The translations under genes and the position numbers were made by a program. Below are positions 1-64,000 of a stretch of 64,000 bases of DNA, piece after piece (the first letter of the stretch is position 1; every line of letters starts with the position of its first letter). Origin of the DNA: Nocardioides marmoribigeumensis (lineage in GTDB: Bacteria > Actinomycetota > Actinomycetes > Propionibacteriales > Nocardioidaceae); the NCBI RefSeq assembly GCF_031458325.1, contig NZ_JAVDYG010000001.1, positions 2,046,001-2,110,000 on the forward strand, written 5' to 3'. The notes under the pieces were generated by a model that did not search any database, was not told where the DNA came from, and was given only the letters and a program-made list of their open reading frames with translations.

Positions 1-860
1 CGTGGTTCAGCCTCTTCTTCGTCCCGATCTACGTGATGATCCAGCACGCCGTCCTGCTCGTGCCCCTGCGCGAGCGCGCCGCCGCCGCCGAGATGCTGGC
101 GGCGAAGAACCGCGCGCTCGGCGAGCTCAACGAGGACCTCGAGGAGGCCAACCAGTTCAAGGTCGACCTGCTCGGCATGCTCGGACACGAGCTGGGCAAC
201 CCGCTCACCTCCATCGTCGGCTTCGCGGAGTTCGGTGCCCTCTCGGCCGCGCGACGCCGCGAGACCGAGTCGCAGCGTTCCTTCGACGTGATCGGGCGCA
301 ACGCCGAGCAGATGCGGACCGTCCTCGCCGACATCCTCAGCCTGGTCACCAGCGAGCGCGGCGCCCTGACCGCCGTGCCCGAGCCGTGCGTGCTGTCGCT
401 GCGGCTGACCCACGTGCTCGCGGGCCTGCGCCGCGCCGACCTGCCGGCCGTCGACTGCCCACCGGACCTGACGGCCATGGTCCAGCCGTCACACCTGGAC
501 CAGATCGTCGGCAACCTGCTCAGCAACGCCGAGAAGTACGGCGGCGGGGTCGTCGCCGTGCGGGCCTCGACCGTCGAGGACGGCTGGGTGGAGGTGGCCG
601 TCGTGGACCACGGGTCGGGGGTGCCCGAGGAGTTCCGTCAGCACCTGTTCAACCGCTACACCCGGGACACCGCCACCGCCGAGCAGGTGATCGGCACCGG
701 TCTCGGGCTCTTCATCAGCCGCGAGCTCGCGCACGCCAACGGTGGGGAGCTGCTCCACCGGGAGGCCGAGCCGCAGGGGTCGGAGTTCGTGCTCCGGCTG
801 CCCGGGACCCGACCGGGTCCTAGGGCAGTGGGCGTCCCATCGGTCGCGCCCGCGCGCTGA
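1..860 (+). CDS. Sensor histidine kinase, C-terminal part (5' end outside window)
   Basis: The reading frame is open from base 3, so the gene begins to the left of the window. The first visible residues (WFSLFFVP...) look like the end of a membrane segment, followed by a helical linker rich in Ala and Glu. The dimerisation and phosphoacceptor box is LGHELGNPLTS, with the His about 50 residues into the visible part. The ATPase domain has an N box (NLLSNAEKYG), a G1 box (DHGSGVP) and a G2 box (GTGLGLFIS). This is a complete transmitter module of a membrane two-component kinase; the sensor part and any partner regulator lie outside. The last 41 bases overlap the end of the convergent glycosyltransferase gene. 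Confidence 0.85.
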   Translation, partial: WFSLFFVPIYVMIQHAVLLVPLRERAAAAEMLAAKNRALGELNEDLEEANQFKVDLLGMLGHELGNPLTSIVGFAEFGALSAARRRETESQRSFDVIGRNAEQMRTVLADILSLVTSERGALTAVPEPCVLSLRLTHVLAGLRRADLPAVDCPPDLTAMVQPSHLDQIVGNLLSNAEKYGGGVVAVRASTVEDGWVEVAVVDHGSGVPEEFRQHLFNRYTRDTATAEQVIGTGLGLFISRELAHANGGELLHREAEPQGSEFVLRLPGTRPGPRAVGVPSVAPAR

Positions 861-2571
861 CCATCGCCGGGTCCGCGGACCGGGCGCGCCACACCTCGAG
901 GTCGCCCTCCTGCCGCACCCGCTGGTAGTTGCGGGCCAGGACCTTCATCGCGTGGGTGTCGTCCATGCCCCAGTCCTGCAGCTTGTCGGTGCGCGTGACC
1001 ACCCAGGTCGCCCGCTGCTGGGCGAGGACGGGGGTGAGCTTGGTGAGGTCGGGGTCGTCGGTGAGGACCGGGACGCTCCACAGCTGGGGGTAGGGGCTGT
1101 TCATGTCGGCGGCCTCGAGGATGGTCGGGCGCCCGAACGCGACGACGGCGGTGCGGCCGAGGTGGGCGTGCTCGCGGAGGTAGGTCGCCACCGCCTTCTC
1201 GTCCGCCGAGCCCTGCGGCGGGTCCTGGAGGAAGGGCACGGTCACCACGCACGTGGCGGCGACCACGCCGCCGACGATCGCCAGGCGCGGCGCCCAGCGC
1301 CACCAGCCCGCCCGGGGGTGGAGCCGTCCCAGCGAGAGGGCGAGCACGAGCGTCAGCCCGGGCACGGTCCCGACCAGGTAGTGCAGCCAGAAGCCACCGC
1401 CCCCCTTGACCGAGAAGGCCTCGAACAGCACCAGTGCGGTCGCCACCCACGCCAGGGCCGGGTCGTCGGGACGGATGCTCCCGCGGGTGGCGGCCGGTCG
1501 CGCCGCCGCGCGCTCCGGCGTACGACGGACGCGGCGTGCCAGGGCGCGCCAGGCCCGGCGCGGGACCAGGAGGGTGGGGAGGAGCAGCAGGACCCACGGG
1601 GCCCCGCTGGAGGTGAACGCGCCGACCATCTCGCCCCAGCGCTCGGACTTGGCGTGGCTGGGACGACCGAGGACCTCGGCGGCGCGGAAGCGGTACATCA
1701 CGACCGCGTCCCACAGACCGCCCAGGCTCGTGCCGCGCTGGATCGCCAGGAGCAGGAGCGGGACGACGAGCGCGACCGCGCCGGCCAGGGCGCCGAGGAC
1801 GACGTCGCCCACCGGCCGCCAGGCCCGTCGTGCGGCGAGCACGAGCACCAGGCCGCCCAGCAGGACGCCGACGTCGAGGAGGTTCTGCTTGATCGAGAGG
1901 GCCGCCGCCCCCGAGGCGCCGGCGCAGACCGCCCACCACAGCCGGGCCCGGCGGGACGGGTCACCGACGGTGGCGCGGAGGGCGCCGAGGATGCCGGCCA
2001 TGAGGAACGGGAGGGCGAGGATCTCGCCGTCGACCACGTTGACGTCGAGGTTGGGGGTGGAGAGCAGCGCGGCCGTGAGCACCCCGGCCCAGACCGCCGG
2101 CCAGGTGCGGCCACGCGTGAGGGTGCGGGCCACGGCCACGGCGAGCAGGACCGAGGCGACGGCGGCGAGCAGGCCGATGACCCGCAACGTGATGCTGCCG
2201 CCGAGGTGGGCGGCGAGGCTGTAGATCGCGGTGATCCCGGGCGGCCGCGAGACCCAGTAGTCGCCGTAGAGGCTGCTGCCGTGGGACCACTGGGCCCCCA
2301 TGCGGAGGAAGCCGGCCTCGTCGGGGCTCAGCGGGGCGTGGATCAGCGCGAGGCGGACGCAGGTGACGCCGGCGAGGGCGGTCAACAGGACCGCGAGGGC
2401 GCCGCGGCGCTGCCAGCGGGGAGGAGCCTCGGCCCGCGGCCGGGCAGGCCGGGCAGGTGGGGTGGTTCCCGTGACACCCGCGTCACCGGTCGTCGGCTCG
2501 GGGCCTCCCGAGCCCTCCCAGGTCGTCTCTCTGCGCACACCCCCAACGTGCTCAATTGACCCGGCACTCAT
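820..2571 (-). CDS. GT-C fold (ArnT/PMT-like) membrane glycosyltransferase
   Basis: A polytopic membrane protein of about 583 residues. Near the N terminus it carries LSPDEAGFL, in the place where GT39/GT83-type enzymes keep their acidic motif in the first outer loop, then GDYWVSRPPG, then a long series of hydrophobic helices and a soluble C-terminal third. Members of this fold move sugars from polyprenyl-phosphate carriers onto lipids, glycans or proteins on the outer membrane face; the acceptor here is unknown. It is a clear paralogue of the next gene upstream (2662-4152), with the same motifs in the same order. I take the ATG at 2571; an in-frame GTG at 2604 would add 11 residues. No strong ribosome binding site marks either. 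Its 3' end overlaps the convergent kinase gene. Confidence 0.75.
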   Translation of the reverse strand: MSAGSIEHVGGVRRETTWEGSGGPEPTTGDAGVTGTTPPARPARPRAEAPPRWQRRGALAVLLTALAGVTCVRLALIHAPLSPDEAGFLRMGAQWSHGSSLYGDYWVSRPPGITAIYSLAAHLGGSITLRVIGLLAAVASVLLAVAVARTLTRGRTWPAVWAGVLTAALLSTPNLDVNVVDGEILALPFLMAGILGALRATVGDPSRRARLWWAVCAGASGAAALSIKQNLLDVGVLLGGLVLVLAARRAWRPVGDVVLGALAGAVALVVPLLLLAIQRGTSLGGLWDAVVMYRFRAAEVLGRPSHAKSERWGEMVGAFTSSGAPWVLLLLPTLLVPRRAWRALARRVRRTPERAAARPAATRGSIRPDDPALAWVATALVLFEAFSVKGGGGFWLHYLVGTVPGLTLVLALSLGRLHPRAGWWRWAPRLAIVGGVVAATCVVTVPFLQDPPQGSADEKAVATYLREHAHLGRTAVVAFGRPTILEAADMNSPYPQLWSVPVLTDDPDLTKLTPVLAQQRATWVVTRTDKLQDWGMDDTHAMKVLARNYQRVRQEGDLEVWRARSADPAMVSARARPMGRPLP

Positions 2572-2661
2572 GCCAACAGCGGGTGACGTTCTTCTGGACG
2601 ACACCTGGCTCCTTCCCTCTCTCGCGCCCCCGGTGTGAGCATCCCCACCTCTCCCACGGTT

Positions 2662-4152
2662 CTACACGGTCGGCGGGTGCCAGGCGTGGCCCGGCCGGAC
2701 GGCCCTCCAGACCACCAGGTCGCCGGACCGGAAGGCCGGGCGGTAGTTGCGCGCGAGGAGCCGCTCCGCGCGGGTGCCGTCCAGGCCCCAGGCGGTCAGG
2801 GCGCGGGGGTCGACCAGCACCCACTGCGCACGCCGGTGACGGATCAGCGGCGCGAGCTGCCGCAGCCGGGGGTCCTCCACCCGCATCGGCAGGCTCCAGA
2901 TCAGCGGGTAGGGGCTGCGCATCCCGGCGGCCTCGAGGATCGACGGGTGCCCGAACGTGACCACCGCGGTGCGACCCAGGTGGGCGTGGTCGCGGAGGTA
3001 GCGGGTGACGGCGACCTCCGCGGCCGGTCGCGACGGGGGGTGCACGAGGACCACGCCGAGGCCGACCACGGCGGAGGTGACCGTCGCCCCCAGGACGGTC
3101 CAGGTCGGCAGCGCCGGCAGGTGGCCGCTGCGGTGGCCCGTGGTGAGGGCCAGGACGAGGGCGAGCCCCGGCACGAGCCCGACCAGGTAGTGCAGCCAGA
3201 ACGAGCCGCCCGCGGTGACCGAGACCAGCTCCCACGCGACCAGCACCGCCGCGACCCAGCCGAGCAGGGGGTCGGACGCGGTCACGGGTCCGCGCCTCGC
3301 GCCGGGGCGGTGCAGCAGCTCGGGCAGCCGCAGCAGCACCAGCGGGGCCCCGGTCAGGACCAGCGCGAGCCCGAGGTCGCGGGCCCGGGTGGCCGCGGCG
3401 TGGGTCGGGGCCGAGAGCACGTCCGCGGCGCGGAGCCGGAACAGCACCACGGCGTCCCACAGCGCCGGCGGCGACGTGCCCCGGGTCCAGGCCAGACCCA
3501 GCACCACGGCACCGGTCAGGGCGGCTCCCACGACCGCCCCGCCGGCGAGCAGCAGGGCCGCGCGCGGACGTCGTCGTACGGCGAGCACGACGGCCAGGCA
3601 CGCGACGGCCACGACGACGTCGGCGAGGTTCTGCTTGACCGAGAGGGCGGCGGCGCCGGCCGCCCCCGCGGCGAGCGCCCAGCCGAGGTGGCCCCGTGGC
3701 GCCAGGGTGGCGCGCAGGGCGGCGACCAGGCCGGCGAGGAGGAACGGCAGCGCGAGGACCTCGCCGTCGACCATCGTCACGTCGAGCAGGCGGCTGGAGA
3801 CGAGAGCGGCGACGAGGCCGGCGGTGGTCGCCGGGGCCCAGCGACGGTCGGGTGCGACCGTGCGGGCGAGCCGGGCGGCGAGCAGCACGGACACGACGGC
3901 GGCCAGGACACCGAGCAGGCGGAGGCCGGTCGCGCCGTGTGCGAGGGCGAACAGCGCCAGGAGCCCCGGCGGCCGGTCGACCCAGTAGTCGCCGTACAGG
4001 CTGCGTCCCGGCGACCACTGCCGGGCGATCAGCAGGAAGCCGGCCTCGTCGGGGCTGAGCGGCGCCGCCAGGAGCAGGAGCCGGACCGCCGCTGCCAGCG
4101 CGGCCGCCAGCACGACCACCTGGGTCGGGCCGGTCACGCGCGGACGCCGCAT
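2662..4152 (-). CDS. GT-C fold membrane glycosyltransferase, tandem paralogue
   Basis: 496 residues starting MRRPRVTGPTQVVVL with a leading transmembrane segment. It carries LSPDEAGFLLIARQW and GDYWVDRPPG, and later DVTMVDGEVLALPFLLAG, matching the neighbour at 820-2571 position by position. The acidic PDEAG motif near the N terminus is the expected catalytic loop of GT-C enzymes. The C-terminal region also shares HLGRTAVV.FG.P.ILEAA with the neighbour. The pair is best explained by tandem duplication, with both copies intact and probably co-transcribed leftwards (90 bases between them). Substrate and acceptor are unknown; a role in cell-envelope glycosylation is inferred from the family only. 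Confidence 0.75.
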   Translation of the reverse strand: MRRPRVTGPTQVVVLAAALAAAVRLLLLAAPLSPDEAGFLLIARQWSPGRSLYGDYWVDRPPGLLALFALAHGATGLRLLGVLAAVVSVLLAARLARTVAPDRRWAPATTAGLVAALVSSRLLDVTMVDGEVLALPFLLAGLVAALRATLAPRGHLGWALAAGAAGAAALSVKQNLADVVVAVACLAVVLAVRRRPRAALLLAGGAVVGAALTGAVVLGLAWTRGTSPPALWDAVVLFRLRAADVLSAPTHAAATRARDLGLALVLTGAPLVLLRLPELLHRPGARRGPVTASDPLLGWVAAVLVAWELVSVTAGGSFWLHYLVGLVPGLALVLALTTGHRSGHLPALPTWTVLGATVTSAVVGLGVVLVHPPSRPAAEVAVTRYLRDHAHLGRTAVVTFGHPSILEAAGMRSPYPLIWSLPMRVEDPRLRQLAPLIRHRRAQWVLVDPRALTAWGLDGTRAERLLARNYRPAFRSGDLVVWRAVRPGHAWHPPTV

Positions 4153-4207
4153 GCCTCCTCATCGTCGGCACCTGACCTGCCAGCGACCTGACCGGTGCGG
4201 GTCCGCG

Positions 4208-5494
4208 TCAGTGGGCGGTCGGCAGGACGACCTCGAAGGTGGCGCCGGGGCCGCCGCCCGGTCGCAGGCGCACGTCGCCGCCGAGGCTGCGCGCGACCCG
4301 CCGCGCGAGCGGGAGGCCGAGGCCGCGGGTGGTGAAGACCTCCTGGTCGCCGACCCCCGGCCCGTCGTCGCTCACCAGGACCCGCACGCGCCCGTCCTCG
4401 ACCTCGGCGGTGACCGAGACGTGGTCGGCCAGCCGCAGGGCGTTGTCGACCACCGGTGCCAGGGCGCGGGCGGCGAGGTCGGCCGGAGCGGCCACCCCGG
4501 TGGCCGGCACGCGGACCGTGGTGCGGTCCTGCCCCCCGAGCCCGCGCACGACCTCGGCGACGGTCTCGGCCAGGTCGCAGCGCCCGGTGCCGTGGGCCAG
4601 GGCGCGCGCGACCTCGAGGAGGCTGGTGATGGTGGCGGCCATCGAGCGGCAGGACGCCCGGATCTCCTCGACGTCGGCCCGCAGGTCCTCGTCGAGGTCG
4701 TCGCGCTGCGCCACGAGCTCGGCGGCGGCGGCCACGGTCGTCAGCGGCGTGCGCAGCTCGTGGGCCAGCTCGGAGGTCAGCCGCTGCTCGGCGAGGATCG
4801 CGCGGGCGACCTTGTCCAGCAGCCCGTCGAGGGTGTGGCCGAGCTGCTCGATCTCGTTGCGGGGCGGCCCGAGGTCGAAGCGGCGGTCCAGGTCGTGCTC
4901 GCTCCACTCCTCGGCCGTGCGCGCCATCGAGGTCACCGGTGCGAGCACGCGGCGGCTGACCAGCGCCGCCGCCAGGGTCGTGAGGACGACGATCACGACG
5001 CCGGCGACCGCGGCGACGAGGAGCGCCTCCTGCTGCTCGTCGGCGTAGGGGTCCAGGGGCTCGGTCACCACGACGACCCCGACCGCACCGGTGCCCAGGA
5101 CGAAGCGGCGGGCCATCACCTTGACGGCGCCGCGCTCCGTCGTGGCTCTCACCACCCGGTCGCGGGGGGAGGTCGAGAGCCGGGCGTAGAGCCGCTCCAG
5201 CCCGCGCGGCGGGACCCCGGCGACCGCGGTCGCCGCGGCGTCGTACACCACGACGTCGGGGGGCAGGCCGCGCACCACCGGGACGCTGCCGGTCGACAGT
5301 CCCCGCGCCTCGGCGACCACGCCCTCGGCGCGGGTGCGGAGCACCCGCTCGACGGCCGCGTCGGAGGTGTCCTCGAAGGCGAGGTGGGCCACGAGCAGGA
5401 GCACCAGCGCGGCGAGGGTGGCCAGGGCCGCGGTCGCGACGACCGCACGGCGGCGGTACGACGACAGCGGCTCCGCCCCCTGCGGGGTGCTCAC
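4208..5494 (-). CDS. Membrane sensor histidine kinase of a two-component system
   Basis: 428 residues. There is a transmembrane segment at about 15-38, an extracytoplasmic sensor region to about 135, a second membrane segment at about 140-170 (VAAVAGVVIVVLTTLAAALV), a HAMP-like linker, then the phosphoacceptor helix ELAHELRTPL. The ATPase domain has VVDNALRLAD, SDDGPGVG and RGLGLPLARR. The catalytic boxes are present, though the N box is short. It lies directly downstream of the OmpR-type regulator (5513-6181) on the same strand and is its evident partner. The start is a GTG inside the third of three tandem 11-bp units (see repeat at 5484-5516). The signal sensed is not evident. Confidence 0.88.
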   Translation of the reverse strand: MSTPQGAEPLSSYRRRAVVATAALATLAALVLLLVAHLAFEDTSDAAVERVLRTRAEGVVAEARGLSTGSVPVVRGLPPDVVVYDAAATAVAGVPPRGLERLYARLSTSPRDRVVRATTERGAVKVMARRFVLGTGAVGVVVVTEPLDPYADEQQEALLVAAVAGVVIVVLTTLAAALVSRRVLAPVTSMARTAEEWSEHDLDRRFDLGPPRNEIEQLGHTLDGLLDKVARAILAEQRLTSELAHELRTPLTTVAAAAELVAQRDDLDEDLRADVEEIRASCRSMAATITSLLEVARALAHGTGRCDLAETVAEVVRGLGGQDRTTVRVPATGVAAPADLAARALAPVVDNALRLADHVSVTAEVEDGRVRVLVSDDGPGVGDQEVFTTRGLGLPLARRVARSLGGDVRLRPGGGPGATFEVVLPTAH

Positions 5495-5516
5495 GGGGTG
5501 CTCACGGGGTGCTCAT
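5484..5516 (-). repeat. Three tandem 11-bp units at the regulator-kinase junction
   Basis: Read on the minus strand, the sequence RTGAGCACCCC occurs three times without gaps. The first copy begins with ATG and overlaps the stop of the response regulator (ATGA). The second and third begin with GTG. Because 11 is not a multiple of 3, the ATG of copy 1 and the GTG of copy 3 are in different frames; the ATG frame meets a TGA in copy 2. Only the third copy is in frame with the kinase. A single-copy ancestor would have had a normal ATGA-coupled start. Confidence 0.85.
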
Positions 5517-6181
5517 CGCAACCGGAACCCGACCCCGCGGACCGTCTCGATCCGGACCGGGGACCGGATCTCCTCGAGCTTGGTGCGCAGCCGGCGCACG
5601 AAGCTGTCCACGGTGTTCTCGCTGACGATCGCGCCGTCGGGCCAGGCCGCCGCGACCACGGAGTGCCGCCGGACGACCTCCCCCGGGCGGGAGGTGATCG
5701 CGGCCAGCATGCGGAACTCGGTGGGGGTGAGCAGGACCTCGGCCGACTCGGTGCGGACGGCGTGGGTGAGGGGGTCGAGCACCAGACCGACGGGTCCGGG
5801 GTCGGCCACCGGTGCCCGGCGGCCGAGCACCTGGAGGCGGGCGAGCACCTCGCTCAGCTCGAACGGCTTGACCACGTAGTCGTCGGCGCCCACCGCGAAG
5901 CCCTCGAGCTTCTCGTGGGTCGCGCCGAGCGCGGTGAGGAAGAGCACCGGGGTGAGCTGCCCGGCCGACTTGAGCGCGCGGACCACGTCGCGGCCGTCGG
6001 CGTCGGGCAGTCCGATGTCCATCACGATCGCGTCGAGGGTCGCGTCGGTGAACTGGCGCAGGGCCTCCCCGCCGTCGTGGGCGACCACGACCTCGTGCCC
6101 CGCGCCGCGCAGGCCGCGGACGAGCAGCCGGCGGATCGGCTCGTGGTCCTCGCAGACGCCGATCCTGAGCGCGGTGGTCAC
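5513..6181 (-). CDS. OmpR/PhoB-family response regulator
   Basis: 222 residues with a receiver domain (1-115) and a winged-helix DNA-binding domain (about 130-222). Receiver residues are visible: the acidic pair in VCEDHEP, the phosphoacceptor Asp in IVMDIGLPDADG, the Thr in FLTALG and the Lys in DDYVVKPF. The effector ends VETVRGVGFRLR, typical of the family. The GTG start at 6181 is well supported by AGGAGG seven to eight bases upstream. It is the first gene of a regulator-kinase pair transcribed leftwards. Its target genes are unknown, but the COG4705-type membrane protein just upstream on the same strand is a likely functional neighbour. Confidence 0.9.
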   Translation of the reverse strand: MTTALRIGVCEDHEPIRRLLVRGLRGAGHEVVVAHDGGEALRQFTDATLDAIVMDIGLPDADGRDVVRALKSAGQLTPVLFLTALGATHEKLEGFAVGADDYVVKPFELSEVLARLQVLGRRAPVADPGPVGLVLDPLTHAVRTESAEVLLTPTEFRMLAAITSRPGEVVRRHSVVAAAWPDGAIVSENTVDSFVRRLRTKLEEIRSPVRIETVRGVGFRLR

Positions 6182-6257
6182 GGGTCCTCCTGAGGTGGGA
6201 GGGCCCAGCCTGACGCAGCAGGGGGAGGCTGCGCCAGGCCGGGTGTCCGGGGTGGGG

Positions 6258-7100
6258 TCAGGACGGGTCGGCCTGACCGTGGGGGTGGTGGGGCAGCAGG
6301 TCGTGGCGGTGGTCGTCGTGGTGGCCCTCGGGCGGCTCCTCGTCGGCGCGGGTGACGGTCAGGTAGAGCACGACGGCCAGGATCGTGCCGAGGAAGATCA
6401 GGCTGGTCCACATCGTGCCGAGACCCAGGCCGCCCTCGCTGCGGTCGGAGGCGAGGAAGTCACCGATGTTGGCGCCCAGCGGGCGGGTGAGGACGTAGGC
6501 GACCCAGAACGACAGGACGGCGTCCAGGCCGGCCCGCCACGCGAGGAGCACGGCGATGCTGAGGCCCAGCGGCAGGAGGATCGAGACGCCCGGGCTCCAG
6601 CCGGTCAGGTCGAGGGTCCAGTCGCCCAGGGCGGTGCCGAGGGCGAAGGTCACCAGGACCACCAGCCAGTACCACGCCTCGCGCGGCGTCGTCGTGATCG
6701 AGTGGATCGACAACGTGCCCTCGCGGGCGTACCAGAGGCCGAAGACCACGGCGAGCAGGATCGAGAACACCGTGGAGCTGATCCACAGCGGGACGTCGTG
6801 GGCGTCGGTGAGGTTGTCGGTGAGCAGCGTGCCGAGGACCGAGATGAGGACGACGGCCAGCCAGTAGACCGACGGGACGTACCTGCGGAGGCGGAACTGG
6901 ACCGCCATGACGACGACCGTCGCGACGCCGAACAGCACCGTCGTGGGGACCAGGCCGAAGCCGAGGGTCTCGTTGACGTAGTCGGCGAAGCTCTCGCCCA
7001 CCGTGGTGCACAGCACCTTGATCACCCAGAACCACAAGGTGATCTCGGGGACCTTGCTGAGCATCTGCCGGGCGGTGCGCGAAGGGGCGGTAGCGGTCAT
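6258..7100 (-). CDS. COG4705-type polytopic membrane protein
   Basis: About 280 residues with seven or more hydrophobic segments and short conserved loops. Examples are SKVPEITLWFWVIKVL at the N terminus and GESFADYVNETLGFG, followed by a later repeat-like half with TFALGTALGDWTLD. The two halves (FWVIKVLCTTVGES..D and FALGTALGDWTLD) suggest an internal duplication. The C-terminal tail is cytosolic and rich in His and Asp (GHHDDHRHDLLPHHPHG), a possible metal-binding stretch. The family is uncharacterised to my knowledge and is often found beside two-component systems, as here. The ATG at 7100 is preferred; an in-frame GTG at 7130 would add ten residues without a membrane segment. Confidence 0.75.
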   Translation of the reverse strand: MTATAPSRTARQMLSKVPEITLWFWVIKVLCTTVGESFADYVNETLGFGLVPTTVLFGVATVVVMAVQFRLRRYVPSVYWLAVVLISVLGTLLTDNLTDAHDVPLWISSTVFSILLAVVFGLWYAREGTLSIHSITTTPREAWYWLVVLVTFALGTALGDWTLDLTGWSPGVSILLPLGLSIAVLLAWRAGLDAVLSFWVAYVLTRPLGANIGDFLASDRSEGGLGLGTMWTSLIFLGTILAVVLYLTVTRADEEPPEGHHDDHRHDLLPHHPHGQADPS

Positions 7101-7179
7101 GCCTCGAAGGGTGCGGGGTCGAGCCTGCACAGAGCCTGACTGGCGCGAGGACGCTCAGGACGCTCAGGGCGCGCGAGTC

Positions 7180-10071
7180 TCAGCGCCAGTGGCGGCGCAG
7201 GACCGTGGTGGCGGAGAAGGGGTCCGTGCCCTGGGCCGCGGCCAGGGCGCCCGCGCCGGCGGGGCTGCCGGTGAACAGCACCTGCCCGTCGCCGACCCAG
7301 TGCCGCCAGGCCGCGAGCAGGCAGGCCGCCCGCTCGGCGTTGACGCCCAGCATGTCGGGGACCTGGTGCCACACGACCCCGTCGGGAACGAGGGCGGCGA
7401 GGGCGGCGACGGCTGCCCGCGGGGTGCGCAACCGCACCCGGTCCGGCAGCTGGGGGCGGCCGGTGAACGTGGACCGCGACACCACGTAGCGCGGGGTCCC
7501 GACCGGCGCGAGCAGGTCGTCGAGGGTCTCGGCGAACAGGTGGGCGTCCTCCTCGGAGGAGTCGAGCCGGCAGCGGTGCTCCCCTCCGGCGTGCACCTCG
7601 ACGACCACCGCCTGGGCCCCCGCCCGGGTCAGGCTCGCGGCGTGCAGCGCGTCGGCGACGGCCGCCGCGCACCGGGAGGCGGTCGGGGTGTGCCCGGCCC
7701 GCTCGGCCTGGTCCACCGCCCAGGCGGCGTAGGCGTGGTCCCGCCGTCGTCGCCGATCGCGAAGGACCGCCACCCCGCCCGCGACCCCGGCGAGGCCGCC
7801 GAGCCCGGCCAGGCCCACCAGGGTGGTCGCGGTGGTGAGCAGGGGCGTCCCCCCGGCGACCACCGCGGAGGCGAGGACGGCCCCGGCCGCGGTCGGGTCC
7901 TGCCAGCCCGAGAGGTCGTCGGGGCCGAGGTCGGGGTCGCGGACGTCGACCCCGTGGGGACCGAGCAGCACCGTCGGCGGCACGAGCGCCGGCCGGGAGA
8001 CCGACTCGTCGCCGACCGCCACGACGGGGGCCGCGTGCGGGCCGACCACCCGCAGCGTGGCCGCCACCTGGTCGGCGTACGGCTCCCCGACGCGCCAGCG
8101 CGCCCGCACCTCCTCGCGTCTCCCGGCGCGCTCGCGCATGCGCGTGTTGACCGCGGCGAAGTCCGCCACCGGCGGCGGGGCGTACGGCGAGAACGTCGCG
8201 TCGAGGTGCGCGACGCCGTCGACGACGTCCCCGTCCCCGTCGACCCCGAAGAAGCCCTGGTGCTTGCGGACCAGCCGGCCCCAGTCGTTGGCGCCCTTGG
8301 GGTGGGCGTCGCTGACGCAGACGACCGTCCAGCTGGTCGCGACCTTGTCCGGCCAGGCCGGGTCGGTGCGCAGCGCGCGGCCGCGGGTCTGGACGACCGC
8401 CGTCAGGGTGGTCGCGGTGGTGAGGTCGACCAGGCCGGTGATGCTGCGCGCGTCCCACCCCTCGCCGAGCAGCCCGCGCGTGCCGACCAGCACCTGGGTG
8501 CCGCCCTGTTCGAGGAAGGCGGTGACGTGGCCGACCCAGTGCCGGGGGGTCCACGGGCCCTCGACCGTCGCGACCGGGCCGTCACCGACGACCTCCAGCC
8601 GGCCCGCCCACCGGGGGTCGCGGCCGGCGACGAGGTCGACCAGCGCCTCGAGCGTGGGCCGGGCGCCCGCCACCGTGGAGCCGGTGACCAGCATCGGGGA
8701 GAGCGTCGCGGTCGTGGGGTCGGTGACCAGCGCCTCCACGGCGGCCAGGGCCGACCCGGACTGCACGTCGAGGACGCCCTGGAGCCCGGTCGGCAGGGTC
8801 GCCGAGGCGCGCTCGTGGTCGCAGAGCACCAGCATGCGGGTCCGCGCGCCCAGCACGGACAGCTCGTGGGCGACGATCCCCACCGCGGCCGTCGTCTTGG
8901 CGTGGGAACGGGCCAGCACGCGGTCGATCGGGGTCCGCCCGCGGCGCACGCCACGGCGGGTCAGGACGTAGCCCACCGACGGGAGCGCCCGTCGTACGGC
9001 GTCCAGGACCTCGGCGTCGCGCGGGTCCTCGCTGCGCAGGAGGTGGCGCCGCGCCCAGTCGTCGACCAGGTCGGCCCAGTCGTCGGCGTCGGGGCCGCGG
9101 CGGTGCTGCTCCAGCAGCCGGGCGCCCTCGGGCAGGTCGAGCAGGCCGGTGTGCACCAGCCGGAGCGCCGCGTCGGTCAGCGCCGGCTCGGCCTTGGCCA
9201 GCTCGGCCCAGGTCTGCACCTGCGGGACCGGGGTCACGAAGCGCGCCCGGGTCCACTCCAGGAACGGGACGGAGCCGAACGCCGGGTCCGTGAGGTACGC
9301 CGTGAGCTCGCGCCAGCGCGTCGCCTCGGCGGCCAGCCACTCCTCCTCGTGGGCGGTCGGGGTGGTCAGCCAGGCCAGCTCGGCGAACGGCGCGAGGTGT
9401 CCCTCCTTGACGACCGCGGGGACCCCCACCCGGAAGACGACCTCCCCGAACAGCTCGTCGACCTGCCGGGCCTCGTCGGGAGTGAGCGCGTCGGGAGGGG
9501 TGGCGGTCAGGCCGAGCACGGTCGCGTCCCCGACGAGGTGGAGCAGCTCACCGAGCAGGCGGCCCCAGACCTCGAGCAGGTGGTGGCACTCGTCGAGCAC
9601 GAGGACCAGGCCGTGCCCGTCCGACGCGACCTCGGCGAGACGCTCGACCAGCTCGCGGCCGTTGGCGTGGAGGCGGTCCAGGAGCACGCCGCCCAGGCCC
9701 TCCTCGACCGTGGCCCCCGGGTCGTCGTCGACCTCCGCGTCGGCGTCGAAGACCGCGACGGACTGGTAGGTCAGGCAGGTGACGGGGAACGTCAGGTCGC
9801 GGTCCACGCCCGCGACCAGCCCCTGGTCGCGGGCCGCGGCGACCCACTGCGCCTGGATCGCGGTGTTGGGCGAGAGCACGACCGCGCGGGTGGCGCCCTC
9901 GCCGAGGAGCCGGGCGACCGTCTCCAGGCCGACCCGGGTCTTGCCGGCCCCCGGGGGCAGCACCACCCAGGCCCGTCGCCGGTCCGCGGCCCACGCCTGG
10001 TCGAGCGCCGCCAGCGCGCGCGCCTGGTGGGTCCGCAGCGGAGGCAGGCTCTGCGGACGGGAGGCACTCAC
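7180..10071 (-). CDS. Large SF2 (DEAD/DEAH-type) helicase with C-terminal hydrophobic hairpin
   Basis: 963 residues. Helicase motifs appear in order: THQARAL (Q-like), Walker A PPGAGKT near residue 40, TYQS (Ia/Ib region), motif II DECH near 160, motif III GLTATPP, GTRGLLGEGWD (V) and QTRGRALR (VI). A ~230-residue insertion lies between the two RecA cores. After about residue 730 there is an uncharged Ala/Gly/Leu/Thr hairpin (LLTTATTLVGLAGLGGLAG...), then an Arg cluster and a ~200-residue C-terminal domain I do not recognise. It is an ATP-dependent nucleic acid translocase by family; the role is unknown. The GTG start at 10071 is preceded by an AGGA-like site. It is divergent from the TMEM175-like gene. 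Confidence 0.75.
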   Translation of the reverse strand: MSASRPQSLPPLRTHQARALAALDQAWAADRRRAWVVLPPGAGKTRVGLETVARLLGEGATRAVVLSPNTAIQAQWVAAARDQGLVAGVDRDLTFPVTCLTYQSVAVFDADAEVDDDPGATVEEGLGGVLLDRLHANGRELVERLAEVASDGHGLVLVLDECHHLLEVWGRLLGELLHLVGDATVLGLTATPPDALTPDEARQVDELFGEVVFRVGVPAVVKEGHLAPFAELAWLTTPTAHEEEWLAAEATRWRELTAYLTDPAFGSVPFLEWTRARFVTPVPQVQTWAELAKAEPALTDAALRLVHTGLLDLPEGARLLEQHRRGPDADDWADLVDDWARRHLLRSEDPRDAEVLDAVRRALPSVGYVLTRRGVRRGRTPIDRVLARSHAKTTAAVGIVAHELSVLGARTRMLVLCDHERASATLPTGLQGVLDVQSGSALAAVEALVTDPTTATLSPMLVTGSTVAGARPTLEALVDLVAGRDPRWAGRLEVVGDGPVATVEGPWTPRHWVGHVTAFLEQGGTQVLVGTRGLLGEGWDARSITGLVDLTTATTLTAVVQTRGRALRTDPAWPDKVATSWTVVCVSDAHPKGANDWGRLVRKHQGFFGVDGDGDVVDGVAHLDATFSPYAPPPVADFAAVNTRMRERAGRREEVRARWRVGEPYADQVAATLRVVGPHAAPVVAVGDESVSRPALVPPTVLLGPHGVDVRDPDLGPDDLSGWQDPTAAGAVLASAVVAGGTPLLTTATTLVGLAGLGGLAGVAGGVAVLRDRRRRRDHAYAAWAVDQAERAGHTPTASRCAAAVADALHAASLTRAGAQAVVVEVHAGGEHRCRLDSSEEDAHLFAETLDDLLAPVGTPRYVVSRSTFTGRPQLPDRVRLRTPRAAVAALAALVPDGVVWHQVPDMLGVNAERAACLLAAWRHWVGDGQVLFTGSPAGAGALAAAQGTDPFSATTVLRRHWR

Positions 10072-10124
10072 CCGTCCTATGGTGCCGTCCGGGACGCCGT
10101 GCGGCGTCGGGAGGCGGGGAGGCC

Positions 10125-10727
10125 GTGCGCAGGAGTCGGCTCGAGGCGTTCAGCGACGGCGTGCTCGCCATCGTCATCACGATCATGGTGCTGGAGCTGC
10201 ACCGGCCGGAGGGTCCGCACTTCGCGGACCTGGCCGAGTCGTGGAACGGCCTGCTCTCCTATGCGATCTCGTTCGTCTACGTCGGGATCTACTGGAACAA
10301 CCACCACCACCTGTTCCAGCTCGTCCGGCAGGTCGACGGGATGGTGCTGTGGGCCAACCTGCACCTGCTGTTCTGGCTCTCGCTGCTGCCGTTCACGACC
10401 GCCTGGACCGACGAGACGCACTTCGCGCAGGACCCGACGATGGTCTACGGCGTCAACCTGCTGATGGCCGGCGTGGCCTACTACCTGCTCCAGCTGACGC
10501 TGAAGCGGCTCGACCCCCACGGCCACCTCGACCGCGCCCTGGGCGCGGACCTCAAGGGCAGGTCCTCGCCGGTGCTCTACGTGATCGGCATCCTGGCGGC
10601 CCTGGTCAGCACCTGGCTCAGCGTGGCCGTCTTCGTCGGCGTGGCGGCGATGTGGCTGGTCCCGGACCGGCGGGTGGAGCGGACCATCGCCGAGGTCCAC
10701 GGTGACGGCTCACCCGAGCCGCTCTAG
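10125..10727 (+). CDS. TMEM175-family (DUF1211) potassium channel-like protein
   Basis: 200 residues with about six membrane segments. The N terminus RLEAFSDGVLAIVITIMVLEL carries the FSDGVxAI motif that defines the TMEM175 family, where bacterial members form potassium-selective channels. A second typical stretch, YWNNHHHLFQLV, follows near residue 60. Bacterial proteins of this size have a single six-helix repeat and act as tetramers. The GTG start has a good purine-rich site (GAGGCGGGGAGG) just upstream. The gene is divergent from the helicase and nine bases ahead of the DinB-like gene. Ion selectivity is inferred from the family. Confidence 0.85.
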   Translation: MRRSRLEAFSDGVLAIVITIMVLELHRPEGPHFADLAESWNGLLSYAISFVYVGIYWNNHHHLFQLVRQVDGMVLWANLHLLFWLSLLPFTTAWTDETHFAQDPTMVYGVNLLMAGVAYYLLQLTLKRLDPHGHLDRALGADLKGRSSPVLYVIGILAALVSTWLSVAVFVGVAAMWLVPDRRVERTIAEVHGDGSPEPL

Positions 10728-10736
10728 CGTGGGGAG

Positions 10737-11240
10737 ATGACCACTCCCAGCTCCCTCCTGGTGGACGCCGTCGGACGCGTGCACGAGGACCTTCCCGGAC
10801 TCCTCGACGGCCTCGACGACGAGACGCTGCGCTGGCGGCCGGACCCCGCCGCCAACCCGATCGGCTGGTTGGTCTGGCACCTCACCCGCGTGCAGGACGA
10901 CCACCTCGCCCAGGTCGGCGGGGTCGAGCAGGTCTGGACCTCCCAGGGCTTCGCCGACCGGTTCGCGCTGCCGTACGACGTCGGGGACATCGGCTACGGC
11001 CAGTCCAGCGACCAGGTGGGTGCGTTCCGGGCCTCGGCCACCGACCTCCTCGCCTACCACGCCGCGACCCATGAGCTGTCGGTGCGCGTGCTCGAGCAGG
11101 AGCAGGACCTCGACCGGGTGGTCGACGACCGATGGGACCCGCCGGTCACGGCCGCGGTGCGGCTGGTCTCGGTGGTCAACGACATCACCCAGCACCTCGG
11201 CCAGGCGGCCTACGTCCGCGGTCTGCTCGACCGCCGGTGA
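10737..11240 (+). CDS. DinB-superfamily (DUF664-like) protein
   Basis: 167 residues with the four-helix-bundle pattern of the DinB/YfiT superfamily. The N-terminal part has LDDETLRWRPDPAANPIGWLVWHLTRVQDDH, whose His residues, together with a later His (DITQHLGQ), form the three-His metal site of the fold. In actinobacteria such proteins are often mycothiol-dependent transferases or detoxification enzymes; the substrate cannot be told here. It shares its stop with the start of the efflux pump (GTGA overlap), so the two are translationally coupled. That makes a detoxification link plausible. Confidence 0.8.
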   Translation: MTTPSSLLVDAVGRVHEDLPGLLDGLDDETLRWRPDPAANPIGWLVWHLTRVQDDHLAQVGGVEQVWTSQGFADRFALPYDVGDIGYGQSSDQVGAFRASATDLLAYHAATHELSVRVLEQEQDLDRVVDDRWDPPVTAAVRLVSVVNDITQHLGQAAYVRGLLDRR

Positions 11241-12427
11241 CGGCCCGCCCTCCTGCCCCCGGGTTCGCGGTCATCGCGCTGCTGGCCACCCTCACGGCCT
11301 TCGGGCCGATGTCGCTCGACCTCTACCTCCCGGCGTTCCCCGACATCGCCCGCGACTTCGACGTCGACAGCCACGCCGTCCAGCTCACCTTCTCCGCGGC
11401 GCTGCTCGGCCTCGGCGTCGGCCAGGTGGTGTGGGGGCCGCTGGGCGACCGCTACGGCCGGCGCGGGCCGCTCGTGCTGGGCATCGCGGTCTACTCGGTG
11501 GCCTCGCTGCTCATCGCGGTGGCGCCGTCGCTGCCGGTGATGGTGGCGCTGCGGTTCCTCCAGGCGGCGGCCGGCTCGGTCGGCATCGTGCTGGCCCGCG
11601 CGATCACCCGCGACCTGTGGCGGGGCCCCGACCTGGCCCGGGCGCTGTCGACGATCATGCTCGTCTTCATGGTGGCCCCGATCCTGGCGCCGGTGCTCGG
11701 GGTGAGCGTCCTCGCGGTGGCCTCGTGGCCGTGGGTCTTCGTGCTCCTCACCGGGTTCGGCGTCGTGTGCATCGTGGGGGTGCTGCGGCTCCCGGAGACA
11801 CTGCCGGCGGACCGTCGTACCGACCACGGCGTGGGGGGCGCGCTGCGCCAGTTCGGCACGATCGTGCGGCTGCCCGGCTTCGTGCCCTACGCCGTGGTCT
11901 CGGCGCTGGGCAGCGTGGCGCTGTTCACCTACATCTCGTCCTCGCCGGCCGTGCTGATGGACGGCTTCGGGCTCAGCCAGACCGTCTACGCCGCGTCGTT
12001 CGCGGGCATCGCGGGCGGCATCGCGGTCGGCGGCCAGGCCAACCGGCGCATGCTGGCGGTGCTCTCGCCCCGCCGGGTGCTCCGCGGTGCCCTGCTCGTG
12101 CAGTGGCTCGGCGGCCTGGCGGTCCTGGTCTCGGCGCTGACCGAGGCGCCGGTCTGGGTCTACCTGCCCTGCCTGGCGGTGGCGATCGCCACCGTCATCC
12201 CGGTCAACGCCAATGCGGTGGCGCTCGCGATCGATCCGTTCCCGCACGCCGCGGCCTCGGCGTCGGCGCTGGTGGGCGGCGCCCAGCAGGTGCTGGCCGG
12301 TGCGGCCGTGACCGGGCTCGGCGCCCTGGCCCTCGACCCGTCGGTGGCGACGCCGGTCGGCATCACGCTGGCCGCGACGCTCGGGATGGTCTCGCTCACG
12401 CGGGCTCACATGGTGGGTCACGACTAG
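11237..12427 (+). CDS. Bcr/CflA-subfamily MFS efflux transporter
   Basis: About 396 residues with twelve predicted membrane helices. The signature TAFGPMSLDLYLPAFPDIA is the first helix of the Bcr/CflA drug-proton antiporters, and GDRYGRRGPL is the MFS loop 2-3 motif. The GTG at 11237 overlaps the stop of the DinB-like gene by four bases. Upstream codons in the same frame lie inside that gene and have no transporter-like features, which decides the start. The predicted role is proton-driven export of a small toxic compound across the inner membrane; the substrate is unknown. Confidence 0.88.
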   Translation: MTARPPAPGFAVIALLATLTAFGPMSLDLYLPAFPDIARDFDVDSHAVQLTFSAALLGLGVGQVVWGPLGDRYGRRGPLVLGIAVYSVASLLIAVAPSLPVMVALRFLQAAAGSVGIVLARAITRDLWRGPDLARALSTIMLVFMVAPILAPVLGVSVLAVASWPWVFVLLTGFGVVCIVGVLRLPETLPADRRTDHGVGGALRQFGTIVRLPGFVPYAVVSALGSVALFTYISSSPAVLMDGFGLSQTVYAASFAGIAGGIAVGGQANRRMLAVLSPRRVLRGALLVQWLGGLAVLVSALTEAPVWVYLPCLAVAIATVIPVNANAVALAIDPFPHAAASASALVGGAQQVLAGAAVTGLGALALDPSVATPVGITLAATLGMVSLTRAHMVGHD

Positions 12428-12504
12428 CGACTGCGCATACCATCGGACGGTGCTCCCGCTGCGCTGGGCGAAGGGACGCTCGAGCTGAGGAGTGGGGCCG
12501 AACG

Positions 12505-13245
12505 ATGGTGACCAGGCGAGCCGCAGGACCCTCGGAGCCGCTGACGGCGGTCAAGCGGGTGAGCCCGACCCACGAGGTCCGCGAGCAGTTGCTGGCCGCG
12601 ATCGAGTCGGGGCAGTACGCCCCCGGTGCGCCCCTGCCCTCCGAGCGCGAGCTGTGCGAGATCTTCGGGGTGAGCCGGGTCAGTGTCCGCGAGGCGATCG
12701 CAGGCCTGGAGGCGATGAACCTCATCACGGTTCGCCACGGGCTCGGTGCCTTCGTCCAGCAGAGCATCAACGAGCGCTACGCCGGCTCGTTCGCCAAGTA
12801 CCTCGAGCTCCACCGTGACCAGCTGATCGAGCTGGCCAAGGTGCGCGCTCCGCTGGAGGCGCTCGCCGCCGAGGAGGCCGCACGCCACGCCGACCCGACC
12901 GCCCTGGCCATCGTGCAGGAGGCCGCGGTCGCCTTCGAGGAGGCGGTCGAGTCCGCTGACCGGGCGCGGGCGGCCGCGCGCGACCGCGAGTTCCACCTCG
13001 CGATCGCCGACGCCTCGATGGGCCGGCTCCTGCCTCGGATGATCCACGAGCTCAACAGCCTGCTCACCGAGGCCAGGACCGCCACGTTCGCCCAGCAGGG
13101 CCAGCTGGAGCAGTCGGTCGCGGACCACCGCGCGATCCTGGAGGCGCTGGTCCGCGGCGACGCCGACGGTGCCCGTGGCGCGGTCGAGCAGCACATGAGG
13201 CGCATCGGCGAGTGGCTCGCCGGGCTGCCCGACGGCGAGGGCTGA
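12505..13245 (+). CDS. FadR/GntR-family transcriptional regulator 1
   Basis: 246 residues. The N-terminal winged helix includes PLPSERELCEIFGVSRVSVREAIAGLE, the classic GntR recognition unit. It is followed by an all-helical FCD ligand-binding domain with D..EFHLAIADAS and a late VADHRAILEAL...D, whose Asp and His residues normally bind a metal and an acid ligand. It is strongly similar to the regulator at 19924-20709, with near-identical recognition helices, so both may read the same operator. The ATG is preceded by GAGGAG. It heads the catabolic island and lies 85 bases ahead of pyc, where a candidate operator sits. It most likely represses until an organic acid intermediate binds. Confidence 0.9.
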   Translation: MVTRRAAGPSEPLTAVKRVSPTHEVREQLLAAIESGQYAPGAPLPSERELCEIFGVSRVSVREAIAGLEAMNLITVRHGLGAFVQQSINERYAGSFAKYLELHRDQLIELAKVRAPLEALAAEEAARHADPTALAIVQEAAVAFEEAVESADRARAAARDREFHLAIADASMGRLLPRMIHELNSLLTEARTATFAQQGQLEQSVADHRAILEALVRGDADGARGAVEQHMRRIGEWLAGLPDGEG

Positions 13246-13263
13246 GCGGCCGCCTCCGGCCCC

Positions 13264-13292
13264 ATGACAACCTCGACCCACAGCCCTAAACT
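13264..13292 (+). promoter_or_regulatory. Candidate promoter of pyc
   Basis: ATGACA at 13264-13269 and TAAACT at 13287-13292 are separated by 17 bases and read towards the pyruvate carboxylase gene. The fit to a housekeeping actinobacterial promoter is moderate. The operator-like site at 13292-13302 begins at the last base of the -10 hexamer, a position suited to repression. Confidence 0.45.
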
Positions 13293-13302
13293 GGTCTGAC
13301 GT
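13292..13302 (+). promoter_or_regulatory. FadR-type operator candidate A (pyc)
   Basis: TGGTCTGACGT, preceded by AAAC. It matches the FadR-subfamily consensus TNGTNNNACNA except at the last base and shares AACTGGTCTGAC with the site at 42425. It overlaps the predicted -10 and start region of the pyc promoter. Confidence 0.6.
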
Positions 13303-13330
13303 CTGTTGTCTGCTGTTATGGAGGTGTCGC

Positions 13331-16300
13331 GTGTTCACCAAGGTGCTGGTCGCCAACCGTGGCGAGATCGCGATCCGTGCGTTCCGCGCGGCCTACGAGC
13401 TCGGCGCCGCCACCGTGGCCGTCTTCCCCCACGAGGACCGCGGGTCCGAGCACCGGCTCAAGGCCGACGAGGCCTACGAGATCGGCCAGCGCGGCCACCC
13501 GGTGCGCAGCTACCTCGACTCGGATGCGATCGTCGCGGCCGCGCTGGCCTGCGGGGCGGACGCGGTCTACCCCGGTTACGGCTTCCTCTCGGAGAACCCC
13601 GCGCTGGCCGAGGCGTGCGCCGCGGCCGGGATCACCTTCGTCGGTCCCTCGTCCGAGGTGCTCACCCTGACCGGCAACAAGGCGCGGGCGATCGCCGCCG
13701 CCCGCGCGGCCGGCGTGCCGACGTTGCGCAGCGTCGCGCCCTCGACCGACGTCGAGGAGCTGGTCGCGGCAGCCGCGGAGATCCCGGTCCCCCTGTTCGT
13801 CAAGGCGGTCGCCGGCGGCGGCGGGCGGGGCATGCGTCGGGTCGAGGACCGTGCCGAGCTGGCGGAGGCGATCCGGACTTGCATGCGCGAGGCCGAGGGC
13901 GCCTTCGGCGACCCGACCGTCTTCGTCGAGCAAGCGGTCGTCGACCCGCGCCACATCGAGGTGCAGATCCTGGCCGACGGCACCGGCTCGCCGGACGGCG
14001 TGATCCACCTCTACGAGCGGGACTGCTCGGTCCAACGGCGTCACCAGAAGGTCGTGGAGATAGCTCCTGCCCCGCGGCTGGACCCAGCGTTGCGGGACCG
14101 GATGTGCGCCGATGCGGTGCGGTTCGCCCGCGAGATCGGCTACACCTGCGCCGGCACGGTGGAGTTCCTGCTCGACCCCGCCGGCACCTACGTGTTCATC
14201 GAGATGAACCCGCGGATCCAGGTCGAGCACACCGTGACCGAGGAGGTCACCGACGTCGACCTGGTGCAGGCCCAGCTGCGCATCGCCTCCGGCGAGACCC
14301 TGGCCGACCTCGGCCTCTCGCAGGAGGCCGTCCAGCTCCGTGGCGCCGCCTTGCAGTGCCGGATCACCACTGAGGACCCGGCCAACGAGTTCCGACCCGA
14401 CACCGGCACCATCACGGCGTACCGTTCGCCCGGCGGCGCCGGCATCCGAGTGGACGCCGGGACGGCGTACGCCGGCGCCGAGGTGTCGCCGCACTTCGAC
14501 TCGATGCTGGCCAAGCTGACCTGCCGAGGCCGGACCTTCGACGACGCGGTGCGCCGCGCCCGGCGAGCAGTCGCGGAGTTCCGCATCCGCGGTGTGGCGA
14601 CCAACATCCCCTTCGTCGCTGCGCTGCTGGACGAGCCGGAGTTCCTGGCCGGCGGGGTCACGACGTCGTTCATCGAGCGGCATCCCGAGCTCCTGACCGC
14701 CCGTTCCCAGGGCGACCGCGCCACGAAGCTGCTGGACTACCTGGCCGACGTGACGGTCAACCAGCCGCACGGCCGGGTGCCGGTCTCGGTCGAGCCGGCC
14801 GCGAAGCTGCCCGCGCTCGACCTCCGCGCCCCGATCCCCCCAGGGTCGCGCCAGCGGCTGCGCGCGATCGGCCCGGAGGCGTTCGCCACCGAGCTGCGGG
14901 AGCGCACCGCGGTGGCGGTGACCGACACGACGTTCCGCGACGCGCACCAGTCGCTGCTCGCCACGAGGGTTCGCACCCACGACCTGCTCGGGGTGGCCGG
15001 GCACGTGGCTCGGACGACCCCCGAACTGTGGTCCCTGGAGTGCTGGGGCGGCGCGACCTACGACGTCGCGCTGCGGTTCCTGTCCGAGGACCCGTGGGAC
15101 CGGCTGGCTCGACTGCGGGCGGCGGTGCCCAACCTCTGCCTGCAGATGCTGCTGCGGGGGCGCAACACGGTCGGCTACACGCCCTACCCCACCGAGGTCA
15201 CCAGCGCCTTCGTCGAGGAGGCGGCCGCGACCGGGGTCGACGTGTTCCGGATCTTCGACGCCCTCAACGACGTCGAGCAGATGCGACCCGCGATCGAGGC
15301 CGTCCGCGCGACCGGGACCTCCGTGGCCGAGGTCGCACTGTGCTACACCGGCGACCTGTCCTCGCCCGCCGAGGACCTCTACACCTTGGACTACTACCTC
15401 CGGCTGGCCGAGCGGATCGTCGAGGCCGGCGCGCACGTGCTCGCGATCAAGGACATGGCGGGACTGCTCCGCGCGCCCGCGGCGCACACGCTCGTGACCG
15501 CGCTGCGCGCGCGGTTCGACCTCCCGGTGCACCTGCACACCCACGACACGCCGGGGGGGCAACTGGCCACCCTGACCGCGGCGATCGCCGCCGGTGTCGA
15601 CGCCGTCGACGCCGCGGCCGCCCCGATGGCGGGCACCACCTCCCAGCCGCCGCTGTCCTCGCTGGTCGCGGCCACCGACCACTCGCCGCGTGCGACGGGC
15701 CTGTCCCTGGCCGCGGTCAACGCGCTGGAGCCCTACTGGGAGGCGGTGCGGCGGCTCTACGCCCCGTTCGAGTCCGGCCTCCCCGCACCGACGGGCCGGG
15801 TCTACCGCCACGAGATCCCCGGTGGCCAGCTGTCCAACCTGCGCCAGCAGGCGATCGCGCTCGGCCTGGGCGAGAAGTTCGAGCAGGTGGAGGACATGTA
15901 CGCCGCCGCGAACGACATCCTCGGCAGGATCCCGAAGGTCACACCGTCCTCGAAGGTGATCGGCGACCTCGCCCTGGCCCTGGTCGCCGCCGGTGCTGAT
16001 CCGGCCGCGTTCGCGGCGGACCCGTCGTCGTACGACATCCCGGCGTCGGTGATCGGCTTCCTCCACGGTGAGCTCGGCGACCCGCCCGGAGGGTGGCCGG
16101 AACCGTTCCGCACCCGTGCGACCGCCGGGCGCTCCTGGTCGCCGTCGGTGGGCACGATGACTCCGGAGCAGGCGATCGCGCTCGAGAAGCACCCGCGCCG
16201 CACCCTGCACGAGCTGCTGTTCCCGGGCCCCACGCGGGACTACGACGAGGCCCGCGCCCGTTGGGGCGACCTGTCGGTCGTCCCCACACCGGAGTTCCTC

Positions 16301-16747
16301 TACGGGCTGCGGGCCGATCGCGAGCACGCGATCGACCTCGACGAGGGCAAGCGCGTGCTCCTGGAGCTGGAGGCGATCGGCGACCCGGACGAGCGCGGCT
16401 TCCGCACGGTCCTGGCCCGGGTCAACGGGCACCTGCGACCGGTCAGCGTCCGGGACCGCTCGGTCGCCGCCGACGTCGCGGCGGCCGAGAAGGCCGACCC
16501 GACCCGGACGGGCCACGTGCCCGCCCCCTTCCCGGGCGTCGTCTCGGTGAGCGTCGCCGAGGGGGAGGAGGTCGCCGCCGGCGAGGCCGTCGCGACGATC
16601 GAGGCGATGAAGATGGAGGCCACGATCACCGCGCCCGTCGCGGGCACGGTGGAACGCGTCGCCGTGGGCGGCCCGACCACGGTCGAGGCCGGTGACCTGG
16701 TGCTGGTGGTCCAGCCCTCTCGACGCGACCCCGCAGCACTGGCATGA
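13331..16747 (+). CDS. pyc: Pyruvate carboxylase
   Basis: 1138 residues, the normal length of a single-chain pyruvate carboxylase. It carboxylates pyruvate to oxaloacetate using ATP, bicarbonate and biotin. The biotin carboxylase domain (1-450) has VANRGEIAIRAFRAA, the glycine-rich ATP loop GGGGRGM and the EMNPRIQVEHTVTEE signature. The carboxyltransferase domain (about 520-1000) starts TDTTFRDAHQS and includes RIFDALND and the metal-binding HLHTHDTPGGQ. The C-terminal biotinyl domain has EAMKMEA, where the Lys carries biotin. The GTG start has GGAGGT just upstream. Its place as first enzyme gene after regulator 1, behind the shared operator, suggests it supports the island's pathway by refilling C4 acids. 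Confidence 0.95.
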   Translation: MFTKVLVANRGEIAIRAFRAAYELGAATVAVFPHEDRGSEHRLKADEAYEIGQRGHPVRSYLDSDAIVAAALACGADAVYPGYGFLSENPALAEACAAAGITFVGPSSEVLTLTGNKARAIAAARAAGVPTLRSVAPSTDVEELVAAAAEIPVPLFVKAVAGGGGRGMRRVEDRAELAEAIRTCMREAEGAFGDPTVFVEQAVVDPRHIEVQILADGTGSPDGVIHLYERDCSVQRRHQKVVEIAPAPRLDPALRDRMCADAVRFAREIGYTCAGTVEFLLDPAGTYVFIEMNPRIQVEHTVTEEVTDVDLVQAQLRIASGETLADLGLSQEAVQLRGAALQCRITTEDPANEFRPDTGTITAYRSPGGAGIRVDAGTAYAGAEVSPHFDSMLAKLTCRGRTFDDAVRRARRAVAEFRIRGVATNIPFVAALLDEPEFLAGGVTTSFIERHPELLTARSQGDRATKLLDYLADVTVNQPHGRVPVSVEPAAKLPALDLRAPIPPGSRQRLRAIGPEAFATELRERTAVAVTDTTFRDAHQSLLATRVRTHDLLGVAGHVARTTPELWSLECWGGATYDVALRFLSEDPWDRLARLRAAVPNLCLQMLLRGRNTVGYTPYPTEVTSAFVEEAAATGVDVFRIFDALNDVEQMRPAIEAVRATGTSVAEVALCYTGDLSSPAEDLYTLDYYLRLAERIVEAGAHVLAIKDMAGLLRAPAAHTLVTALRARFDLPVHLHTHDTPGGQLATLTAAIAAGVDAVDAAAAPMAGTTSQPPLSSLVAATDHSPRATGLSLAAVNALEPYWEAVRRLYAPFESGLPAPTGRVYRHEIPGGQLSNLRQQAIALGLGEKFEQVEDMYAAANDILGRIPKVTPSSKVIGDLALALVAAGADPAAFAADPSSYDIPASVIGFLHGELGDPPGGWPEPFRTRATAGRSWSPSVGTMTPEQAIALEKHPRRTLHELLFPGPTRDYDEARARWGDLSVVPTPEFLYGLRADREHAIDLDEGKRVLLELEAIGDPDERGFRTVLARVNGHLRPVSVRDRSVAADVAAAEKADPTRTGHVPAPFPGVVSVSVAEGEEVAAGEAVATIEAMKMEATITAPVAGTVERVAVGGPTTVEAGDLVLVVQPSRRDPAALA

Positions 16748-16758
16748 TGTGTGACATC
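16740..16758 (+). promoter_or_regulatory. FadR-type operator candidate F (SDR at 16815)
   Basis: Two overlapping elements lie across the pyc stop codon. One is TGGCATGATGT, in a 22-base context matching the reverse complement of the site at 24795 at 17 positions. The other is the perfect dyad GATGTGTGACATC (16746-16758). The location is about 57 bases ahead of the SDR gene. Confidence 0.5.
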
Positions 16759-16814
16759 TTGACTGTGACCGGTCCGGGTCGCCGAGGGTGACCAGGGGCC
16801 GCTGAGGAGGCGAC

Positions 16815-17537
16815 ATGCGCGGGCTGCAGGACAGAGGCATCGTGGTGACCGGGGCCGCCGGCGGCATCGGCGCGGCCGTGGTCGAGCGGCTCGTGACCGA
16901 AGGTGCCAAGGTCGTCGCGGTCGACCTCGTCGCACCGGAGCTGGACGGCGTGGTCGCCGCGCGCGCGGTCGACGTGACCGACGAGGACTCGGTCGCCGCC
17001 GCGTTCGCCGAGGTCGGTGAGCTCATGGGCGGGATCGACGGCCTCGTGGCCGCGGCCGGCATCCAGGCCTCGGGGCCGACCCACGAGCTCGAGCTGGACA
17101 CCTTCCGCAAGGTCCTCGACGTCTCGGTCATCGGCACGTTCCTGTGCGTCAAGCACGCGGTCCCCGCGATGCTGGAGCGAGGCGACGGGCGGATCGTGAC
17201 GTTCGGCTCGACGGCGGCGGTCTGCGCCGCGCCGGAGCTGACCTCCTACGCCTCCGCCAAGGGCGCCGTGCTCCAGCTGACCAGGTCGGTGGCGGTGGAG
17301 TACGCCGCCCGCGGCATCCGTGCGAACTGCCTGTGCCCGGGCGGGACGATGACACCGATGATGCGCGCGATCGACGAGCGCCGCACCGGGCCCGACCACT
17401 TCCGCGAGCGCCACCCCATCGGGCGCTACGCCGAGCCGGCCGAGATCGCCTCGGCTGCTGCGTTCCTGCTGTCGGACGACTCCTCGTTCGTCGTCGGCGC
17501 CGCCCTCATGGTCGATGGCGGCTACTCCTGCGCGTGA
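16815..17537 (+). CDS. Short-chain dehydrogenase/reductase
   Basis: 240 residues of the classical SDR type. The cofactor loop is TGAAGGIG (residues 12-19), DV at about 56 marks adenine binding, and AAAG replaces the usual NNAG. The catalytic residues are Ser in GSTAAV and the YxxxK of SYASAKG. It oxidises or reduces a secondary alcohol or ketone with NAD(P). The Asp after beta-2 (VVAVDL) favours NAD over NADP. It sits between pyc and the E1alpha gene, with candidate operators on both sides. The substrate is unknown; by context it could prepare or use an intermediate of the island's pathway. Confidence 0.87.
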   Translation: MRGLQDRGIVVTGAAGGIGAAVVERLVTEGAKVVAVDLVAPELDGVVAARAVDVTDEDSVAAAFAEVGELMGGIDGLVAAAGIQASGPTHELELDTFRKVLDVSVIGTFLCVKHAVPAMLERGDGRIVTFGSTAAVCAAPELTSYASAKGAVLQLTRSVAVEYAARGIRANCLCPGGTMTPMMRAIDERRTGPDHFRERHPIGRYAEPAEIASAAAFLLSDDSSFVVGAALMVDGGYSCA

Positions 17538-17563
17538 CAAGCGCTGGAGGCAGGACGTAAGAT
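17534..17563 (+). promoter_or_regulatory. Candidate promoter of the E1 operon
   Basis: GTGACA at 17534-17539 and TAAGAT at 17558-17563 are spaced by 18 bases and overlap the end of the SDR gene. The operator-like site at 17562-17572 begins within the -10 hexamer. Confidence 0.45.
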
Positions 17564-17572
17564 GTCATACAA
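17562..17572 (-). promoter_or_regulatory. FadR-type operator candidate E (E1 operon)
   Basis: ATGTCATACAA; its complement TTGTATGACAT fits TNGTNNNACNA except at the last base. The complement context CACTTGTATGACATC closely resembles AACTGGTCTGACATC at 42423. It lies about 20 bases ahead of the E1alpha start. Confidence 0.6.
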
Positions 17573-17592
17573 GTGACGAGAAGGAGAGCTCC

Positions 17593-18582
17593 ATGGAACG
17601 ACCTGACGGCGAGGAGGCCCTCGGCCTGCTGCGGCGCATGCTCTTGATCCGCCGGTTCGAGGAGCGGGCGGCCAAGCTGCGCGCGGGAGGGCTCATCCCC
17701 GGGTTCCTGCACCCCTACATCGGTCAGGAGGCCGTCGCGGTCGGCGTGTGCGCCGCGCTCGGTGACGACGCCGTGCTGACCTCCACCCACCGCGGGCACG
17801 GTCACCTGATCGCCCGTGGCGCGGACCCCGCCCGGATGTTCGCCGAGCTGTTCGCCCGGACCACCGGCTACAACGGCGGCAAGGGTGGCTCCCTCCACAT
17901 GATCGACGCGGCCCTGGGGTTCCTCGGGGCCAACGGCATCGTCGGCGGCGGCATCCCGCTGGCGGCCGGCGCCGCGCTCCAGCTGCGGCGCGCCGGCCGC
18001 ACCGCGGTCGGGGTGACGTTCTTCGGCGACGGCGCGAGCAACGAGGGCTCCTTCCACGAGACGCTCAACCTCGCAGCGCTCTGGAAGCTGCCGGTGCTGT
18101 TCGTCTGCGAGAACAACCTCTACGGCGAGTTCACCCGCCAGGACCGCCACCAGCTGATCACCGACGTGGCGGAGCGCGCGTCGTCGTACGGGATGGCCGG
18201 TGTGGTCGTCGACGGCAACGACGTGCTCGCCGTGCGCGACGCCGCGGCCGACGCCGTGGCGCGTGCCAACGCCGGCGAGGGCCCGACCCTGCTGGAGGCG
18301 AAGACCTACCGCCACCGCGGCCACTTCGAGGGCGACATGGGGCGCTACCGGCCCAAGGACGAGGTGGCCGCCTGGATGGCGCGTGACCCGATCGACCTGT
18401 TCGCCCAGCGGATCCAGGACGAGTGGGACCTCCCCGAGGAGGCCGTGGTCCAGGTGCGGGCCGAGGTCGAGCAGGAGCTCGACAAGGCGACCGCGTGGGC
18501 CAAGGAGCAGCCGCACCCGGTGCCGAGCGGTGCGCTGGAGGACGTGTACGTCGAGACCTACGAAGGAGCGGTGCTGCGATGA
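17593..18582 (+). CDS. 2-Oxoacid (acetoin/pyruvate-type) dehydrogenase E1 component, alpha subunit
   Basis: 329 residues of the thiamine-diphosphate E1alpha family. It decarboxylates a 2-oxoacid (or cleaves acetoin) and passes the acyl group to a lipoyl arm. The TPP motif runs from FGDGASNEG to NN in FVCENNLYG, with the expected spacing. RGHGHLIARG, YNGGKGGSLHM and TYRHRGHFEGD are also typical, the last resembling acetoin dehydrogenase AcoA. The ATG at 17593 follows GAAGGAGAG; an earlier in-frame start lies inside the SDR gene and is rejected. Its stop overlaps the E1beta start (ATGA). By context it is the alpha half of a pathway-specific E1. Confidence 0.92.
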   Translation: MERPDGEEALGLLRRMLLIRRFEERAAKLRAGGLIPGFLHPYIGQEAVAVGVCAALGDDAVLTSTHRGHGHLIARGADPARMFAELFARTTGYNGGKGGSLHMIDAALGFLGANGIVGGGIPLAAGAALQLRRAGRTAVGVTFFGDGASNEGSFHETLNLAALWKLPVLFVCENNLYGEFTRQDRHQLITDVAERASSYGMAGVVVDGNDVLAVRDAAADAVARANAGEGPTLLEAKTYRHRGHFEGDMGRYRPKDEVAAWMARDPIDLFAQRIQDEWDLPEEAVVQVRAEVEQELDKATAWAKEQPHPVPSGALEDVYVETYEGAVLR

Positions 18583-19562
18583 GCCGGTTCACCTACGCCG
18601 ACGCCGTTCGGCAGGCCATTGCCGAGGAGATGGAGCGGGACGAGTCGGTCTTCATGATCGGCGAGGACGTCGGCGAGCCCGGCGGCGTCTTCGGGGTCAC
18701 CAAGGGCCTCTGGGAGCAGTTCGGCCCGGACCGCCTGTGGGACACCCCGATCTCCGAGGAGGCGATCGTCGGCGCGGCCGTCGGTGCCGCACTGGTCGGC
18801 GGCCGCCCGATCGCCGAGATCATGTTCGGCGACTTCGTCACGCTGGCGATGGACATGATCGTCAACCAGGCAGCCAAGATCCACTACATGACCGGCGGTC
18901 GGCTCTCGGCTCCCATGGTGGTGCGGATGGTGACCGGCACCGCTGGCTCGACGGCCGCCCAGCACTCCCAGAGCCTCGAGTCGTGGTTCGTCCACGTGCC
19001 CGGGCTCAAAGTGGTCGCGCCCAGCACGCCCGAGGACGCCAAGGGCCTGCTCCGCAGCGCGATCCGCGACCCCGACCCGGTCATCTACTTCGAGCACAAG
19101 CAGCTCTACGGCGGTCGGGGCGGCCCTGCCGGCGACGTCGTCCAGGTCGAGCCCATCCCCTTCGGGGTCGGCCGGGTCCACCGGGAAGGTGAGCACGTCA
19201 CGATCGTGTCCTACCTCAAGACCCTGCACCACGCCCTCGCGGCCGCCGAGGCCCTCGCGGAGGAGGGCATCTCGTGCGAGGTCTGGGACCCCCGGACACT
19301 GGTCCCCTTCGACCACGCGGGCCTCCGCCGCTCGCTGACCAAGACCGGTCGCCTGCTGGTCGCGCACGAGGCCGTGACCCGCGGCGGCTTCGGCGCGGAG
19401 ATCGCGGCCTGGGCCGCTGAGGAGTGCCACGACGTGCTCACCGCACCGATCACCCGGGTCGGCGCCCGCAACGCGCCGGTGCCCTACGCCCCGGAGCTGG
19501 AGTCGCACGTCATCCCGGACGCCGACCGCATCGCCGACGCTGTCCGCAAGCTCGTCGGCTGA
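18579..19562 (+). CDS. 2-Oxoacid dehydrogenase E1 component, beta subunit
   Basis: 327 residues with a transketolase-like pyrimidine-binding domain (1-175) and a C-terminal transketolase_C domain (about 200-325). The N terminus (TYADAVRQAIAEEMERD) and FMIGEDVGEPGGVFGVTKGL are typical of E1beta, and the Glu of GEDV is the TPP-activating acid. IMFGDFVTLAMDMIVNQAAK is typical too. It overlaps the alpha subunit gene by four bases, so the two are coupled and form an alpha2beta2 heterotetramer by family rule. The free lipoyl-domain gene follows 29 bases later. Confidence 0.92.
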   Translation: MSRFTYADAVRQAIAEEMERDESVFMIGEDVGEPGGVFGVTKGLWEQFGPDRLWDTPISEEAIVGAAVGAALVGGRPIAEIMFGDFVTLAMDMIVNQAAKIHYMTGGRLSAPMVVRMVTGTAGSTAAQHSQSLESWFVHVPGLKVVAPSTPEDAKGLLRSAIRDPDPVIYFEHKQLYGGRGGPAGDVVQVEPIPFGVGRVHREGEHVTIVSYLKTLHHALAAAEALAEEGISCEVWDPRTLVPFDHAGLRRSLTKTGRLLVAHEAVTRGGFGAEIAAWAAEECHDVLTAPITRVGARNAPVPYAPELESHVIPDADRIADAVRKLVG

Positions 19563-19591
19563 GCGCCGGCACCGACCCGCAAGGAGCAAGC

Positions 19592-19861
19592 ATGGCAACG
19601 ACCTACCCGATGCCCCAGTGGGGGATCACGATGGAAGAGGGCACGGTCACCGAATGGATCGCCCAGCCCGGTGACAAGGTCGCCGAGGGCGACGTCCTCG
19701 CCGTGGTCTCGACCGACAAGATCGACGTCGACTTCGAGTCGCCCGTGGCCGGGATCGTCGCGGCCCACCTCGCCCAGGAGGGCCAGACGGTCCTCTGCGG
19801 CGGTGATCTGGTCGTCATCGCCAGCGACGAGGCGGACCTGGCCGACTATGAGGCCTCCTAG
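19592..19861 (+). CDS. Free-standing lipoyl domain protein
   Basis: 89 residues made of a single biotinyl/lipoyl domain. Beta strands flank VVSTDKIDVDFESPVAG, in which the Lys of DKI is the lipoylation site; E2 enzymes usually have DKA. It ends just after the domain, so there is no E1/E3-binding domain and no acyltransferase core. An ATG with AAGGAG seven bases upstream marks the start. It lies directly behind the E1 subunits. I infer that it is the mobile acyl carrier between E1, the separate E2 core (23529-24281) and E3 (40198-41595). It resembles E2 lipoyl domains, not GcvH. Confidence 0.88.
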   Translation: MATTYPMPQWGITMEEGTVTEWIAQPGDKVAEGDVLAVVSTDKIDVDFESPVAGIVAAHLAQEGQTVLCGGDLVVIASDEADLADYEAS

Positions 19862-19923
19862 CCGCCGGAGAGCCCACCCCGAGCGCGGGGGCCGAGTCGT
19901 GCCATTCTGGAGAGGAGCTGGTC

Positions 19924-20709
19924 GTGACGACCGGCAATGACGCGGGCCCGATCTTCACCACGGTGAAGCGGGTCAGCCCCACCCACCAGGTGCGTGAGCA
20001 GCTGCTCGCGGCCATCCAGCGCGGGGACTACGGGCCCGGTGCTGCCATCCCTTCCGAGCGGGTCCTGTGCGAGACCTTCGGCGTCAGCCGGGTCAGCGTG
20101 CGCGAGGCGATCGCCGGGCTGGAGTCGATGGGACTGATCCGCGTCGAGCACGGCCGGGGGGCCTTCGTCCGCGAGTCGGTCAACCAGTCGTTCATGCGCC
20201 CGTTCGGCAGGTACCTCGAGGAGCACCGCGGTGAGCTGCTGGAGCTGATCAAGGTCCGAGGCGCCCTCGACGAGCTCGCGGTCGCCGAGGCGACCGAGCA
20301 CGCCGATGCCGTCGGCCTGGACCGGCTGCAGGCGGCCAACGACGCGTTCGGCGAGGCGGTCGACGCCGGTCGCGACGACGTCGACGTCGCGCGGTGCGAC
20401 GTGACCTTCCACCTCACCATCGCCGAGCTGGCCGGCGGCGTCCTGCTGCCCCCGCTGGTGCGCGAGCTCAACGGGGTGCTCGGGGAGTCGCGCCTGCTCA
20501 TGCTGGCCCGGCCGGGACAGCGCGAGCGCTCGGTGGCCGAGCACCAGGCGATCATCGACGCGCTGGTCGCCCGCGACGTCGTCGCCGCGCGCCGGGCGGT
20601 GCGCAAGCACCTCGAGCCGATTCGCGACTGGCTGTTGGAGTCCGCCCAGGAGACGGCCCAGGAGTCGGCCCAGGAGTCGGCCCAGGGGTCCGAGGAGACC
20701 CCGGACTGA
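19924..20709 (+). CDS. FadR/GntR-family transcriptional regulator 2
   Basis: 261 residues, closely related to regulator 1 (12505-13245). Both share VKRVSPTH.VREQLLAAI, then PSER.LCE.FGVSRVSVREAIAGLE in the winged helix. An FCD-type helical domain follows, with FHLTIAELAG and VAEHQAIIDAL. The C-terminal tail has four AQE(S/T)-like units from a 12-bp repeat and looks disordered. A GTG start follows GGAGAGGAG. It is the last gene of the E1-lipoyl group. With two near-equal recognition helices, the paralogues could compete for, or co-occupy, the operators of the island, each answering to a different intermediate. Confidence 0.9.
   Translation: MTTGNDAGPIFTTVKRVSPTHQVREQLLAAIQRGDYGPGAAIPSERVLCETFGVSRVSVREAIAGLESMGLIRVEHGRGAFVRESVNQSFMRPFGRYLEEHRGELLELIKVRGALDELAVAEATEHADAVGLDRLQAANDAFGEAVDAGRDDVDVARCDVTFHLTIAELAGGVLLPPLVRELNGVLGESRLLMLARPGQRERSVAEHQAIIDALVARDVVAARRAVRKHLEPIRDWLLESAQETAQESAQESAQGSEETPD
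20644..20691 (+). repeat. Four 12-bp units in the tail of regulator 2
   Basis: GCCCAGGAGWCG is repeated four times, the last copy diverged, encoding an Ala-Gln-Glu-Thr/Ser tail. The units keep frame, so copy-number change would alter only the length of the tail. Confidence 0.8.
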
Positions 20710-20737
20710 CCGCGCACCGAGCTCCACACGGCGACCA

Positions 20738-20766
20738 GCCGGCTCCACCTCGCGGGTGGAGCCGGC
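20738..20766. terminator. Bidirectional hairpin terminator
   Basis: A perfect 12-bp stem (GCCGGCTCCACC with its complement at 20755-20766) closes a TCGCG loop. It lies between the stop of regulator 2 (+) and the stop of the convergent amidohydrolase (-). No T-run follows, as is common in high-GC actinobacteria. Confidence 0.7.
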
Positions 20767-20813
20767 CCCTGTGCTGGCCAGGCTGGTCGGGCCGGCGCGC
20801 CGACCCCCGCGCC

Positions 20814-22271
20814 TCAGTCGTACAGCGTGGTCGTCGTCGGCACGGCGTCACCCAGCCCGGCGCGGGCCACGATCGCTGCGGCCCGCTCGCGCGCCTCGGC
20901 ACGCAGCGCGGTCTCGTCGACCGTGGCGACCCGGCCCTCGGCGAACAGCGGGCGTCCGGCCACCCAGGTCTGGGCGATGCTCGCAGCGCTGACCGACCAG
21001 ACCACGGCCTGCACCGGGTCGGCGTACGGCGTCCACTCGTGGTGGTCGAGGTCGAAGAGCACCAGGTCCGCCTGCTTGCCGACCTCGAGCGAGCCGATCT
21101 GGTCGTCCCAGCCGAGGGCCGCGGCGCCGTCGATCGTCGCCATGCGCAGCGCCTGCCGGGCGCCGACCAGCGTCGCGTCGAGGCGGGCGTCCTTGAACAG
21201 CCCCGCCACCAGGTGCACCTGGCGGTGCAGGTTGAGGTTGCCGGCCGCGGAGACCCCGTCGGTGCCGAGCCCGACCTTCACCCCGGCCTGGATCATCTCG
21301 GGGTACTTCCCGATCGCGGTCGCGCCCTTGGCGAGCTTGAGCGAGGTGGAGGGGCAGAACGCGACCGAGGCACCATGCCGGGCCAGCAGGTCGACCTCGT
21401 CGTCGCGGACCGCGACCGCGTGGGCGAGCACGAGGTTGGAGCCGAGTCCACCTGCCTCGGCGACCCGGGTGATCGGCCAGTGGCCGTACTTCTTCTCGCT
21501 GACGCGACTCTCCTCGATGCTGGAGGCGATGTGGTAGGTCGTCCCGACCCCGAGGCGCTCGGCGAGGTCGCGGGCACCGACGTGCAGCTCCAGCGAGCAC
21601 GGCTCCTTGCCCTCGATGTTCACCCAGCACCGGATGCGGCCGTCGGCATGGCCGTTCCAGCGGCGCACGGACTCCTCCAGCGCCTGGAGGGCGACCTCGT
21701 GGTCGGGAAAGAAGTGGTGGTCGACCATCTCCTGGGACCAGCCGGGCGGGATCACCTCCGGCTTGCGGTCGGCGGCGTGGCGCCCGACCACCCCTCGGAT
21801 TCCGAGGTCCCCGGCCGCGGTGGCGGTCAGACCGGCGTCGTTCTGGGCGCCCATGTCGAGGAAGCACGTGGTGCCCGAGCGCAGCATCTCGGCGGCGCCG
21901 AGGGTGACACTGACCCGCTCGTCCGCCTCGTCGACGTGAGCGTAGAACGGCTTGGCCCAGTGGAAGACCCAGGCGCGGGTGGCCAGGACGTCGGGGAAGA
22001 CCGCGCGGGAGAGGGTCTCGGACAGGTGCACGTGGGTGTCGATCATGCCGGGCATCACGCCCAGACGTCGGCCGTCGACGACACGGTCGACCGCGCGACC
22101 ACCCAGGCGACGACGCACCTCCTCGGCCGGGCCGATGTCGACGATGCGGGTGCCCTCGACGAGCAGGGACGCATCCCGCAGGACGGTGTCGTCGCGGTCC
22201 ACGGTCAGCGCGAACGCGAGGTGGTCGATCAGCGTCCGCTGCAGCGGAGCCTCCTGGTCGGCGTCGGACAT
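20814..22271 (-). CDS. TrzN/AtzB-like amidohydrolase (deaminase/chlorohydrolase family)
   Basis: 485 residues of the amidohydrolase superfamily, subtype I with one metal. Metal ligands are visible: HVH in GMIDTHVHLSE, a His in YHIASS, a His in LAHAVAV and the Asp in GLGTDGVSA. The family removes ammonia or halide from N-heterocycles or deaminates S-adenosylhomocysteine/guanine-type rings. It is the only gene besides the SDR at 41606 that runs leftwards inside the island, and it is divergent from the M24 gene with operator D between them. The ATG at 22271 starts directly before the domain; longer starts would run through the operator. Confidence 0.85.
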   Translation of the reverse strand: MSDADQEAPLQRTLIDHLAFALTVDRDDTVLRDASLLVEGTRIVDIGPAEEVRRRLGGRAVDRVVDGRRLGVMPGMIDTHVHLSETLSRAVFPDVLATRAWVFHWAKPFYAHVDEADERVSVTLGAAEMLRSGTTCFLDMGAQNDAGLTATAAGDLGIRGVVGRHAADRKPEVIPPGWSQEMVDHHFFPDHEVALQALEESVRRWNGHADGRIRCWVNIEGKEPCSLELHVGARDLAERLGVGTTYHIASSIEESRVSEKKYGHWPITRVAEAGGLGSNLVLAHAVAVRDDEVDLLARHGASVAFCPSTSLKLAKGATAIGKYPEMIQAGVKVGLGTDGVSAAGNLNLHRQVHLVAGLFKDARLDATLVGARQALRMATIDGAAALGWDDQIGSLEVGKQADLVLFDLDHHEWTPYADPVQAVVWSVSAASIAQTWVAGRPLFAEGRVATVDETALRAEARERAAAIVARAGLGDAVPTTTTLYD

Positions 22272-22350
22272 GCCTGTTCCTGTCGCTTTCTCGTCGGCCG
22301 CCCATCCGCGCGGTCCGGAGATCGTTCGCGGCGAGTCGGTGTGAAGGGGG

Positions 22351-22378
22351 TTGACCTCAGTAGGTCGAGTCCTATCAT
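22351..22378 (+). promoter_or_regulatory. Candidate promoter of the M24-E2 operon
   Basis: TTGACC at 22351-22356 and TATCAT at 22373-22378 are spaced by 16 bases, reading to the right. The operator-like site at 22384-22394 would cover the transcription start. Confidence 0.5.
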
Positions 22379-22383
22379 ATCTG

Positions 22384-22394
22384 TTGTATGACCA
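22384..22394 (+). promoter_or_regulatory. FadR-type operator candidate D (M24 gene and divergent amidohydrolase)
   Basis: TTGTATGACCA is a full match to TNGTNNNACNA. Its complement context GCAACTGGTCATACAAC shares GCAACTGG with the sites at 28896 and 42425. It lies in the 139-base gap between divergent genes and could control both. Confidence 0.65.
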
Positions 22395-22410
22395 GTTGCA
22401 AGGAGCGAGC

Positions 22411-23529
22411 ATGACCCGTCCCGTCCTGACCAAGCTGATCAAGCACCTCGCCGACGAGGGGCTCGACGCGCTCGTGTGCGTCTCGCCGGAGAACATCGCC
22501 TACGCCGCGGGCTTCGTGATCCCCTCGCAGACGTTGATGCGGTGGCGCCACGCCGCGGTCGTCATCACCGCTGCCGGCGACGAGGCGATCCTGTGCGTCG
22601 ACATGGAGGAGACCACGGTGCGCGCGGCGCGCCCCGACGTCCGGGTGGAGGCGTGGACCGAGTTCGGCGGCGACGCGATGACCTCGCTGGCCGACCTCCT
22701 GCGCGAGATGGGCCTGGCCGACGCCCGGGTCGGCATCGAGCTGGGCTACCTCGCCCAGGCCTCCTATGCCCAGCTCGTCGGCCGCCTGCCGGACATCGAC
22801 CTCGTCGACGCCGACCGGCTGCTGGTCGAGGCCCGACGGGTCAAGACGCCCGACGAGGTGGAGCTGCTGGGTCGGCTCTCACGGATCTCCGACCAGGCGA
22901 TCCACGACGCGCTGGCCGGCGTGCGCGCCGGCGACACCGAGATGGACATCGCCGCGACGCTCACCCGCCGGGTCTACGAGCAGGGGGCCCAGCAGTTCAA
23001 GCTGATGATCGTGGCCACAGGCGAGCGCAGCGAGCTGCCCAACGTCGGCCCGACCTCGCGGGTCCTGGTGCCGGGGGACGTGTGTCGTGTGGAGATCTTC
23101 TCGGTGATCGACGGCTACCAGGCGGGCGTCTGCCGCACCGCGGTGGTCGGCGATCCCTCCGCCCAGGCCCGGCAGGTCTACGAGAACCTCGTCGAGTGCA
23201 AGCACCGAGTGCTCGAGGCGATCAGGCCCGGGACGCGGTGCGCCGACGTGTACGCGACCTACCGCCAGACCTTCGACCGACTCGGTCTGGCCCCGATCTC
23301 GTTCGTCGGCCACAGCATCGGGGTCAACCTGCACGAGGCCCCCTACCTCGGTCCTCAGTCCGAGGCGGCCCTGGAGGAGGGGATGGTCCTCGGCATGGAG
23401 CCGCTGGTCTATCGCACCGGTCACGGCTTCGGCATGCAGATCAAGGACATGGTGACGGTCACCGGCGACGGGTGCCGCCTGCTGTCCGACGTCACCGACA
23501 CCGACCGGCTCTTCCGGATCGAGGCCTGA
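22411..23529 (+). CDS. M24 (creatinase/aminopeptidase-fold) hydrolase lacking metal ligands
   Basis: 372 residues with the N-terminal creatinase domain (1-130) and the pita-bread catalytic domain (about 135-372). Aminopeptidase P-type enzymes bind two metals with Asp-Asp-His-Glu-Glu. Here the first Asp position reads VEIF, the second reads QAGVCRT in place of the usual SDITRT, and the last Glu position reads QIKDMV. Only the His (GHSIGVNLHEAP) and one Glu (GMEPLVY) remain. That pattern is like creatinase, which needs no metal and cleaves a C-N bond of creatine; ectoine hydrolase is a related alternative. The ATG has AAGGAG upstream. The E2 gene follows with a one-base overlap. Confidence 0.82.
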   Translation: MTRPVLTKLIKHLADEGLDALVCVSPENIAYAAGFVIPSQTLMRWRHAAVVITAAGDEAILCVDMEETTVRAARPDVRVEAWTEFGGDAMTSLADLLREMGLADARVGIELGYLAQASYAQLVGRLPDIDLVDADRLLVEARRVKTPDEVELLGRLSRISDQAIHDALAGVRAGDTEMDIAATLTRRVYEQGAQQFKLMIVATGERSELPNVGPTSRVLVPGDVCRVEIFSVIDGYQAGVCRTAVVGDPSAQARQVYENLVECKHRVLEAIRPGTRCADVYATYRQTFDRLGLAPISFVGHSIGVNLHEAPYLGPQSEAALEEGMVLGMEPLVYRTGHGFGMQIKDMVTVTGDGCRLLSDVTDTDRLFRIEA

Positions 23530-24281
23530 TGACCGTCCAGCCGGAGACCCACACGACGGAGAAGGTGAGCCGGGTCCGTCGGGTCATCGCCCAGCGGATG
23601 AGCGAGAGCCTGCGCTCGACCGCCCAGCTGACCAGCGTCGTGGAGGCGGACCTGTCGGCGGTCATGGAGGCCCGTCGACGGTCCGGCGCGGCGTTCCGCG
23701 AGCGGCACGGGGTCTCGCTCTCGCCGTTCGCGGTGGTCGCCCGGGCCGCCCTCGACGTCATCGCGGACCACCCCAAGATGGCCTCCACCCTGGACCTCGA
23801 GGCGGGCACGGTGCGCCACAGTGCCCTGGTGAACCTCGGCGTGGCCGTCGACACCCCCGAGGGCCTGATCGTGCCCAACGTGAAGTCCGCCGAGCAGCTG
23901 ACGCTGCCCGACCTGGTGCGGGCGATCGCCGACCTCGCCGACCGGACGAGGAGCCGCCGCCTCCGGCCCGAGGACATCGAGGGTGGCACGTTCACGATGA
24001 CCAACACCGGGTCGCGGGGCTCGTTGCTCGACACCCCGATCCTCAACTACCCCGAGCTGGCGATCCTCGCCGTCGGACGGGTGGTGCGCCGGCCCGTCGT
24101 ACGCCGCGACAGCGACGGGGCGGAGACGATCGCGATCGCCGACACCGGGTTCCTGTGCCTCACCTACGACCATCGCCTGATCGACGGCGCCGACGCCGCC
24201 CGGTTCCTGGAGGACATCCGCACGCGGTTGGAGAGCGGGGAGCTGATCTCGGCGTCCGCGCTGGGGCTGGACGGGTCATGA
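23529..24281 (+). CDS. 2-Oxoacid dehydrogenase E2 acyltransferase core (catalytic domain only)
   Basis: 250 residues matching just the catalytic domain of E2. It starts near SRVRRVIAQRMSESLR and contains TPEGLIVPNVK and FTMTNTGSRG. The active-site signature is TYDHRLIDGADAARFL, with His and Asp intact. A normal E2 is 400-600 residues with one to three lipoyl domains and a peripheral-subunit-binding domain; both are missing here. The free lipoyl protein at 19592-19861 probably supplies the arm. It moves the acyl group from dihydrolipoyl to CoA. It overlaps the M24 stop by one base and the VOC gene by four. Confidence 0.9.
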   Translation: MTVQPETHTTEKVSRVRRVIAQRMSESLRSTAQLTSVVEADLSAVMEARRRSGAAFRERHGVSLSPFAVVARAALDVIADHPKMASTLDLEAGTVRHSALVNLGVAVDTPEGLIVPNVKSAEQLTLPDLVRAIADLADRTRSRRLRPEDIEGGTFTMTNTGSRGSLLDTPILNYPELAILAVGRVVRRPVVRRDSDGAETIAIADTGFLCLTYDHRLIDGADAARFLEDIRTRLESGELISASALGLDGS

Positions 24282-24757
24282 GCACGGGACCGGAGCACCG
24301 CCTCGACCACGTGGGGATCGTGGTGCCTTCCCTCGACGACGCGATCGAGTTCTTCGCCGAGCACCTCGGCGCGCGGGTGGAGTTCTTGATGGACCCCTTC
24401 GAGGACCCGACCGGCGCAGCCCCGGCCCGCTTGGGGGCGGCCCACGGACGGTCGTTCGCGCTCGGCATGCTGCGCCTGGGGAACGCCCGGCTCGAGCTGC
24501 TGCAGTGGTGGCCCCCGCACGACGCTCCTGCCTCTCCCGCCGACGGCGTGGGCGGCGTGCACGTCGCGGTGGAGGTGGCCGACGTGCCGGCGGCTCTCGC
24601 ACGGCTGCGCGCGGTCCCCGGGGTGCGGGTCCTCGGCGAGCCGGCCACCTTCCGTGGCGGGCAGACCCCGAACCTGGTCAATGCCTTCGTCACGACACCG
24701 TGGGGACTGCTGGTCGAGCTGCTGACCTGGCTCGGTCCCGATGAAACCGACGTGTGA
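24278..24757 (+). CDS. VOC-family (methylmalonyl-CoA epimerase/glyoxalase-like) protein
   Basis: 159 residues with two beta-alpha-beta-beta-beta modules of the vicinal oxygen chelate fold. Metal ligand positions are the His in LDHVGIVV, the Glu in ARLELLQW, the His in GGVHVAVEV and the Glu in LLVELL. That is the H-E-H-E set typical of epimerases and glyoxalases. The LDHVGIVVPSLDDAIEFF start resembles methylmalonyl-CoA epimerase, but the substrate is unproven. It overlaps the E2 stop by ATGA and is thus coupled to it. It may rearrange or epimerise the product of the complex. Confidence 0.8.
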   Translation: MSTGPEHRLDHVGIVVPSLDDAIEFFAEHLGARVEFLMDPFEDPTGAAPARLGAAHGRSFALGMLRLGNARLELLQWWPPHDAPASPADGVGGVHVAVEVADVPAALARLRAVPGVRVLGEPATFRGGQTPNLVNAFVTTPWGLLVELLTWLGPDETDV

Positions 24758-24785
24758 CCCTTGACACCATGACAAGACTGTTGTC

Positions 24786-24794
24786 TGGTATAAC
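24786..24794 (+). promoter_or_regulatory. Candidate extended -10 promoter of the ABC importer operon
   Basis: TGGTATAAC combines a TG extension with the -10 hexamer TATAAC (24789-24794). TTGACA occurs at 24761 but 22 bases away, which is too far for a standard pair. The operator-like site follows immediately. Confidence 0.35.
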
Positions 24795-24805
24795 ACATCA
24801 GACCA
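24795..24805 (-). promoter_or_regulatory. FadR-type operator candidate C (ABC importer operon)
   Basis: ACATCAGACCA; the complement is TGGTCTGATGT in the context CACTGGTCTGATGTG. It adjoins a TATAAC box and lies 14 bases ahead of the ABC ATPase start. An outer CTGGT/ACCAG inverted pair (24785-24806) may mark a second half-site. Confidence 0.6.
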
Positions 24806-24818
24806 GTGAGGAGAGCTG

Positions 24819-25637
24819 ATGAGCACCGCAGAGCAGCGAATCCCCCCCGTCACGACCGCCTCGTCCCCGGAGCCGGCGCCCCCCGCCCACCGGCCCCCGG
24901 CGCTGCCCCACATCCGGGTGGCCGACGTGGCCAAGACCTATCCCAACGGGACGATCGCCCTTGCGCCGGTGGACCTCGACATCAGGGAGGGTGAGTTCGT
25001 CTCCCTGCTCGGGCCCTCGGGGTGCGGCAAGTCGACCCTCCTGCGGATCATCGCCGGCCTGATCACGCCCACGAACGGCGAGGTGGAGATCAGCGGCAGC
25101 GCCCGGCGCGCCTTCGTCTTCCAGGACCCGACGCTGCTCCCGTGGCGCACGGTGGTGAAGAACGCCCGTCTGCTGCTGGAGCTGGAGGGCATCCCGAAGG
25201 CCGAGCACGAGTCGCGCGTGGCCGAGGCCCTCGCCAAGGTCGGGCTGGCGGGGTTCGAGAAGTCCTACCCGCGTGGCCTGTCCGGCGGCATGCGCATGCG
25301 GCTGTCGTTCGCGCGGGCCCTGGCCCTGCGCCCGCAGCTGTTCCTCATGGACGAGCCGTTCTCGGCGCTCGACGAGATCACCCGCGAGACGCTCCAGGAC
25401 GAGCTGCTGGAGATCTGGGGCGTGGACGGCTTCACCTCGGTCTTCGTCACCCACAACCTCTACGAGGCCGTCTACATGTCCCACCGGGTCGTGGTGATGT
25501 CGCCGCGTCCGGGCCAGATCGAGCGGATCTTCGACATCCCCTTCGACTATCCCCGCAAGCCTGAGCTGCGCGCGACGCCGGAGTTCGCCGCGATCACCCA
25601 GGAGATCTCGACCTGCATGAGGGAGATGAAGCGATGA
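24819..25637 (+). CDS. ABC importer ATPase (NitT/TauT/SsuB-type)
   Basis: 272 residues. Walker A is GPSGCGKST, the Q-loop is in FVFQDPTLLPW, the signature is LSGGMRMRLSFARAL, Walker B is LFLMDEPFSALD and the switch His is in VTHNLYEA. It energises import with the permease (25634) and the binding protein (26541). The subfamily serves nitrate, taurine, sulfonate, thiamine-precursor and riboflavin-type substrates. The first 30 residues are a Pro/Ala-rich extension. The ATG follows GAGGAG. The stop overlaps the permease start by ATGA. Confidence 0.92.
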   Translation: MSTAEQRIPPVTTASSPEPAPPAHRPPALPHIRVADVAKTYPNGTIALAPVDLDIREGEFVSLLGPSGCGKSTLLRIIAGLITPTNGEVEISGSARRAFVFQDPTLLPWRTVVKNARLLLELEGIPKAEHESRVAEALAKVGLAGFEKSYPRGLSGGMRMRLSFARALALRPQLFLMDEPFSALDEITRETLQDELLEIWGVDGFTSVFVTHNLYEAVYMSHRVVVMSPRPGQIERIFDIPFDYPRKPELRATPEFAAITQEISTCMREMKR

Positions 25638-26479
25638 GCACCACGTCCCGCGCCGCGGCTCCCAGCCTGCACGCGTCCCGAGGAGAGCGAGTCGGGCGCC
25701 GGATGCGCGACCTCCTTCCCCCGTTCGTCGTCTTCGTGCTCTTCATCGCGGCCTGGTGGCTCCTCGCCGCGACCGTCTACGGCGACCAGAACTTCCTCCT
25801 GCCACGGCCCTGGGCCGTCGCCGAGGCCTCGATCGAGCACCGCGACACCCTGCTCTCCGGCCTGCGCCTGACCTTCATCGAGGCGGTCAGCGGCTTCGTC
25901 GGCGCGATCGTCGTCGGCATGGCGGCCGCGATGCTCATGGGCCTGGCCAAACCGCTGGAGCGCAGCCTCTACCCCTACGCGGTGCTCCTGCAGACGGTGC
26001 CGATCGTGGCGGTCGCCCCGGTCATCGTCCTGTGGTTCGGCTACGGCACCCGTTCGGTGATCGTGATCGCCTTCATGATCGCGCTGTTCCCGATCATCAA
26101 CAACACGCTCCTGGGCCTGCTGAGCGCCGACCGCAACCACCTCGACCTGTTCCGCATGCACAACGCCTCGCGCATGGTGGTCTTCGGCAAGCTCCGCCTC
26201 CCGGGGGCGCTTCCCAGCATCTTCGCCGGTCTGCGGATCTCGGCCGGGCTCTCGGTGATCGGCGCGATCGTCGGCGAGTTCATCATCGGCTCCGGCGGCG
26301 AGGAGGGCGGCCTCGGTGTGAAGGTCCTCTTCGCCCAGAGCCGGCTGGCCACGGACCTGCTGTTCGCGGAGGTCCTCGCCGCCACACTTCTCGGGTTCTC
26401 GTTCTTCGTCGTCGTCAGTGCCATCTCCAACCGGCTCCTCCGGTCCTGGCACGAGTCGGCGCTGAAGGCGGACGCCTGA
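25634..26479 (+). CDS. ABC importer permease (BPD-type, NitT/TauT family)
   Basis: 281 residues with six or so membrane helices. It starts at an ATGA overlap with the ATPase gene. The EAA-loop equivalent sits at about residues 165-200, in the stretch LFRMHNASRMVVFGKLRLPGALPSIFAGL, where KLRLPGALPSIFAGL is typical of SsuC/ThiX-like permeases. A helix with VIGAIVGEFIIG follows, also typical. It forms a homodimeric channel in the inner membrane with the ATPase and takes substrate from the lipoprotein binding component encoded 61 bases downstream. Confidence 0.9.
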   Translation: MSTTSRAAAPSLHASRGERVGRRMRDLLPPFVVFVLFIAAWWLLAATVYGDQNFLLPRPWAVAEASIEHRDTLLSGLRLTFIEAVSGFVGAIVVGMAAAMLMGLAKPLERSLYPYAVLLQTVPIVAVAPVIVLWFGYGTRSVIVIAFMIALFPIINNTLLGLLSADRNHLDLFRMHNASRMVVFGKLRLPGALPSIFAGLRISAGLSVIGAIVGEFIIGSGGEEGGLGVKVLFAQSRLATDLLFAEVLAATLLGFSFFVVVSAISNRLLRSWHESALKADA

Positions 26480-26540
26480 TCCAGGCGCTCGCTGACCGTC
26501 CCTTCATCCCGTCCCGCTACCTGTCAGGAAAGAAGCTGTC

Positions 26541-27518
26541 ATGAAGCAAGTACGTCGTCGCCTGGGAGCGACGCTCGTCGCCCTCTCGGTGCTGCCCGCC
26601 ATGTTGTCCGCCTGCGGCTCCGACGACGGTTCGTCCGAGGGTGGGGACAAGTCCGCCACCTTGCTGATGAACTGGTTCGCGCAGGCCGAGCAGGGCGGCT
26701 ACTGGGCCGCCGATGCCGAGGGCCTCGCCAAGGACGACGGGGTCGACATCAAGGTCCAGCAGGGCGGGCCCGGCATCCAGACCGTCCCGCAGGTGACCGC
26801 CGGCAAGGCCGAGTTCGGTGTGGGCAATGCCGACGAGATCATGGTCGCGGTCGAGAACGGCCTGCCGATCGTCGTCGTCGCCTCGGCGTTCGACGAGAAC
26901 CTGCAGTGCATGATGTTCCACAAGTCCACCGGCATCTCCGGCTTCGCCGACCTCAACGGCCACATGGTCGCTCGGGTGCCCAGCCCGTACTGGGACTACC
27001 TGAAGAAGGAGTACCACCTCGACAAGGTCAAGGACGTCAACTTCACCGGCTCGATGGCCGACTTCAAGCGCAACAAGGACCTCGTCCAGCAGTGCTACAT
27101 CACCGCCGAGCCCTACGTCGCCAAGCAGCAGGGCATCAACGACGTCGGCTACCTCTCGGTGGCCAAGGACGGTGGGTTCAACCCCTACGGCAACGTGCTG
27201 TTCACCACCGAGAAGCTGATCAAGCAGGACCCCGACCTGGTGCGCGCCGTCGTCCACGCCTCCGTCAAGGGGTGGGAGAACTTCCTCGACGACCCGAAGC
27301 CCACCAAGGACCTGATCCTCAAGACCAACCCGGACGTGGACGGTGACGGCTTCGACTACGCGCACGACGCCCTGGTCAAGGACGGCTACCTCGGCGACGA
27401 CATCGGCGGCATGACCGACGACCGGTGGAAGACGCTGCGTGACCAGCTGGCCAGTGTCGACCTGGTGCCCGCGGACTTCGACTACAAGAAGGCCTACACC
27501 ACCGAGTTCCTGCCCTGA
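26541..27518 (+). CDS. NMT1/ThiY-like substrate-binding lipoprotein
   Basis: 325 residues. The signal peptide ends in a lipobox, MLSACGS, with Cys at about 28, so the protein is anchored to the outer face of the membrane. The mature part starts SATLLMNWFAQAEQGGYWAADAEG, the usual first strand of the NMT1/THI5 (SBP_bac_9/NitT-like) fold that binds pyrimidines, riboflavin, taurine or nitrate. PQVTAGKAEFGVGNADEIM is typical as well. The substrate is not predictable from sequence, but the fold favours a small planar or heteroaromatic ligand. A good AGGAAAG site precedes the ATG. Two strong hairpins follow the gene. Confidence 0.88.
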   Translation: MKQVRRRLGATLVALSVLPAMLSACGSDDGSSEGGDKSATLLMNWFAQAEQGGYWAADAEGLAKDDGVDIKVQQGGPGIQTVPQVTAGKAEFGVGNADEIMVAVENGLPIVVVASAFDENLQCMMFHKSTGISGFADLNGHMVARVPSPYWDYLKKEYHLDKVKDVNFTGSMADFKRNKDLVQQCYITAEPYVAKQQGINDVGYLSVAKDGGFNPYGNVLFTTEKLIKQDPDLVRAVVHASVKGWENFLDDPKPTKDLILKTNPDVDGDGFDYAHDALVKDGYLGDDIGGMTDDRWKTLRDQLASVDLVPADFDYKKAYTTEFLP

Positions 27519-27536
27519 GCCGGCTGAGCGCCTGAG

Positions 27537-27569
27537 CTGACCGGGCCCGGTCCCCCGGGACCCGGTCAG
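27537..27569 (+). terminator. Hairpin after the ABC operon
   Basis: CTGACCGGG (27537-27545) pairs perfectly with CCCGGTCAG (27561-27569), with further pairing possible inside. It starts 19 bases after the binding-protein stop. It is a probable terminator or mRNA stabiliser. Confidence 0.6.
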
Positions 27570-27594
27570 CGGCCCTGACCCACCACCTTTCCTG

Positions 27595-27635
27595 CCGTCC
27601 TCCGGCGTGCGTGCCTGACGTACGCCGGAGGACGG
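27595..27635 (+). terminator. Second strong hairpin before the deaminase gene
   Basis: CCGTCCTCCGGCGT (27595-27608) pairs perfectly with 27622-27635 across a 13-base loop. It ends 15 bases ahead of the next ATG, close enough to affect its ribosome binding site. It may be a terminator or a 5' leader structure. Confidence 0.55.
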
Positions 27636-27650
27636 TCTTCGGAGTCCCCC

Positions 27651-28910
27651 ATGAGCGCAGAACCCCTCACAGTCCTCCGTGGTGCGACCGTCGAGGGCCG
27701 CGGCGTCGTCGACGTGCACCTCCGCGGCGAGCTGATCGAACGGATCGTCCCGCACCAGGCCGCGGACCCGGCCGGGACCGGAGAGCCCGTCGAGTCGGTC
27801 GACCTCAGCGGTCACGTCCTCCTCCCCGCCGCCGTCGAGCCGCACGCCCACCTCGACAAGGCCCTGCTGTGGAGCAGGGCGGCCAACCCGGGCGGCGACC
27901 TCGCCGGGGCGATCGATGCCCACCACCGCGTCGCCGGCTCGATCGGCGCCGCGGACGTCCGCGACCGGGCCCTGGCCGCGCTCCAGGTCGCCGTACGCCG
28001 CGGCTACACCGCCGTGCGCAGCCACGTCAACGTCGAGCAGGAGCCGGGCACCTGCTCGCTCGAGGCGCTGCTGGGCGTGCGCGAGGAGGTGGCCGAGGCC
28101 GTCGACCTCGACCTGGCCGCGATGGTCGGGCTCCCGGTGACCGGTGAGGCGGGCCGCGCCAACCGCGACCTGCTCGACCGTGCCCTCGAGCTCGGCGCAG
28201 ACCTCGTGGGCGGCGCCCCCTGGCTGGACGACCGGCCGCACGAGGCCGTCGACCTGCTCGTCGGTGCCGCGGCGGCGGCCGGACGCGGGGTGGACCTCCA
28301 CCTCGACGAGACCCTCGACGACCGCATGCTGGCGGTCCGGACCTTCGCCCGGGCAGTGGAGCGCCACGGCCTGGGTGGGCGTGCCACGGCCTCGCACTGC
28401 GTCAGCCTGGGGCAGCAGACCGAGGAGGAGGCCCGGTCGGTGGCCGCGGTGCTTCGCGAGGTCGGCATCGCCGTGGTCACGCTGCCGCAGACCAACCTCG
28501 GCCTCCAGGCCCGTGGAGTCCGCACCCGTGCGCCCCGCGCGACCGCGCCGGTCCAGCTCCTGCGGGAGGCCGGGGTCACCGTCGCCGGTGGTGGTGACAA
28601 CTGGCGAGACATGTTCAACCCGGTGGGGCGCATCGACCCGCTGGAGACCGCTGCCCTGCTCGTGGCCGCCTGCCACGTCTCCCCGGCCGAGGCCTACCTG
28701 ATGACCTCCGCGGAGGCCGCGGTCGTCACCGGACGGCCGCGGCGGACGGTCGAGGAGGGCGCGCCGGCCGAGCTGCTGGCGGTGCGGGCCGACGACGTCG
28801 CGGGCGCGGTGGCCGACGCCACCGAGCACCGCACGGTCGTCCACCGAGGGCGCGTGGTCGCGAGGACCGAGGTCACCCATCGGCCGGTGCGCAACTGGCC
28901 TGACATGTGA
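27651..28910 (+). CDS. Cytosine-deaminase-like amidohydrolase
   Basis: 419 residues of the CodA-like branch of the amidohydrolases. The first metal site is EPHAHLDKALL; CodA enzymes have a very similar HxHLDK. Next come DLHLDET and the ring His in TASHCVSLGQQ. The metal and catalytic Asp lies in GGGDNWRDMFNPVGRIDPLE, matching the deaminase pattern. It hydrolytically removes an amino group from a ring or opens a cyclic amide; the true substrate is unknown. The ATG at 27651 has a weak GGAG seven bases upstream, which itself lies next to the 27595-27635 hairpin. Its 3' end contains operator G for the following gene. Confidence 0.83.
   Translation: MSAEPLTVLRGATVEGRGVVDVHLRGELIERIVPHQAADPAGTGEPVESVDLSGHVLLPAAVEPHAHLDKALLWSRAANPGGDLAGAIDAHHRVAGSIGAADVRDRALAALQVAVRRGYTAVRSHVNVEQEPGTCSLEALLGVREEVAEAVDLDLAAMVGLPVTGEAGRANRDLLDRALELGADLVGGAPWLDDRPHEAVDLLVGAAAAAGRGVDLHLDETLDDRMLAVRTFARAVERHGLGGRATASHCVSLGQQTEEEARSVAAVLREVGIAVVTLPQTNLGLQARGVRTRAPRATAPVQLLREAGVTVAGGGDNWRDMFNPVGRIDPLETAALLVAACHVSPAEAYLMTSAEAAVVTGRPRRTVEEGAPAELLAVRADDVAGAVADATEHRTVVHRGRVVARTEVTHRPVRNWPDM
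28896..28906 (+). promoter_or_regulatory. FadR-type operator candidate G (aldehyde dehydrogenase operon)
   Basis: TGGCCTGACAT in the context GCAACTGGCCTGACAT, which differs from the 42421-42435 site by one base over 16. It lies inside the last codons of the deaminase gene and about 40 bases ahead of the aldehyde dehydrogenase start, so an internal promoter is likely here. Confidence 0.6.
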
Positions 28911-28946
28911 TATGTTGTGAGTGTCGCTGAGAGAGAAGGCTGTCCG

Positions 28947-30428
28947 ATGACCGACACGTTCGTCCGGCCCGACTGGACCCCCCTGGACCTGCCCCGCGCC
29001 GAGCAGTCGTTCTGCGTGACCAACGGGGACCGGTTCGACACCACCGACCCGACCACCGGCGAGGTCGTCGCCTCGCTGACCGCCTCGACGCTCGAGGACG
29101 TCGCCGGCGCCGTGGAGCGCGCCAGGGCCGCCTTCGGTCGCCGCGGGTGGCGCAACGACGGGCAGGTGCGCTGCCGGGTGCTGTTCCGCTACGCCGAGGC
29201 GCTGCGGGCCAACCGCGAGCGGCTGGCCGAGCTGCTGACCCGCGAGCAGGGCAAGACCCTGGCCGAGTCACGCAACGAGATCGAGGGCTCGGCCGACATG
29301 GTCGAGTTCTACGCCGGCCTGGCACGCAGCACCTACGGCCGGGCGATCCCGGTCGGGGACGACGCGCACTCGGTGATCCTGCGCGAGCCCCTGGGCGTCG
29401 TGGGGGTGATCACCCCGTGGAACTGGCCCGTGGTGCTCCTGATGCGTGCGCTGGCTCCTGCCCTGGCCGCCGGCAACACCGTCGTGGTCAAGCCCGCCAG
29501 CCTGACCCCCGCCGTGACCGTGGAGTGCCTCGCGCTCCTGGCCGCCGACCCCGACCTGCCCGAGGGCGTCCTGACCTGCGTGCTCGGCTCCGGTGCGGTC
29601 GTCGGGGACGCCCTGGTCACCAACCGCCATGTCGAGATGATCGCCTTCACCGGCGAGTCCGGCACGGGGATCAACGTGCTCAAGCAGGCCGCCAACGACC
29701 TGCGCAAGGTGTCCCTGGAGCTCGGCGGCAAGTCCCCCAACATCGTCTTCGCCGACGCCGACCTCGACAAGGCGCTCGACGGCGCCGTCAACGCCGCCTT
29801 CACCACCAGCGGCCAGATCTGCACTGCGGGGAGCCGGCTCCTGCTGGAGGACTCGATCTACGAGGACTTCCTGGCCCGGCTCACCGAGCGGGTCCGGGCG
29901 CTACGCCTCGGCGACCCGCTGGACCCGACCACCCAGATGGGTCCGGTCGTCTCCCGCTCGCAGCAGACGTCGGTCAACGGCTACGTCGAGCTGGGCCGCG
30001 CCGAGGGCAAGCTGCTCGTCGGCGACGACCTCGATGACACCGAGGCGCTGCGGCAGGGCTGCTACGTCGCCCCCGCGATCGTGACCGACCTGCCGCGCTC
30101 GTCACGCGTGGTGCAGGAGGAGATCTTCGGACCGGTCCTCGTGGTCCAGCGCTTCTCCGGCGAGGCGGAGGCGATCGAGATCGCCGAGGACTCGCAGTTC
30201 GGCCTCGCGGCGGGCATCTGGACCAGCGACCTCAACCGCGCCTGGCGCGTGGGTCGGGCGGTCAGCTCCGGGACGATCTGGATCAACACCTACCACCACT
30301 TCTACCCCGAGGCGGAGGTCGGCGGGTTCCGCCAGTCCGGCCTGGGACGTCAGCAGGGCCTCGAGGGGATCCACGAGTTCACCGAGACCAAGCACCTCAA
30401 CTTCGACTCCAAGTCCACCCTCTTCTAG
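28947..30428 (+). CDS. NAD(P)-dependent aldehyde dehydrogenase
   Basis: 493 residues, standard ALDH length. The cofactor region has TPWNWPVVLLM and KPASLTP. The general base Glu is in LELGGKSPN and the nucleophile Cys in SGQICTAGSR. EEIFGPVL and the oligomerisation tail are present. It oxidises an aldehyde intermediate to an acid. The ATG at 28947 follows GAGAGAAGG; an in-frame GTG 30 bases earlier lacks a site. It opens a long run of tightly spaced genes (30442-41595). The likely role is conversion of a semialdehyde from the island's pathway. Confidence 0.9.
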   Translation: MTDTFVRPDWTPLDLPRAEQSFCVTNGDRFDTTDPTTGEVVASLTASTLEDVAGAVERARAAFGRRGWRNDGQVRCRVLFRYAEALRANRERLAELLTREQGKTLAESRNEIEGSADMVEFYAGLARSTYGRAIPVGDDAHSVILREPLGVVGVITPWNWPVVLLMRALAPALAAGNTVVVKPASLTPAVTVECLALLAADPDLPEGVLTCVLGSGAVVGDALVTNRHVEMIAFTGESGTGINVLKQAANDLRKVSLELGGKSPNIVFADADLDKALDGAVNAAFTTSGQICTAGSRLLLEDSIYEDFLARLTERVRALRLGDPLDPTTQMGPVVSRSQQTSVNGYVELGRAEGKLLVGDDLDDTEALRQGCYVAPAIVTDLPRSSRVVQEEIFGPVLVVQRFSGEAEAIEIAEDSQFGLAAGIWTSDLNRAWRVGRAVSSGTIWINTYHHFYPEAEVGGFRQSGLGRQQGLEGIHEFTETKHLNFDSKSTLF

Positions 30429-30441
30429 GAAGGGCCACCCC

Positions 30442-30636
30442 ATGCCGTTCGTGATGGTTCACCTCTGGGAGGGCAGGACCCTCGACCAGAAGCGCGCGCT
30501 GACCAAGGCGATCACCGACGCGATGGTCGAGCATGCCGACGCCAACCCCGACGCCCTGCACGTCACCGTGCAGGAGTACTCCCGCGAGAACTGGGCCCGC
30601 GCCGGCGTCCTGGGCGTGGACAGGACCGACGCATGA
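30442..30636 (+). CDS. 4-Oxalocrotonate tautomerase-family protein
   Basis: 64 residues, the usual length of the small tautomerases. Pro follows the initiator Met (MPFVMVHLWEGRT) and, once Met is removed, serves as the catalytic base. The beta-alpha-beta pattern continues with QKRALTKAITDAMVEH and LHVTVQEYSRENWARAG. It interconverts keto and enol forms of an unsaturated oxoacid. The last codons overlap the isochorismatase fusion start by four bases, so the pair is coupled. GGAAGG lies upstream of the ATG. Confidence 0.88.
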   Translation: MPFVMVHLWEGRTLDQKRALTKAITDAMVEHADANPDALHVTVQEYSRENWARAGVLGVDRTDA

Positions 30637-31616
30637 GCCTCGACCTGCTCCGCGCCGAGCGCGCCGCGCTGCTGGTCATCGACCCGCAGAACGCCTTCTG
30701 CCACCCCGAGGGCACCCTGGGGATCTCTGGGGTCGACGTCGCCCCCGCCCAGGCCGCCATCGGCAGGATCCGCGAGCTCGCCTCGGCCTTCCAGGAGGCC
30801 GGGCTCCCGGTGGTGTGGACCCAGCAGGTCCACCTCGCGCGCGACGTCAGCAGGTCCCGCAAGGTCCTGCCGTCCCACACCCAGAAGCGCAACCGGGTCT
30901 CGGCCCTGTCGGGCACGTGGGACGCCGACTTCGTCGACGAGGTCAAGGACCTCGTGACCGACCCGACGTACGTCGTGGTCAAGCACCGCTTCGGCGGCTT
31001 CTACGAGACGCGCCTGCAGGCCCTGCTCGACATGCTCGGCGTCAACGCGCTGTTCATCGTCGGCGTCACCGCCAACGCCTGCGTCGAGACCACCCTGCGC
31101 GAGGCCTACCTCCGTGACTACGACGTCGTCGCCGTGCGCGACGGCATCGCGGCCGTGCGTCCGGAGTGGACCGAGACCGCGGAGGGCGTCTGGGCCCACT
31201 ACCTGGGCGTGGTCTCCGACACCGAGGAGGTGCTCGGCTGGCTCTCCCGCGCCACCCGCCCCCAGGCGCTCGGCGTCCACCACCTCCTCCTGGAGACCCA
31301 GGACCTCGACACCTCGGTCGACTTCTTCGTCGACGTGCTCGGGTTCGACGTGCGCAAGCGCGAGGACTTCCGCGACGGCCGGCGCCTGGTGGTCACCCAC
31401 CAGGGTCTCGGCCTGACCGAGGGCGGCAGTGGCGCGACCGGGGTCCTGCAGCACCTGTGCTTCAGCGCGCGCCACATCGACGCCATCGCCGAGCGGGCCA
31501 AGGCGGCCGGCCACACCATCGTGCGCGGCCCCGGCCCCGGCCCCTACGGCCACACCGTCTACGTCCTGGACCCGGACGGCAACGAGATCGAGCTCTTCGA
31601 CGCCGAGACCAACTGA
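30633..31616 (+). CDS. Isochorismatase-like cysteine hydrolase fused to a VOC domain
   Basis: 327 residues with two domains. Residues 1-205 are an isochorismatase-type cysteine hydrolase with the complete triad: Asp17 (LVIDPQNAF), Lys117 (VVVKHRFGG) and Cys150 (VTANACVETT). Such enzymes hydrolyse amides such as N-carbamoylsarcosine, nicotinamide or ureidoacrylate, or enol ethers. Residues about 213-327 are a VOC domain beginning ALGVHHLLLETQDLDTSVDFF, with a later His (LQHLCFS) and Glu (GNEIELFD) as metal ligands. The joint is clean, with no stop and no frame shift. The two domains probably perform consecutive steps, for example amide cleavage followed by ring or C-C bond chemistry. Confidence 0.87.
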   Translation: MSLDLLRAERAALLVIDPQNAFCHPEGTLGISGVDVAPAQAAIGRIRELASAFQEAGLPVVWTQQVHLARDVSRSRKVLPSHTQKRNRVSALSGTWDADFVDEVKDLVTDPTYVVVKHRFGGFYETRLQALLDMLGVNALFIVGVTANACVETTLREAYLRDYDVVAVRDGIAAVRPEWTETAEGVWAHYLGVVSDTEEVLGWLSRATRPQALGVHHLLLETQDLDTSVDFFVDVLGFDVRKREDFRDGRRLVVTHQGLGLTEGGSGATGVLQHLCFSARHIDAIAERAKAAGHTIVRGPGPGPYGHTVYVLDPDGNEIELFDAETN

Positions 31617-31633
31617 AAGCCGAGACACGACCC

Positions 31634-32788
31634 GTGAAGATCACCGACATCCAGATCCACCTGGTCAAGCTGCCCGCACGGCGTGACCACAACTGGGCCA
31701 GCAAGATGGCCACGCCGATCGGCCACCACGCGATCCTCGAGCTGACCACCGACGAGGGCATCGTCGGCTGGGGCGAGGCCCCGGCCGGCGGCACCTGGGG
31801 CGGGGCCCACATGCGCTACTACGGCGAGACGCCCGAGACCGTCCGTCACGTGGTCCTCGACCACCTGCTGCCTGCGATCCAGGGCCTCGACCCGCTGGAC
31901 ATCAGCACCATCCACCGCCGCATGGACCAGGTGATCAAGGGTCACCCCTACGCCAAGGCCGCGGTCGACATCGCCTGCTACGACGCGGCCGGCAAGGCCC
32001 TGGGCGTCCCGGTCTCGTCCCTGCTCGGTGGCCGCCACCGCGAGGGCATCGAGGTCGCGCACTCTCTCGGCATCATGGACCTCGACCGGTGCTTCGCCGA
32101 GGCCGAGGAGGCCGTGGCCGAGGGCGCCCGCACGATCAAGTGCAAGACCGGGCTCGACCCCGAGCGTGACGTCGCGCTGGTCCGAGGCCTGCGGGAGCGT
32201 CTGGGCGCCGAGGTCAAGATCCGCGTGGACGGCAACGAGGGCTACAGCTCGGTCAACGAGGCCGTCGACGTCACGCTGCGCCAGGAGGAGTACGACATCC
32301 TGCTGTGCGAGCAGCCGGTGGCCGGGGCCGAGGGGCTGGCCCGCGTCGCCTCGCGCATCTCCAGCCCGGTGATGGCCGACGAGTCCGCCTGGACCGTCCA
32401 CGACATCCTCGAGCTGGACAAGCTCGACGCGGCGGCGTGCATCTCGCTCTACGTGACCAAGCCGGGCGGCCTCTACCGCGCGCGCCAGGTGGGCGAGGTG
32501 GCCGGGCACCTGGGCATCTACACCGACATCGGTGGCTCCATCGAGACCGCCATCGGCAACGCCGCGAACCTCCACCTCGGCACCGCGATGGCTAACGCCG
32601 TGCTGCCCAGCGTCTGCCCGGTCTCCCAGCCCGAGGGCCGCGAGGGGCCGCGCATGGCCGGGGTGTACTACCTCGACGACCTGGTGACCGAGCCCTTCCG
32701 CTTCGTCGACGGCGTCGTCATGGCCCCGACCGGTCCGGGCCTGGGGATCGAGGTCGACCGCGAGAAGATCGCGCGCTACACGGTATGA
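31634..32788 (+). CDS. Mandelate racemase/muconate-lactonising enzyme family protein
   Basis: 384 residues of the enolase superfamily. The capping domain is at 1-120. The barrel carries the KxK motif (TIKCKTG), then the metal ligands Asp (VDGNEGY), Glu (LCEQPV) and Asp (MADES), and an opposite Lys (YVTKPGG). This set places it in the muconate-lactonising/o-succinylbenzoate synthase/dipeptide epimerase subgroup. It abstracts a proton next to a carboxylate for racemisation, cycloisomerisation or dehydration; the exact reaction is not predictable. The GTG at 31634 is the start by comparison with the family; the ribosome binding site is weak. Confidence 0.88.
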   Translation: MKITDIQIHLVKLPARRDHNWASKMATPIGHHAILELTTDEGIVGWGEAPAGGTWGGAHMRYYGETPETVRHVVLDHLLPAIQGLDPLDISTIHRRMDQVIKGHPYAKAAVDIACYDAAGKALGVPVSSLLGGRHREGIEVAHSLGIMDLDRCFAEAEEAVAEGARTIKCKTGLDPERDVALVRGLRERLGAEVKIRVDGNEGYSSVNEAVDVTLRQEEYDILLCEQPVAGAEGLARVASRISSPVMADESAWTVHDILELDKLDAAACISLYVTKPGGLYRARQVGEVAGHLGIYTDIGGSIETAIGNAANLHLGTAMANAVLPSVCPVSQPEGREGPRMAGVYYLDDLVTEPFRFVDGVVMAPTGPGLGIEVDREKIARYTV

Positions 32789-32792
32789 GCGC

Positions 32793-33869
32793 ATGAGCGT
32801 CGTCACGGTGCTCGGCGGCGGCGGCGGAGGTCTGTCCGCTGTCGTCGAGCTCACCCAGGCCGGCCACGAGGTGCGGCTGTGGAACCGCAACGAGCGCACC
32901 ATCGCGCCCTACCTCGAGCGCCAGGTGCCCCACGCGGGCGTCCTGGGCAAGGGCCGCGCCGAGCCGGCCCTGGTCACCACGGACCTGGCCGCCGCGCTGG
33001 CGGGCGCGGAGGTCGTCGTGGTGTGCCTGCCGAGCCTGGCGCACGGCCGGTTGTTCGACGACCTGGCCGCGCTGGGCCTCGACCTCCCGGTCGTGCTCAA
33101 CCCCGGTCACACCGGCGGCGCCCTGCACGCGCGCGGGGTGTTCCTGGAGCGCGGCGCGAGGCTGCCCCCGCTGGCGGAGCTCAGCACGCTGACCTACGTC
33201 GCGCGGGTCGGCAGCGACGCCACCGTCGGCATCACCGGGCGGGCTGCCCGCGTGCGTGCGGCTGCCCTCCCGGGCGGGAGCGAGGCGCTCGACTGGGCCC
33301 AGCGACTCTTTCCCGGCGCCGACCCGGTGCCCGACGTCCTGGCCTCGAGCCTGTCCAACGTCAACCTGGTCCTGCACCCGCCCGGAGCCGTGCTCGGCCT
33401 GGCGTGGGTCGAGGCCACCGGTGGCGACTTCACGTTCTACGTCGAGGGCATGACCCCGGCCGTCGCGGCAGTCATGGCCGCCCTGGACGACGAGCGCCGC
33501 GCCGTCGCGCGCCGCTTCGGCCACGACGTGCCCTCGCTCCTGCAGGAGATGGCCGGCATCGGCACCGTGGAGCCGGCGGCCGCGGAGGTCGGCGACCTGT
33601 GCGCCGCGATCCGCGGAGGCGAGGCCAACAAGGCGATCCGAGCGCCCGGGTCCACCGAGCACCGCTACTACCGCGAGGACCTGTACTTCGGCCTTCTCCC
33701 GTTCCTCGCCCTCGCCGAGGTCGGGGGCGTCGACACACCGGCCGCCGCCGCCCTGTTCGCCCTCGGCGACCTGGCGGTCGACGCTCCGGCCGAGGCCCGC
33801 CTCGATGCCCGTGCCCTCGGTGTCGACGGCCTCACCGCCGACGAGCTGCTGGCCGTCGTACGCCCCTGA
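32793..33869 (+). CDS. Octopine/nopaline dehydrogenase-family protein
   Basis: 358 residues. The N-terminal Rossmann domain opens VVTVLGGGGGGLSAVVEL, a glycine-rich dinucleotide loop. The C-terminal helical domain has SNVNLVLHPPGAVLGLAW, EGMTPAVAAVMAALDDER and RYYREDLYFGLLPF, all typical of opine dehydrogenases. Those conserve a His-Asp dyad for reducing an imine formed between an oxoacid and an amino acid, or the reverse oxidation. In a catabolic setting, oxidation of a secondary amine acid is plausible. It starts four bases after the previous stop and is followed 17 bases later by the DpaA-like gene, another dehydrogenase-like protein. Confidence 0.82.
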   Translation: MSVVTVLGGGGGGLSAVVELTQAGHEVRLWNRNERTIAPYLERQVPHAGVLGKGRAEPALVTTDLAAALAGAEVVVVCLPSLAHGRLFDDLAALGLDLPVVLNPGHTGGALHARGVFLERGARLPPLAELSTLTYVARVGSDATVGITGRAARVRAAALPGGSEALDWAQRLFPGADPVPDVLASSLSNVNLVLHPPGAVLGLAWVEATGGDFTFYVEGMTPAVAAVMAALDDERRAVARRFGHDVPSLLQEMAGIGTVEPAAAEVGDLCAAIRGGEANKAIRAPGSTEHRYYREDLYFGLLPFLALAEVGGVDTPAAAALFALGDLAVDAPAEARLDARALGVDGLTADELLAVVRP

Positions 33870-33886
33870 CCCGAAAGGAGATCTCG

Positions 33887-34786
33887 ATGGACCTGTCGCA
33901 CCGCACCATCGCTGTCGTCGGCGGCGACGAGCGCGAGCAGGAGATCGCGCGGCTGGCCGCCACCACCGGCGCCACCGTGCGCGCCTACGGCTTCCCGGTG
34001 CCGGAGGGAGGGATCCCCTCGGTCCTCGCCAGCACCAGCGCGGCCGAGGCACTCGAGGGCGCCGACTACGCGCTCTTCCCGATCCCGGGTCTCTCGGCCG
34101 AGGGCGCGCTGTTCGCTCCCGAGTGCTCCGAGCCGATCGTGCCCGACCGGGATCTCCTCGCCAGGATGGCACCCGGCGCCACGATCATCCTGGGGTGGCC
34201 CGACGACAAGCTCCGCGCCGCGGCGGAGTCCCTCGGGATCGCCTTCAGCGAGTACGAGCACGACACCGAGCTGATGCTGCTGCGTGGACCGGCGATCATC
34301 GAGGGCGCCCTGCAGGCGGCCATCGCCAACACGCGGGTGACCATCCACGACGCCACGGTCGCGGTGGTGGGGCACGGCAACGTCGGGCGCCTGCTGACCC
34401 GGACGCTGGTGCAGCTCGGCGCGCACGTGCACCTGTTCGCCCGCAACCCGGTCCAGCGCGCCGACGCCTACGCCGCCGGCGCCCGCCCCCACCCGCTGGA
34501 GGATCTGCCGCGCGTGGCGCCCCAGCTGGACATGATCTTCTCCACCGTGCCTTCGGCGGTGGTGTCGGCCGAGGTCCTGGCCGCGGTGCCCGCAGGGGCG
34601 CTGGTCATGGACCTCGCCGCGCCCCCCGGCGGCATCGACCTCGCCGCTGCCGAGAGCCACGGACACCGTGCGATCTGGGCCCGCGGGATGGGGCGCCGAG
34701 CGCCGGTCACGGTGGGGCGAAGCCAGTGGTCCGGCATCGAACGCCGGATCGAGCAGATCGAGGAAGGACGAGGCCATGCAGGCTGA
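33887..34786 (+). CDS. DpaA-like protein (dipicolinate synthase subunit A family)
   Basis: 299 residues, the same length as DpaA (SpoVFA) of endospore formers. The N-terminal domain begins IAVVGGDEREQEIARLA, as in DpaA (IAVIGGDARQLEI as I recall it). The second, Rossmann domain starts with EGALQAAIANT, then VAVVGHGNVGRLLTRTL, and ends LVMDLAAPPGG. Each of these has a direct DpaA counterpart. DpaA works with flavoprotein DpaB to make dipicolinate from dihydroxytetrahydrodipicolinate. No DpaB or sporulation gene is visible here, so I infer a different imine or cyclic amino acid dehydrogenase or dehydratase role. A good AAAGGAG site marks the ATG. It overlaps the hydantoinase start. Confidence 0.8.
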   Translation: MDLSHRTIAVVGGDEREQEIARLAATTGATVRAYGFPVPEGGIPSVLASTSAAEALEGADYALFPIPGLSAEGALFAPECSEPIVPDRDLLARMAPGATIILGWPDDKLRAAAESLGIAFSEYEHDTELMLLRGPAIIEGALQAAIANTRVTIHDATVAVVGHGNVGRLLTRTLVQLGAHVHLFARNPVQRADAYAAGARPHPLEDLPRVAPQLDMIFSTVPSAVVSAEVLAAVPAGALVMDLAAPPGGIDLAAAESHGHRAIWARGMGRRAPVTVGRSQWSGIERRIEQIEEGRGHAG

Positions 34787-36131
34787 CCTGCTGTTCCGAG
34801 GTGGCCGCGTGGTCACCCACACCGGAGAGTTCCGCGGCGGGCTCGCGGTCAGTGACGGACGGATCGTCGCGATCGGCGCCGACGACGCGCTGCCGTCGGC
34901 GCGACGCGAGATCGACCTGGACGGCCGGGTGCTCATGCCGGGCGTCGTCGACCCGCACTGCCACCTCGGCGTCAACTACGACTACGACGAGGACATGCGC
35001 ACCGAGACCGCCGGCGCGGCCAGCGGTGGGGTGACCACGGTCCTGCTGTTCATCCGCAACCCGGAGGGGTCCTACATCCCCTTCTACAAGGACCGCCGGG
35101 CGCGCGGGGAGCAGCAGGCCTCGATCGACTTCGGCTTCCACTTCGGCATCCAGCGCGAGGACCACATCCCGGAGATCGCGCAGGTCGCCGCGGAGACCGG
35201 CGTCCGGTCGTTCAAGTGCCACATGGGCTACGAGCGCGGCAACCCGATCGGCATCGTCTCCTCCACCGACGCGTGGGTCTACGGCGCCATGCGCGAGGCG
35301 GTGAAGCTGCCCGGCGGGGTGGTCTCCGTGCACTGCGAGAACACCGACATGGTGGAGCTGCTCAAGAAGGAGATGATGGCCACCGGGCGGCAGGACCTTG
35401 CGGCCTACACCGAGTCGCGGCCGACCTTCGTCGAGGAGGAGGCCATCGGGCGCATGATCAAGCTCGCCGAGCTGACCGGCTGCCCCCTGTACATCGTGCA
35501 CACCAGCGTCGGGCGCGGCCCCGAGCTGGCGGCCGAGGCCCGCGCGCGCGGCATCGACGTGACCATGGAGACCTGTCCGCACTACCTGCTGCGGACGGCC
35601 TACGACGAGGACCTCGGCCCGACGGCCAAGATCTCCCCGCCGTTGCGTGACCTGGAGCAGCAGGCCGGGCTGTGGCGAGGGATGCTCAACGGCTCGATCG
35701 ACACGCTGGGCACCGACCACGTGCCGTTCATCAAGACCGGTGGCGACCTGTGGAGCGAGAAGCCCGGGGTGGTCTCGTTCAACTGGGAGCTCCCGTTGAT
35801 GCTGCACCACGCGGTGCACGAGCGTGGCATGTCGCTCTCGCGGCTGGTGCAGCTGAACTCCTACAACCCGGCCAAGCGCTTCGGTCTGGCTCCCCGCAAG
35901 GGCACGCTGGCCGTCGGCGCGGACGCCGACCTCGTCGTGGTCGACCTCGACGAGGAGCGCACCGTGACCCCGACCGGCAAGGGCACCTGTCTCTACGACG
36001 GCTGGACGCTGCGCGGCTGGCCGGTGATGACGGTCTCGCGCGGCAGGGTCGTGTTCGAGAACGGCGAGGTCGACCCCGATGCCGTCGGGCACGGCCAGTG
36101 CGTCAACCGGCCCGAGAGCGAGCGATCCTGA
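34776..36131 (+). CDS. Dihydropyrimidinase/hydantoinase-like cyclic amidohydrolase
   Basis: 451 residues with the binuclear site of the D-hydantoinase group: HCH in VVDPHCHLGV, the carboxylatable Lys in SFKCHMGYE, His in VSVHCEN and YIVHTSVG, and Asp in GTDHVPF. These enzymes open five- or six-membered cyclic imides such as hydantoin, dihydrouracil or allantoin. Its ATG lies 11 bases inside the end of the DpaA-like gene, after GAGGAAGG, so translation is coupled. The TIM-barrel gene follows with a one-base overlap. It is one of three amidohydrolases in the island, which supports ring opening of an N-heterocycle. Confidence 0.9.
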   Translation: MQADLLFRGGRVVTHTGEFRGGLAVSDGRIVAIGADDALPSARREIDLDGRVLMPGVVDPHCHLGVNYDYDEDMRTETAGAASGGVTTVLLFIRNPEGSYIPFYKDRRARGEQQASIDFGFHFGIQREDHIPEIAQVAAETGVRSFKCHMGYERGNPIGIVSSTDAWVYGAMREAVKLPGGVVSVHCENTDMVELLKKEMMATGRQDLAAYTESRPTFVEEEAIGRMIKLAELTGCPLYIVHTSVGRGPELAAEARARGIDVTMETCPHYLLRTAYDEDLGPTAKISPPLRDLEQQAGLWRGMLNGSIDTLGTDHVPFIKTGGDLWSEKPGVVSFNWELPLMLHHAVHERGMSLSRLVQLNSYNPAKRFGLAPRKGTLAVGADADLVVVDLDEERTVTPTGKGTCLYDGWTLRGWPVMTVSRGRVVFENGEVDPDAVGHGQCVNRPESERS

Positions 36132-36925
36132 TGCTGCGCTCGATCTCGATCCAGCTGATGTGGACCGACCGCCCGCACGCCGAGCGCGTGGAGGCCGCCG
36201 CGGCCGCGGGGTTCGACCTGGTGGACCTGTGGGACCGCCGCGACAGCGACCTCGACGGCGTCGCCGAGACGGCCCGTCGCCACGGGGTCGGCGTCAACGG
36301 GTTCTTCGGCAACCGTGACCACTCCCTGTGCGACCCCGACGACGTCGACGCCGCGATCGCCGAGATCGCGGAGAACCTCGACGCCGCGGTCAGGGCGGGC
36401 GCCCGCCAGCTCCACCTGTTCAGCAACGCGATCCGCCCCGGCGGCGTCGTGGCCCCGCTCCCCGAGCTGGACCGTGCCGAGCTGATCAGCACGGGTGTCC
36501 GCGCCCTGCGCACAGTCGCCCCTCGGGCGGCCGAGGCGGGGGTGCAGCTCGTGCTGGAGCACCTCAACACCGTCTTCCTGCCGGGCTACCTGTGGGACGA
36601 GGTCGCGGTGACCACCGAGGTCGCGCAGGCCGTCGACCACCCCTCGGTCGGCGTGGTGTTCGACGTCTTCCACCAGCAGCTGGTGCGCGGCAGGCTCACC
36701 GACAACCTCGTGGCGTGCCTGCCCTGGCTGGTGCGGGTCGACATCGCGCAGGTCCCCGACCGAGCCGAGCCCGGGCTGGGTGAGGTCGACCTGGGGTTCC
36801 TGCGCGACGTCCTCGCGCGCCACGGCTGGGACGGCACGATGACCTTCGAGATCGTGCCCAGCGACGGAGATCCCGCCACCGCCGTGAAGGACATCGACCG
36901 GCTGTTCCCCAAGGTCTCGGCATGA
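36131..36925 (+). CDS. Hydroxypyruvate isomerase-like TIM-barrel protein
   Basis: 264 residues of the AP-endonuclease-2-type TIM-barrel family. It begins SISIQLMWTDRPHAERVEAAAAAGFD. Metal ligands are probably the Glu in LVLEHLN, the Asp in VVFDVFHQQ and the Glu in MTFEIVPS. The FDxxHQQ stretch resembles the FDxYHMQ of hydroxypyruvate isomerases. It probably isomerises a small hydroxy-oxoacid; hydroxypyruvate/tartronate semialdehyde would fit a nearby SDR and serine hydroxymethyltransferase, but this is inference. The start overlaps the hydantoinase stop by one base. Confidence 0.82.
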   Translation: MLRSISIQLMWTDRPHAERVEAAAAAGFDLVDLWDRRDSDLDGVAETARRHGVGVNGFFGNRDHSLCDPDDVDAAIAEIAENLDAAVRAGARQLHLFSNAIRPGGVVAPLPELDRAELISTGVRALRTVAPRAAEAGVQLVLEHLNTVFLPGYLWDEVAVTTEVAQAVDHPSVGVVFDVFHQQLVRGRLTDNLVACLPWLVRVDIAQVPDRAEPGLGEVDLGFLRDVLARHGWDGTMTFEIVPSDGDPATAVKDIDRLFPKVSA

Positions 36926-37659
36926 GCGCGCACCAGCTCACCGACAAGGTCGTGGTGATCACCGGCGTCGGCTCGATGCGTGGGCAGGGCGCTGCCGCCG
37001 CGCGGCTCTTCGCCGCGGAGGGCGCTCGCGTGGTCGCCACCGACCTGCCCTCGTCCGAGGGCGAGGCGACCGCCACGCAGCTCGGTGTGGAGTTCCGTCC
37101 CCTGGACGTCACCCGGGCCGAGGAGTGGAAGGCCCTCGTCGAGGACGTCGTGGGCCGGCACGGACGCATCGACGTGCTGGTCAACAACGCCGGCCTGTGG
37201 TGCGCGACGCCACTGCTCGAGATGGTCCCGGAGGAGTACGACCGCGTCGTCGCGGTCAACCAGACCGGTGTCTACCTCGGGATCGCGGCCGTCGCTCCGG
37301 TGATGCGCGACCAGGGGTCCGGATCGATCGTCAACACCTGCTCGGTCTCCGGCATGCGGGGCGCCGGCCAGCCGTTCGCCTACGCGGCCTCCAAGTGGGC
37401 GGTGCGCGGGATGACCCGGGTCGCGGCCCACGAGCTGGCGCCTCACGGGGTCCGGGTCAACGCGGTGAGCCCGGGTGTGGTGGACACCCCCATGATCCAC
37501 GGGGGTGCGGAGGTGCTCGACCGGCTCGCCGCCCTGGTGCCGATGGGCCGCGTCGCCCAGCCGGACGAGGTCGCTCACGTGGTCCTGTTCCTCGCCGGCG
37601 CGTCCAGCAGCTACATCTCCGGCACGGAGATCAGCGTCGACGCCGCGTTGACCGCCTAG
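36922..37659 (+). CDS. Short-chain dehydrogenase/reductase
   Basis: 245 residues. The cofactor loop is [10 protein letters not shown], a longer variant of TGxxxGxG. DV (PLDVTRA), NNAG, the Ser of CSVSGM and YAASK are in place. Asp after beta-2 (VATDLP) suggests NAD use. It is an intact classical SDR, coupled by ATGA to the TIM-barrel gene. The predicted reaction is oxidation or reduction of a hydroxyl or keto group of a pathway intermediate. It is not closely similar to the SDRs at 16815 and 41606. Confidence 0.87.
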
Positions 37660-37667
37660 GAGCTGCC

Positions 37668-37973
37668 GTGCCGTTCCTGGTCACCTGCCGCGACGTCGCG
37701 GACTCCGCCGGCCTGCGCGCGGAGCACCTGCCGGCCCACCGTCGCTATGTCGACGAGCGGGCCGAGCAGATCCTGCTCTCCGGACCGCTCACCGACGACG
37801 ACGGCGTGCGGCGGGTCGGCCAGCTCTTCGTCCTCGACGTCCCCGACCCGCCGGCGGCCTCCGCCTTCATCCGCCAGGACCCGTTCACCCGGGCCGGCGT
37901 CTTCTCCGACATCACGATCGATCGTCTGGAGCTGCGCTTCGACGGGGGACGTCGCCTCCCTCGCACCGACTGA
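37668..37973 (+). CDS. YciI-like small protein
   Basis: 101 residues starting at a GTG with AGGAG seven bases upstream. It begins [29 protein letters not shown] and contains [23 protein letters not shown], the ferredoxin-like fold pattern of YciI (YCII domain). The His in the R..HRRYV stretch and the Asp pair match the family's putative active site. The function is unknown in general; homologues occur as accessory enzymes in aromatic and heterocycle degradation. An earlier frame start would run antisense-like through the SDR gene and is rejected. Confidence 0.78.
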
Positions 37974-37988
37974 CAGGAGTGTTCACCC

Positions 37989-39260
37989 ATGACCACGCTC
38001 GACGAGCCGCTCGCCACCTTCGACCCCGACGTCCACGCGGCGATCACCGCGGAGCTCGCCCGCCAGCAGGGCACCCTGGAGCTGATCGCCTCGGAGAACT
38101 TCGCGCCGGTCTCGGTGATGCAGGCGCAGGGCTCGGTCCTGACCAACAAGTACGCCGAGGGCTACCCGGGCCGCCGCTACTACGGCGGCTGCGAGCACGT
38201 CGACGTCGTCGAGCGGCTCGCCATCGAGCGGGTCACCGCGCTGTTCGGCGCCGAGGCCGCCAACGTGCAGCCCCACTCGGGCGCGCAGGCCAATGCCGCC
38301 GCGATGTCGGCGCTGCTCGACCCGGGGGACACGATCCTGGGCCTGGATCTGGCGCACGGCGGTCACCTGACCCACGGCATGCGGCTCAACTTCTCCGGCA
38401 AGCTCTACAACGTCGTGGTCTACCACGTCGACCCGGACGACTTCCGGGTGGACATGGCCGAGGTCGAGCGCCTGGCGGTGGAGCATCGACCCAAGCTGAT
38501 CGTCGCGGGTTGGTCGGCCTACCCCCGCCACCTGGACTTCGCGGAGTTCCGGCGCATCGCCGACCTCGTCGGCGCCCACCTCATGGTCGACATGGCGCAC
38601 TTCGCCGGCCTGGTCGCAGCCGGACTCCACCCGAACCCGGTGCCGCACGCCCACGTCGTCACCACGACCACCCACAAGACCCTCGGTGGGCCGCGTGGAG
38701 GTGTCATCATGAGCACGGCGGACCTGGCGAAGAAGCTCAACAGCGCCGTCTTTCCCGGCCAGCAGGGCGGTCCGCTCGAGCACGTCGTCGCCGCCAAGGC
38801 GGTCGGCTTCAAGCTGGCCGGGTCCCCGGAGTTCCGCGAGCGGCAGGAGCGCACGCTGGAGGGCGCCCGGATCCTCGCCGCGGCTCTCGGTTCCGATCGG
38901 GTCCGCGACGCCGGGGTCAGCGTGCTGACCGGCGGCACGGACGTGCACCTGGTCCTGGTGGACCTGCGCGACTCGGAGCTGGACGGCAAGCAGGCCGAGG
39001 ACCTCCTGCACTCGATGGGCCTGACGGTCAACCGCAACGCGGTCCCCTTCGACCCGCGTCCCCCGATGGTCACCTCCGGCCTGCGCATCGGCACCCCGGC
39101 GCTGGCCACCCGCGGCTTCGCCGCCGAGGAGTTCACCGAGGTGGGCGAGATCATCGCCACCGCGCTGAGCAGCACCCCGTCGGAGGAGCTCAGCGCCCAG
39201 CTGCGGAGCCGGGTCGCCTCGCTGGCCGCCCGCGTCCCGCTCTACCCGGGCCTGTCGTGA
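37989..39260 (+). CDS. glyA: Serine hydroxymethyltransferase-family enzyme
   Basis: 423 residues. The start [29 protein letters not shown] and [17 protein letters not shown]-type region (here [17 protein letters not shown]) are classic, and the Lys of THKT binds PLP. It exchanges serine and glycine with tetrahydrofolate, or cleaves beta-hydroxy amino acids. Some normally invariant positions differ: HKTL is followed by GGPRGG (usually RGPRGG), and AGWSAYPR replaces GASAYPR. This suggests a side-branch paralogue with altered substrate preference. AGGAG precedes the ATG. The following lipA start overlaps its stop (GTGA). Confidence 0.88.
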
Positions 39261-40201
39261 CAGCCGTCGCCCCGGGGGGGCGCAGGCTGCTGCGGCTGGA
39301 GGTCCGCAACGCTGCTGTCCCGATCGAGAGGAAGCCGGAGTGGATCAGGACCCGCGCCCGGATGGGCCCGGAGTACACCGCGCTGCAGCAGCTGGTGAAG
39401 TCCGAGGGACTGCACACCGTGTGCCAGGAAGCCGGCTGCCCCAACATCTACGAGTGCTGGGAGGACCGCGAGGCCACCTTCCTCATCGGCGGCGACCAGT
39501 GCACCCGACGCTGCGACTTCTGCCAGATCGACACCGGCAAGCCCCAGCCCCTCGACCGTGACGAGCCCCGCCGCGTCGCGGAGTCGGTGCAGACGATGCA
39601 GCTCAAGTACGCCACCATCACCGGCGTCGCCCGCGACGACCTGCCCGACGGCGGCGCCTGGCTCTACGCCGAGACCGTCCGCGCGATCCACGACCTCAAC
39701 CCCGAGACCGGGGTGGAGAACCTGATCCCCGACTTCAACGGCCGCCCCGAGCTCCTGACCGAGGTCTTCGAGTCCCGCCCCGAGGTCCTGGCCCACAACG
39801 TCGAGACCGTCCCGCGGATCTTCAAGCGCATCCGCCCCGCGTTCGGCTACGACCGCTCCCTGGACGTGCTGACCCAGGCCCGCGCGTTCGGCCTGGTCAC
39901 CAAGTCCAACCTCATCCTCGGCATGGGCGAGACCCGAGAGGAGGTCTCCCAGGCCCTGGCCGACCTCCACGACGCCGGGTGCGAGCTGGTCACGATCACC
40001 CAGTACCTGCGCCCCTCCCCCCGCCACCACCCCGTAGAGCGGTGGGTCCGGCCCGAGGAGTTCGTCGAGCTCGCCACCGAGGCCGAGGAGATCGGCTTCG
40101 CCGGCGTCCTGTCCGGCCCGCTCGTGCGCTCGTCGTACCGCGCGGGACGGCTCTACCAGCAGGCCATGGACCGCCGCACCACGTCAGGAGCCCTCGCATG
40201 A
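39257..40201 (+). CDS. lipA: Lipoyl synthase
   Basis: 314 residues. The radical-SAM cluster motif is CTRRCDFCQ (CxxxCxxC). The auxiliary cluster motif is [12 protein letters not shown], and the C-terminal RSSYRAG supplies the serine ligand of the auxiliary cluster. It inserts two sulfurs into octanoyl groups bound to lipoyl domains. Genomes usually keep lipA beside lipB; here it sits in a catabolic operon between glyA and the E3 gene. I infer that it serves the free lipoyl domain at 19592. The GTG start overlaps the glyA stop, and the E3 start overlaps its own stop. Confidence 0.94.
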
Positions 40202-41595
40202 CCCACGTCGACGTCCTGGTGCTCGGCGCCGGCCCCGGAGGCTACGTCGCCGCGATCCGTGCCGCCCAGCTGGGCCGGTCCGTGGCCGTGGTCGAGAAGC
40301 AGTACTGGGGAGGCGTCTGCCTCAACGTCGGCTGCATCCCCTCCAAGGCGCTGCTCAAGAGCGCCGAGCTGGCGCACACCCTGACCCGGGAGAAGGCGGC
40401 CTTCGGCATCGAGGGCGACGCGACGATGGCCTGGGCGCCCACGCACGCACGGTCGCGTCAGGTCAGCGACGCCATCGTCAAGGGCGTCCACTTCCTGATG
40501 AAGAAGAACAAGATCGCCGAGGTCCACGGCTGGGGCACCCTGACCGGCCCCCAGGCGGTCTCGGTCGCGCTCGAGGACGGGACGACCGCGGACTACACGT
40601 GCGACGACCTGATCATCGCCACCGGGGCGACCGTGCGCACGGTCCCGGGCGTCGAGCTCAACGGCACGAGTATCGTGAGCTACGAGGAGATGATCCTCGC
40701 CGACACGCTGCCGTCATCCGTCGTCATCGGCGGGTCGGGGGCGATCGGCGTGGAGCTGGCCTACGTGCTGGCGAACTTCGGCGTCGAGGTGATCCTCGTG
40801 GAGTACCTCGACCGGATGGTGCCCACCGAGGACGCGGAGGTCTCCAAGGAGCTCTCGCGGCACTACCGCCGGCTCGGCGTCAAGGTCCTGACCTCGACCG
40901 CGGTCCTGGGTGTCGAGGACACCGGCTCAGGTGTGAGCGTGCGCGTCGCCCCGGCCGGGGGCGGGGAGGAGCAGGTTCTCCACGCCGACCGGTTCCTGGC
41001 GGCCTTCGGCTTCGCCCCGCGCGTCGAGGGTTACGGGCTCGAGGCGACCGGCGTCGCCCTGACCGAGACCGGAGCGATCGAGGTCGACGAGCACTGCCGC
41101 ACGAGCGTCGAGGGGGTCTATGCCATCGGCGACGTCACCGCCAGGTTGATGCTCGCCCACGTCGCCGAGGCGATGGGCATCGTCGCGGCCGAGCACCTGT
41201 GCGGGCAGGACCCCCGTCCGGTGGACTACGACTTCGTCCCGCGCGCCACGTACTGCCAGCCGCAGATCGGGTCGTTCGGCTACACCGCGCAGCAGGCCAG
41301 GGACCGTGGGCACGAGGTCACGACCGCGTCCTTCCCGTTCGCGGCCAACGGCAAGGCCAAGGGCCTGGGTGAGGCCGTGGGGTTCGTCAAGGTCGTCGCC
41401 GATGCCGACCACCGGATCCTCGGGGCCCACATGATCGGCCCGGACGTCACCGAGCTCCTGCCGGCACTGACCCTCGCCCAGACCCTCGGCCTGACCGCCG
41501 AGGACGTGAGCCGCAACGTGTTCGCCCACCCGACGCTGTCCGAGGCCGTCAAGGAGGCGATCCACGGGATCACCGGGCACATGATCAACCTCTAG
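40198..41595 (+). CDS. lpdA: Dihydrolipoyl dehydrogenase (E3)
   Basis: 465 residues. The FAD loop is [19 protein letters not shown], the redox disulfide [16 protein letters not shown], the NAD loop [13 protein letters not shown] and the second FAD segment [20 protein letters not shown]. The dimer-interface catalytic dyad is HPTLSE. It reoxidises dihydrolipoyl groups with NAD. It has no fused lipoyl domain. Coupled by ATGA to lipA, it completes the split complex (E1 at 17593-19562, lipoyl at 19592, E2 core at 23529). It is the last gene of the rightward run and converges with the SDR at 41606 across a 10-base gap. Confidence 0.94.
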
Positions 41596-41605
41596 GTCAG
41601 TCGGG

Positions 41606-42394
41606 TCAGAACGCACCCATGGTCGCGCCGGCGTTCACCGCGAGGGTCTGGCCGGTGATCATCCGGGCCTGCGCACCGCTGAGGAACGCGACCGTGGCGG
41701 CGACGTCCTCGCCCTCGATGGCCGTGCGCAGGCATTGGCCGGCGACGGCTTGCTCGAAGACGGACCGGTCGAGCTCGGCCAGGGCGCTCGCGGTGTGCAC
41801 CAGGCCGGGGGCCACGGCGTTGACCGCGACCCCGTAGGGCCCGAGCTCACGCGCCATGGTCCGCGTCATGCCGACGATCGCAGCCTTGGAGGCGACGTAG
41901 TGCAGGTAGTTCGCCATCCCGAACGCGGCGGTGTTGGAGGTGATGTTGACGATCCGTCCTCGTCGCGCGCGGCACATCAGCGGCGCCACCGCGCGGCTGC
42001 ACAGGAACACCGAGCGGGCGTTGGTCTCCATCACCCGGTCCCAGGTCGCGACGTCGATCTCCCAGAACGGCACGCGCGGCACCCCGCGGAAGATCCCGGC
42101 GTTGTTGACCAGGACGTCGACTCGCCCGCGCCACGCCAGGATGCGTGCGATCGCCTCGGCGACCTGGTGCTCGTCGCACAGGTCGGCGGTGAAGCCACGC
42201 AGGCGCCCGCCGCCGCTGCCACCGCCGCGGTCGTAAAGCGTCGCGCTCGGCTCGACCACGTCGAGCAGGGCCACGTCCGCGCCCAGGTCGCGCAGGCGGT
42301 GCCCGATGTCGGTGCCGAGGGCGCCGGCGCCGCCGGTCACGATCGCGACCTGGCCGCGCAGGTCCGCACTCGCCGGCAGGGGGACCTCGGCCAC
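41606..42394 (-). CDS. Short-chain dehydrogenase/reductase
   Basis: About 262 residues. TGGAGALGTDIG is the cofactor loop, NNAG is present, NITSNTA carries the Ser and YVASK the Tyr and Lys. The Asp after beta-2 (VALLDV) points to NAD. I choose the GTG at 42394 because GAGGAGG lies eight bases upstream. A longer in-frame start at 42469 would run through the operator B region. It is divergent from the P450 gene; operator B sits about 31 bases ahead of this start. By context it belongs to the island's regulon. Confidence 0.87.
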   Translation of the reverse strand: MAEVPLPASADLRGQVAIVTGGAGALGTDIGHRLRDLGADVALLDVVEPSATLYDRGGGSGGGRLRGFTADLCDEHQVAEAIARILAWRGRVDVLVNNAGIFRGVPRVPFWEIDVATWDRVMETNARSVFLCSRAVAPLMCRARRGRIVNITSNTAAFGMANYLHYVASKAAIVGMTRTMARELGPYGVAVNAVAPGLVHTASALAELDRSVFEQAVAGQCLRTAIEGEDVAATVAFLSGAQARMITGQTLAVNAGATMGAF

Positions 42395-42424
42395 GGCGAA
42401 ACCTCCTCGGGTCCGGGGAGCAAC

Positions 42425-42435
42425 TGGTCTGACAT
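42425..42435 (+). promoter_or_regulatory. FadR-type operator candidate B (SDR and P450)
   Basis: TGGTCTGACAT in the context GCAACTGGTCTGACATC, the clearest copy of the shared motif. It lies between divergent starts at 42394 (-) and 42463 (+). A -10-like TATCCT lies at 42440-42445 on the + strand. Confidence 0.65.
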
Positions 42436-42462
42436 CAGGTATCCTGCCTCCAGGTCTCGGCG

Positions 42463-43713
42463 ATGACAAGGACGGGAGCCCTCTTGACGGCCGATCCGGG
42501 CTACGACCCCTTCCACGACCCGATGCTGGGCGACCCCTATCCGCTGTTCGCGCGGGCGCGGGAGGAGGCGCCGGTCTTCTACGCCGCGCAGATCGACCAC
42601 TGGGTCGTCGCCCGGCGAGCGGACATCCTGGAGGTCTTCCGCGACCTCGACAGCTTCTCGGCGACGAACTCCATCACCCCCATCACCGAGCTCGGCCCTG
42701 GCGCCCAGCAGATCCTTCGCGACGGCGGCTGGGGGATCACGCCCGCGCTGGGCAACAACGACCGCCCCGAGCACCTGAGGTTCCGCCGCAACGTCAGCCG
42801 CGCCTTCACCGCCCGGAGGGTCGCCGAGCTCGAGCCGTTCATCACCGAGAGGGCCCACGAGGTGGTCGACGGGTTCGCCGCCGCCGGTGAGGCGGACCTC
42901 GTCAGCGCCCTGCTGTGGGAGCTCCCCGCGCGGGTGATCTTGCACCTGCTCGGGATCCCCGAGGAGTCGGCCCCGATCGTGCAGGAGGCGGCCGACAACC
43001 GGGTGCGCTTCATCTGGGGCAGCCTGGAGCCGCTGGAGCAGGAGCGGCTGGCCGAGGCCATGGTGAGGTTCTGGGCCCATCTCCGGCAGCTGGTCGAGGA
43101 GCGGATCGCCTCTCCCCGCTCAGACCTGACCAGCGCGCTGCTGGAGGTGCGCGGCGGCGACGACTCCGTGTTCACCGTCGACGAGATCTGCAGCGTGCTG
43201 TTCGCCTTCCTCACCGCCGGGCACGAGACCACCTCCAGCCTCCTGGCCAACGCGGTCCGCCGGCTGCTGGAGGACCCGACCGCGTGACAGGAGCTCGTGG
43301 AGCGGCCAGAGCTCGCCGAGCGCGCGGTCGAGGAGACGCTGCGCTTCGACAGCTCGGTGGTGGCCTGGCGCCGCAAGACCCTGCGTGAGGTGCGCATCGC
43401 CGGCGTCAAGGTGCCCGCCGGCGCCCAGGTGCTGATGCTCCTCGGCGCCGCGAACCGCGACCCGGAGGTCTTCGAGGACCCCGAGGCCTTCCACCTGCAC
43501 CGCGAGAACGCCGGGGACCACCTCAGCTTCGGGCACGGGATCCACTTCTGTCTCGGCTCCGCGTTGGCCCGGTTGGAAGCCCGTGTGGTCCTTCGGGTGC
43601 TGGCCGCACGACTCCCGGATCTCCGCCTGCGGCAGCCCCAGCAGCTGCAGTTCGTCCCGAACATCGCCTTCCGCGCCCCCACCAGCCTGCAGGTGGTGTG
43701 GACGCCCCGCTGA
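42463..43713 (+). pseudogene. Cytochrome P450 interrupted by one in-frame TGA
   Basis: The frame encodes a P450 of about 416 residues, normal for the soluble bacterial class, but TGA at 43285-43287 splits it after DPTA. Before it: the oxygen-activating I-helix AGHETTSS. After it, in the same frame: K-helix ExxR (EETLRF) and the haem loop FGHGIHFCLGSALARLEAR with the Cys ligand. The residue expected at the stop in LLEDPTA-x-QELVERPEL is plausibly Trp (TGG), so one G-to-A change explains it. The product is inactive unless the stop is read through or is a sequencing error. An ATG at 42463 or TTG at 42484 may start it. Confidence 0.85.
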
Positions 43714-43720
43714 CCGCACC

Positions 43721-44464
43721 TCACGCCGTACGGCGACGCAGCGTGGCCGACCCGAGGGCGAGCGCCGCGACGACGAAGCCCGCGATCACGAGCAGCGGGA
43801 CGGCCACGTCCGGGCTCGCGCTCGTGCCCACCTCCTTGGTCGCGTCGACGATGTAGCTCAGCGGCAGCACGTCGGACAGCACGGCGAGCGGGCCCGGCAT
43901 GTCCTCGCGCGGGGTGAGCAGCCCGCACAGCAGGAACTGCGGCAGCACGAACGCCGGCATGAACTGCACCGCCTGGAACTCCGTGCGCGCGAACCCGCTG
44001 GCGAGCAGGCCGAGGCTCGTGCCCAGCAGGCCGGCGAGGAGGGCGACCACTAGCAGCAGCCAGAGCGGGCCCGCGACGTCGAGGCCGAACAGCCCGACCG
44101 ACAGCCCGGAGACGAGCAGGGACTGGACGACCACGACCCCGCCGAACGCCAGGGCGTAGCCGAGGATCAGGTCGCCCTTGCCGAGCGGTGTGGTGAGCAG
44201 CCGCTCGAGTGTGCCCGACTGCCGCTCGCGCAGCGTCGCGATGCTGGTGACGATGAACATCACGACCATGGGGAAGACGCCCACCAGCGACGACCCGATC
44301 CGGTCGAAGACCGGGGTGCCGTCGTAGATCCAGGCGACCAGGCCGTTGAGCACGCACGGCACGACGAGCATGAGCGCGACCGTGCGGTGGTCGCCCCGCA
44401 GCTGGGCCAGGACCCGGCCGGCGGTGACGGTCGAGCGGTGCAGGTCGAGGGTCGCGGTGCTCAT
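43721..44464 (-). CDS. ABC-2 type exporter permease
   Basis: 247 residues with six predicted membrane helices. VAWIYDGTPVFDRIGSSLVG lies in the first external loop. The stretch ATLRERQSGTLERLLTTPL is the amphipathic coupling region typical of ABC-2 permeases, and PREDMPGPLAVLSDVLPLSYIVDA is the usual loop before the last helix. It forms an export channel with the ATPase encoded upstream, whose stop it overlaps by ATGA. The substrate is unknown; TetR control suggests a toxic compound. It converges with the P450 remnant seven bases away. Confidence 0.87.
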   Translation of the reverse strand: MSTATLDLHRSTVTAGRVLAQLRGDHRTVALMLVVPCVLNGLVAWIYDGTPVFDRIGSSLVGVFPMVVMFIVTSIATLRERQSGTLERLLTTPLGKGDLILGYALAFGGVVVVQSLLVSGLSVGLFGLDVAGPLWLLLVVALLAGLLGTSLGLLASGFARTEFQAVQFMPAFVLPQFLLCGLLTPREDMPGPLAVLSDVLPLSYIVDATKEVGTSASPDVAVPLLVIAGFVVAALALGSATLRRRTA

Positions 44465-45252
44465 CGGGAGGTCCTCTCGGTGCCGGTGCCGGTGCCGGTG
44501 CCGGTGGCGGCGTTGTCGGCGGCGTTGTCGGCGGCGCTGTCGATCAGGTGCAGGAAGGCGGCCTCGGCGTCCCGCTCGCCGGTGGCGCGCAGGAGCCCGT
44601 CGGGGGTGTCGTCGGCGAGGATGCGCCCCTCGCGCAGCAGCAGGAGCCGGTCGCAGCGCGCCGCCTCGTCCATCACGTGGCTGGAGACCAGCAGCGTCGT
44701 GCCGGTGTCGGCGAGCTCGTGGAAGAGCCGCCACAGGTCGCGCCGCAGGACCGGGTCGAGCCCGACCGTCGGCTCGTCGAGCACGAGCAGGTCCGGCTCG
44801 CCGACCAGCGCCGCGGCCAGGCTCACCCGCGACTGCTGGCCGCCGGAGAGGTTGCCGACCAGGTCGTCGGCGTGGGAGCCGAGGTCGACGCGCCCGATCG
44901 CGGTCTCGGCCGCCTCCTCCGCGGCCCGGCGGTCGCGGTGCAGGAGCCGCGCGAAGTAGCGCGTGTTGGCGCGGACGGTCAGGTCGTCGTACACGCTCGG
45001 GGCCTGGGTGACGTAGCCGACGCGGCTGCGCAGGGCGGGCGAGCCGGCGGGCTCCCCGAGGACCGTGACCGTCCCGGACTCCACGACCTGCACCCCGACG
45101 ACCGCCCGGATGAGGGTCGACTTGCCCGAGCCGCTCGGGCCGAGCAGACCGGTGACCTGGCCGGCGGGGACGCCGACGGACAGGTCGTGGAGCACCTCGC
45201 GGTGCCCCCGTCGTACGACGAGCCCGGTGACCTCGACCGCGTTATTCATCAT
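44461..45252 (-). CDS. ABC exporter ATPase (DrrA-like), with repetitive C-terminal tail
   Basis: About 263 residues. Walker A is GPSGSGKST, the signature LSGGQQSRVSLAAAL, Walker B LLVLDEPTVGLD and the switch His SSHVMDEA. The tail has SAADNAADNAATGTGTGTGTE, produced by 12-bp and 6-bp repeats. The start is one of two adjacent ATGs at 45252 and 45249, inside a perfect 8+8 palindrome. It powers the permease at 43721-44464 and lies behind the TetR gene on the same strand. Likely an antibiotic or lipid exporter by similarity to DrrA-type ATPases. Confidence 0.88.
   Translation of the reverse strand: MMNNAVEVTGLVVRRGHREVLHDLSVGVPAGQVTGLLGPSGSGKSTLIRAVVGVQVVESGTVTVLGEPAGSPALRSRVGYVTQAPSVYDDLTVRANTRYFARLLHRDRRAAEEAAETAIGRVDLGSHADDLVGNLSGGQQSRVSLAAALVGEPDLLVLDEPTVGLDPVLRRDLWRLFHELADTGTTLLVSSHVMDEAARCDRLLLLREGRILADDTPDGLLRATGERDAEAAFLHLIDSAADNAADNAATGTGTGTGTERTSR
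44479..44541. repeat. GGTGCC x4 and 12-bp x3 repeats in the ABC ATPase tail
   Basis: GGTGCC occurs four times perfectly and once imperfectly (44479-44508). Then GGCGGCGTTGTC occurs three times, the last with one change (44506-44541). Both units keep frame, coding the GT and AADN tail residues. Confidence 0.85.
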
Positions 45253-45261
45253 GTGATGAAT
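45244..45261. promoter_or_regulatory. Palindrome at the ABC ATPase start, possible TetR operator
   Basis: ATTCATCA-TG-TGATGAAT is a perfect 8-bp inverted repeat with a 2-base centre. It covers the start codons of the ATPase gene, 35 bases after the tetR stop. Its AT content stands out from the surroundings. It is suited to binding a dimeric repressor. Confidence 0.55.
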
Positions 45262-45296
45262 GTACGCCGGGCGGGGCGCCCGCACAACGGCTGCGG

Positions 45297-45902
45297 TCAG
45301 TGGACCGGACCGGAGAGGTAGCGCTGGAGCGTGGGACCGACCGCCGTCGCCAGCGCCGCCGGGTCGGCGTCGGCGATCCCGGGGAGCCGGACGACGTAGC
45401 GCGCGACCGCCAGCCCGATCAGCTGCGAGCCGACGAGCCCCGTGCGCAGGGGAGCCTCCGCCTCGGGCATGAGGACGCCGAGGCGGCCGAGGACGTCGGC
45501 GGTGAGGTACTCGCGGAACGCCTGCAGCGCGGCCTCGTGCTCCAGGGCGTTGCGCAGCAGCCCCCGCAGGCGGTCCTGCGCGTCGGCGTCGTCCCACAGC
45601 CCGAGGAACGTCGCGACCACGCGCTCACCGACCCCCTCGAGCGACCCGGACTCGGTGAGGATCCCGCCGACCAGGGCCGCCGGGTTGGCCGGCGCGTCGA
45701 GCGTGGCGGTGAACAGGTCGTCCTTGCCGTCGAAGTAGTGGTGCACCAGGGCCGGGTCGACCCCCGCCCGCCGGGCGACCGCGCGCAGCGACGTCGCGGC
45801 GTACCCCTTGAGCGCGAACTCCTCCCGGGCCGCCTCGAGGATCGTCGCCCGGGTGTCCTCGCCGGCGGGCCTCCGCCCCCGCCGTCGTACGCGCTCCGTC
45901 AC
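45297..45902 (-). CDS. TetR-family transcriptional regulator
   Basis: 201 residues. The N-terminal helix-turn-helix has ILEAAREEFALKGYAATSLRAVARRAGVDPALVHHYFDGKDDLF split over two helices, the normal TetR pattern. The C-terminal domain fits the TetR_C type found with ABC-2 exporters. It starts at GTG. It is followed by the exporter ATPase and permease on the same strand and most likely represses them (and itself) until an exported compound binds. Candidate operators are the palindrome at 45244-45261 and the 18-bp palindrome at 45939-45956 just upstream of its start. Confidence 0.88.
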   Translation of the reverse strand: MTERVRRRGRRPAGEDTRATILEAAREEFALKGYAATSLRAVARRAGVDPALVHHYFDGKDDLFTATLDAPANPAALVGGILTESGSLEGVGERVVATFLGLWDDADAQDRLRGLLRNALEHEAALQAFREYLTADVLGRLGVLMPEAEAPLRTGLVGSQLIGLAVARYVVRLPGIADADPAALATAVGPTLQRYLSGPVH

Positions 45903-45935
45903 CGGCCCAGTCTCGCAGGGGCGGCTGGGGGTGCG

Positions 45936-45992
45936 GTTTCACTAGGTACCTAGTGACGTTGTCACTTCCCGAGCGAAGTTTCGCTCGGGAAG
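45936..45992 (+). repeat. Left 57-bp inverted repeat of the sigma/anti-sigma cassette
   Basis: It contains a perfect 18-bp palindrome around CACTAGGTACCTAGTG (45939-45956) and a 13+13 hairpin, CTTCCCGAGCGAA-GT-TTCGCTCGGGAAG split by two bases (45965-45992). The whole unit matches 47366-47422 in inverted orientation at 53 of 57 positions. It lies between tetR and the sigma factor gene. Confidence 0.85.
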
Positions 45993-46072
45993 CACCAGCT
46001 TCGCCGCGGGCCCGGGCTCGAACCGGCGCGCTGCCCCGCAACAGCGGAGCCCGCTCGTGCGTGAATACAGGT

Positions 46073-46594
46073 GTGAGTGCCGAGCAGGCCGCCCTGGGGC
46101 GGTTCGTGGACGAGCAGGGAGCCGCGTTGCAGCGGTTCGCCTGGCTGCTCACCCGCGACCCCGAGCGGGCGGCGGACCTCACCCAGACCGTGCTGCTGCG
46201 GCTGGCGAGGCGTGGGGTGGCCGACCTCGCCGACCCGGCGACGTACGCCCGGCGCGCGCTGGTCAACGAGCACCGGAGCCAGGGACGTACGACGGGCGCG
46301 CGCGTGCGCGCCCTCGCCCGGCTCGGCGCGGGGCCCCACGCGCCCGGCCCGGACCCGGCGCACGCGAGCGGGGAGCGGGACGCGATCTGGCGGGCGCTGG
46401 CCGCCCTGAGCGACCGACAGCGGGCCGCGGTGGTCCTGCGCTATTACGAGGACCTGCCTGACGAGCGGATCGGCGAGGTGCTCGGCTGCCGGCCGGCGAC
46501 GGTCCGCAGCCTGGTGGCCAGGGCGATGCCCGTGCTGCGCGAGGCGTTGAGGAGCCCGACGAGCGAGAGGACGAGCCGTGACCGACCTCGATGA
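46073..46594 (+). CDS. SigE-type ECF RNA polymerase sigma factor
   Basis: About 173 residues. The sigma-2 region has FVDEQGAALQRFAWLLTRDPERAADLTQTVLLRL; its LTRD..RAADLTQ core is the usual -10 recognition helix area. The sigma-4 region has LSDRQRAAVVLRYYEDLPDERIGEVLGCRPATVRSLVARA, the -35 binding helix-turn-helix, given here for position only (about residues 118-155). It belongs to the actinobacterial SigE-like group with no extra domain. The start is uncertain: GTG at 46073 or 46061; an earlier in-frame start lies in the inverted repeat. It overlaps the following membrane protein gene by 17 bases. Confidence 0.82.
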   Translation: MSAEQAALGRFVDEQGAALQRFAWLLTRDPERAADLTQTVLLRLARRGVADLADPATYARRALVNEHRSQGRTTGARVRALARLGAGPHAPGPDPAHASGERDAIWRALAALSDRQRAAVVLRYYEDLPDERIGEVLGCRPATVRSLVARAMPVLREALRSPTSERTSRDRPR

Positions 46595-47345
46595 GCTGCT
46601 CCGCGAGCAACTGCGCGCGGCCGCCGACGAGGGGCCGGCGTTCGTCGCTCCCGACCTGACCGGGGAGCCGCCGGCGACCCACCGCCGCCGCTGGCCGGCC
46701 GTCCTCGCCGCGGCCGCGGTGCTGGCCGTGGGCGGGGTCGGCTACACCGTCCTGCGCGAGCCGGAGCAGGTGGGCAGCGCCGACTGCGGCTACGTCGTCC
46801 GGTGGGACGGACGGCGCTGGACCGGCATCGGGATCGACCGGAGCCCGGTCGCCGGCGACACGCTCGGCCAGGGAGCCGTCCTCGGGTGCGACGAGGGTCG
46901 CGGGCGCATCCCCGACGAGCCCGTGGTGGTGCGGTCCGTGCGCGGGGTCGATGCCCGCGAGGCGATCCTCGTCGGGGGCGAGGTGCTACTGCCCGAGGGT
47001 TCGACCACGTTGCCCGGTGCGCTGCGCGGGGCCCGGGAGCCCGTGCGGTGCGACCTCGAGGGGACAGCCCGGCTCGCCGGCCGGTGGACGGGCGCGACGG
47101 GCCCCCGGAAGGTGCGCTTCGACGGCGACCTCCGGCCGCCGTACCGCATCGACTTCGTCACCTCCGACCAGCGGGTCACCGACGGCTGGGCGAGCGTCGT
47201 GCTCCACGCCCGCGCCACGGCGACCTCACGGCCCCTGCGTCCGGCGGAGGTCAAGGCCATGCTGTGGCACGAGGGCGAGGAGGTGCTCACCGCGCACTGC
47301 GTCGACGGGCGCTTCGTGGCGGACTCGATCGATCCTGGGAGCTGA
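46578..47345 (+). CDS. Membrane-anchored probable anti-sigma or sigma-associated protein
   Basis: 255 residues. A short cytoplasmic N terminus (MTDLDELLREQLRAAADEG) looks like the first helix of small SigE-associated proteins. One membrane segment (about 38-58, WPAVLAAAAVLAVGGVGYTV) is followed by an extracytoplasmic domain with DCGYVVRWDGRRWTGIG and three or more Cys. No zinc-binding anti-sigma motif (HxxxCxxC) is seen. The 17-base overlap with the sigma gene means coupled translation, which is the main reason to suspect an anti-sigma or sensor role. It ends 14 bases before the right inverted-repeat hairpin. Confidence 0.65.
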   Translation: MTDLDELLREQLRAAADEGPAFVAPDLTGEPPATHRRRWPAVLAAAAVLAVGGVGYTVLREPEQVGSADCGYVVRWDGRRWTGIGIDRSPVAGDTLGQGAVLGCDEGRGRIPDEPVVVRSVRGVDAREAILVGGEVLLPEGSTTLPGALRGAREPVRCDLEGTARLAGRWTGATGPRKVRFDGDLRPPYRIDFVTSDQRVTDGWASVVLHARATATSRPLRPAEVKAMLWHEGEEVLTAHCVDGRFVADSIDPGS

Positions 47346-47359
47346 CGCCGGCGGGAGAA

Positions 47360-47399
47360 TTGGCACTCCCCGAGCGAAGTTTCGCTCGGGAAGTGCCAA
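47360..47399. terminator. Long hairpin between the anti-sigma-like gene and gabD
   Basis: TTGGCACT-C-CCCGAGCGAA pairs across a GT loop with the complement, 18 of 19 positions. It lies between two convergent stops, so it should terminate both transcripts. It is part of the right inverted repeat. Confidence 0.65.
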
Positions 47400-47422
47400 C
47401 GTCACTAGGTACCTAGTGAAAC
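47366..47422 (-). repeat. Right 57-bp inverted repeat of the sigma/anti-sigma cassette
   Basis: Inverted copy of 45936-45992, including the same 18-bp palindrome (47402-47419) and hairpin. It ends eight bases from the gabD stop. No short target duplication is seen beside the two repeats. Confidence 0.85.
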
Positions 47423-47429
47423 TGGACCC

Positions 47430-48884
47430 CTACGGCGCGATGCCGACGTACTTCACCGAGAGGTACTCCTCGATCCCCTCGAAGCCGCCCTCGCGGCCGA
47501 AGCCGGAGTGCTTGACCCCGCCGAAGGGGGCGGCGGCGTTGGAGATGATGCCCTGGTTGACCGCGACCATCCCGCTCTGGAGCCCCTCGCTCACGCGGAT
47601 CATGCGGCCGAGGTCGGTGGTGAAGACGTAGGCGACCAGGCCGTACTCCGTGTCGTTGGCGAGCCGGAGCGCCTTGTCCTCGTCGGAGAACGTCGTGATC
47701 GGCGCGACCGGGCCGAAGATCTCCTCGTGCACCAGGTCGGCGTCGGCGGGAACGTCGGTGAGCACGGTCGGCTCGTAGAAGTAGCCGGCCTCGCCGGTGG
47801 CGCGGCCGCCGGTGACGACCGAGGCGCCGCGGGAGGTGGCGTCGTCGACCAGCTCGCTGACCTTGTCCTTGGCCTTCTGGTCGATCAGCGGGCCGACGGT
47901 CACGCCTTCGTCGGTGCCGCGGCCGACCTTCTCGGCGGCCATGCGCTCGCCGAACCGGCGCGCGAACTCGTCGGCGACGTCCTCGTGGACCAGGAAGCGG
48001 TTGGCGGCGGTGCAGGCCTCGCCCATGTTGCGCATCTTGGCCAGCATCGCGCCGTCGACGGCCTTGTCGAGGTCGGCGTCGGGGAAGACCAGGAACGGCG
48101 CGTTGCCGCCCAGCTCCATCGAGACGCGCAGCAGCTGCTCGGCGGACTGCTCGACCAGCTTCTTGCCGACCCCGGTCGAGCCGGTGAAGGTCAGCTTGCG
48201 CAGGCGGGGGTCGGAGATGAGGCGGCCCATCACGTCACCGGTGCGGGAGGTGGGTACGACGTTGAGCACGCCCTTGGGAACGCCCACCTCCTCGAGCACC
48301 TGGGCCAGGCGGAGCATCGTGAGGGGGGTCTGCGAGGCCGGCTTGACCACCATCGTGCAGCCGGCCGCGATGGCCGGGCCGATCTTGCGGGTGCCCATCG
48401 CCAGCGGGAAGTTCCACGGCGTGATCATCAGGGTCGGGCCGACCGGCTGCTTCATCGTCAGCAGCCGCGAGCTGCCGTCGGGCGAGACGGAGTAGCGGCC
48501 GTGGATGCGCACGACCTCCTCGGAGAACCAGCGGAAGAACTCGTTGCCGTAGGTGACCTCGCCCTTCGACTGCGCCAGCGGCTTGCCCATCTCGAGGGTC
48601 ATCAGCAGGGCGAGCTCGTCGGCGCGCTCGTTGATCAGCTCGAACGCCGAGCGCAGCAGCTCGGCCCGCTCGCGGGGCGGGGTGGCGGCCCACTCGGCCT
48701 GCACCGCGACGGCGGCGTCGAGCGCGGCCACGCCGTCCTCGACGGTCGCGTCGGCGATGCTCGTGAGCACCTTGCCGGTCGCGGGGTCCTCGACGTCGAT
48801 CTGCTTGCCGTCGGACCCCTCTCGCCACTCGCCGCCCACGAAGAGGCCGGTGTTGAGGGAGGACAGCAGGGAGCTCTCGTTCAT
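47430..48884 (-). CDS. gabD: Succinate-semialdehyde dehydrogenase
   Basis: 484 residues of the ALDH family. TPWNFPLAMGTRKIGPA, KPASQTP, Glu in MELGGNAPF and Cys in NMGEACTAANR match succinate-semialdehyde dehydrogenases (GabD), where the ACTAANR stretch is typical. It oxidises succinate semialdehyde to succinate with NAD(P). It lies downstream of the aminotransferase gene (48919-50274) on the same strand, 34 bases apart, so the pair completes GABA breakdown. The right inverted repeat and its hairpin directly follow the stop. Confidence 0.9.
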   Translation of the reverse strand: MNESSLLSSLNTGLFVGGEWREGSDGKQIDVEDPATGKVLTSIADATVEDGVAALDAAVAVQAEWAATPPRERAELLRSAFELINERADELALLMTLEMGKPLAQSKGEVTYGNEFFRWFSEEVVRIHGRYSVSPDGSSRLLTMKQPVGPTLMITPWNFPLAMGTRKIGPAIAAGCTMVVKPASQTPLTMLRLAQVLEEVGVPKGVLNVVPTSRTGDVMGRLISDPRLRKLTFTGSTGVGKKLVEQSAEQLLRVSMELGGNAPFLVFPDADLDKAVDGAMLAKMRNMGEACTAANRFLVHEDVADEFARRFGERMAAEKVGRGTDEGVTVGPLIDQKAKDKVSELVDDATSRGASVVTGGRATGEAGYFYEPTVLTDVPADADLVHEEIFGPVAPITTFSDEDKALRLANDTEYGLVAYVFTTDLGRMIRVSEGLQSGMVAVNQGIISNAAAPFGGVKHSGFGREGGFEGIEEYLSVKYVGIAP

Positions 48885-48918
48885 GTGGTCAACCTATGCG
48901 TGGGCCGAAGGGGTGGGG

Positions 48919-50274
48919 TCAGCCGAGGACGGCGGCGAACGCCTCGTCGATGAGGTCGAGCCCCTCGGACAGCAGGTGGTCGGGGGACGACAGCGGGGGC
49001 AGGAAGCGGAAGACGTTGCCGAACGTGCCGCAGGTCAGCGTGACCAGGCCCTGGCTGTGGCAGTGCTTGTTGATCGCGGCGGTCGCGGTCGGGTTGGGCG
49101 TCAGGTCGCCGGCGCCGGCGGTCAGCTCGATGGCCAGCATCGCGCCGCGGCCGCGGATGTCGGCCACGACGTCGTACTTCGACCGCAGCGCCTCCAGGCG
49201 CGGCAGGAAGAGCGCCTCGACCTCGCGGGCGCGCCCGCACAGGTCCTGCTCCTTCATCGTGCGGATCGCCCCGAGCGCGGCGGCGCAGGCGACCGGGTTG
49301 CCGCCGTAGGTCCCGCCGAGGCCGCCGGAGTGCACCGAGTCCATCACCTCGGCGCGGCCGGTGACCGCGGCGAGCGGGAGGCCGCCGGCGATGCCCTTGG
49401 CGGTGGTGATCAGGTCGGGCACGACGCCCTCGCGGTCGCAGGCGAACCAGTCGCCGGTGCGGCAGAAGCCGGTCTGGATCTCGTCGGCGATGAGCAGGAT
49501 GCCGTGCTCGGTGCAGTAGTCGGCGACCATCCGCAGCCAGCCCTCCGGCGGCACGATGAAGCCGCCCTCGCCCTGGATCGGCTCGATGACCACCGCGGCG
49601 CAGCTCGTCTCGCCGACCTGCGCGTGGAGCATGTCGACGAAGGCCTGGAACGACTCCTCGGCGCAGCGCTCGGGCGACCCGGGCCAGCGCAGCGGGTAGG
49701 CCATCGGCGCGCGGTAGACCTCGTTCGCGAACGGACCGAACCCGTGCTTGTAGGGCATCGACTTCGCGGTCAGCGCCATCGTCAGGTTGGTGCGCCCGTG
49801 GTAGGCGTGGTCGAACGCCACCACCGCCGAGCGCCCGGTGAACGTGCGCGCGACCTTGACCGCGTTCTCGACCGCCTCGGCGCCGGAGTTGAACAGGGCG
49901 GATCGCTTGGTCGAGGCCTCGCCCGGGGTGAGCTCGGCGAGCTCCTCGCACACCGCGACGTACTCCTCGTAGGGGGAGACCATGAAGCAGGTGTGGGTGA
50001 AGTCGGCGGCCTGCCGGGCGACGCCCTCGACCACCGCGGGCGCCGCGTTGCCGACCGTGGTCACCGCGATGCCGGAGCCGAAGTCGATCAGGTGGTTGCC
50101 GTCGACGTCGACGAGGATGCCGCCCCCGGCGCGCTCGACGTACGCCGGGAGGCCGACCCCGACACCGGAGGACACGGCCGCCTCCTTGCGGGCGTGGAGC
50201 TCCTGGGACCGGGGTCCGGGGATCGCGGTGAGGAGCCTGCGCTGCTGGTCCACGGAGGTCGGGGAGGAGGTCAT
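48919..50274 (-). CDS. gabT: 4-Aminobutyrate aminotransferase
   Basis: 451 residues of the class-III PLP aminotransferases. It begins with PGPRSQELHARKEAAVSSGVG, typical of actinobacterial GabT. FNSGAEAVENAVKVAR, AFDHAYHGRTNLTMALT, the PLP-ring Asp in LLIADEIQTGFCRTG and the Schiff-base Lys in TTAKGIAGGLPL are present. It transfers the amino group of GABA to 2-oxoglutarate. The ATG at 50274 fits family length; a longer in-frame start would add 23 unrelated residues. It is followed by gabD. Confidence 0.92.
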   Translation of the reverse strand: MTSSPTSVDQQRRLLTAIPGPRSQELHARKEAAVSSGVGVGLPAYVERAGGGILVDVDGNHLIDFGSGIAVTTVGNAAPAVVEGVARQAADFTHTCFMVSPYEEYVAVCEELAELTPGEASTKRSALFNSGAEAVENAVKVARTFTGRSAVVAFDHAYHGRTNLTMALTAKSMPYKHGFGPFANEVYRAPMAYPLRWPGSPERCAEESFQAFVDMLHAQVGETSCAAVVIEPIQGEGGFIVPPEGWLRMVADYCTEHGILLIADEIQTGFCRTGDWFACDREGVVPDLITTAKGIAGGLPLAAVTGRAEVMDSVHSGGLGGTYGGNPVACAAALGAIRTMKEQDLCGRAREVEALFLPRLEALRSKYDVVADIRGRGAMLAIELTAGAGDLTPNPTATAAINKHCHSQGLVTLTCGTFGNVFRFLPPLSSPDHLLSEGLDLIDEAFAAVLG

Positions 50275-50404
50275 GCGTCCATGATGGATTCTTCGGCCAC
50301 GACTGTCCAGGTGGGACGAATCCTGCGGTCGATCGCGTCCCACGCGACGGAATCGGTGGCTCCGAGGCTCACGCCGTGAGCACCTCGACGGGCCCGGGGG
50401 AGGG

Positions 50405-51127
50405 CTACTCCTGGGCCAGCGCCTTCTGGTCGAAGGTGCGGGGGGTCTCGATGTGGTCCCAGCGGCTGATCGGCCAGACGATCGCCCAGACCTTGCCGAC
50501 GACGGCGGACTCCGGGACCGTGCCGCCGCCGGGCAGCTGGCGGTGGTAGCGCGAGTCCTCGCTGTTGGAGCGGTTGTCGCCCATCACCCACAGCCGGCCC
50601 TTGGGCACGGTCACGGAGAAGTCGCGGTCGGAGGGCTTGCTGCCCTTCTTGACGTAGGAGTCCTCGACCAGGGGGACGCCGTTGACGGTCAGGCGGCCGT
50701 CGGGGTCGCAGCAGGCGACCCGGTCGCCGCCGACGCCGATCACGCGCTTCACCAGGTGCCCACCGGTGGGGTAGAGGCCGATGGTCGACAGGCCCTTCTG
50801 GACCGGGTTGAGCGGGGGCGGCGGTCCGAGCCAGCCGCCCGGGTCCTCGAAGACGACGACGTCGCCGCGGCGGACCGGCGAGCTCCAGTAGGACCACTTC
50901 TCGACCATGATCCGGTCGTTCTTGATGAACAGCGGCTCCATCGACTCCGAGGGCACGAAGAACATCTGGACGAGGAAGGTCTTGATCCCCAGCGCGAGCA
51001 GCAGCGCGAGGACCAGGAGCACGACCGCCTCGACCGAGGCGGGCACGTGACGCCGCTTGCGCGTGGCCGCGGGGCCTCCGTCCGGTCCGACGGGGCTGGG
51101 GTCGCCGGAGGGACGGGAACGCCGCAT
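50405..51127 (-). CDS. lepB: Type I signal peptidase
   Basis: 240 residues with one N-terminal membrane anchor (about 32-50). The catalytic Ser is in FFVPSESMEPLF and the catalytic Lys in HLVKRVIGVGGDRV. GDNRSNSEDSRYH is the third conserved box. It cleaves signal peptides at the outer face of the membrane. The N terminus has a Pro/Arg-rich cytoplasmic tail. The ATG at 51127 has a CCTCCTGG-type region upstream but no clear ribosome binding site. It is divergent from the VanY-like gene, whose start lies 91 bases away. Confidence 0.92.
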   Translation of the reverse strand: MRRSRPSGDPSPVGPDGGPAATRKRRHVPASVEAVVLLVLALLLALGIKTFLVQMFFVPSESMEPLFIKNDRIMVEKWSYWSSPVRRGDVVVFEDPGGWLGPPPPLNPVQKGLSTIGLYPTGGHLVKRVIGVGGDRVACCDPDGRLTVNGVPLVEDSYVKKGSKPSDRDFSVTVPKGRLWVMGDNRSNSEDSRYHRQLPGGGTVPESAVVGKVWAIVWPISRWDHIETPRTFDQKALAQE

Positions 51128-51218
51128 GGTGGGGAATCTACCCAGGAGGGTGCAGGCCGGTCCGACCGAATCCCGAAGTCGGTGGGTAAAGCGCCCGCCG
51201 GGGGGAGAGAATGCGCCC

Positions 51219-52493
51219 ATGGGAGAACAGCTCCGGCGCGGAGGGCGCCGGGCGCGGTTCGGGGGACTCGCCGGCATCGTCGTGCTGAGCTCGCTCCTGA
51301 CCGCGTGCGAGAAGGGGACCGCGGGTCCGCTGGGTGCCGACGACGGCACCCCGGGGACGTCGTCGTCCCGCAGCGCGTCCCAGGGCTCCGACAGCACGAC
51401 CCGCACCAGCGGCGACGCGTCGTACGCCGTCGACGCGCCGGGGCGCTTCAAGCCCCCGCTGCGCACCGCCGACCTGCTCGTCACCGCCTCCCACACGCTG
51501 CCCGACCCGCTGGTCACCCGCATCCGCCGGATCCAGGGCGTCCGCGCCCTCGTGCCGTTCTCCTACGCCGCGGCCTCGGTCGACGGGCGCACGCTGACCG
51601 TCGCCGCCGCGGACCCTGCCGCGTTCCGGGTCTTCACCCCCGACGCGACGGCGCAGGCGCAGTTCGTCTGGGACCGCCTGGCCGGCGGCGAGGCCGCGGT
51701 CGACGTGACGACGCCCAAGAAGCTGGTGGACGCCAAGGACATGGTCCGCCTCGGCAGCCGCGACGACTCCCCGCTGGTGCACGTCGGCGCCTACGCCCCG
51801 CTGGTCCAGCGGGCAGCGGGGCTCTCCACCCGTCCGGTGGTGCAGGTCGTGGTCAACCCCAAGCGCGGCGAGCAGCTCGGTCTCCCGACCCGCAACGCGC
51901 TGCTGATCAGCACCGGGTCGCGGACCCCGTCCCTGGTCAAGAAGCAGATCGACAAGCTGCTGGCCGGCGACCGGGCCGGGTCGGTCCAGCTGCTCGCGCG
52001 GGAGTTCGACAACGCGCTCCAGACCGCGGTCCTGGCCGGCACCTCGGTGTCCGACGCGATCGGCACCTTCAGCTACACCAACGGCCCCGACGGCACGATC
52101 AAGCCCGACCAGCGCTGGGTCGACGCCTACATCCGCACCGAGTCCGTGCCCCTGCTGGGCGACGTCACGTGCAACAAGGCCTTCATCCCTCAGCTGCGAG
52201 CCGCCCTCACCGAGATCGTGCAGGCGGGGCTCGCCTCCTCGATCCACCCCGACGAGTACGCCGGGTGCTACTACCCGCGCTACATCGGCCGCAGCGCGGC
52301 CAACGGCCTCTCGCTCCACTCGTGGGGCATTGCGGTCGACCTCAACGTCCCGGGCAACCAGCGCGGCACCAGCGGCGAGATGGACCGCCGCGTCGTGGCG
52401 ATCATGAAGAAGTGGGGCATGGCCTGGGGCGGGGACTGGAACTACACCGACCCCATGCACTTCGAGATGAACCGCGTGGTGCGGCCCGGCTGA
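51219..52493 (+). CDS. M15 (VanY-type) D-alanyl-D-alanine carboxypeptidase-like lipoprotein
   Basis: 424 residues. The signal peptide ends in the lipobox LLTAC, followed by a Ser/Thr-rich linker. A long middle part without known motifs precedes the C-terminal peptidase domain. That domain has SLHSWGIAVDLN, where His and Asp bind zinc, and DPMHFEM, with the second His ligand. By family it trims peptidoglycan peptides outside the cell. The ATG at 51219 is preceded by GGGGGAGAG; another ATG eight bases earlier is out of frame. A strong hairpin follows the stop. Confidence 0.85.
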   Translation: MGEQLRRGGRRARFGGLAGIVVLSSLLTACEKGTAGPLGADDGTPGTSSSRSASQGSDSTTRTSGDASYAVDAPGRFKPPLRTADLLVTASHTLPDPLVTRIRRIQGVRALVPFSYAAASVDGRTLTVAAADPAAFRVFTPDATAQAQFVWDRLAGGEAAVDVTTPKKLVDAKDMVRLGSRDDSPLVHVGAYAPLVQRAAGLSTRPVVQVVVNPKRGEQLGLPTRNALLISTGSRTPSLVKKQIDKLLAGDRAGSVQLLAREFDNALQTAVLAGTSVSDAIGTFSYTNGPDGTIKPDQRWVDAYIRTESVPLLGDVTCNKAFIPQLRAALTEIVQAGLASSIHPDEYAGCYYPRYIGRSAANGLSLHSWGIAVDLNVPGNQRGTSGEMDRRVVAIMKKWGMAWGGDWNYTDPMHFEMNRVVRPG

Positions 52494-52535
52494 GCCACCG
52501 GCTGAGTCATCCGGCTGGGCCACCTCCCGGCACGA

Positions 52536-52569
52536 CGACGGGCCCCCGCCTGCTGGCGGGGGCCCGTCG
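52536..52569. terminator. Strong bidirectional terminator hairpin
   Basis: A perfect 15-bp stem (CGACGGGCCCCCGCC and its complement) closes a TGCT loop. It stands between the convergent VanY-like and fasciclin genes and should end both transcripts. Confidence 0.85.
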
Positions 52570-52581
52570 GTCGGTGTGAGG

Positions 52582-53238
52582 TCACTTCTTGGGCATGAGC
52601 ACCTGGTCGATGAGGTAGACCGTGGCGTTGGCGGTGTGGACGCCGCCGCAGATCACGTGGGCGCCGTTGACCTTGAGGTTGTCGCCGGAGCCGGTCACCT
52701 TGACGGTGCCGCCCTCGACGGTCTTCTGCGTGCCGGTGACGTCCGCGGGGGACAGCTGGCCGGGGACCACGTGGTAGGTCAGGATCTTGGTGAGGAGCGC
52801 GTCGTCCTTCTTCAGCGTGGGCAGCGCCTTCTTCACGGCCGGGGCGGCGAACGCCTTGTCGACCGGGGCGAAGACGGTGAACTCGCCACCGTTGAGGGTG
52901 TCGACCAGGTTGACCTTGGGGTTGACCTTGCCGGACACCGCGGCGACCAGGGTGGTCAGCAGCGGGTTGTTGCTCGCGGCGGTCGCCACCGGGTCCTCGG
53001 CCATGCCGGCGACCGAGCCCGCGCCGTCCGGGACGGCGTTCGCGTAGTCGGCGCAGCCGGGGCCGACCAGGTCGGAGGCCGGGTCCATGGTGGACGCGGA
53101 GGGGCTGTCGCTGGTCATCGGCGTGCTCGCCTCGGCGGCGGCCGCGTCGTTGCTCGTGTCGTCGTTGCTGCCGCAGGCGGCGGTGGCGCCGAGCGCGCAG
53201 ACGACCATGGCGGTGGCGGCGTACTTCTTGAGTCGCAT
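52582..53238 (-). CDS. Fasciclin (FAS1) domain lipoprotein
   Basis: 218 residues. The lipobox is ATAACGS with Cys at about 22, then a Ser/Thr/Asp-rich linker and one FAS1 domain. FAS1 boxes are visible: [13 protein letters not shown] (H1) and [12 protein letters not shown] followed by [10 protein letters not shown] (H2). It resembles the MPT70/MPT83 surface proteins of mycobacteria, which are controlled by sigma factor K; no sigK is present here. Probable role is adhesion or binding at the outer face of the membrane. It lies downstream of the sulfite-oxidase-like gene on the same strand, 196 bases apart. Confidence 0.9.
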
Positions 53239-53375
53239 CGGGGGAGATCCCTTCGGTTGTGTGCGGTGATCAGGGCCGGTCTGTCCGGACCCTCGGTCTG
53301 CTCGGACCCTCGGGGCCCTCGTCTCACTGGCTGTTCGGTCCCGGGTGGGGAGCGGATTGGTGAGTCTGCAGAAAG

Positions 53376-53396
53376 TTTTTGTAAAGCTGACAAAAA
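53376..53396. promoter_or_regulatory. AT-rich dyad upstream of the fasciclin gene
   Basis: TTTTTGT and ACAAAAA form a perfect 7-bp inverted repeat around AAAGCTG. It lies in the most AT-rich stretch of the window, 138 bases ahead of the fasciclin start and just past the stop of the upstream gene. It may be an operator or weak terminator. Confidence 0.4.
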
Positions 53397-53434
53397 TCTG
53401 AGAAGCCTGAGATCAGGCGGGTCTCAGGGGTCGG

Positions 53435-55024
53435 TCAGGCCACGAAGACGGTGACGCTGTGCCAGCCGGTGGAGCCGTCGGGCGCGATGGGGGCGCGGGC
53501 GCCGGTCTGGGTGTAGCCGCTGCCGTCCTCGGCCCGCACCTCGATGCGGTGGTTGCCCGGCTCGGCGTCCCAGGGGAAGACCCACTGGCGCCAGGTGTTC
53601 TTGTTGTCGGCTTCGCCGAGGCGCGCCGCCTGCCACGGGCCGCCGTCGATGCGGACCTCGACCTTCTCGATGCCGCGCGTCTGCGACCAGGCGACCCCGG
53701 CGACCGGCACGCGGCCGGCCTTCACGCGGGCGAAGGAGTCGGGCACGTCGATGCGGCTCGAGGTCTTGATCGGCGCCTGCGCGTCGTAGCCCTTGTTGGT
53801 CCAGTACGCCGTGAAGTCGGAGAAGCGCGTGACCTCCAGCTCGGTCAGCCACTTGGTGGCCGAGACGTAGCCGTAGAGGCCGGGGGTCACCAGCCGCGCG
53901 GGGAAGCCGTGCTTGAGCGGGAGGGGCTCGCCGTTCATCGCGATCGCGACGAGGGCCTCGTCCTGGTCGTCCATCAGCCGGTCGAGCGGCGTGCCGGCGG
54001 TCCAGTCGTCGGCGCTGCGCGAGCGGACCGCGTCGGCACCGTCCTTCACCCCCGCCTCGGCGAGCAGCTCCCGGACGGGGACGCCGAGCCAGGTGGCGTT
54101 GCCGAGGTAGGGGCCGCCCACCTCGTTGGAGACGCAGGTCAGGGTGATCCGGCGCTCGACCAGGTCACGAGCCAGCAGGTCGTCGTAGGTGAGCTCCAGC
54201 TCCTTGTCGACCATGCCGTGGACGCGGAGCGTCCAGGTGTCGAGCGGCACGTCGGGCACCTTGAGCGCGGTGTCGACGCGGTAGAAGTCGGCGTTGCTGG
54301 TGAGGTACGGCGTCACGCCCTTCACGCCCACCTCGACGCCCTCCGGCACCGGCGGTGCGGGGGTGCTGGGGCGGGGCAGCCTCACCCCGGCGCGGTCGGC
54401 GGCCGCGGCCAGGCCGCCGTACGCCCTGGTGAGGGCGCCTCCGACGACGGCGCCGACGGTCACGGCGCCGGCCGCGAGGAGGAAGCGACGACGGTCCAGG
54501 GAGCGCTCGGCCGGCGTGCTGCCAGGCGTGGAGGCGGCGGGCACACCACGCAGCGCGGCGAGCATCAGGTGCAGCCCGCCGAGGGAGGCCACGGCGAGCA
54601 CGACCGCGGGGACGAGCCGCGCGCCGGTGCCCGCCGTGGCAGACCGGTCGGTGACCATCGCCACGGTCGCGACGACGGACATCACCGCGAACACCCCGAG
54701 GCCCACGCGCGGCCGGCGCACCCCCACGGCGCCGGCCACGAGCGTGATCAGCAGGAGCGCCGCGGCGATCCCGCCGAGCAGCACCGGCTTGTCGTTGGTG
54801 CCGAAGTGCTCGACGGCGAAGTCCTTGAGCTGCCCCGGGGCGGCGTCGACCATGCGGTTGCCCACCGCGAGGAACGGCCCGGTCACGCCGGACAGGAGCG
54901 CGGCGGCTCCCTCGGCCAGGCCGAGGCCCGCGAGGGCGGCGAGGACGCCTGCGACGCCACCGAGCAGCCGGCGGCCGGACGTCCTGGCGTCCTGGGTCTC
55001 TGGCTCGCTCATCTGCGTCGTCAT
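53435..55024 (-). CDS. Sulfite-oxidase-family molybdopterin oxidoreductase with membrane N terminus
   Basis: 529 residues. Four membrane segments occupy about residues 19-170, then a twin-Arg-like DRRRFLLAAGAV segment near 190 leads into a sulfite oxidase fold. The molybdenum-binding Cys is in TLTCVSNEVGGPYLGN. KHGFPARLVTPGLYGYVSATKW is typical of the family. A Mo-co dimerisation domain forms the C terminus (about 435-529). It is a probable extracytoplasmic oxidase or reductase; the substrate is unknown. The ATG at 55024 starts just before the first membrane helix. It is divergent from the quinone oxidoreductase gene. Confidence 0.87.
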   Translation of the reverse strand: MTTQMSEPETQDARTSGRRLLGGVAGVLAALAGLGLAEGAAALLSGVTGPFLAVGNRMVDAAPGQLKDFAVEHFGTNDKPVLLGGIAAALLLITLVAGAVGVRRPRVGLGVFAVMSVVATVAMVTDRSATAGTGARLVPAVVLAVASLGGLHLMLAALRGVPAASTPGSTPAERSLDRRRFLLAAGAVTVGAVVGGALTRAYGGLAAAADRAGVRLPRPSTPAPPVPEGVEVGVKGVTPYLTSNADFYRVDTALKVPDVPLDTWTLRVHGMVDKELELTYDDLLARDLVERRITLTCVSNEVGGPYLGNATWLGVPVRELLAEAGVKDGADAVRSRSADDWTAGTPLDRLMDDQDEALVAIAMNGEPLPLKHGFPARLVTPGLYGYVSATKWLTELEVTRFSDFTAYWTNKGYDAQAPIKTSSRIDVPDSFARVKAGRVPVAGVAWSQTRGIEKVEVRIDGGPWQAARLGEADNKNTWRQWVFPWDAEPGNHRIEVRAEDGSGYTQTGARAPIAPDGSTGWHSVTVFVA

Positions 55025-55079
55025 GCCCGGGGTTCGGCCGTGGGACCGCCCGAGATGGGTGGTCTCTATCCTCGGGCTC

Positions 55080-56045
55080 ATGCGCTCCCTCCAGGTGACC
55101 TCCCTCGACGGCCCCTCCTCGGTCTCCGTGGCCGACGTCCCCGAACCCACCGCCGACGACGGCCAGGTGCTCGTGGAGGTCAAGGCGGTGGGGGTCTCGT
55201 GGCCCGACCTGCTGCAGACGCGGGGGGAGTACCAGCTCAAGCCCGAGCTGCCGTTCCAGCTCGGCGTCGACTTCGCCGGCACGGTGCGCTCGGCCCCGGG
55301 GTCCTCGGGCTTCTCGATCGGTGACCGGGTCGCCTGCGCCCTGCCGTACGGCGGCGGGGCCGAGCTGGTCGCGACCCACCCGGACGGCGTGTTCCCGCTG
55401 CCCGACGAGATGAGCTTCGAGCAGGGCGCCGCGATCCCGATGAACTACCTGACCGCCGAGTTCGCGCTGCGCGAGCGGGGTCACCTGCAGGACGGCGAGA
55501 CCGTGCTGGTCAACGGCGCCGCGGGTGGCGTCGGCACCGCCACGATCCAGGTCGCCAAGGGCATGGGCGCCCGCGTCATCGCGGTCGCCTCGACCGAGGA
55601 CAAGTGCGACTTCGCCCGCCGCGCGGGCGCCGACGAGGCGGTCGTGGTCGAGGGCTTCCGCGACGCCGTCAAGGAACTCACCGGCGGCCAGGGCGTCGAC
55701 GTGCTGGTCGACGTCGTCGGCGGCGACCTGATGACCGACTCGCTGCGCAGCCTCGGCACGCTCGGGCGGCTGCTGGTGATCGGCTTCACCGGCGGCACGA
55801 TCCCCGAGGTGAAGGTCAACCGCCTGCTGCTCAACAACATCGACGTGCGCGGCGTCGGCTGGGGCGCCTACGCGATGCTGCGCGGCGGCTACATGCGCGA
55901 GCAGTGGGACCGGCTCGTGCCGATGATGCGCAGCGGTGCGATCGACCCGCCGATCGGCCGCACCTACGCCTTCGAGGACGTCAGTGACGCGCTGCAGGAG
56001 ATGGCGGAGCGGCGCACGCTCGGCAAGTCGGTCCTGGTCCTCTAG
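55080..56045 (+). CDS. Zinc-independent medium-chain quinone oxidoreductase
   Basis: 321 residues of the MDR superfamily, quinone oxidoreductase branch. The N-terminal GroES-like domain has DLLQTRGEYQLKPELPFQLGVDFAG without the Cys/His zinc ligands of alcohol dehydrogenases. The Rossmann part has VLVNGAAGGVGTATIQVAK, the AAGGVG loop favouring NADPH. It reduces quinones or enones. The ATG at 55080 is 55 bases from the start of the divergent molybdopterin gene, so their promoters overlap. Confidence 0.9.
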   Translation: MRSLQVTSLDGPSSVSVADVPEPTADDGQVLVEVKAVGVSWPDLLQTRGEYQLKPELPFQLGVDFAGTVRSAPGSSGFSIGDRVACALPYGGGAELVATHPDGVFPLPDEMSFEQGAAIPMNYLTAEFALRERGHLQDGETVLVNGAAGGVGTATIQVAKGMGARVIAVASTEDKCDFARRAGADEAVVVEGFRDAVKELTGGQGVDVLVDVVGGDLMTDSLRSLGTLGRLLVIGFTGGTIPEVKVNRLLLNNIDVRGVGWGAYAMLRGGYMREQWDRLVPMMRSGAIDPPIGRTYAFEDVSDALQEMAERRTLGKSVLVL

Positions 56046-56051
56046 CGCAGG

Positions 56052-56369
56052 TCAGACCTCGAACTTGGGGTCGAGCACGTCCTGGCTGTCGGGGTGCTTG
56101 CGCAGGTAGGAGGCGAGGAACGAGCAGGTCGGGTGGATCCTGACGTCCTGCTCGCGCGCGAAGCGCACGACGCCCTCGGCGAGGCGCTGGCCGAACCCGC
56201 GGCCCTCGTTGCCCTCGAACACCTCGGTGTGGTGGAAGGTGTAGACGCCGTCGTCGCAGACCTCGTAGGCCGCGAAGCCCACCAGCGCGCCGTCGACGTG
56301 GGCGTCGATGCGTGAGAGCTCGGTGTTGTCGGTGGTGGTCAGCGTCGTGGTGGGGGCAGCACTCTCCAT
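56052..56369 (-). CDS. Small GNAT-family (COG2388-type) N-acetyltransferase
   Basis: 105 residues. VDGALVGFAAYEV, YTFHHTEVFEGNEGRGFGQRLAEGVVRFAR and PTCSFLASYLRKHPD fit the short YjdJ-like acetyltransferases. The acetyl-CoA loop reads EGRGFGQRL. Substrate unknown. ATG at 56369 is chosen; a GTG two codons earlier is also possible. It converges with the oxidoreductase gene six bases away. Confidence 0.83.
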   Translation of the reverse strand: MESAAPTTTLTTTDNTELSRIDAHVDGALVGFAAYEVCDDGVYTFHHTEVFEGNEGRGFGQRLAEGVVRFAREQDVRIHPTCSFLASYLRKHPDSQDVLDPKFEV

Positions 56370-56448
56370 GCGCACACGCTAGGTGAGCGGGGGCCGGAAC
56401 CCGAGCGAGTGTGACCCGTCCGACAGCGCCGACCCTGTGAGGCGGGTC

Positions 56449-58281
56449 TCAGGTGCGGGCCCGCAGGAACGACCCGGTGCGCTCGGTGCCGAGCGCGTCC
56501 CCGGCACGGCCCGACCCGAAGACCCTCGTGCCGTTGACCAGGACGGCCTTCACGGCCCGGTCGGAGCGGTTGACCATGCGCGGGAGGCCGTCGTACGACG
56601 CGACCGGCGCCTCGGCGTAGTCGTCCATCGAGTCGTCGAGGCCGGCCGGGTCGAGCACCACGAGGTCGGCCCGGTCGCCGACGCGGAGGTGGCCGGCGTC
56701 GAGGGAGTACCACTCGGCCAGCTCGCCGGTCAGGCGGTGGACGGCGTGCTCGAGCGACATGAACGGCCGGCCCGCCTGCTCGGCCCGGTGGACGCGTCGC
56801 AGCAGCTTGAGCCCGAAGTCGTAGAACGCCATGTTGCGCAGGTGGGCGCCGGCGTCGGAGAAGCCCATCTGGACGCCGGGGCTGACCGCCAGCTTGTCGG
56901 CGTACCTCGGCCGGTGGTTGGAGATCGTGGTGCGCCACCGCAGCTTGGTGCCGTGCTCCACGACGAGGTCGAGGAACGCGTCGACCGGGTGCAGCGGCTC
57001 GCCGGAGGCGGTGAGGCGGCCGCGCTCGATGCCGACCTGCCCGAAGGTCAGGCCGACCAGCGAGCCCAGGCGCGAGTCGTCGGGGCACTCGACGATCTCG
57101 GCGTCGAAGAAGTCGCGGTGCCACACCCGCATGCCGAAGCGCTCGTCGTAGTCCTTGCGGAACCGGCGGCGGTAGTCCTCGTCCTGGAGCAGGGCGTTGC
57201 GCTCGACCTGGTCGGCGAGGTGGAGCGCGGCGGCCCCGGAGCCGAACTCCTCGAAGATGACCAGGTCGATGCCGTCGGCGTAGACCTCGAACGGCACCGG
57301 CAGGTGCTGCCAGCGGAAGTCGCCACCCAGCCGGTTCAGCGTCGCCGCGATCGGGTTCATGATGTGCACCAGCAGCGGGTTGGCCTTGATGTCCGCGGCG
57401 GACAGCAGGGTCGTCTTGAGCTGCGGGCGGCGCAGACCGCGACCGCCGGGGGCGCCGGGGCCGACGGGCAGCGAGGACAGCGTCATCGCCGCGATGCTGC
57501 GCACCGAGGTGATGTCGGGGCCGCCCTGGAGCACGCGGCGCCGGGCGCGCAGCACCTGGTTGAGACGGCGGCGCTCCTTGGTGCGGGCGTACGTCGACGG
57601 GAGCGTCCGCGACCGGCACACCTCGCCGTCGAGCTTGTCGAACAGCAGCTGCTGGGCCGACATCCCGACGAAGCCGGCGTCGAGGGCGTCCTCGAGGAGC
57701 TCCTCCATGCGGGCCAGCTCGCCGGCCGTCGGCCTGACGTCCTCGCGGGTGGCGCGGTCGAGGCCCATCACCGCGGCGCGGAGGTCGGAGTGCCCGACGA
57801 ACGCCGCGAGGTTGGGGCCGAGGGGCAGTGACTCGAGGAAGTCGACGTACTCCTTGGCGTCGCGCCAGCCGCCCGCCCCCTGCTGGGCCTCCTCCAGGGC
57901 GGCGATGACGTGCTGGCGGGGGATCGCCTCGACCCGTCCGAACAGGTCGCCCGCGGTCGTCGGGTCGACGTGCAGGGTGGAGAGCGAGCAGGAGCCGAGC
58001 AGGATCGTGGTCACGCCGTGGCGCAGCGACTCGACCAGCGCCGGCTCGCGCAGCACCTCGACGTCGTAGTGGGTGTGGATGTCGACCATGCCGGGGAGCA
58101 CCCACTGGCCCGCCGCGTCGATGACCGTCGGGCACCCGGTCGCGTCGAGCTCGTCGGCGCTGATCGCGACGACCCGCCCCTCGCGGATGCCGAGGTCGCG
58201 GACCTCGCTCGGGGCGCCGGTCCCGTCGAACCACCGGCCACGGCGGACGACGACGTCGAAGGGTGCGGGTGCGTCAGGCAT
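56449..58281 (-). CDS. N-acyl-D-amino-acid deacylase-like amidohydrolase
   Basis: 610 residues of the D-aminoacylase/AHS1 group. The metal site begins GMVDIHTHYDVE. VTTILLGSCSLS is where D-aminoacylases place GVTTVVxGNCG; the metal Cys of GNCG appears here as GSCS. The late Asp lies in FSDAGAHL. The protein is longer than the usual 480-550 residues, with an extra middle segment around the EVCRSRTLPSTYARTK and QHLPVPFEVY parts. It hydrolyses an amide bond of an N-acylated or related compound; the substrate is not known. It is not part of the FadR-site island. Confidence 0.82.
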   Translation of the reverse strand: MPDAPAPFDVVVRRGRWFDGTGAPSEVRDLGIREGRVVAISADELDATGCPTVIDAAGQWVLPGMVDIHTHYDVEVLREPALVESLRHGVTTILLGSCSLSTLHVDPTTAGDLFGRVEAIPRQHVIAALEEAQQGAGGWRDAKEYVDFLESLPLGPNLAAFVGHSDLRAAVMGLDRATREDVRPTAGELARMEELLEDALDAGFVGMSAQQLLFDKLDGEVCRSRTLPSTYARTKERRRLNQVLRARRRVLQGGPDITSVRSIAAMTLSSLPVGPGAPGGRGLRRPQLKTTLLSAADIKANPLLVHIMNPIAATLNRLGGDFRWQHLPVPFEVYADGIDLVIFEEFGSGAAALHLADQVERNALLQDEDYRRRFRKDYDERFGMRVWHRDFFDAEIVECPDDSRLGSLVGLTFGQVGIERGRLTASGEPLHPVDAFLDLVVEHGTKLRWRTTISNHRPRYADKLAVSPGVQMGFSDAGAHLRNMAFYDFGLKLLRRVHRAEQAGRPFMSLEHAVHRLTGELAEWYSLDAGHLRVGDRADLVVLDPAGLDDSMDDYAEAPVASYDGLPRMVNRSDRAVKAVLVNGTRVFGSGRAGDALGTERTGSFLRART

Positions 58282-58329
58282 GGGCGGATGGTGCCACGCC
58301 CGAGCGGCGACCGACCAGACCCGAGCGGG

Positions 58330-59244
58330 TCACACGGCCGGGGAGGGCGTGGGGGTGGGCGTGGGGGTGGGCGTGGGGCTCGTGGCCGGTCCCTGCCGGG
58401 CCACCCAGGTGCCGTAGGAGGCGAGGCTGTCGGTGAGCAGGCCGTCGGCGCCGGACTCGCGCAGCACTGACCAGTCACGGGCCAGCGAGGTCTTGCGGCC
58501 CAGCACGAGCAGCCCCTGGTCGCGCAGCCCGCCCACGAGCTCCGGGGTGGCCAGCGAGGCGGGCAGGTTGAGCCCGTCGGCCCAGGTGCGGATCCGGGCG
58601 ACGTCGGCCGGGGTGGAGGCGATGCCCTGCACGCGGAGCCCCGGCTCGATGTGACGGATCGCCTCCAGGTTGGCGCGGTGGAAGCCCAGGACGACGGTGC
58701 GGTCGACCAGGCCGCGCGAGCGGATCGCGTCGACCAGCCGGTGGTAGCGCGCCGGCGACCACGAGGCCGGGGGCCGCTTCACGTCGACCACCACGTCGGT
58801 GCCCAGCCGCACGACGAGGCCGAGCACCTGGCCCAGCGAGGGCACCAGCTCGTGGCCACGGCGGCCGCGGCACCGCTGCTGGATGGCCGCCAGGGTGCGG
58901 GCCGCGACCCGGCCTCGGCACGTGGTGGTCCGGTCCAGCGTCGGGTCGTGCATCACCAGGAGCCGGCCGTCGCGGGTCAGCTGCACGTCGAGCTCGACGG
59001 CCGTGGCGCCGTACCGGACGGCCCGGCGGAACGACGGCACGGTGTTCTCGGTGACGTCCCGTGCCGGGTAGCCGCGGTGCCCCACGATCGCGAACCCGGC
59101 GGCCGGGTCGGCGGCGACCAGCTGCGCCCGCCGGGGGCGGTCGGCCCGGGCGCTGTGCTGCGGCCAGGCCGCTGCGGTGACCAGGAGGCACAGCAGCATC
59201 GCGACGACGGCCGCCGTCCCCGCCGGTCGGCGTCCCGAGAGCAT
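58330..59244 (-). CDS. Secreted glycerophosphodiester phosphodiesterase
   Basis: 304 residues. An N-terminal signal peptide (about 1-34) is followed by a GDPD TIM barrel. IVGHRGYP with the first catalytic His, ENTVPSF, ELDVQLTRDG with the acidic metal ligands and VMHDPTLDRTT with the second His are intact. It releases glycerol phosphate from glycerophosphodiesters outside the membrane. The C terminus carries a (TP)n tail from a GGGGTGGGCGT-type repeat on the + strand, probably disordered or wall-spanning. It reads leftwards, ahead of the deacylase gene. Confidence 0.88.
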   Translation of the reverse strand: MLSGRRPAGTAAVVAMLLCLLVTAAAWPQHSARADRPRRAQLVAADPAAGFAIVGHRGYPARDVTENTVPSFRRAVRYGATAVELDVQLTRDGRLLVMHDPTLDRTTTCRGRVAARTLAAIQQRCRGRRGHELVPSLGQVLGLVVRLGTDVVVDVKRPPASWSPARYHRLVDAIRSRGLVDRTVVLGFHRANLEAIRHIEPGLRVQGIASTPADVARIRTWADGLNLPASLATPELVGGLRDQGLLVLGRKTSLARDWSVLRESGADGLLTDSLASYGTWVARQGPATSPTPTPTPTPTPSPAV

Positions 59245-59344
59245 GCGCGGACGCTAGCCGCGCCGTGTGGTGGCGGGCGGGAGGCTCGCGGCGGGTCCCG
59301 CAATCCGCTGGACCTGCCCGGCACGGGTGGCCTTGACTGCCCCC

Positions 59345-60307
59345 GTGACGACCATCCAGGGCCTCCCGGCCGGCCTCACCACCCGCCCGCTGCGAGCCGA
59401 GGACTCCCGCGCGGTCTACGAGCTCATCGCGGCCTGCGAGCGGCACGACGTCGGCTCGGTGGAGATCGAGGAGGCCGACCTGGTCGGCGACTGGGGGCGG
59501 CCGAGCTTCGACATCGCGAGCTCGACGATGTCGGTGCACGACGGCGACCGCCTGGTCGCCTACGCCGAGCTGACCAGTGACACCCGGGCCGACGCGCACG
59601 TGCACCCCGACCACCGCCGCCGCGGCATCGGGACGGCCCTGAGCGGGTGGGTGCGGGCCACCGCCCGCGCCCGCGGCTCGGCCGTGGTCGGCAGCCCGGT
59701 CCCGCAGGGGTCGGACGGGGACCGGCTGCTCGAGCGCCTCGGCTACTTCGTGCGGTGGGAGTCGTGGGTCCTCGAGCTGCCGCCCGGTGCCGAGATCGCC
59801 GCCCAGCCGCTCCCGCGCGGTCACACGATCCGCACCGCTGCGACCGAGGAGGACCAGCGGGCGGCCTGGACGATCCTCGAGGACGCCTTCCTCGAGTGGT
59901 CCGAGCGCGACCGCGAGCCGTTCGAGGACTTCGCCGCCGAGGTGATGGGCCGGCCGGGCTTCGAGCCGTGGCACCTGCGCCTGGTCGTCGACGGGGACGG
60001 CGTCCCGGTGGGGGCGTGCCACCTCGTCGTGTTCCGCGGGGAGGACACCACCCAGGGCTACGTGCAGAGCCTCGGCGTACGCCGGGACCGCCGGCACCAG
60101 GGCCTCGCCCGGGCGCTGCTCGCCGACGCGTTCGCCAACGCGCGGGAGGTCGGGGCGGTGTCGTCCGAGCTCAGCACGGACACGCGCACCGGCGCCCTCG
60201 GGCTCTACACCCGCGTCGGCATGCGCGTGCGCCAGACCTGGCTCCACCGCGCCTACGACCTGACCCGTCCGGAGCCTGCCGCGCGGCCCGTAGGCTCTGG
60301 CGCATGA
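59345..60307 (+). CDS. Double GNAT-domain acetyltransferase (mycothiol-synthase-like)
   Basis: About 320 residues with two tandem GNAT domains. The first has HVHPDHRRRGIGTALSGW as its acetyl-CoA loop (about 85-105). The second has SLGVRRDRRHQGLARALLADAF (about 238-260), split in text for position only. Two fused domains are typical of mycothiol synthase (MshD) and its relatives; whether this one acts on cysteinyl-inositol-glucosamine is not certain. I take the GTG at 59345, where homology to GNAT begins; an in-frame ATG at 59267 is possible. Its stop overlaps the M13 peptidase start by ATGA. Confidence 0.83.
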   Translation: MTTIQGLPAGLTTRPLRAEDSRAVYELIAACERHDVGSVEIEEADLVGDWGRPSFDIASSTMSVHDGDRLVAYAELTSDTRADAHVHPDHRRRGIGTALSGWVRATARARGSAVVGSPVPQGSDGDRLLERLGYFVRWESWVLELPPGAEIAAQPLPRGHTIRTAATEEDQRAAWTILEDAFLEWSERDREPFEDFAAEVMGRPGFEPWHLRLVVDGDGVPVGACHLVVFRGEDTTQGYVQSLGVRRDRRHQGLARALLADAFANAREVGAVSSELSTDTRTGALGLYTRVGMRVRQTWLHRAYDLTRPEPAARPVGSGA

Positions 60308-62280
60308 CGATCCTCGACGACGCCCGCCCCGGCATGGACCCGGACGTCCGCCCCCAGGACGACCTCTTCGGCCACGTCAACGGCCGCTGGCTGGCGGAGA
60401 CCGAGATCCCCTCCGACCGCGCGAGCTGGGGCGCGTTCCACATGCTCGCCGAAGCCGCGGAGTCCCACGTCCGTGCGCTGCTCGAGGAGGCCGACGCCGA
60501 GGCCGACCAGGCGCCCCCGGGCAGCACGACCCAGCAGATCGGCCACCTCTACCGCTCGTTCCTCGACGAGGCACGCGTGGAGGAGCTGGGCGCGAGCCCG
60601 GTCGCCGCGGCACTGGCGGAGATCGCCGCGGTCACCGACCACCCCTCGCTCGCCGCCCACGTGGGCCGGGCCGAGCGCACGGGCGTCGGCGGCTTCTTCG
60701 GCGCCTACGTCAGCACCGACGACCGCAACAGCGAGCGCTACCTCGTTCAGCTCGTGCAGGGCGGCCTCGGGCTGCCCGACGAGTCCTACTACCGCGAGGA
60801 GAAGTTCGCCTCGATCCGCGAGGCCTACACCGGCTACCTCTCCGCGCTCTTCGCCCTGGCCGGCGACCTCTACGCCGAGGACCCCGACGTCTCCGCCGCG
60901 CGGGTCCTGCGCCTCGAGACGCGCCTGGCCGAGGGCCACTGGGAGCGGGCGGCGACCCGCGACGTGATCAAGTGCTACAACCTGATGACCTTCGAGCAGC
61001 TCCGCGAGCTCGCCCCGGCCTTCGCCTGGGAGGAGTACGCCGAGGCGCTCGGCGCGACCGAGGAGACGCTGGCGGAGGTCGTGGTCCGGCAGCCGAGCTA
61101 CCTCGCCCACCTGTCCGGGGTCGTCGCCGACCAGTCGGTCGAGCTGGCCGACTGGCAGGCCTGGATGTCGGCCAGGACGCTGCGCTCCGCGGCGCCGTAC
61201 CTCTCCTCGGCCTTCGTCGAGCGCAACTTCGACTTCTACGGCCGCACCCTGTCCGGCACCCCCGAGCTGCGAGCCCGCTGGAAGCGTGCGGTCACGTTCG
61301 TCGAGGGCTCGGTCGGCGAGGCCGTCGGCGAGAGGTACGTCGAGCGGCACTTCCCGCCGGCCGCCAAGGCCGCGATGGACGAGCTGGTGACCAACCTGCT
61401 CGAGGCCTACCGCCGCTCGATCACCGACCTCGACTGGATGACCGAGGCCACCAAGGCCCGCGCGTTCGACAAGCTGCGCACCTTCCGGCCCAAGATCGGC
61501 TACCCCGAGAAGTTCCGCGACTACTCCGCGCTGCGCGTCGAGCCCGGTGACCTGTGGGGCAACGCCCAGCGGGCCGCGGAGTTCGAGCACGACCGGCAGC
61601 TCGGCAAGATCGGCTCGCCGGTGGACCGCGACGAGTGGCACATGCTGCCGCAGACCGTCAACGCCTACTACAACCCCGGCATCAACGAGATCTGCTTCCC
61701 CGCAGCGATCCTGCAGCGTCCGTTCTTCGACCTCGACGCCGACCCGGCGGAGAACTACGGCGGCATCGGCGCGGTCATCGGTCACGAGATCGGTCACGGC
61801 TTCGACGACCAGGGCTCGGAGTACGACGAGCTCGGCAACCTCAACGAGTGGTGGACCGAGGCCGACAAGGCGGCGTTCCGCGAGCGCGCGGACAAGCTGA
61901 TCGCGCAGTACGACGGCCTCTCGCCGCGCGCGCTGCCCGAGGAGAAGGTCAACGGGGCCCTGACCGTCGGCGAGAACATCGGCGACCTCGGTGGCCTCAC
62001 GATCGGCCTCAAGGCCTACCTGATCAGCCTCGGCGACCGGCCGCTGCCGGAGTCCGACGGGCTCACCGGCACCCAGCGGCTGTTCCTCAACTGGGCCCAC
62101 GTGTGGCGCACCAAGGACCGCACCGAGCTGGCCCTGCAGCGGCTGACCGTCGACCCGCACAGCCCGCCGGAGTTCCGCGCCAACATCGCCCGCAACCTCG
62201 ACGAGTTCCACTCCGCCTTCGCCACCCGGCCGGGCGACGGCCTGTGGCTCGAGCCCGAGGAGCGCGTGCGCATCTGGTGA
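60304..62280 (+). CDS. M13 (neprilysin/PepO-type) zinc metallopeptidase
   Basis: 658 residues, usual for bacterial PepO-like enzymes. The N-terminal half is the helical lid (M13_N). The zinc site is VIGHEIGHGFDD (HExxH), the third ligand Glu lies in GENIGDLGG, and NAYYNP is the substrate-binding box. It has no signal peptide, so it is probably cytoplasmic and cleaves short peptides. It is coupled by ATGA to the double-GNAT gene. Confidence 0.93.
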   Translation: MTILDDARPGMDPDVRPQDDLFGHVNGRWLAETEIPSDRASWGAFHMLAEAAESHVRALLEEADAEADQAPPGSTTQQIGHLYRSFLDEARVEELGASPVAAALAEIAAVTDHPSLAAHVGRAERTGVGGFFGAYVSTDDRNSERYLVQLVQGGLGLPDESYYREEKFASIREAYTGYLSALFALAGDLYAEDPDVSAARVLRLETRLAEGHWERAATRDVIKCYNLMTFEQLRELAPAFAWEEYAEALGATEETLAEVVVRQPSYLAHLSGVVADQSVELADWQAWMSARTLRSAAPYLSSAFVERNFDFYGRTLSGTPELRARWKRAVTFVEGSVGEAVGERYVERHFPPAAKAAMDELVTNLLEAYRRSITDLDWMTEATKARAFDKLRTFRPKIGYPEKFRDYSALRVEPGDLWGNAQRAAEFEHDRQLGKIGSPVDRDEWHMLPQTVNAYYNPGINEICFPAAILQRPFFDLDADPAENYGGIGAVIGHEIGHGFDDQGSEYDELGNLNEWWTEADKAAFRERADKLIAQYDGLSPRALPEEKVNGALTVGENIGDLGGLTIGLKAYLISLGDRPLPESDGLTGTQRLFLNWAHVWRTKDRTELALQRLTVDPHSPPEFRANIARNLDEFHSAFATRPGDGLWLEPEERVRIW

Positions 62281-62357
62281 GCGTTTTGTCCTGGTGCGCA
62301 AGGGGTACATGTGTGTCCGACGGACGCGGCACGCGTCCCTGGTGAGAGGAACACACC

Positions 62358-62609
62358 ATGACCATCGGCGGCGGAATCCTGCTCTTCGTCATCGGGGCCA
62401 TCCTGGCCTTCGCGGTCGACGTCGACATCCCGGGCATCGAGGACAACACCCTGGGCTACATCCTCATGCTGGCCGGCGTGCTGGTCGCCGTGCTGAGCCT
62501 GGCCGCCACCCGGCGCCGCCACAGCACCGTCGCGGTCACCCGCGACGCCTCGGGTCGTGAGGCCGTGACCGAGCGCCACACCGACTCCACCGGTGGTCCG
62601 GTCGTCTGA
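62358..62609 (+). CDS. DUF6458-like small membrane protein
   Basis: 83 residues. Two membrane segments (about 5-20 and 32-48) are joined by the short loop DVDIPGIEDNTLG, then a hydrophilic C-terminal tail with many Thr and Arg. MTIGGGILLFVIGAILAFAV is the characteristic start of this actinobacterial family. The function is unknown. AGAGGA-like site precedes the ATG. Confidence 0.85.
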   Translation: MTIGGGILLFVIGAILAFAVDVDIPGIEDNTLGYILMLAGVLVAVLSLAATRRRHSTVAVTRDASGREAVTERHTDSTGGPVV

Positions 62610-62677
62610 GCGCCCACCCGCCACCTGACGCGCGCCCGTCGCGCGTCACCACTCGCACGAGCCTCTTCGCGGGGCTC

Positions 62678-63955
62678 GTGCTCGTGATTTTCCTGACCGC
62701 CCTGTCCGCCGTGCTGCTGCGCGACGACAGCCCGGCCGCGGACTGCGCCGTCGCCGTCTCCTCAGGCGAGACGAGCCCCCAGCTGGTCCCGCGCGCCGCC
62801 CTCCTGCCGGCCGGCTCGGTCGGCCGGCAGCGCCGGCGGGTGGTCGAGGCGGTCGAGGGTCTCGGCGGCCCGGTCGGGTCGGTCATCACCGGCCGGTTCT
62901 TCGAGCGCCTGACCCAGCGCCCCAGCGTCGTGGCGTACGCCGACCGGCTGGCCCTGGTGACCACCCCGCAGCCCGGGCGCGCGGTCGTCGACGTGGTGGA
63001 CGTCGACCGCGCCCGGACCGACTGGCGCGTCGACCTCGCCGGGGACCCGGCCTGGACCACGTTCACCGGTGGGCCGGTCGGGGAGGACCTCGTGCTGGCC
63101 TTCTCCGGGCCGCAGCCGAGCCTGCTCACCCTCGCCGGCGACTCGGTCCCGCTGGTCTGCGGCGACCTGCCGCGGACGGGCCCCTCCACCCTGGTGCGCA
63201 CCGACCAGGCGGGGTCCGACGTGGTCGTGGGCTCGGTGGGGGCCGACGGACGGCGGGTGGTCCGCCTGGTCGACCCGGCCACCGGCAAGGTCGGCTGGAC
63301 CCGTCACGGACGAGGGGCCCTGGCGTCGGTCTCGGTCGCCGGCGACCTCGTGCTCCTCGCCCGGGCCGACTCGGCCTCGCTCGCGACCGGGGGTGCACCG
63401 ACGCCGGGCCCCGGCGCGTGGGTCGAGGCGCTGTCCCGCTCCGGCGGGTCGCAGGTCTGGGCGCACCGCGGTCCCGCGGCTGCCCTCCTGACCGCCGGAC
63501 CCGACGGGTCGTCGTACCTCCTCCGGACGGGGGGCCGGCCCCGCGTCGTCGCCCTCGACGCCAGGGGCCGGGTCCGCTGGACACGGCCCGTGCCCGTCGG
63601 CTTCCGGTCCGCCTGGCTGTGGGCCGACCGCCTGGTGCTGCGCGGCCCGGACCCCCGGGGCGGCGCGATGCTCCGCGCGCTCGACACCTCCTCCGGACGG
63701 CCCGCGTGGACCGTGCGGGCACGACAGGCCCCTCCGGTCGGGGACAGCCCCCGGCCGGGTCTCGGGACGCCGCTGGTCGAGGACGGCACCGCCTGGGTGC
63801 CCGCCCCCAACGGGCTCCTCGAGGTCGACGTGGCCTCCGGCCGCGCGACCCGGCACGACTCGACCGCCCGGGTGGACGAGCTGCTGCGCCTCGGCGACCG
63901 GGCCGAGGGACGCGTGGCGGTGGTGAGCGGCACCGCCCTGCTGGTCACCCGCTGA
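62678..63955 (+). CDS. Membrane-anchored PQQ-like beta-propeller protein
   Basis: About 425 residues. One N-terminal hydrophobic segment is followed by repeated beta-strand units with WTR/WR and DPATGKVGW, LDTSSGRPAW and VDVASGRAT, typical of PQQ-like (YncE/Kelch-type) repeats. The protein is probably anchored outside the membrane. No catalytic residue is recognisable. The GTG at 62678 lies inside the hydrophobic segment. The frame is open back past the DUF6458 stop, and an Arg-rich stretch there would make a natural N terminus, so the true start may be an unusual codon further upstream. Confidence 0.65.
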   Translation: MLVIFLTALSAVLLRDDSPAADCAVAVSSGETSPQLVPRAALLPAGSVGRQRRRVVEAVEGLGGPVGSVITGRFFERLTQRPSVVAYADRLALVTTPQPGRAVVDVVDVDRARTDWRVDLAGDPAWTTFTGGPVGEDLVLAFSGPQPSLLTLAGDSVPLVCGDLPRTGPSTLVRTDQAGSDVVVGSVGADGRRVVRLVDPATGKVGWTRHGRGALASVSVAGDLVLLARADSASLATGGAPTPGPGAWVEALSRSGGSQVWAHRGPAAALLTAGPDGSSYLLRTGGRPRVVALDARGRVRWTRPVPVGFRSAWLWADRLVLRGPDPRGGAMLRALDTSSGRPAWTVRARQAPPVGDSPRPGLGTPLVEDGTAWVPAPNGLLEVDVASGRATRHDSTARVDELLRLGDRAEGRVAVVSGTALLVTR

Positions 63956-64000
63956 GCCTGCGCTCCCGCCTAGACTTCCCTTCCGCCCGGGCGCCGACCC

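Follow-up and report, generated by a model that had tools for sequence, protein, structure and literature searches.

We found that seven copies of a common, asymmetric 24-bp motif (consensus approximately ACTGGTCTGACATSTGATAT) lie before the genes of a 29-kb catabolic island in the window, the whole 64-kb stretch of DNA that was analysed. These sites very probably constitute one locally controlled regulon, because the motif was not found elsewhere in the genome at the same quality and recurs, in related bacteria, before matching genes beside a matching regulator. The FCD-type proteins GntR1 and/or GntR2 are, judging from sequence, quite likely to bind the seven operators and to repress the regulon until a pathway metabolite releases them. 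This is a known kind of control, of which the island is a well-conserved example. The regulators and gene units are as follows.

12505-13245, + strand: GntR1, with GntR (PF00392) and FCD (PF07729) domains
13331-16747, + strand: pyruvate-carboxylase-type enzyme (pyc), unit A
16815-17537, + strand: short-chain dehydrogenase (SDR), unit B
17593-19861, + strand: 2-oxoacid dehydrogenase E1-alpha and E1-beta and a small biotinyl/lipoyl-domain protein, unit C (with GntR2)
19924-20709, + strand: GntR2, paralogue of GntR1, with GntR (PF00392) and FCD (PF07729) domains
20814-22271, - strand: TRZ/ATZ-type amidohydrolase, divergent from unit D
22411-24757, + strand: M24 peptidase family, E2 acyltransferase domain and glyoxalase family, unit D
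24819-27518, + strand: ABC importer ATPase, permease and NMT1/THI5-like binding protein, unit E
28947-41595, + strand: thirteen close-set genes, from aldehyde dehydrogenase to dihydrolipoamide-dehydrogenase-like, unit F
41606-42394, - strand: short-chain dehydrogenase, unit G

A literature search by combinations of enzyme names returned no paper on the cluster, a search in general terms for two regulators with a common operator likewise returned none, and the solved structures and protein families of the pathway enzymes named no substrate.

All seven sites of the first-pass annotation were present at their positions (A 13292+, B 16740+, C 17562-, D 22384-, E 24795-, F 28896+ and G 42425+), and the downstream genes assigned there also agreed (pyc, SDR, E1-alpha, M24 peptidase, ABC ATPase, aldehyde dehydrogenase and SDR/P450). 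The site centres lie 22-68 bp upstream of the nearest start codon in the composition-based gene calls of this analysis, and both orientations relative to the gene occur. From these seven window sites we built a 24-column matrix, which scored them as listed below.

13288-13311, + strand: operator A, before pyc (start 13331); matrix 34.9, leave-one-out 26.3
16736-16759, + strand: operator B, spanning the pyc stop codon, its centre 68 bp 5' of the SDR gene at 16815; matrix 31.4, leave-one-out 24.8
17553-17576, - strand: operator C, before E1-alpha (start 17593) and heading the gene run E1-alpha/E1-beta/lipoyl/GntR2; matrix 32.7, leave-one-out 24.3
22375-22398, - strand: operator D, in the divergent gap between the amidohydrolase (start 22271, -) and the M24 peptidase (start 22411, +); matrix 32.5, leave-one-out 19.9
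24786-24809, - strand: operator E, before the ABC importer ATPase (start 24819); matrix 34.4, leave-one-out 27.8
28892-28915, + strand: operator F, before aldehyde dehydrogenase (start 28947) and overlapping the stop codon of the amidohydrolase gene upstream; matrix 37.4, leave-one-out 33.5
42421-42444, + strand: operator G, in the gap between the SDR (start 42394, -) and an interrupted P450 (42484, +); matrix 35.0, leave-one-out 29.9

The leave-one-out scores thus ranged from 19.9 to 33.5, and nothing in 440 kb of the own genome equalled the score of any left-out site (that of operator A, for example, was unsurpassed there). The best score of the full seven-site matrix in the same 440 kb was 12.8, and its next best non-overlapping match in the 64-kb window reached 16.4. 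A 19-bp union pattern, CTKGYMWKAYRWSWKDYRY, was made from the seven sites only, so that its matches there hold by construction but its absence elsewhere does not. In a search of the whole 4.44-Mb genome it matched seven times, exactly at the seven sites, and the reversed-pattern control gave 0. The same-genus genome G023, which lacks the cluster, also gave 0 matches; neither the regulator nor the DpaA-like marker had a match there. A shorter pattern, ACTGGYMTGAYRW, drawn after seeing the related genome G040, had all five of its exact matches in the own genome inside the island, three of four in G040 inside the cluster, and 0 in G023. At full match, the extended motif therefore occurs in its own genome only within the island.

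The motif recurs beyond this genome. The matrix, built from window sites only, found intergenic sites within the cluster region of four further genomes from the phylum, and eight sites (three in G040, three in G955, one in G655 and one in G569) scored above all controls, namely the largest of 60 shuffles and the largest of 100 column-permuted matrices. When only the 16 core columns were used, the margins shrank: the largest shuffle then outscored two of the three G955 sites, and the largest permuted matrix outscored the G569 site. Weaker sites were found at G040 22750, G655 17700, G569 18477 and in G737 (L147, 1409), and all 11 sites in G040, G955, G655 and G569 lie between called genes, 5' of one. 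A fixed-3'-spacing pattern found few of the relatives' sites. The relatives carrying the motif span three genera, and SDR genes similar to that of unit G (50-53%) lie inside the cluster of G655, G955, G569 and G737.

The regulator travels with the sites. All five related genomes that carry the cluster encode exactly one GntR/FCD homologue each at E<=1e-25, and the stretch VSRVSVREA is identical in all seven regulator proteins (the two window paralogues and those of the five relatives). A site stands upstream of the regulator gene in G040, G955, G569 and G737, not in G655; in G737 the cluster contig yielded no site, and the regulator gene is on a different contig, preceded by a weak copy of the G569 site. 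In the related plasmid clusters of Aminobacter and Shinella (L088, L089), where many of the enzymes occur together with a GntR gene, the matrix found no convincing site, so the pairing of operator and pathway is not universal. The single strong 16-column match in L088 was rejected as it falls inside a malate synthase gene, and L095, with a distant homologue only, gave no convincing site. The proposal that the island forms one regulon is strongly supported by the confinement of the motif and its recurrence with the same regulator family, and with this comparative support we infer that the regulators bind the sites.

Both regulators resemble the FadR subfamily, with a GntR winged HTH (PF00392) at the N-terminus and an FCD C-terminal domain (PF07729), each above cut-off in both proteins. 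GntR1 and GntR2 are 55-56% identical over the match, with 77% in the DNA-binding domain and 46% in the FCD sensor domain. Since third-codon identity is equal in both domains (0.55 and 0.54), the DNA-binding domain was kept by selection, and recent gene conversion between the two is rejected. A GntR1 search across the family found matches in the own genome and in G040 only (2 of 197), a GntR2 search across the class in the own genome only (1 of 394), and a GntR2 scan of the genome contigs gave 35 loci at 25-52% identity. In the window no site lies directly upstream of either regulator gene; GntR2 sits downstream in unit C.

Because the DNA-reading domain was kept as the sensor domains diverged, the paralogues probably share operators, and their divergence suggests two sensors acting on one operator set. 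More tentatively, two metabolites of one catabolic pathway might jointly gate the 29-kb island via both sensors on the same seven operators, and the operator, being one-sided with a fixed TGATAT box, could have room for two dimers, perhaps one of either paralogue. It is about equally conceivable that the operators are real but used by one paralogue only, GntR1 having another target. GntR2 would be the more likely sole user, since it lies inside unit C and its FCD domain is closer than that of GntR1 to those of all five relatives (0.53 versus 0.48 to G040, for example), each of which manages with one regulator. However, the recognition stretch is the same in GntR1 and GntR2, and their DNA-binding domains are more alike (77%) than either is to that of G040 (60%).

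On the reading that GntR1 and/or GntR2 are repressors, promoter overlap offers a mechanism. The first-pass annotation had placed a -10-like hexamer at four sites; rule-based -35/-10 pairs bear this out at A, C and D, and E was seen by eye only (TATAAC directly before the 11-mer, unscored by the rule because its final T is absent). Between 13.1 and 29.1 kb the rule gave four matches against 0.3 expected, all at A (ATGACA-17-TAAACT, ending 13292), C (GTGACA-18-TAAGAT, ending 17563) and D (both strands, with the -10 hexamers overlapping there), and it found no promoter-like pair at B, F or G. Across about 140 kb of cluster DNA, the -10 of 7 of 12 promoter-like pairs lay within 20 bp of an operator, a count that takes one site two times and in which the copies in G569 and G737 represent a single homologous site; no such pair was found near operators in the cluster DNA of G040, G955 and G655. 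At A, C, D and E a -10-like hexamer is overlapped by the site or stands directly before it, so a bound repressor would cover the -10/start region there and block initiation. Its release by a metabolite of the island pathway would then switch on nearly all island transcription units together.

The contact of the site with the -10 region at several units, and the resemblance of its A/T-rich box to promoter DNA, would also fit activator-binding sites or promoter elements instead of repressor operators. We consider this improbable, given that both orientations relative to the gene occur, that the conserved part (ACTGGTNTGA) holds no sigma-type hexamer, and that a place over or just 3' of the -10 is typical of a repressor, as reported for NanR (PMC8012715).

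The FadR-type label for the operators proved correct in kind and loose in detail. The consensus TNGTNNNACNA, which all seven sites had been said to fit, is exact only at D, the others having one to three mismatches (A 1, C 1, G 1, E 2, F 2 and B, the poorest fit, 3). The shared flank AACTGG, also claimed for all, stands at A, D, F and G and is absent from the other three; the shorter ACTGG is present in six of seven, C having ACTTG. The main symmetry is a GTM-N-KAC centre with 3-nt spacing, exact in four window sites and with 1, 1 and 2 mismatches in the rest. The TKGT/ACMA boxes are not kept on both sides: the left one is retained and the right one is degenerate. Over 16 sites (leaving out G655 35480 and G955 31791, with two possible registers each, and the copy in G737, which is nearly identical to G569 18477), the most symmetric centre was 9.0 (GT-N3-AC), although its lead was small (0.456 complementary pairs versus 0.425 for centre 16.0, with 0.25 expected). 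The three inner pairs were complementary in 10, 13 and 13 of the 16 sites and the outer pairs in 1 and 5, the right half being poor. In whole-range profiles of 11 sites, the best dyad (centre 16.0) was reached by 28 of 500 column shuffles and the best direct repeat (offset 12) by 38 of 500, so neither is established; taken singly, offsets 7 and 12 were reached by 0 and 3 of 500. The first-pass annotation had overlooked a conserved 3' TGATAT-like box (columns 16-21), 7-12 nt from centre 9 and conserved at least as well as the palindrome's own right arm, with which the site becomes asymmetric and about 20-24 bp long. The label thus holds for the regulators by their GntR and FCD domains and for the operator by its GT-N3-AC centre, not for the literal consensus. 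FadR-subfamily dimers formed from GntR1 and/or GntR2 are predicted to bind this 20-24 bp site, in which the GT-N3-AC centre is flanked by one canonical arm (ACTGGT, left) and one degenerate arm (right), with the TGATAT box added on one side.

Comparison with known systems, as described in the cited reports, places the island among them. FadR-subfamily operators have a GTM-N-KAC centre with additional half-sites 7-12 nt from it (PMC4494728), as here, except that the extra box of the island rivals or exceeds the right arm in conservation. In Corynebacterium glutamicum, GntR1 and GntR2 are likewise FCD-domain GntR paralogues, with common operators at several promoters that fit TNGTNNNACNA with 1-2 mismatches and with gluconate interfering in binding; those proteins are 78% identical and functionally redundant (PMC2230225). 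The island paralogues, whose operator sharing is presumed, differ in their lower identity and diverged sensor domain, and their operators are confined to one island and serve another pathway. The box of LldR of Escherichia coli, AAnTGGTCnGACCAnTT (PMC10272880), is matched at sites A and G by the left arm AACTGGTCTGAC, but on the right AYRW and the TGATAT box stand in place of the arm ACCA. NanR, the best NCBIfam match of GntR1, binds GGTATA repeats in an asymmetric operator downstream of the polymerase site (PMC8012715); the island operator shares this asymmetry and position, but its direct repetition is at most a hint. GntR1 was rejected as an ortholog of NanR, LldR or PdhR, its scores (124.5/260, 107/311 and 102/330 bits) being below the curated NCBIfam cut-offs, in the case of LldR far below.

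It is very unlikely that the seven sites are bound by a different regulator of this genome that has a similar operator. The GntR protein at G000:C1:1591871-1592143, the example at hand, has TGGTCTGACCA upstream of it, with a perfect LldR-type palindrome about 40 bp from the gene's match, but its recognition stretch is VSRPAVREA, not VSRVSVREA, the right arm of the island motif differs, and in the relatives it is the island-type regulator that accompanies the sites. The first-pass annotation had held that a random frequency of the motif across the genome would refute its proposal; this was not found for the extended motif genome-wide, and it does describe the bare 11-base consensus in the window (4 matches versus 4.5 expected), so that the short form has no power and the extended motif does. 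That the sites are chance repeats, spotted by eye in a GC-rich genome, would be allowed by that count and by the pattern ACTGGYMTGAYRW, which at up to one mismatch is no commoner than its reversed control (40 versus 71 in G000), but this reading is refuted by the whole-genome and cross-genome counts.

The regulon would bring some two dozen genes for enzymes and transporters of a catabolic cluster under common control, and parts of this cluster are common to relatives and alphaproteobacterial plasmids. It also offers a handle on the substrate, as the regulator ligand should be a pathway metabolite, and it may serve as a clean natural case of paralogous regulators with one kept DNA-reading domain and diverged sensor domains.

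When the seven operators of the catabolic gene cluster (the island) are turned to one orientation and read with their flanks, they share a common sequence of about ACTGGTCTGACATSTGATAT. This comprises the 11-mer of the first-pass annotation, with AC upstream of it and a TGATAT-like box beginning 7 bases past the centre. That annotation had described the sites as FadR-type operator copies defining one regulon and fitting the consensus TNGTNNNACNA. Taken literally, this consensus carries no weight by itself: it matches the window 4 times where 4.5 matches would be expected, and D is the only one of the seven sites among them. The units behind the sites were taken from the gene layout, with borders inferred from spacing.

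Operators (window positions) and their units
A, 13292: pyc
B, 16740: SDR
C, 17562: E1/lipoyl/GntR2
D, 22384: M24/E2/glyoxalase, plus divergent amidohydrolase
E, 24795: ABC importer
F, 28896: 13-gene run, 28947 to 41595
G, 42425: SDR at 41606

For a leave-one-out test, the seven sites were made into a 24-column matrix. The left-out sites scored 19.9-33.5, and in 440 kb of the own genome nothing equalled any of these scores (full-matrix best 12.8); the best score in 400 kb of background from the related genome G040 was 14.2. A 19-position union pattern built from all seven had seven matches in the 4.44-Mb genome, all inside the island. Since the pattern was fitted to these sites, their own matches arise by construction; the absence of matches from the other 4.41 Mb was not built in. 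The genome-wide search proposed in the first-pass annotation thus places the extended motif, at full match, in the island only (7/7). Among relatives with a like cluster, the union pattern matched twice in G040 (both within the cluster), once in G955 (before the regulator) and once in G569 (about 6.7 kb beyond the permease gene, on the contig carrying the cluster), with no match in G655 or G737; nor did it match G023, a same-genus genome lacking the cluster. The reversed pattern, used as a control, gave 2 matches over the seven genomes combined. A shorter pattern with up to one mismatch gave 40 matches versus 71 for its reversed control; the signal is swamped in such a search, so weaker outlying sites may exist.

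A rule-based scan of 13.1-29.1 kb found 4 promoter-like pairs where 0.3 would be expected, and each of them overlaps operator A, C or D. In 28.5-44.5 kb the scan gave no such pair. Over the cluster regions of six genomes, 7/12 such pairs placed the -10 no more than 20 bp from an operator (window 4/4, G569 2/4, regulator piece of G737 1/1, G040 0/1, G655 0/2), none being detected in G955. No operator precedes the regulator gene GntR1 (12505-13245, + strand) or lies in the 132-bp leader of the amidohydrolase at 27651.

Site positions in the relatives came partly from a matrix that included G040 sites besides those of the window. To gauge their strength, we scored them with the window-only matrix and compared them with the top scores from 60 shuffles and from 100 column-permuted matrices. 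With 24 columns, three sites in G040, three in G955, one in G655 and one in G569 exceeded both controls, and none did in the cluster contig of G737, the plasmid clusters L088 and L089, or L095, a locus with a distant homologue only. Margins were smaller with the 16 core columns: the largest shuffle was exceeded by 3/3 G040, 2/2 G655 and 1/3 G955 sites and by the G569 site, which fell under the largest permuted matrix; one L088 match rose above the controls but lies in coding sequence. The weaker sites are G040 22750, G655 17700 (24 columns), G569 18477 and the G737 copy. By our own gene calls, all 11 sites of G040, G955, G655 and G569 are intergenic and 5' of a gene, including the regulator, ABC ATPase, aldehyde dehydrogenase/SDR, M24 peptidase and tautomerase. 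The other genes with a site before them encode a 385-aa protein after the permease (without a Pfam match in G955), in G040 an Nramp-type transporter and in G569 an ECF S component. In this last case the ECF-type S component (PF07155) stands with an ABC ATPase behind the site (L139 6220-6999), and one site in G955 has a RibD_C-domain gene on one side and the regulator on the other (L137 5787-6763); both contexts are possibly hints to the substrate class.

Across 16 aligned sites, GT-N3-AC is the most symmetric centre (0.456 versus 0.425 for the next), with inner pairs complementary in 10, 13 and 13 sites. The right outer arm is lost (outer pairs 1/16 and 5/16), and a whole-range profile search of 11 sites established no dyad or direct repeat. 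In PMC4494728, FadR-subfamily operators are described as TKGT/ACMA boxes with 3-nt spacing (GTM-N0-1-KAC), accompanied by additional, weaker boxes at a distance of 7-12 nt from the centre, and the TGATAT box of the island operator lies at this distance. The left half of the island operator matches the left half of the LldR box (PMC10272880). By analogy with NanR (PMC8012715), two-dimer or one-sided binding would be possible. Elsewhere in the genome, a perfect TGGTCTGACCA palindrome (G000:C1:1592182-1592192) lies just upstream of a match to another GntR gene, with recognition stretch VSRPAVREA, and is likely a separate, predicted LldR-type operator.

GntR1 and GntR2 (19924-20709, + strand) both carry GntR and FCD domains; the homologue ranked next by E-value in this genome shares 31% identity. 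At E<=1e-25 a single homologue was found in each of the five relatives, and all seven proteins contain the stretch VSRVSVREA unchanged. The paralogues share 77% identity in the DNA-binding domain versus 46% in the FCD domain (against the G040 regulator, 60%/48% for GntR1 and 60%/53% for GntR2). At third codon positions the two domains are equally similar between the paralogues (identity 0.55 and 0.54), which argues for selection on a common DNA-reading surface and disfavours recent gene conversion. In a tree of the seven proteins, GntR1, GntR2 and the G040 regulator group together with full support but in no fixed branching order, which allows duplication before or after the split from G040.

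The related cluster of G040, from the same genus, matches at 51-54% (GntR), 89% (tautomerase), 78% (MR/MLE-type enzyme) and 72% (SHMT); beyond this family, related clusters occur in two others, with one genus each (G569 and G737 in the first, G655 and G955 in the second). Judged by its DpaA-like protein, the cluster is sporadic: 2/197 genomes of the family, own genome included, and 5/396 in a sample from across the phylum, a figure that includes the own genome and a 34% homologue in G716. Plasmids of Aminobacter aminovorans (L088) and Shinella sp. HZN7 (L089) carry a similar enzyme set (opine-dehydrogenase-like, DpaA-like, hydantoinase-type, tautomerase, isochorismatase-type, deaminase) beside a GntR gene, flanked in L088 by two transposase modules; a literature search by enzyme names found no paper on this set.

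A GC content of 72.8%, together with the gene content, suggests a high-GC actinobacterial host. Several other features were seen in the window. An 84-nt inverted repeat, 83% complementary (45928-46011 and 47347-47430), encloses a sigma-70 region 4 gene (46073-46594) and an ORF (46578-47345) with no family above cut-off. A TetR gene (45297-45902) adjoins it and the palindrome CACTAGGTACCTAGTG occurs in each flank, so these palindromes may be TetR operators. The P450 gene at 42484-43713 is in two pieces, with an in-frame stop near 43285-43287, a weak N-terminal and a clear C-terminal family match. The radical SAM protein at 39257-40201, with a short N-terminal lipoyl-synthase match, is encoded in the same run as 2-oxoacid dehydrogenase parts.

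The best reading of the operators is repression: an FCD-type GntR protein bound over the start region would repress transcription, and a pathway metabolite would relieve it. The island encodes a RutB-like amidase, hydantoinase/allantoinase-type and TRZ/ATZ-type hydrolases, opine-dehydrogenase-type and DpaA-like proteins, a 4-OT tautomerase, an MLE-type enzyme and 2-oxoacid dehydrogenase parts, which suggests breakdown of a nitrogen-rich, perhaps heterocyclic compound. Two FCD-type GntR paralogues with common operators are already known from C. glutamicum (PMC2230225), so the arrangement is not new in kind. What is unusual here is an operator confined to the island and conserved across genera, together with regulators whose sensor domains have diverged.
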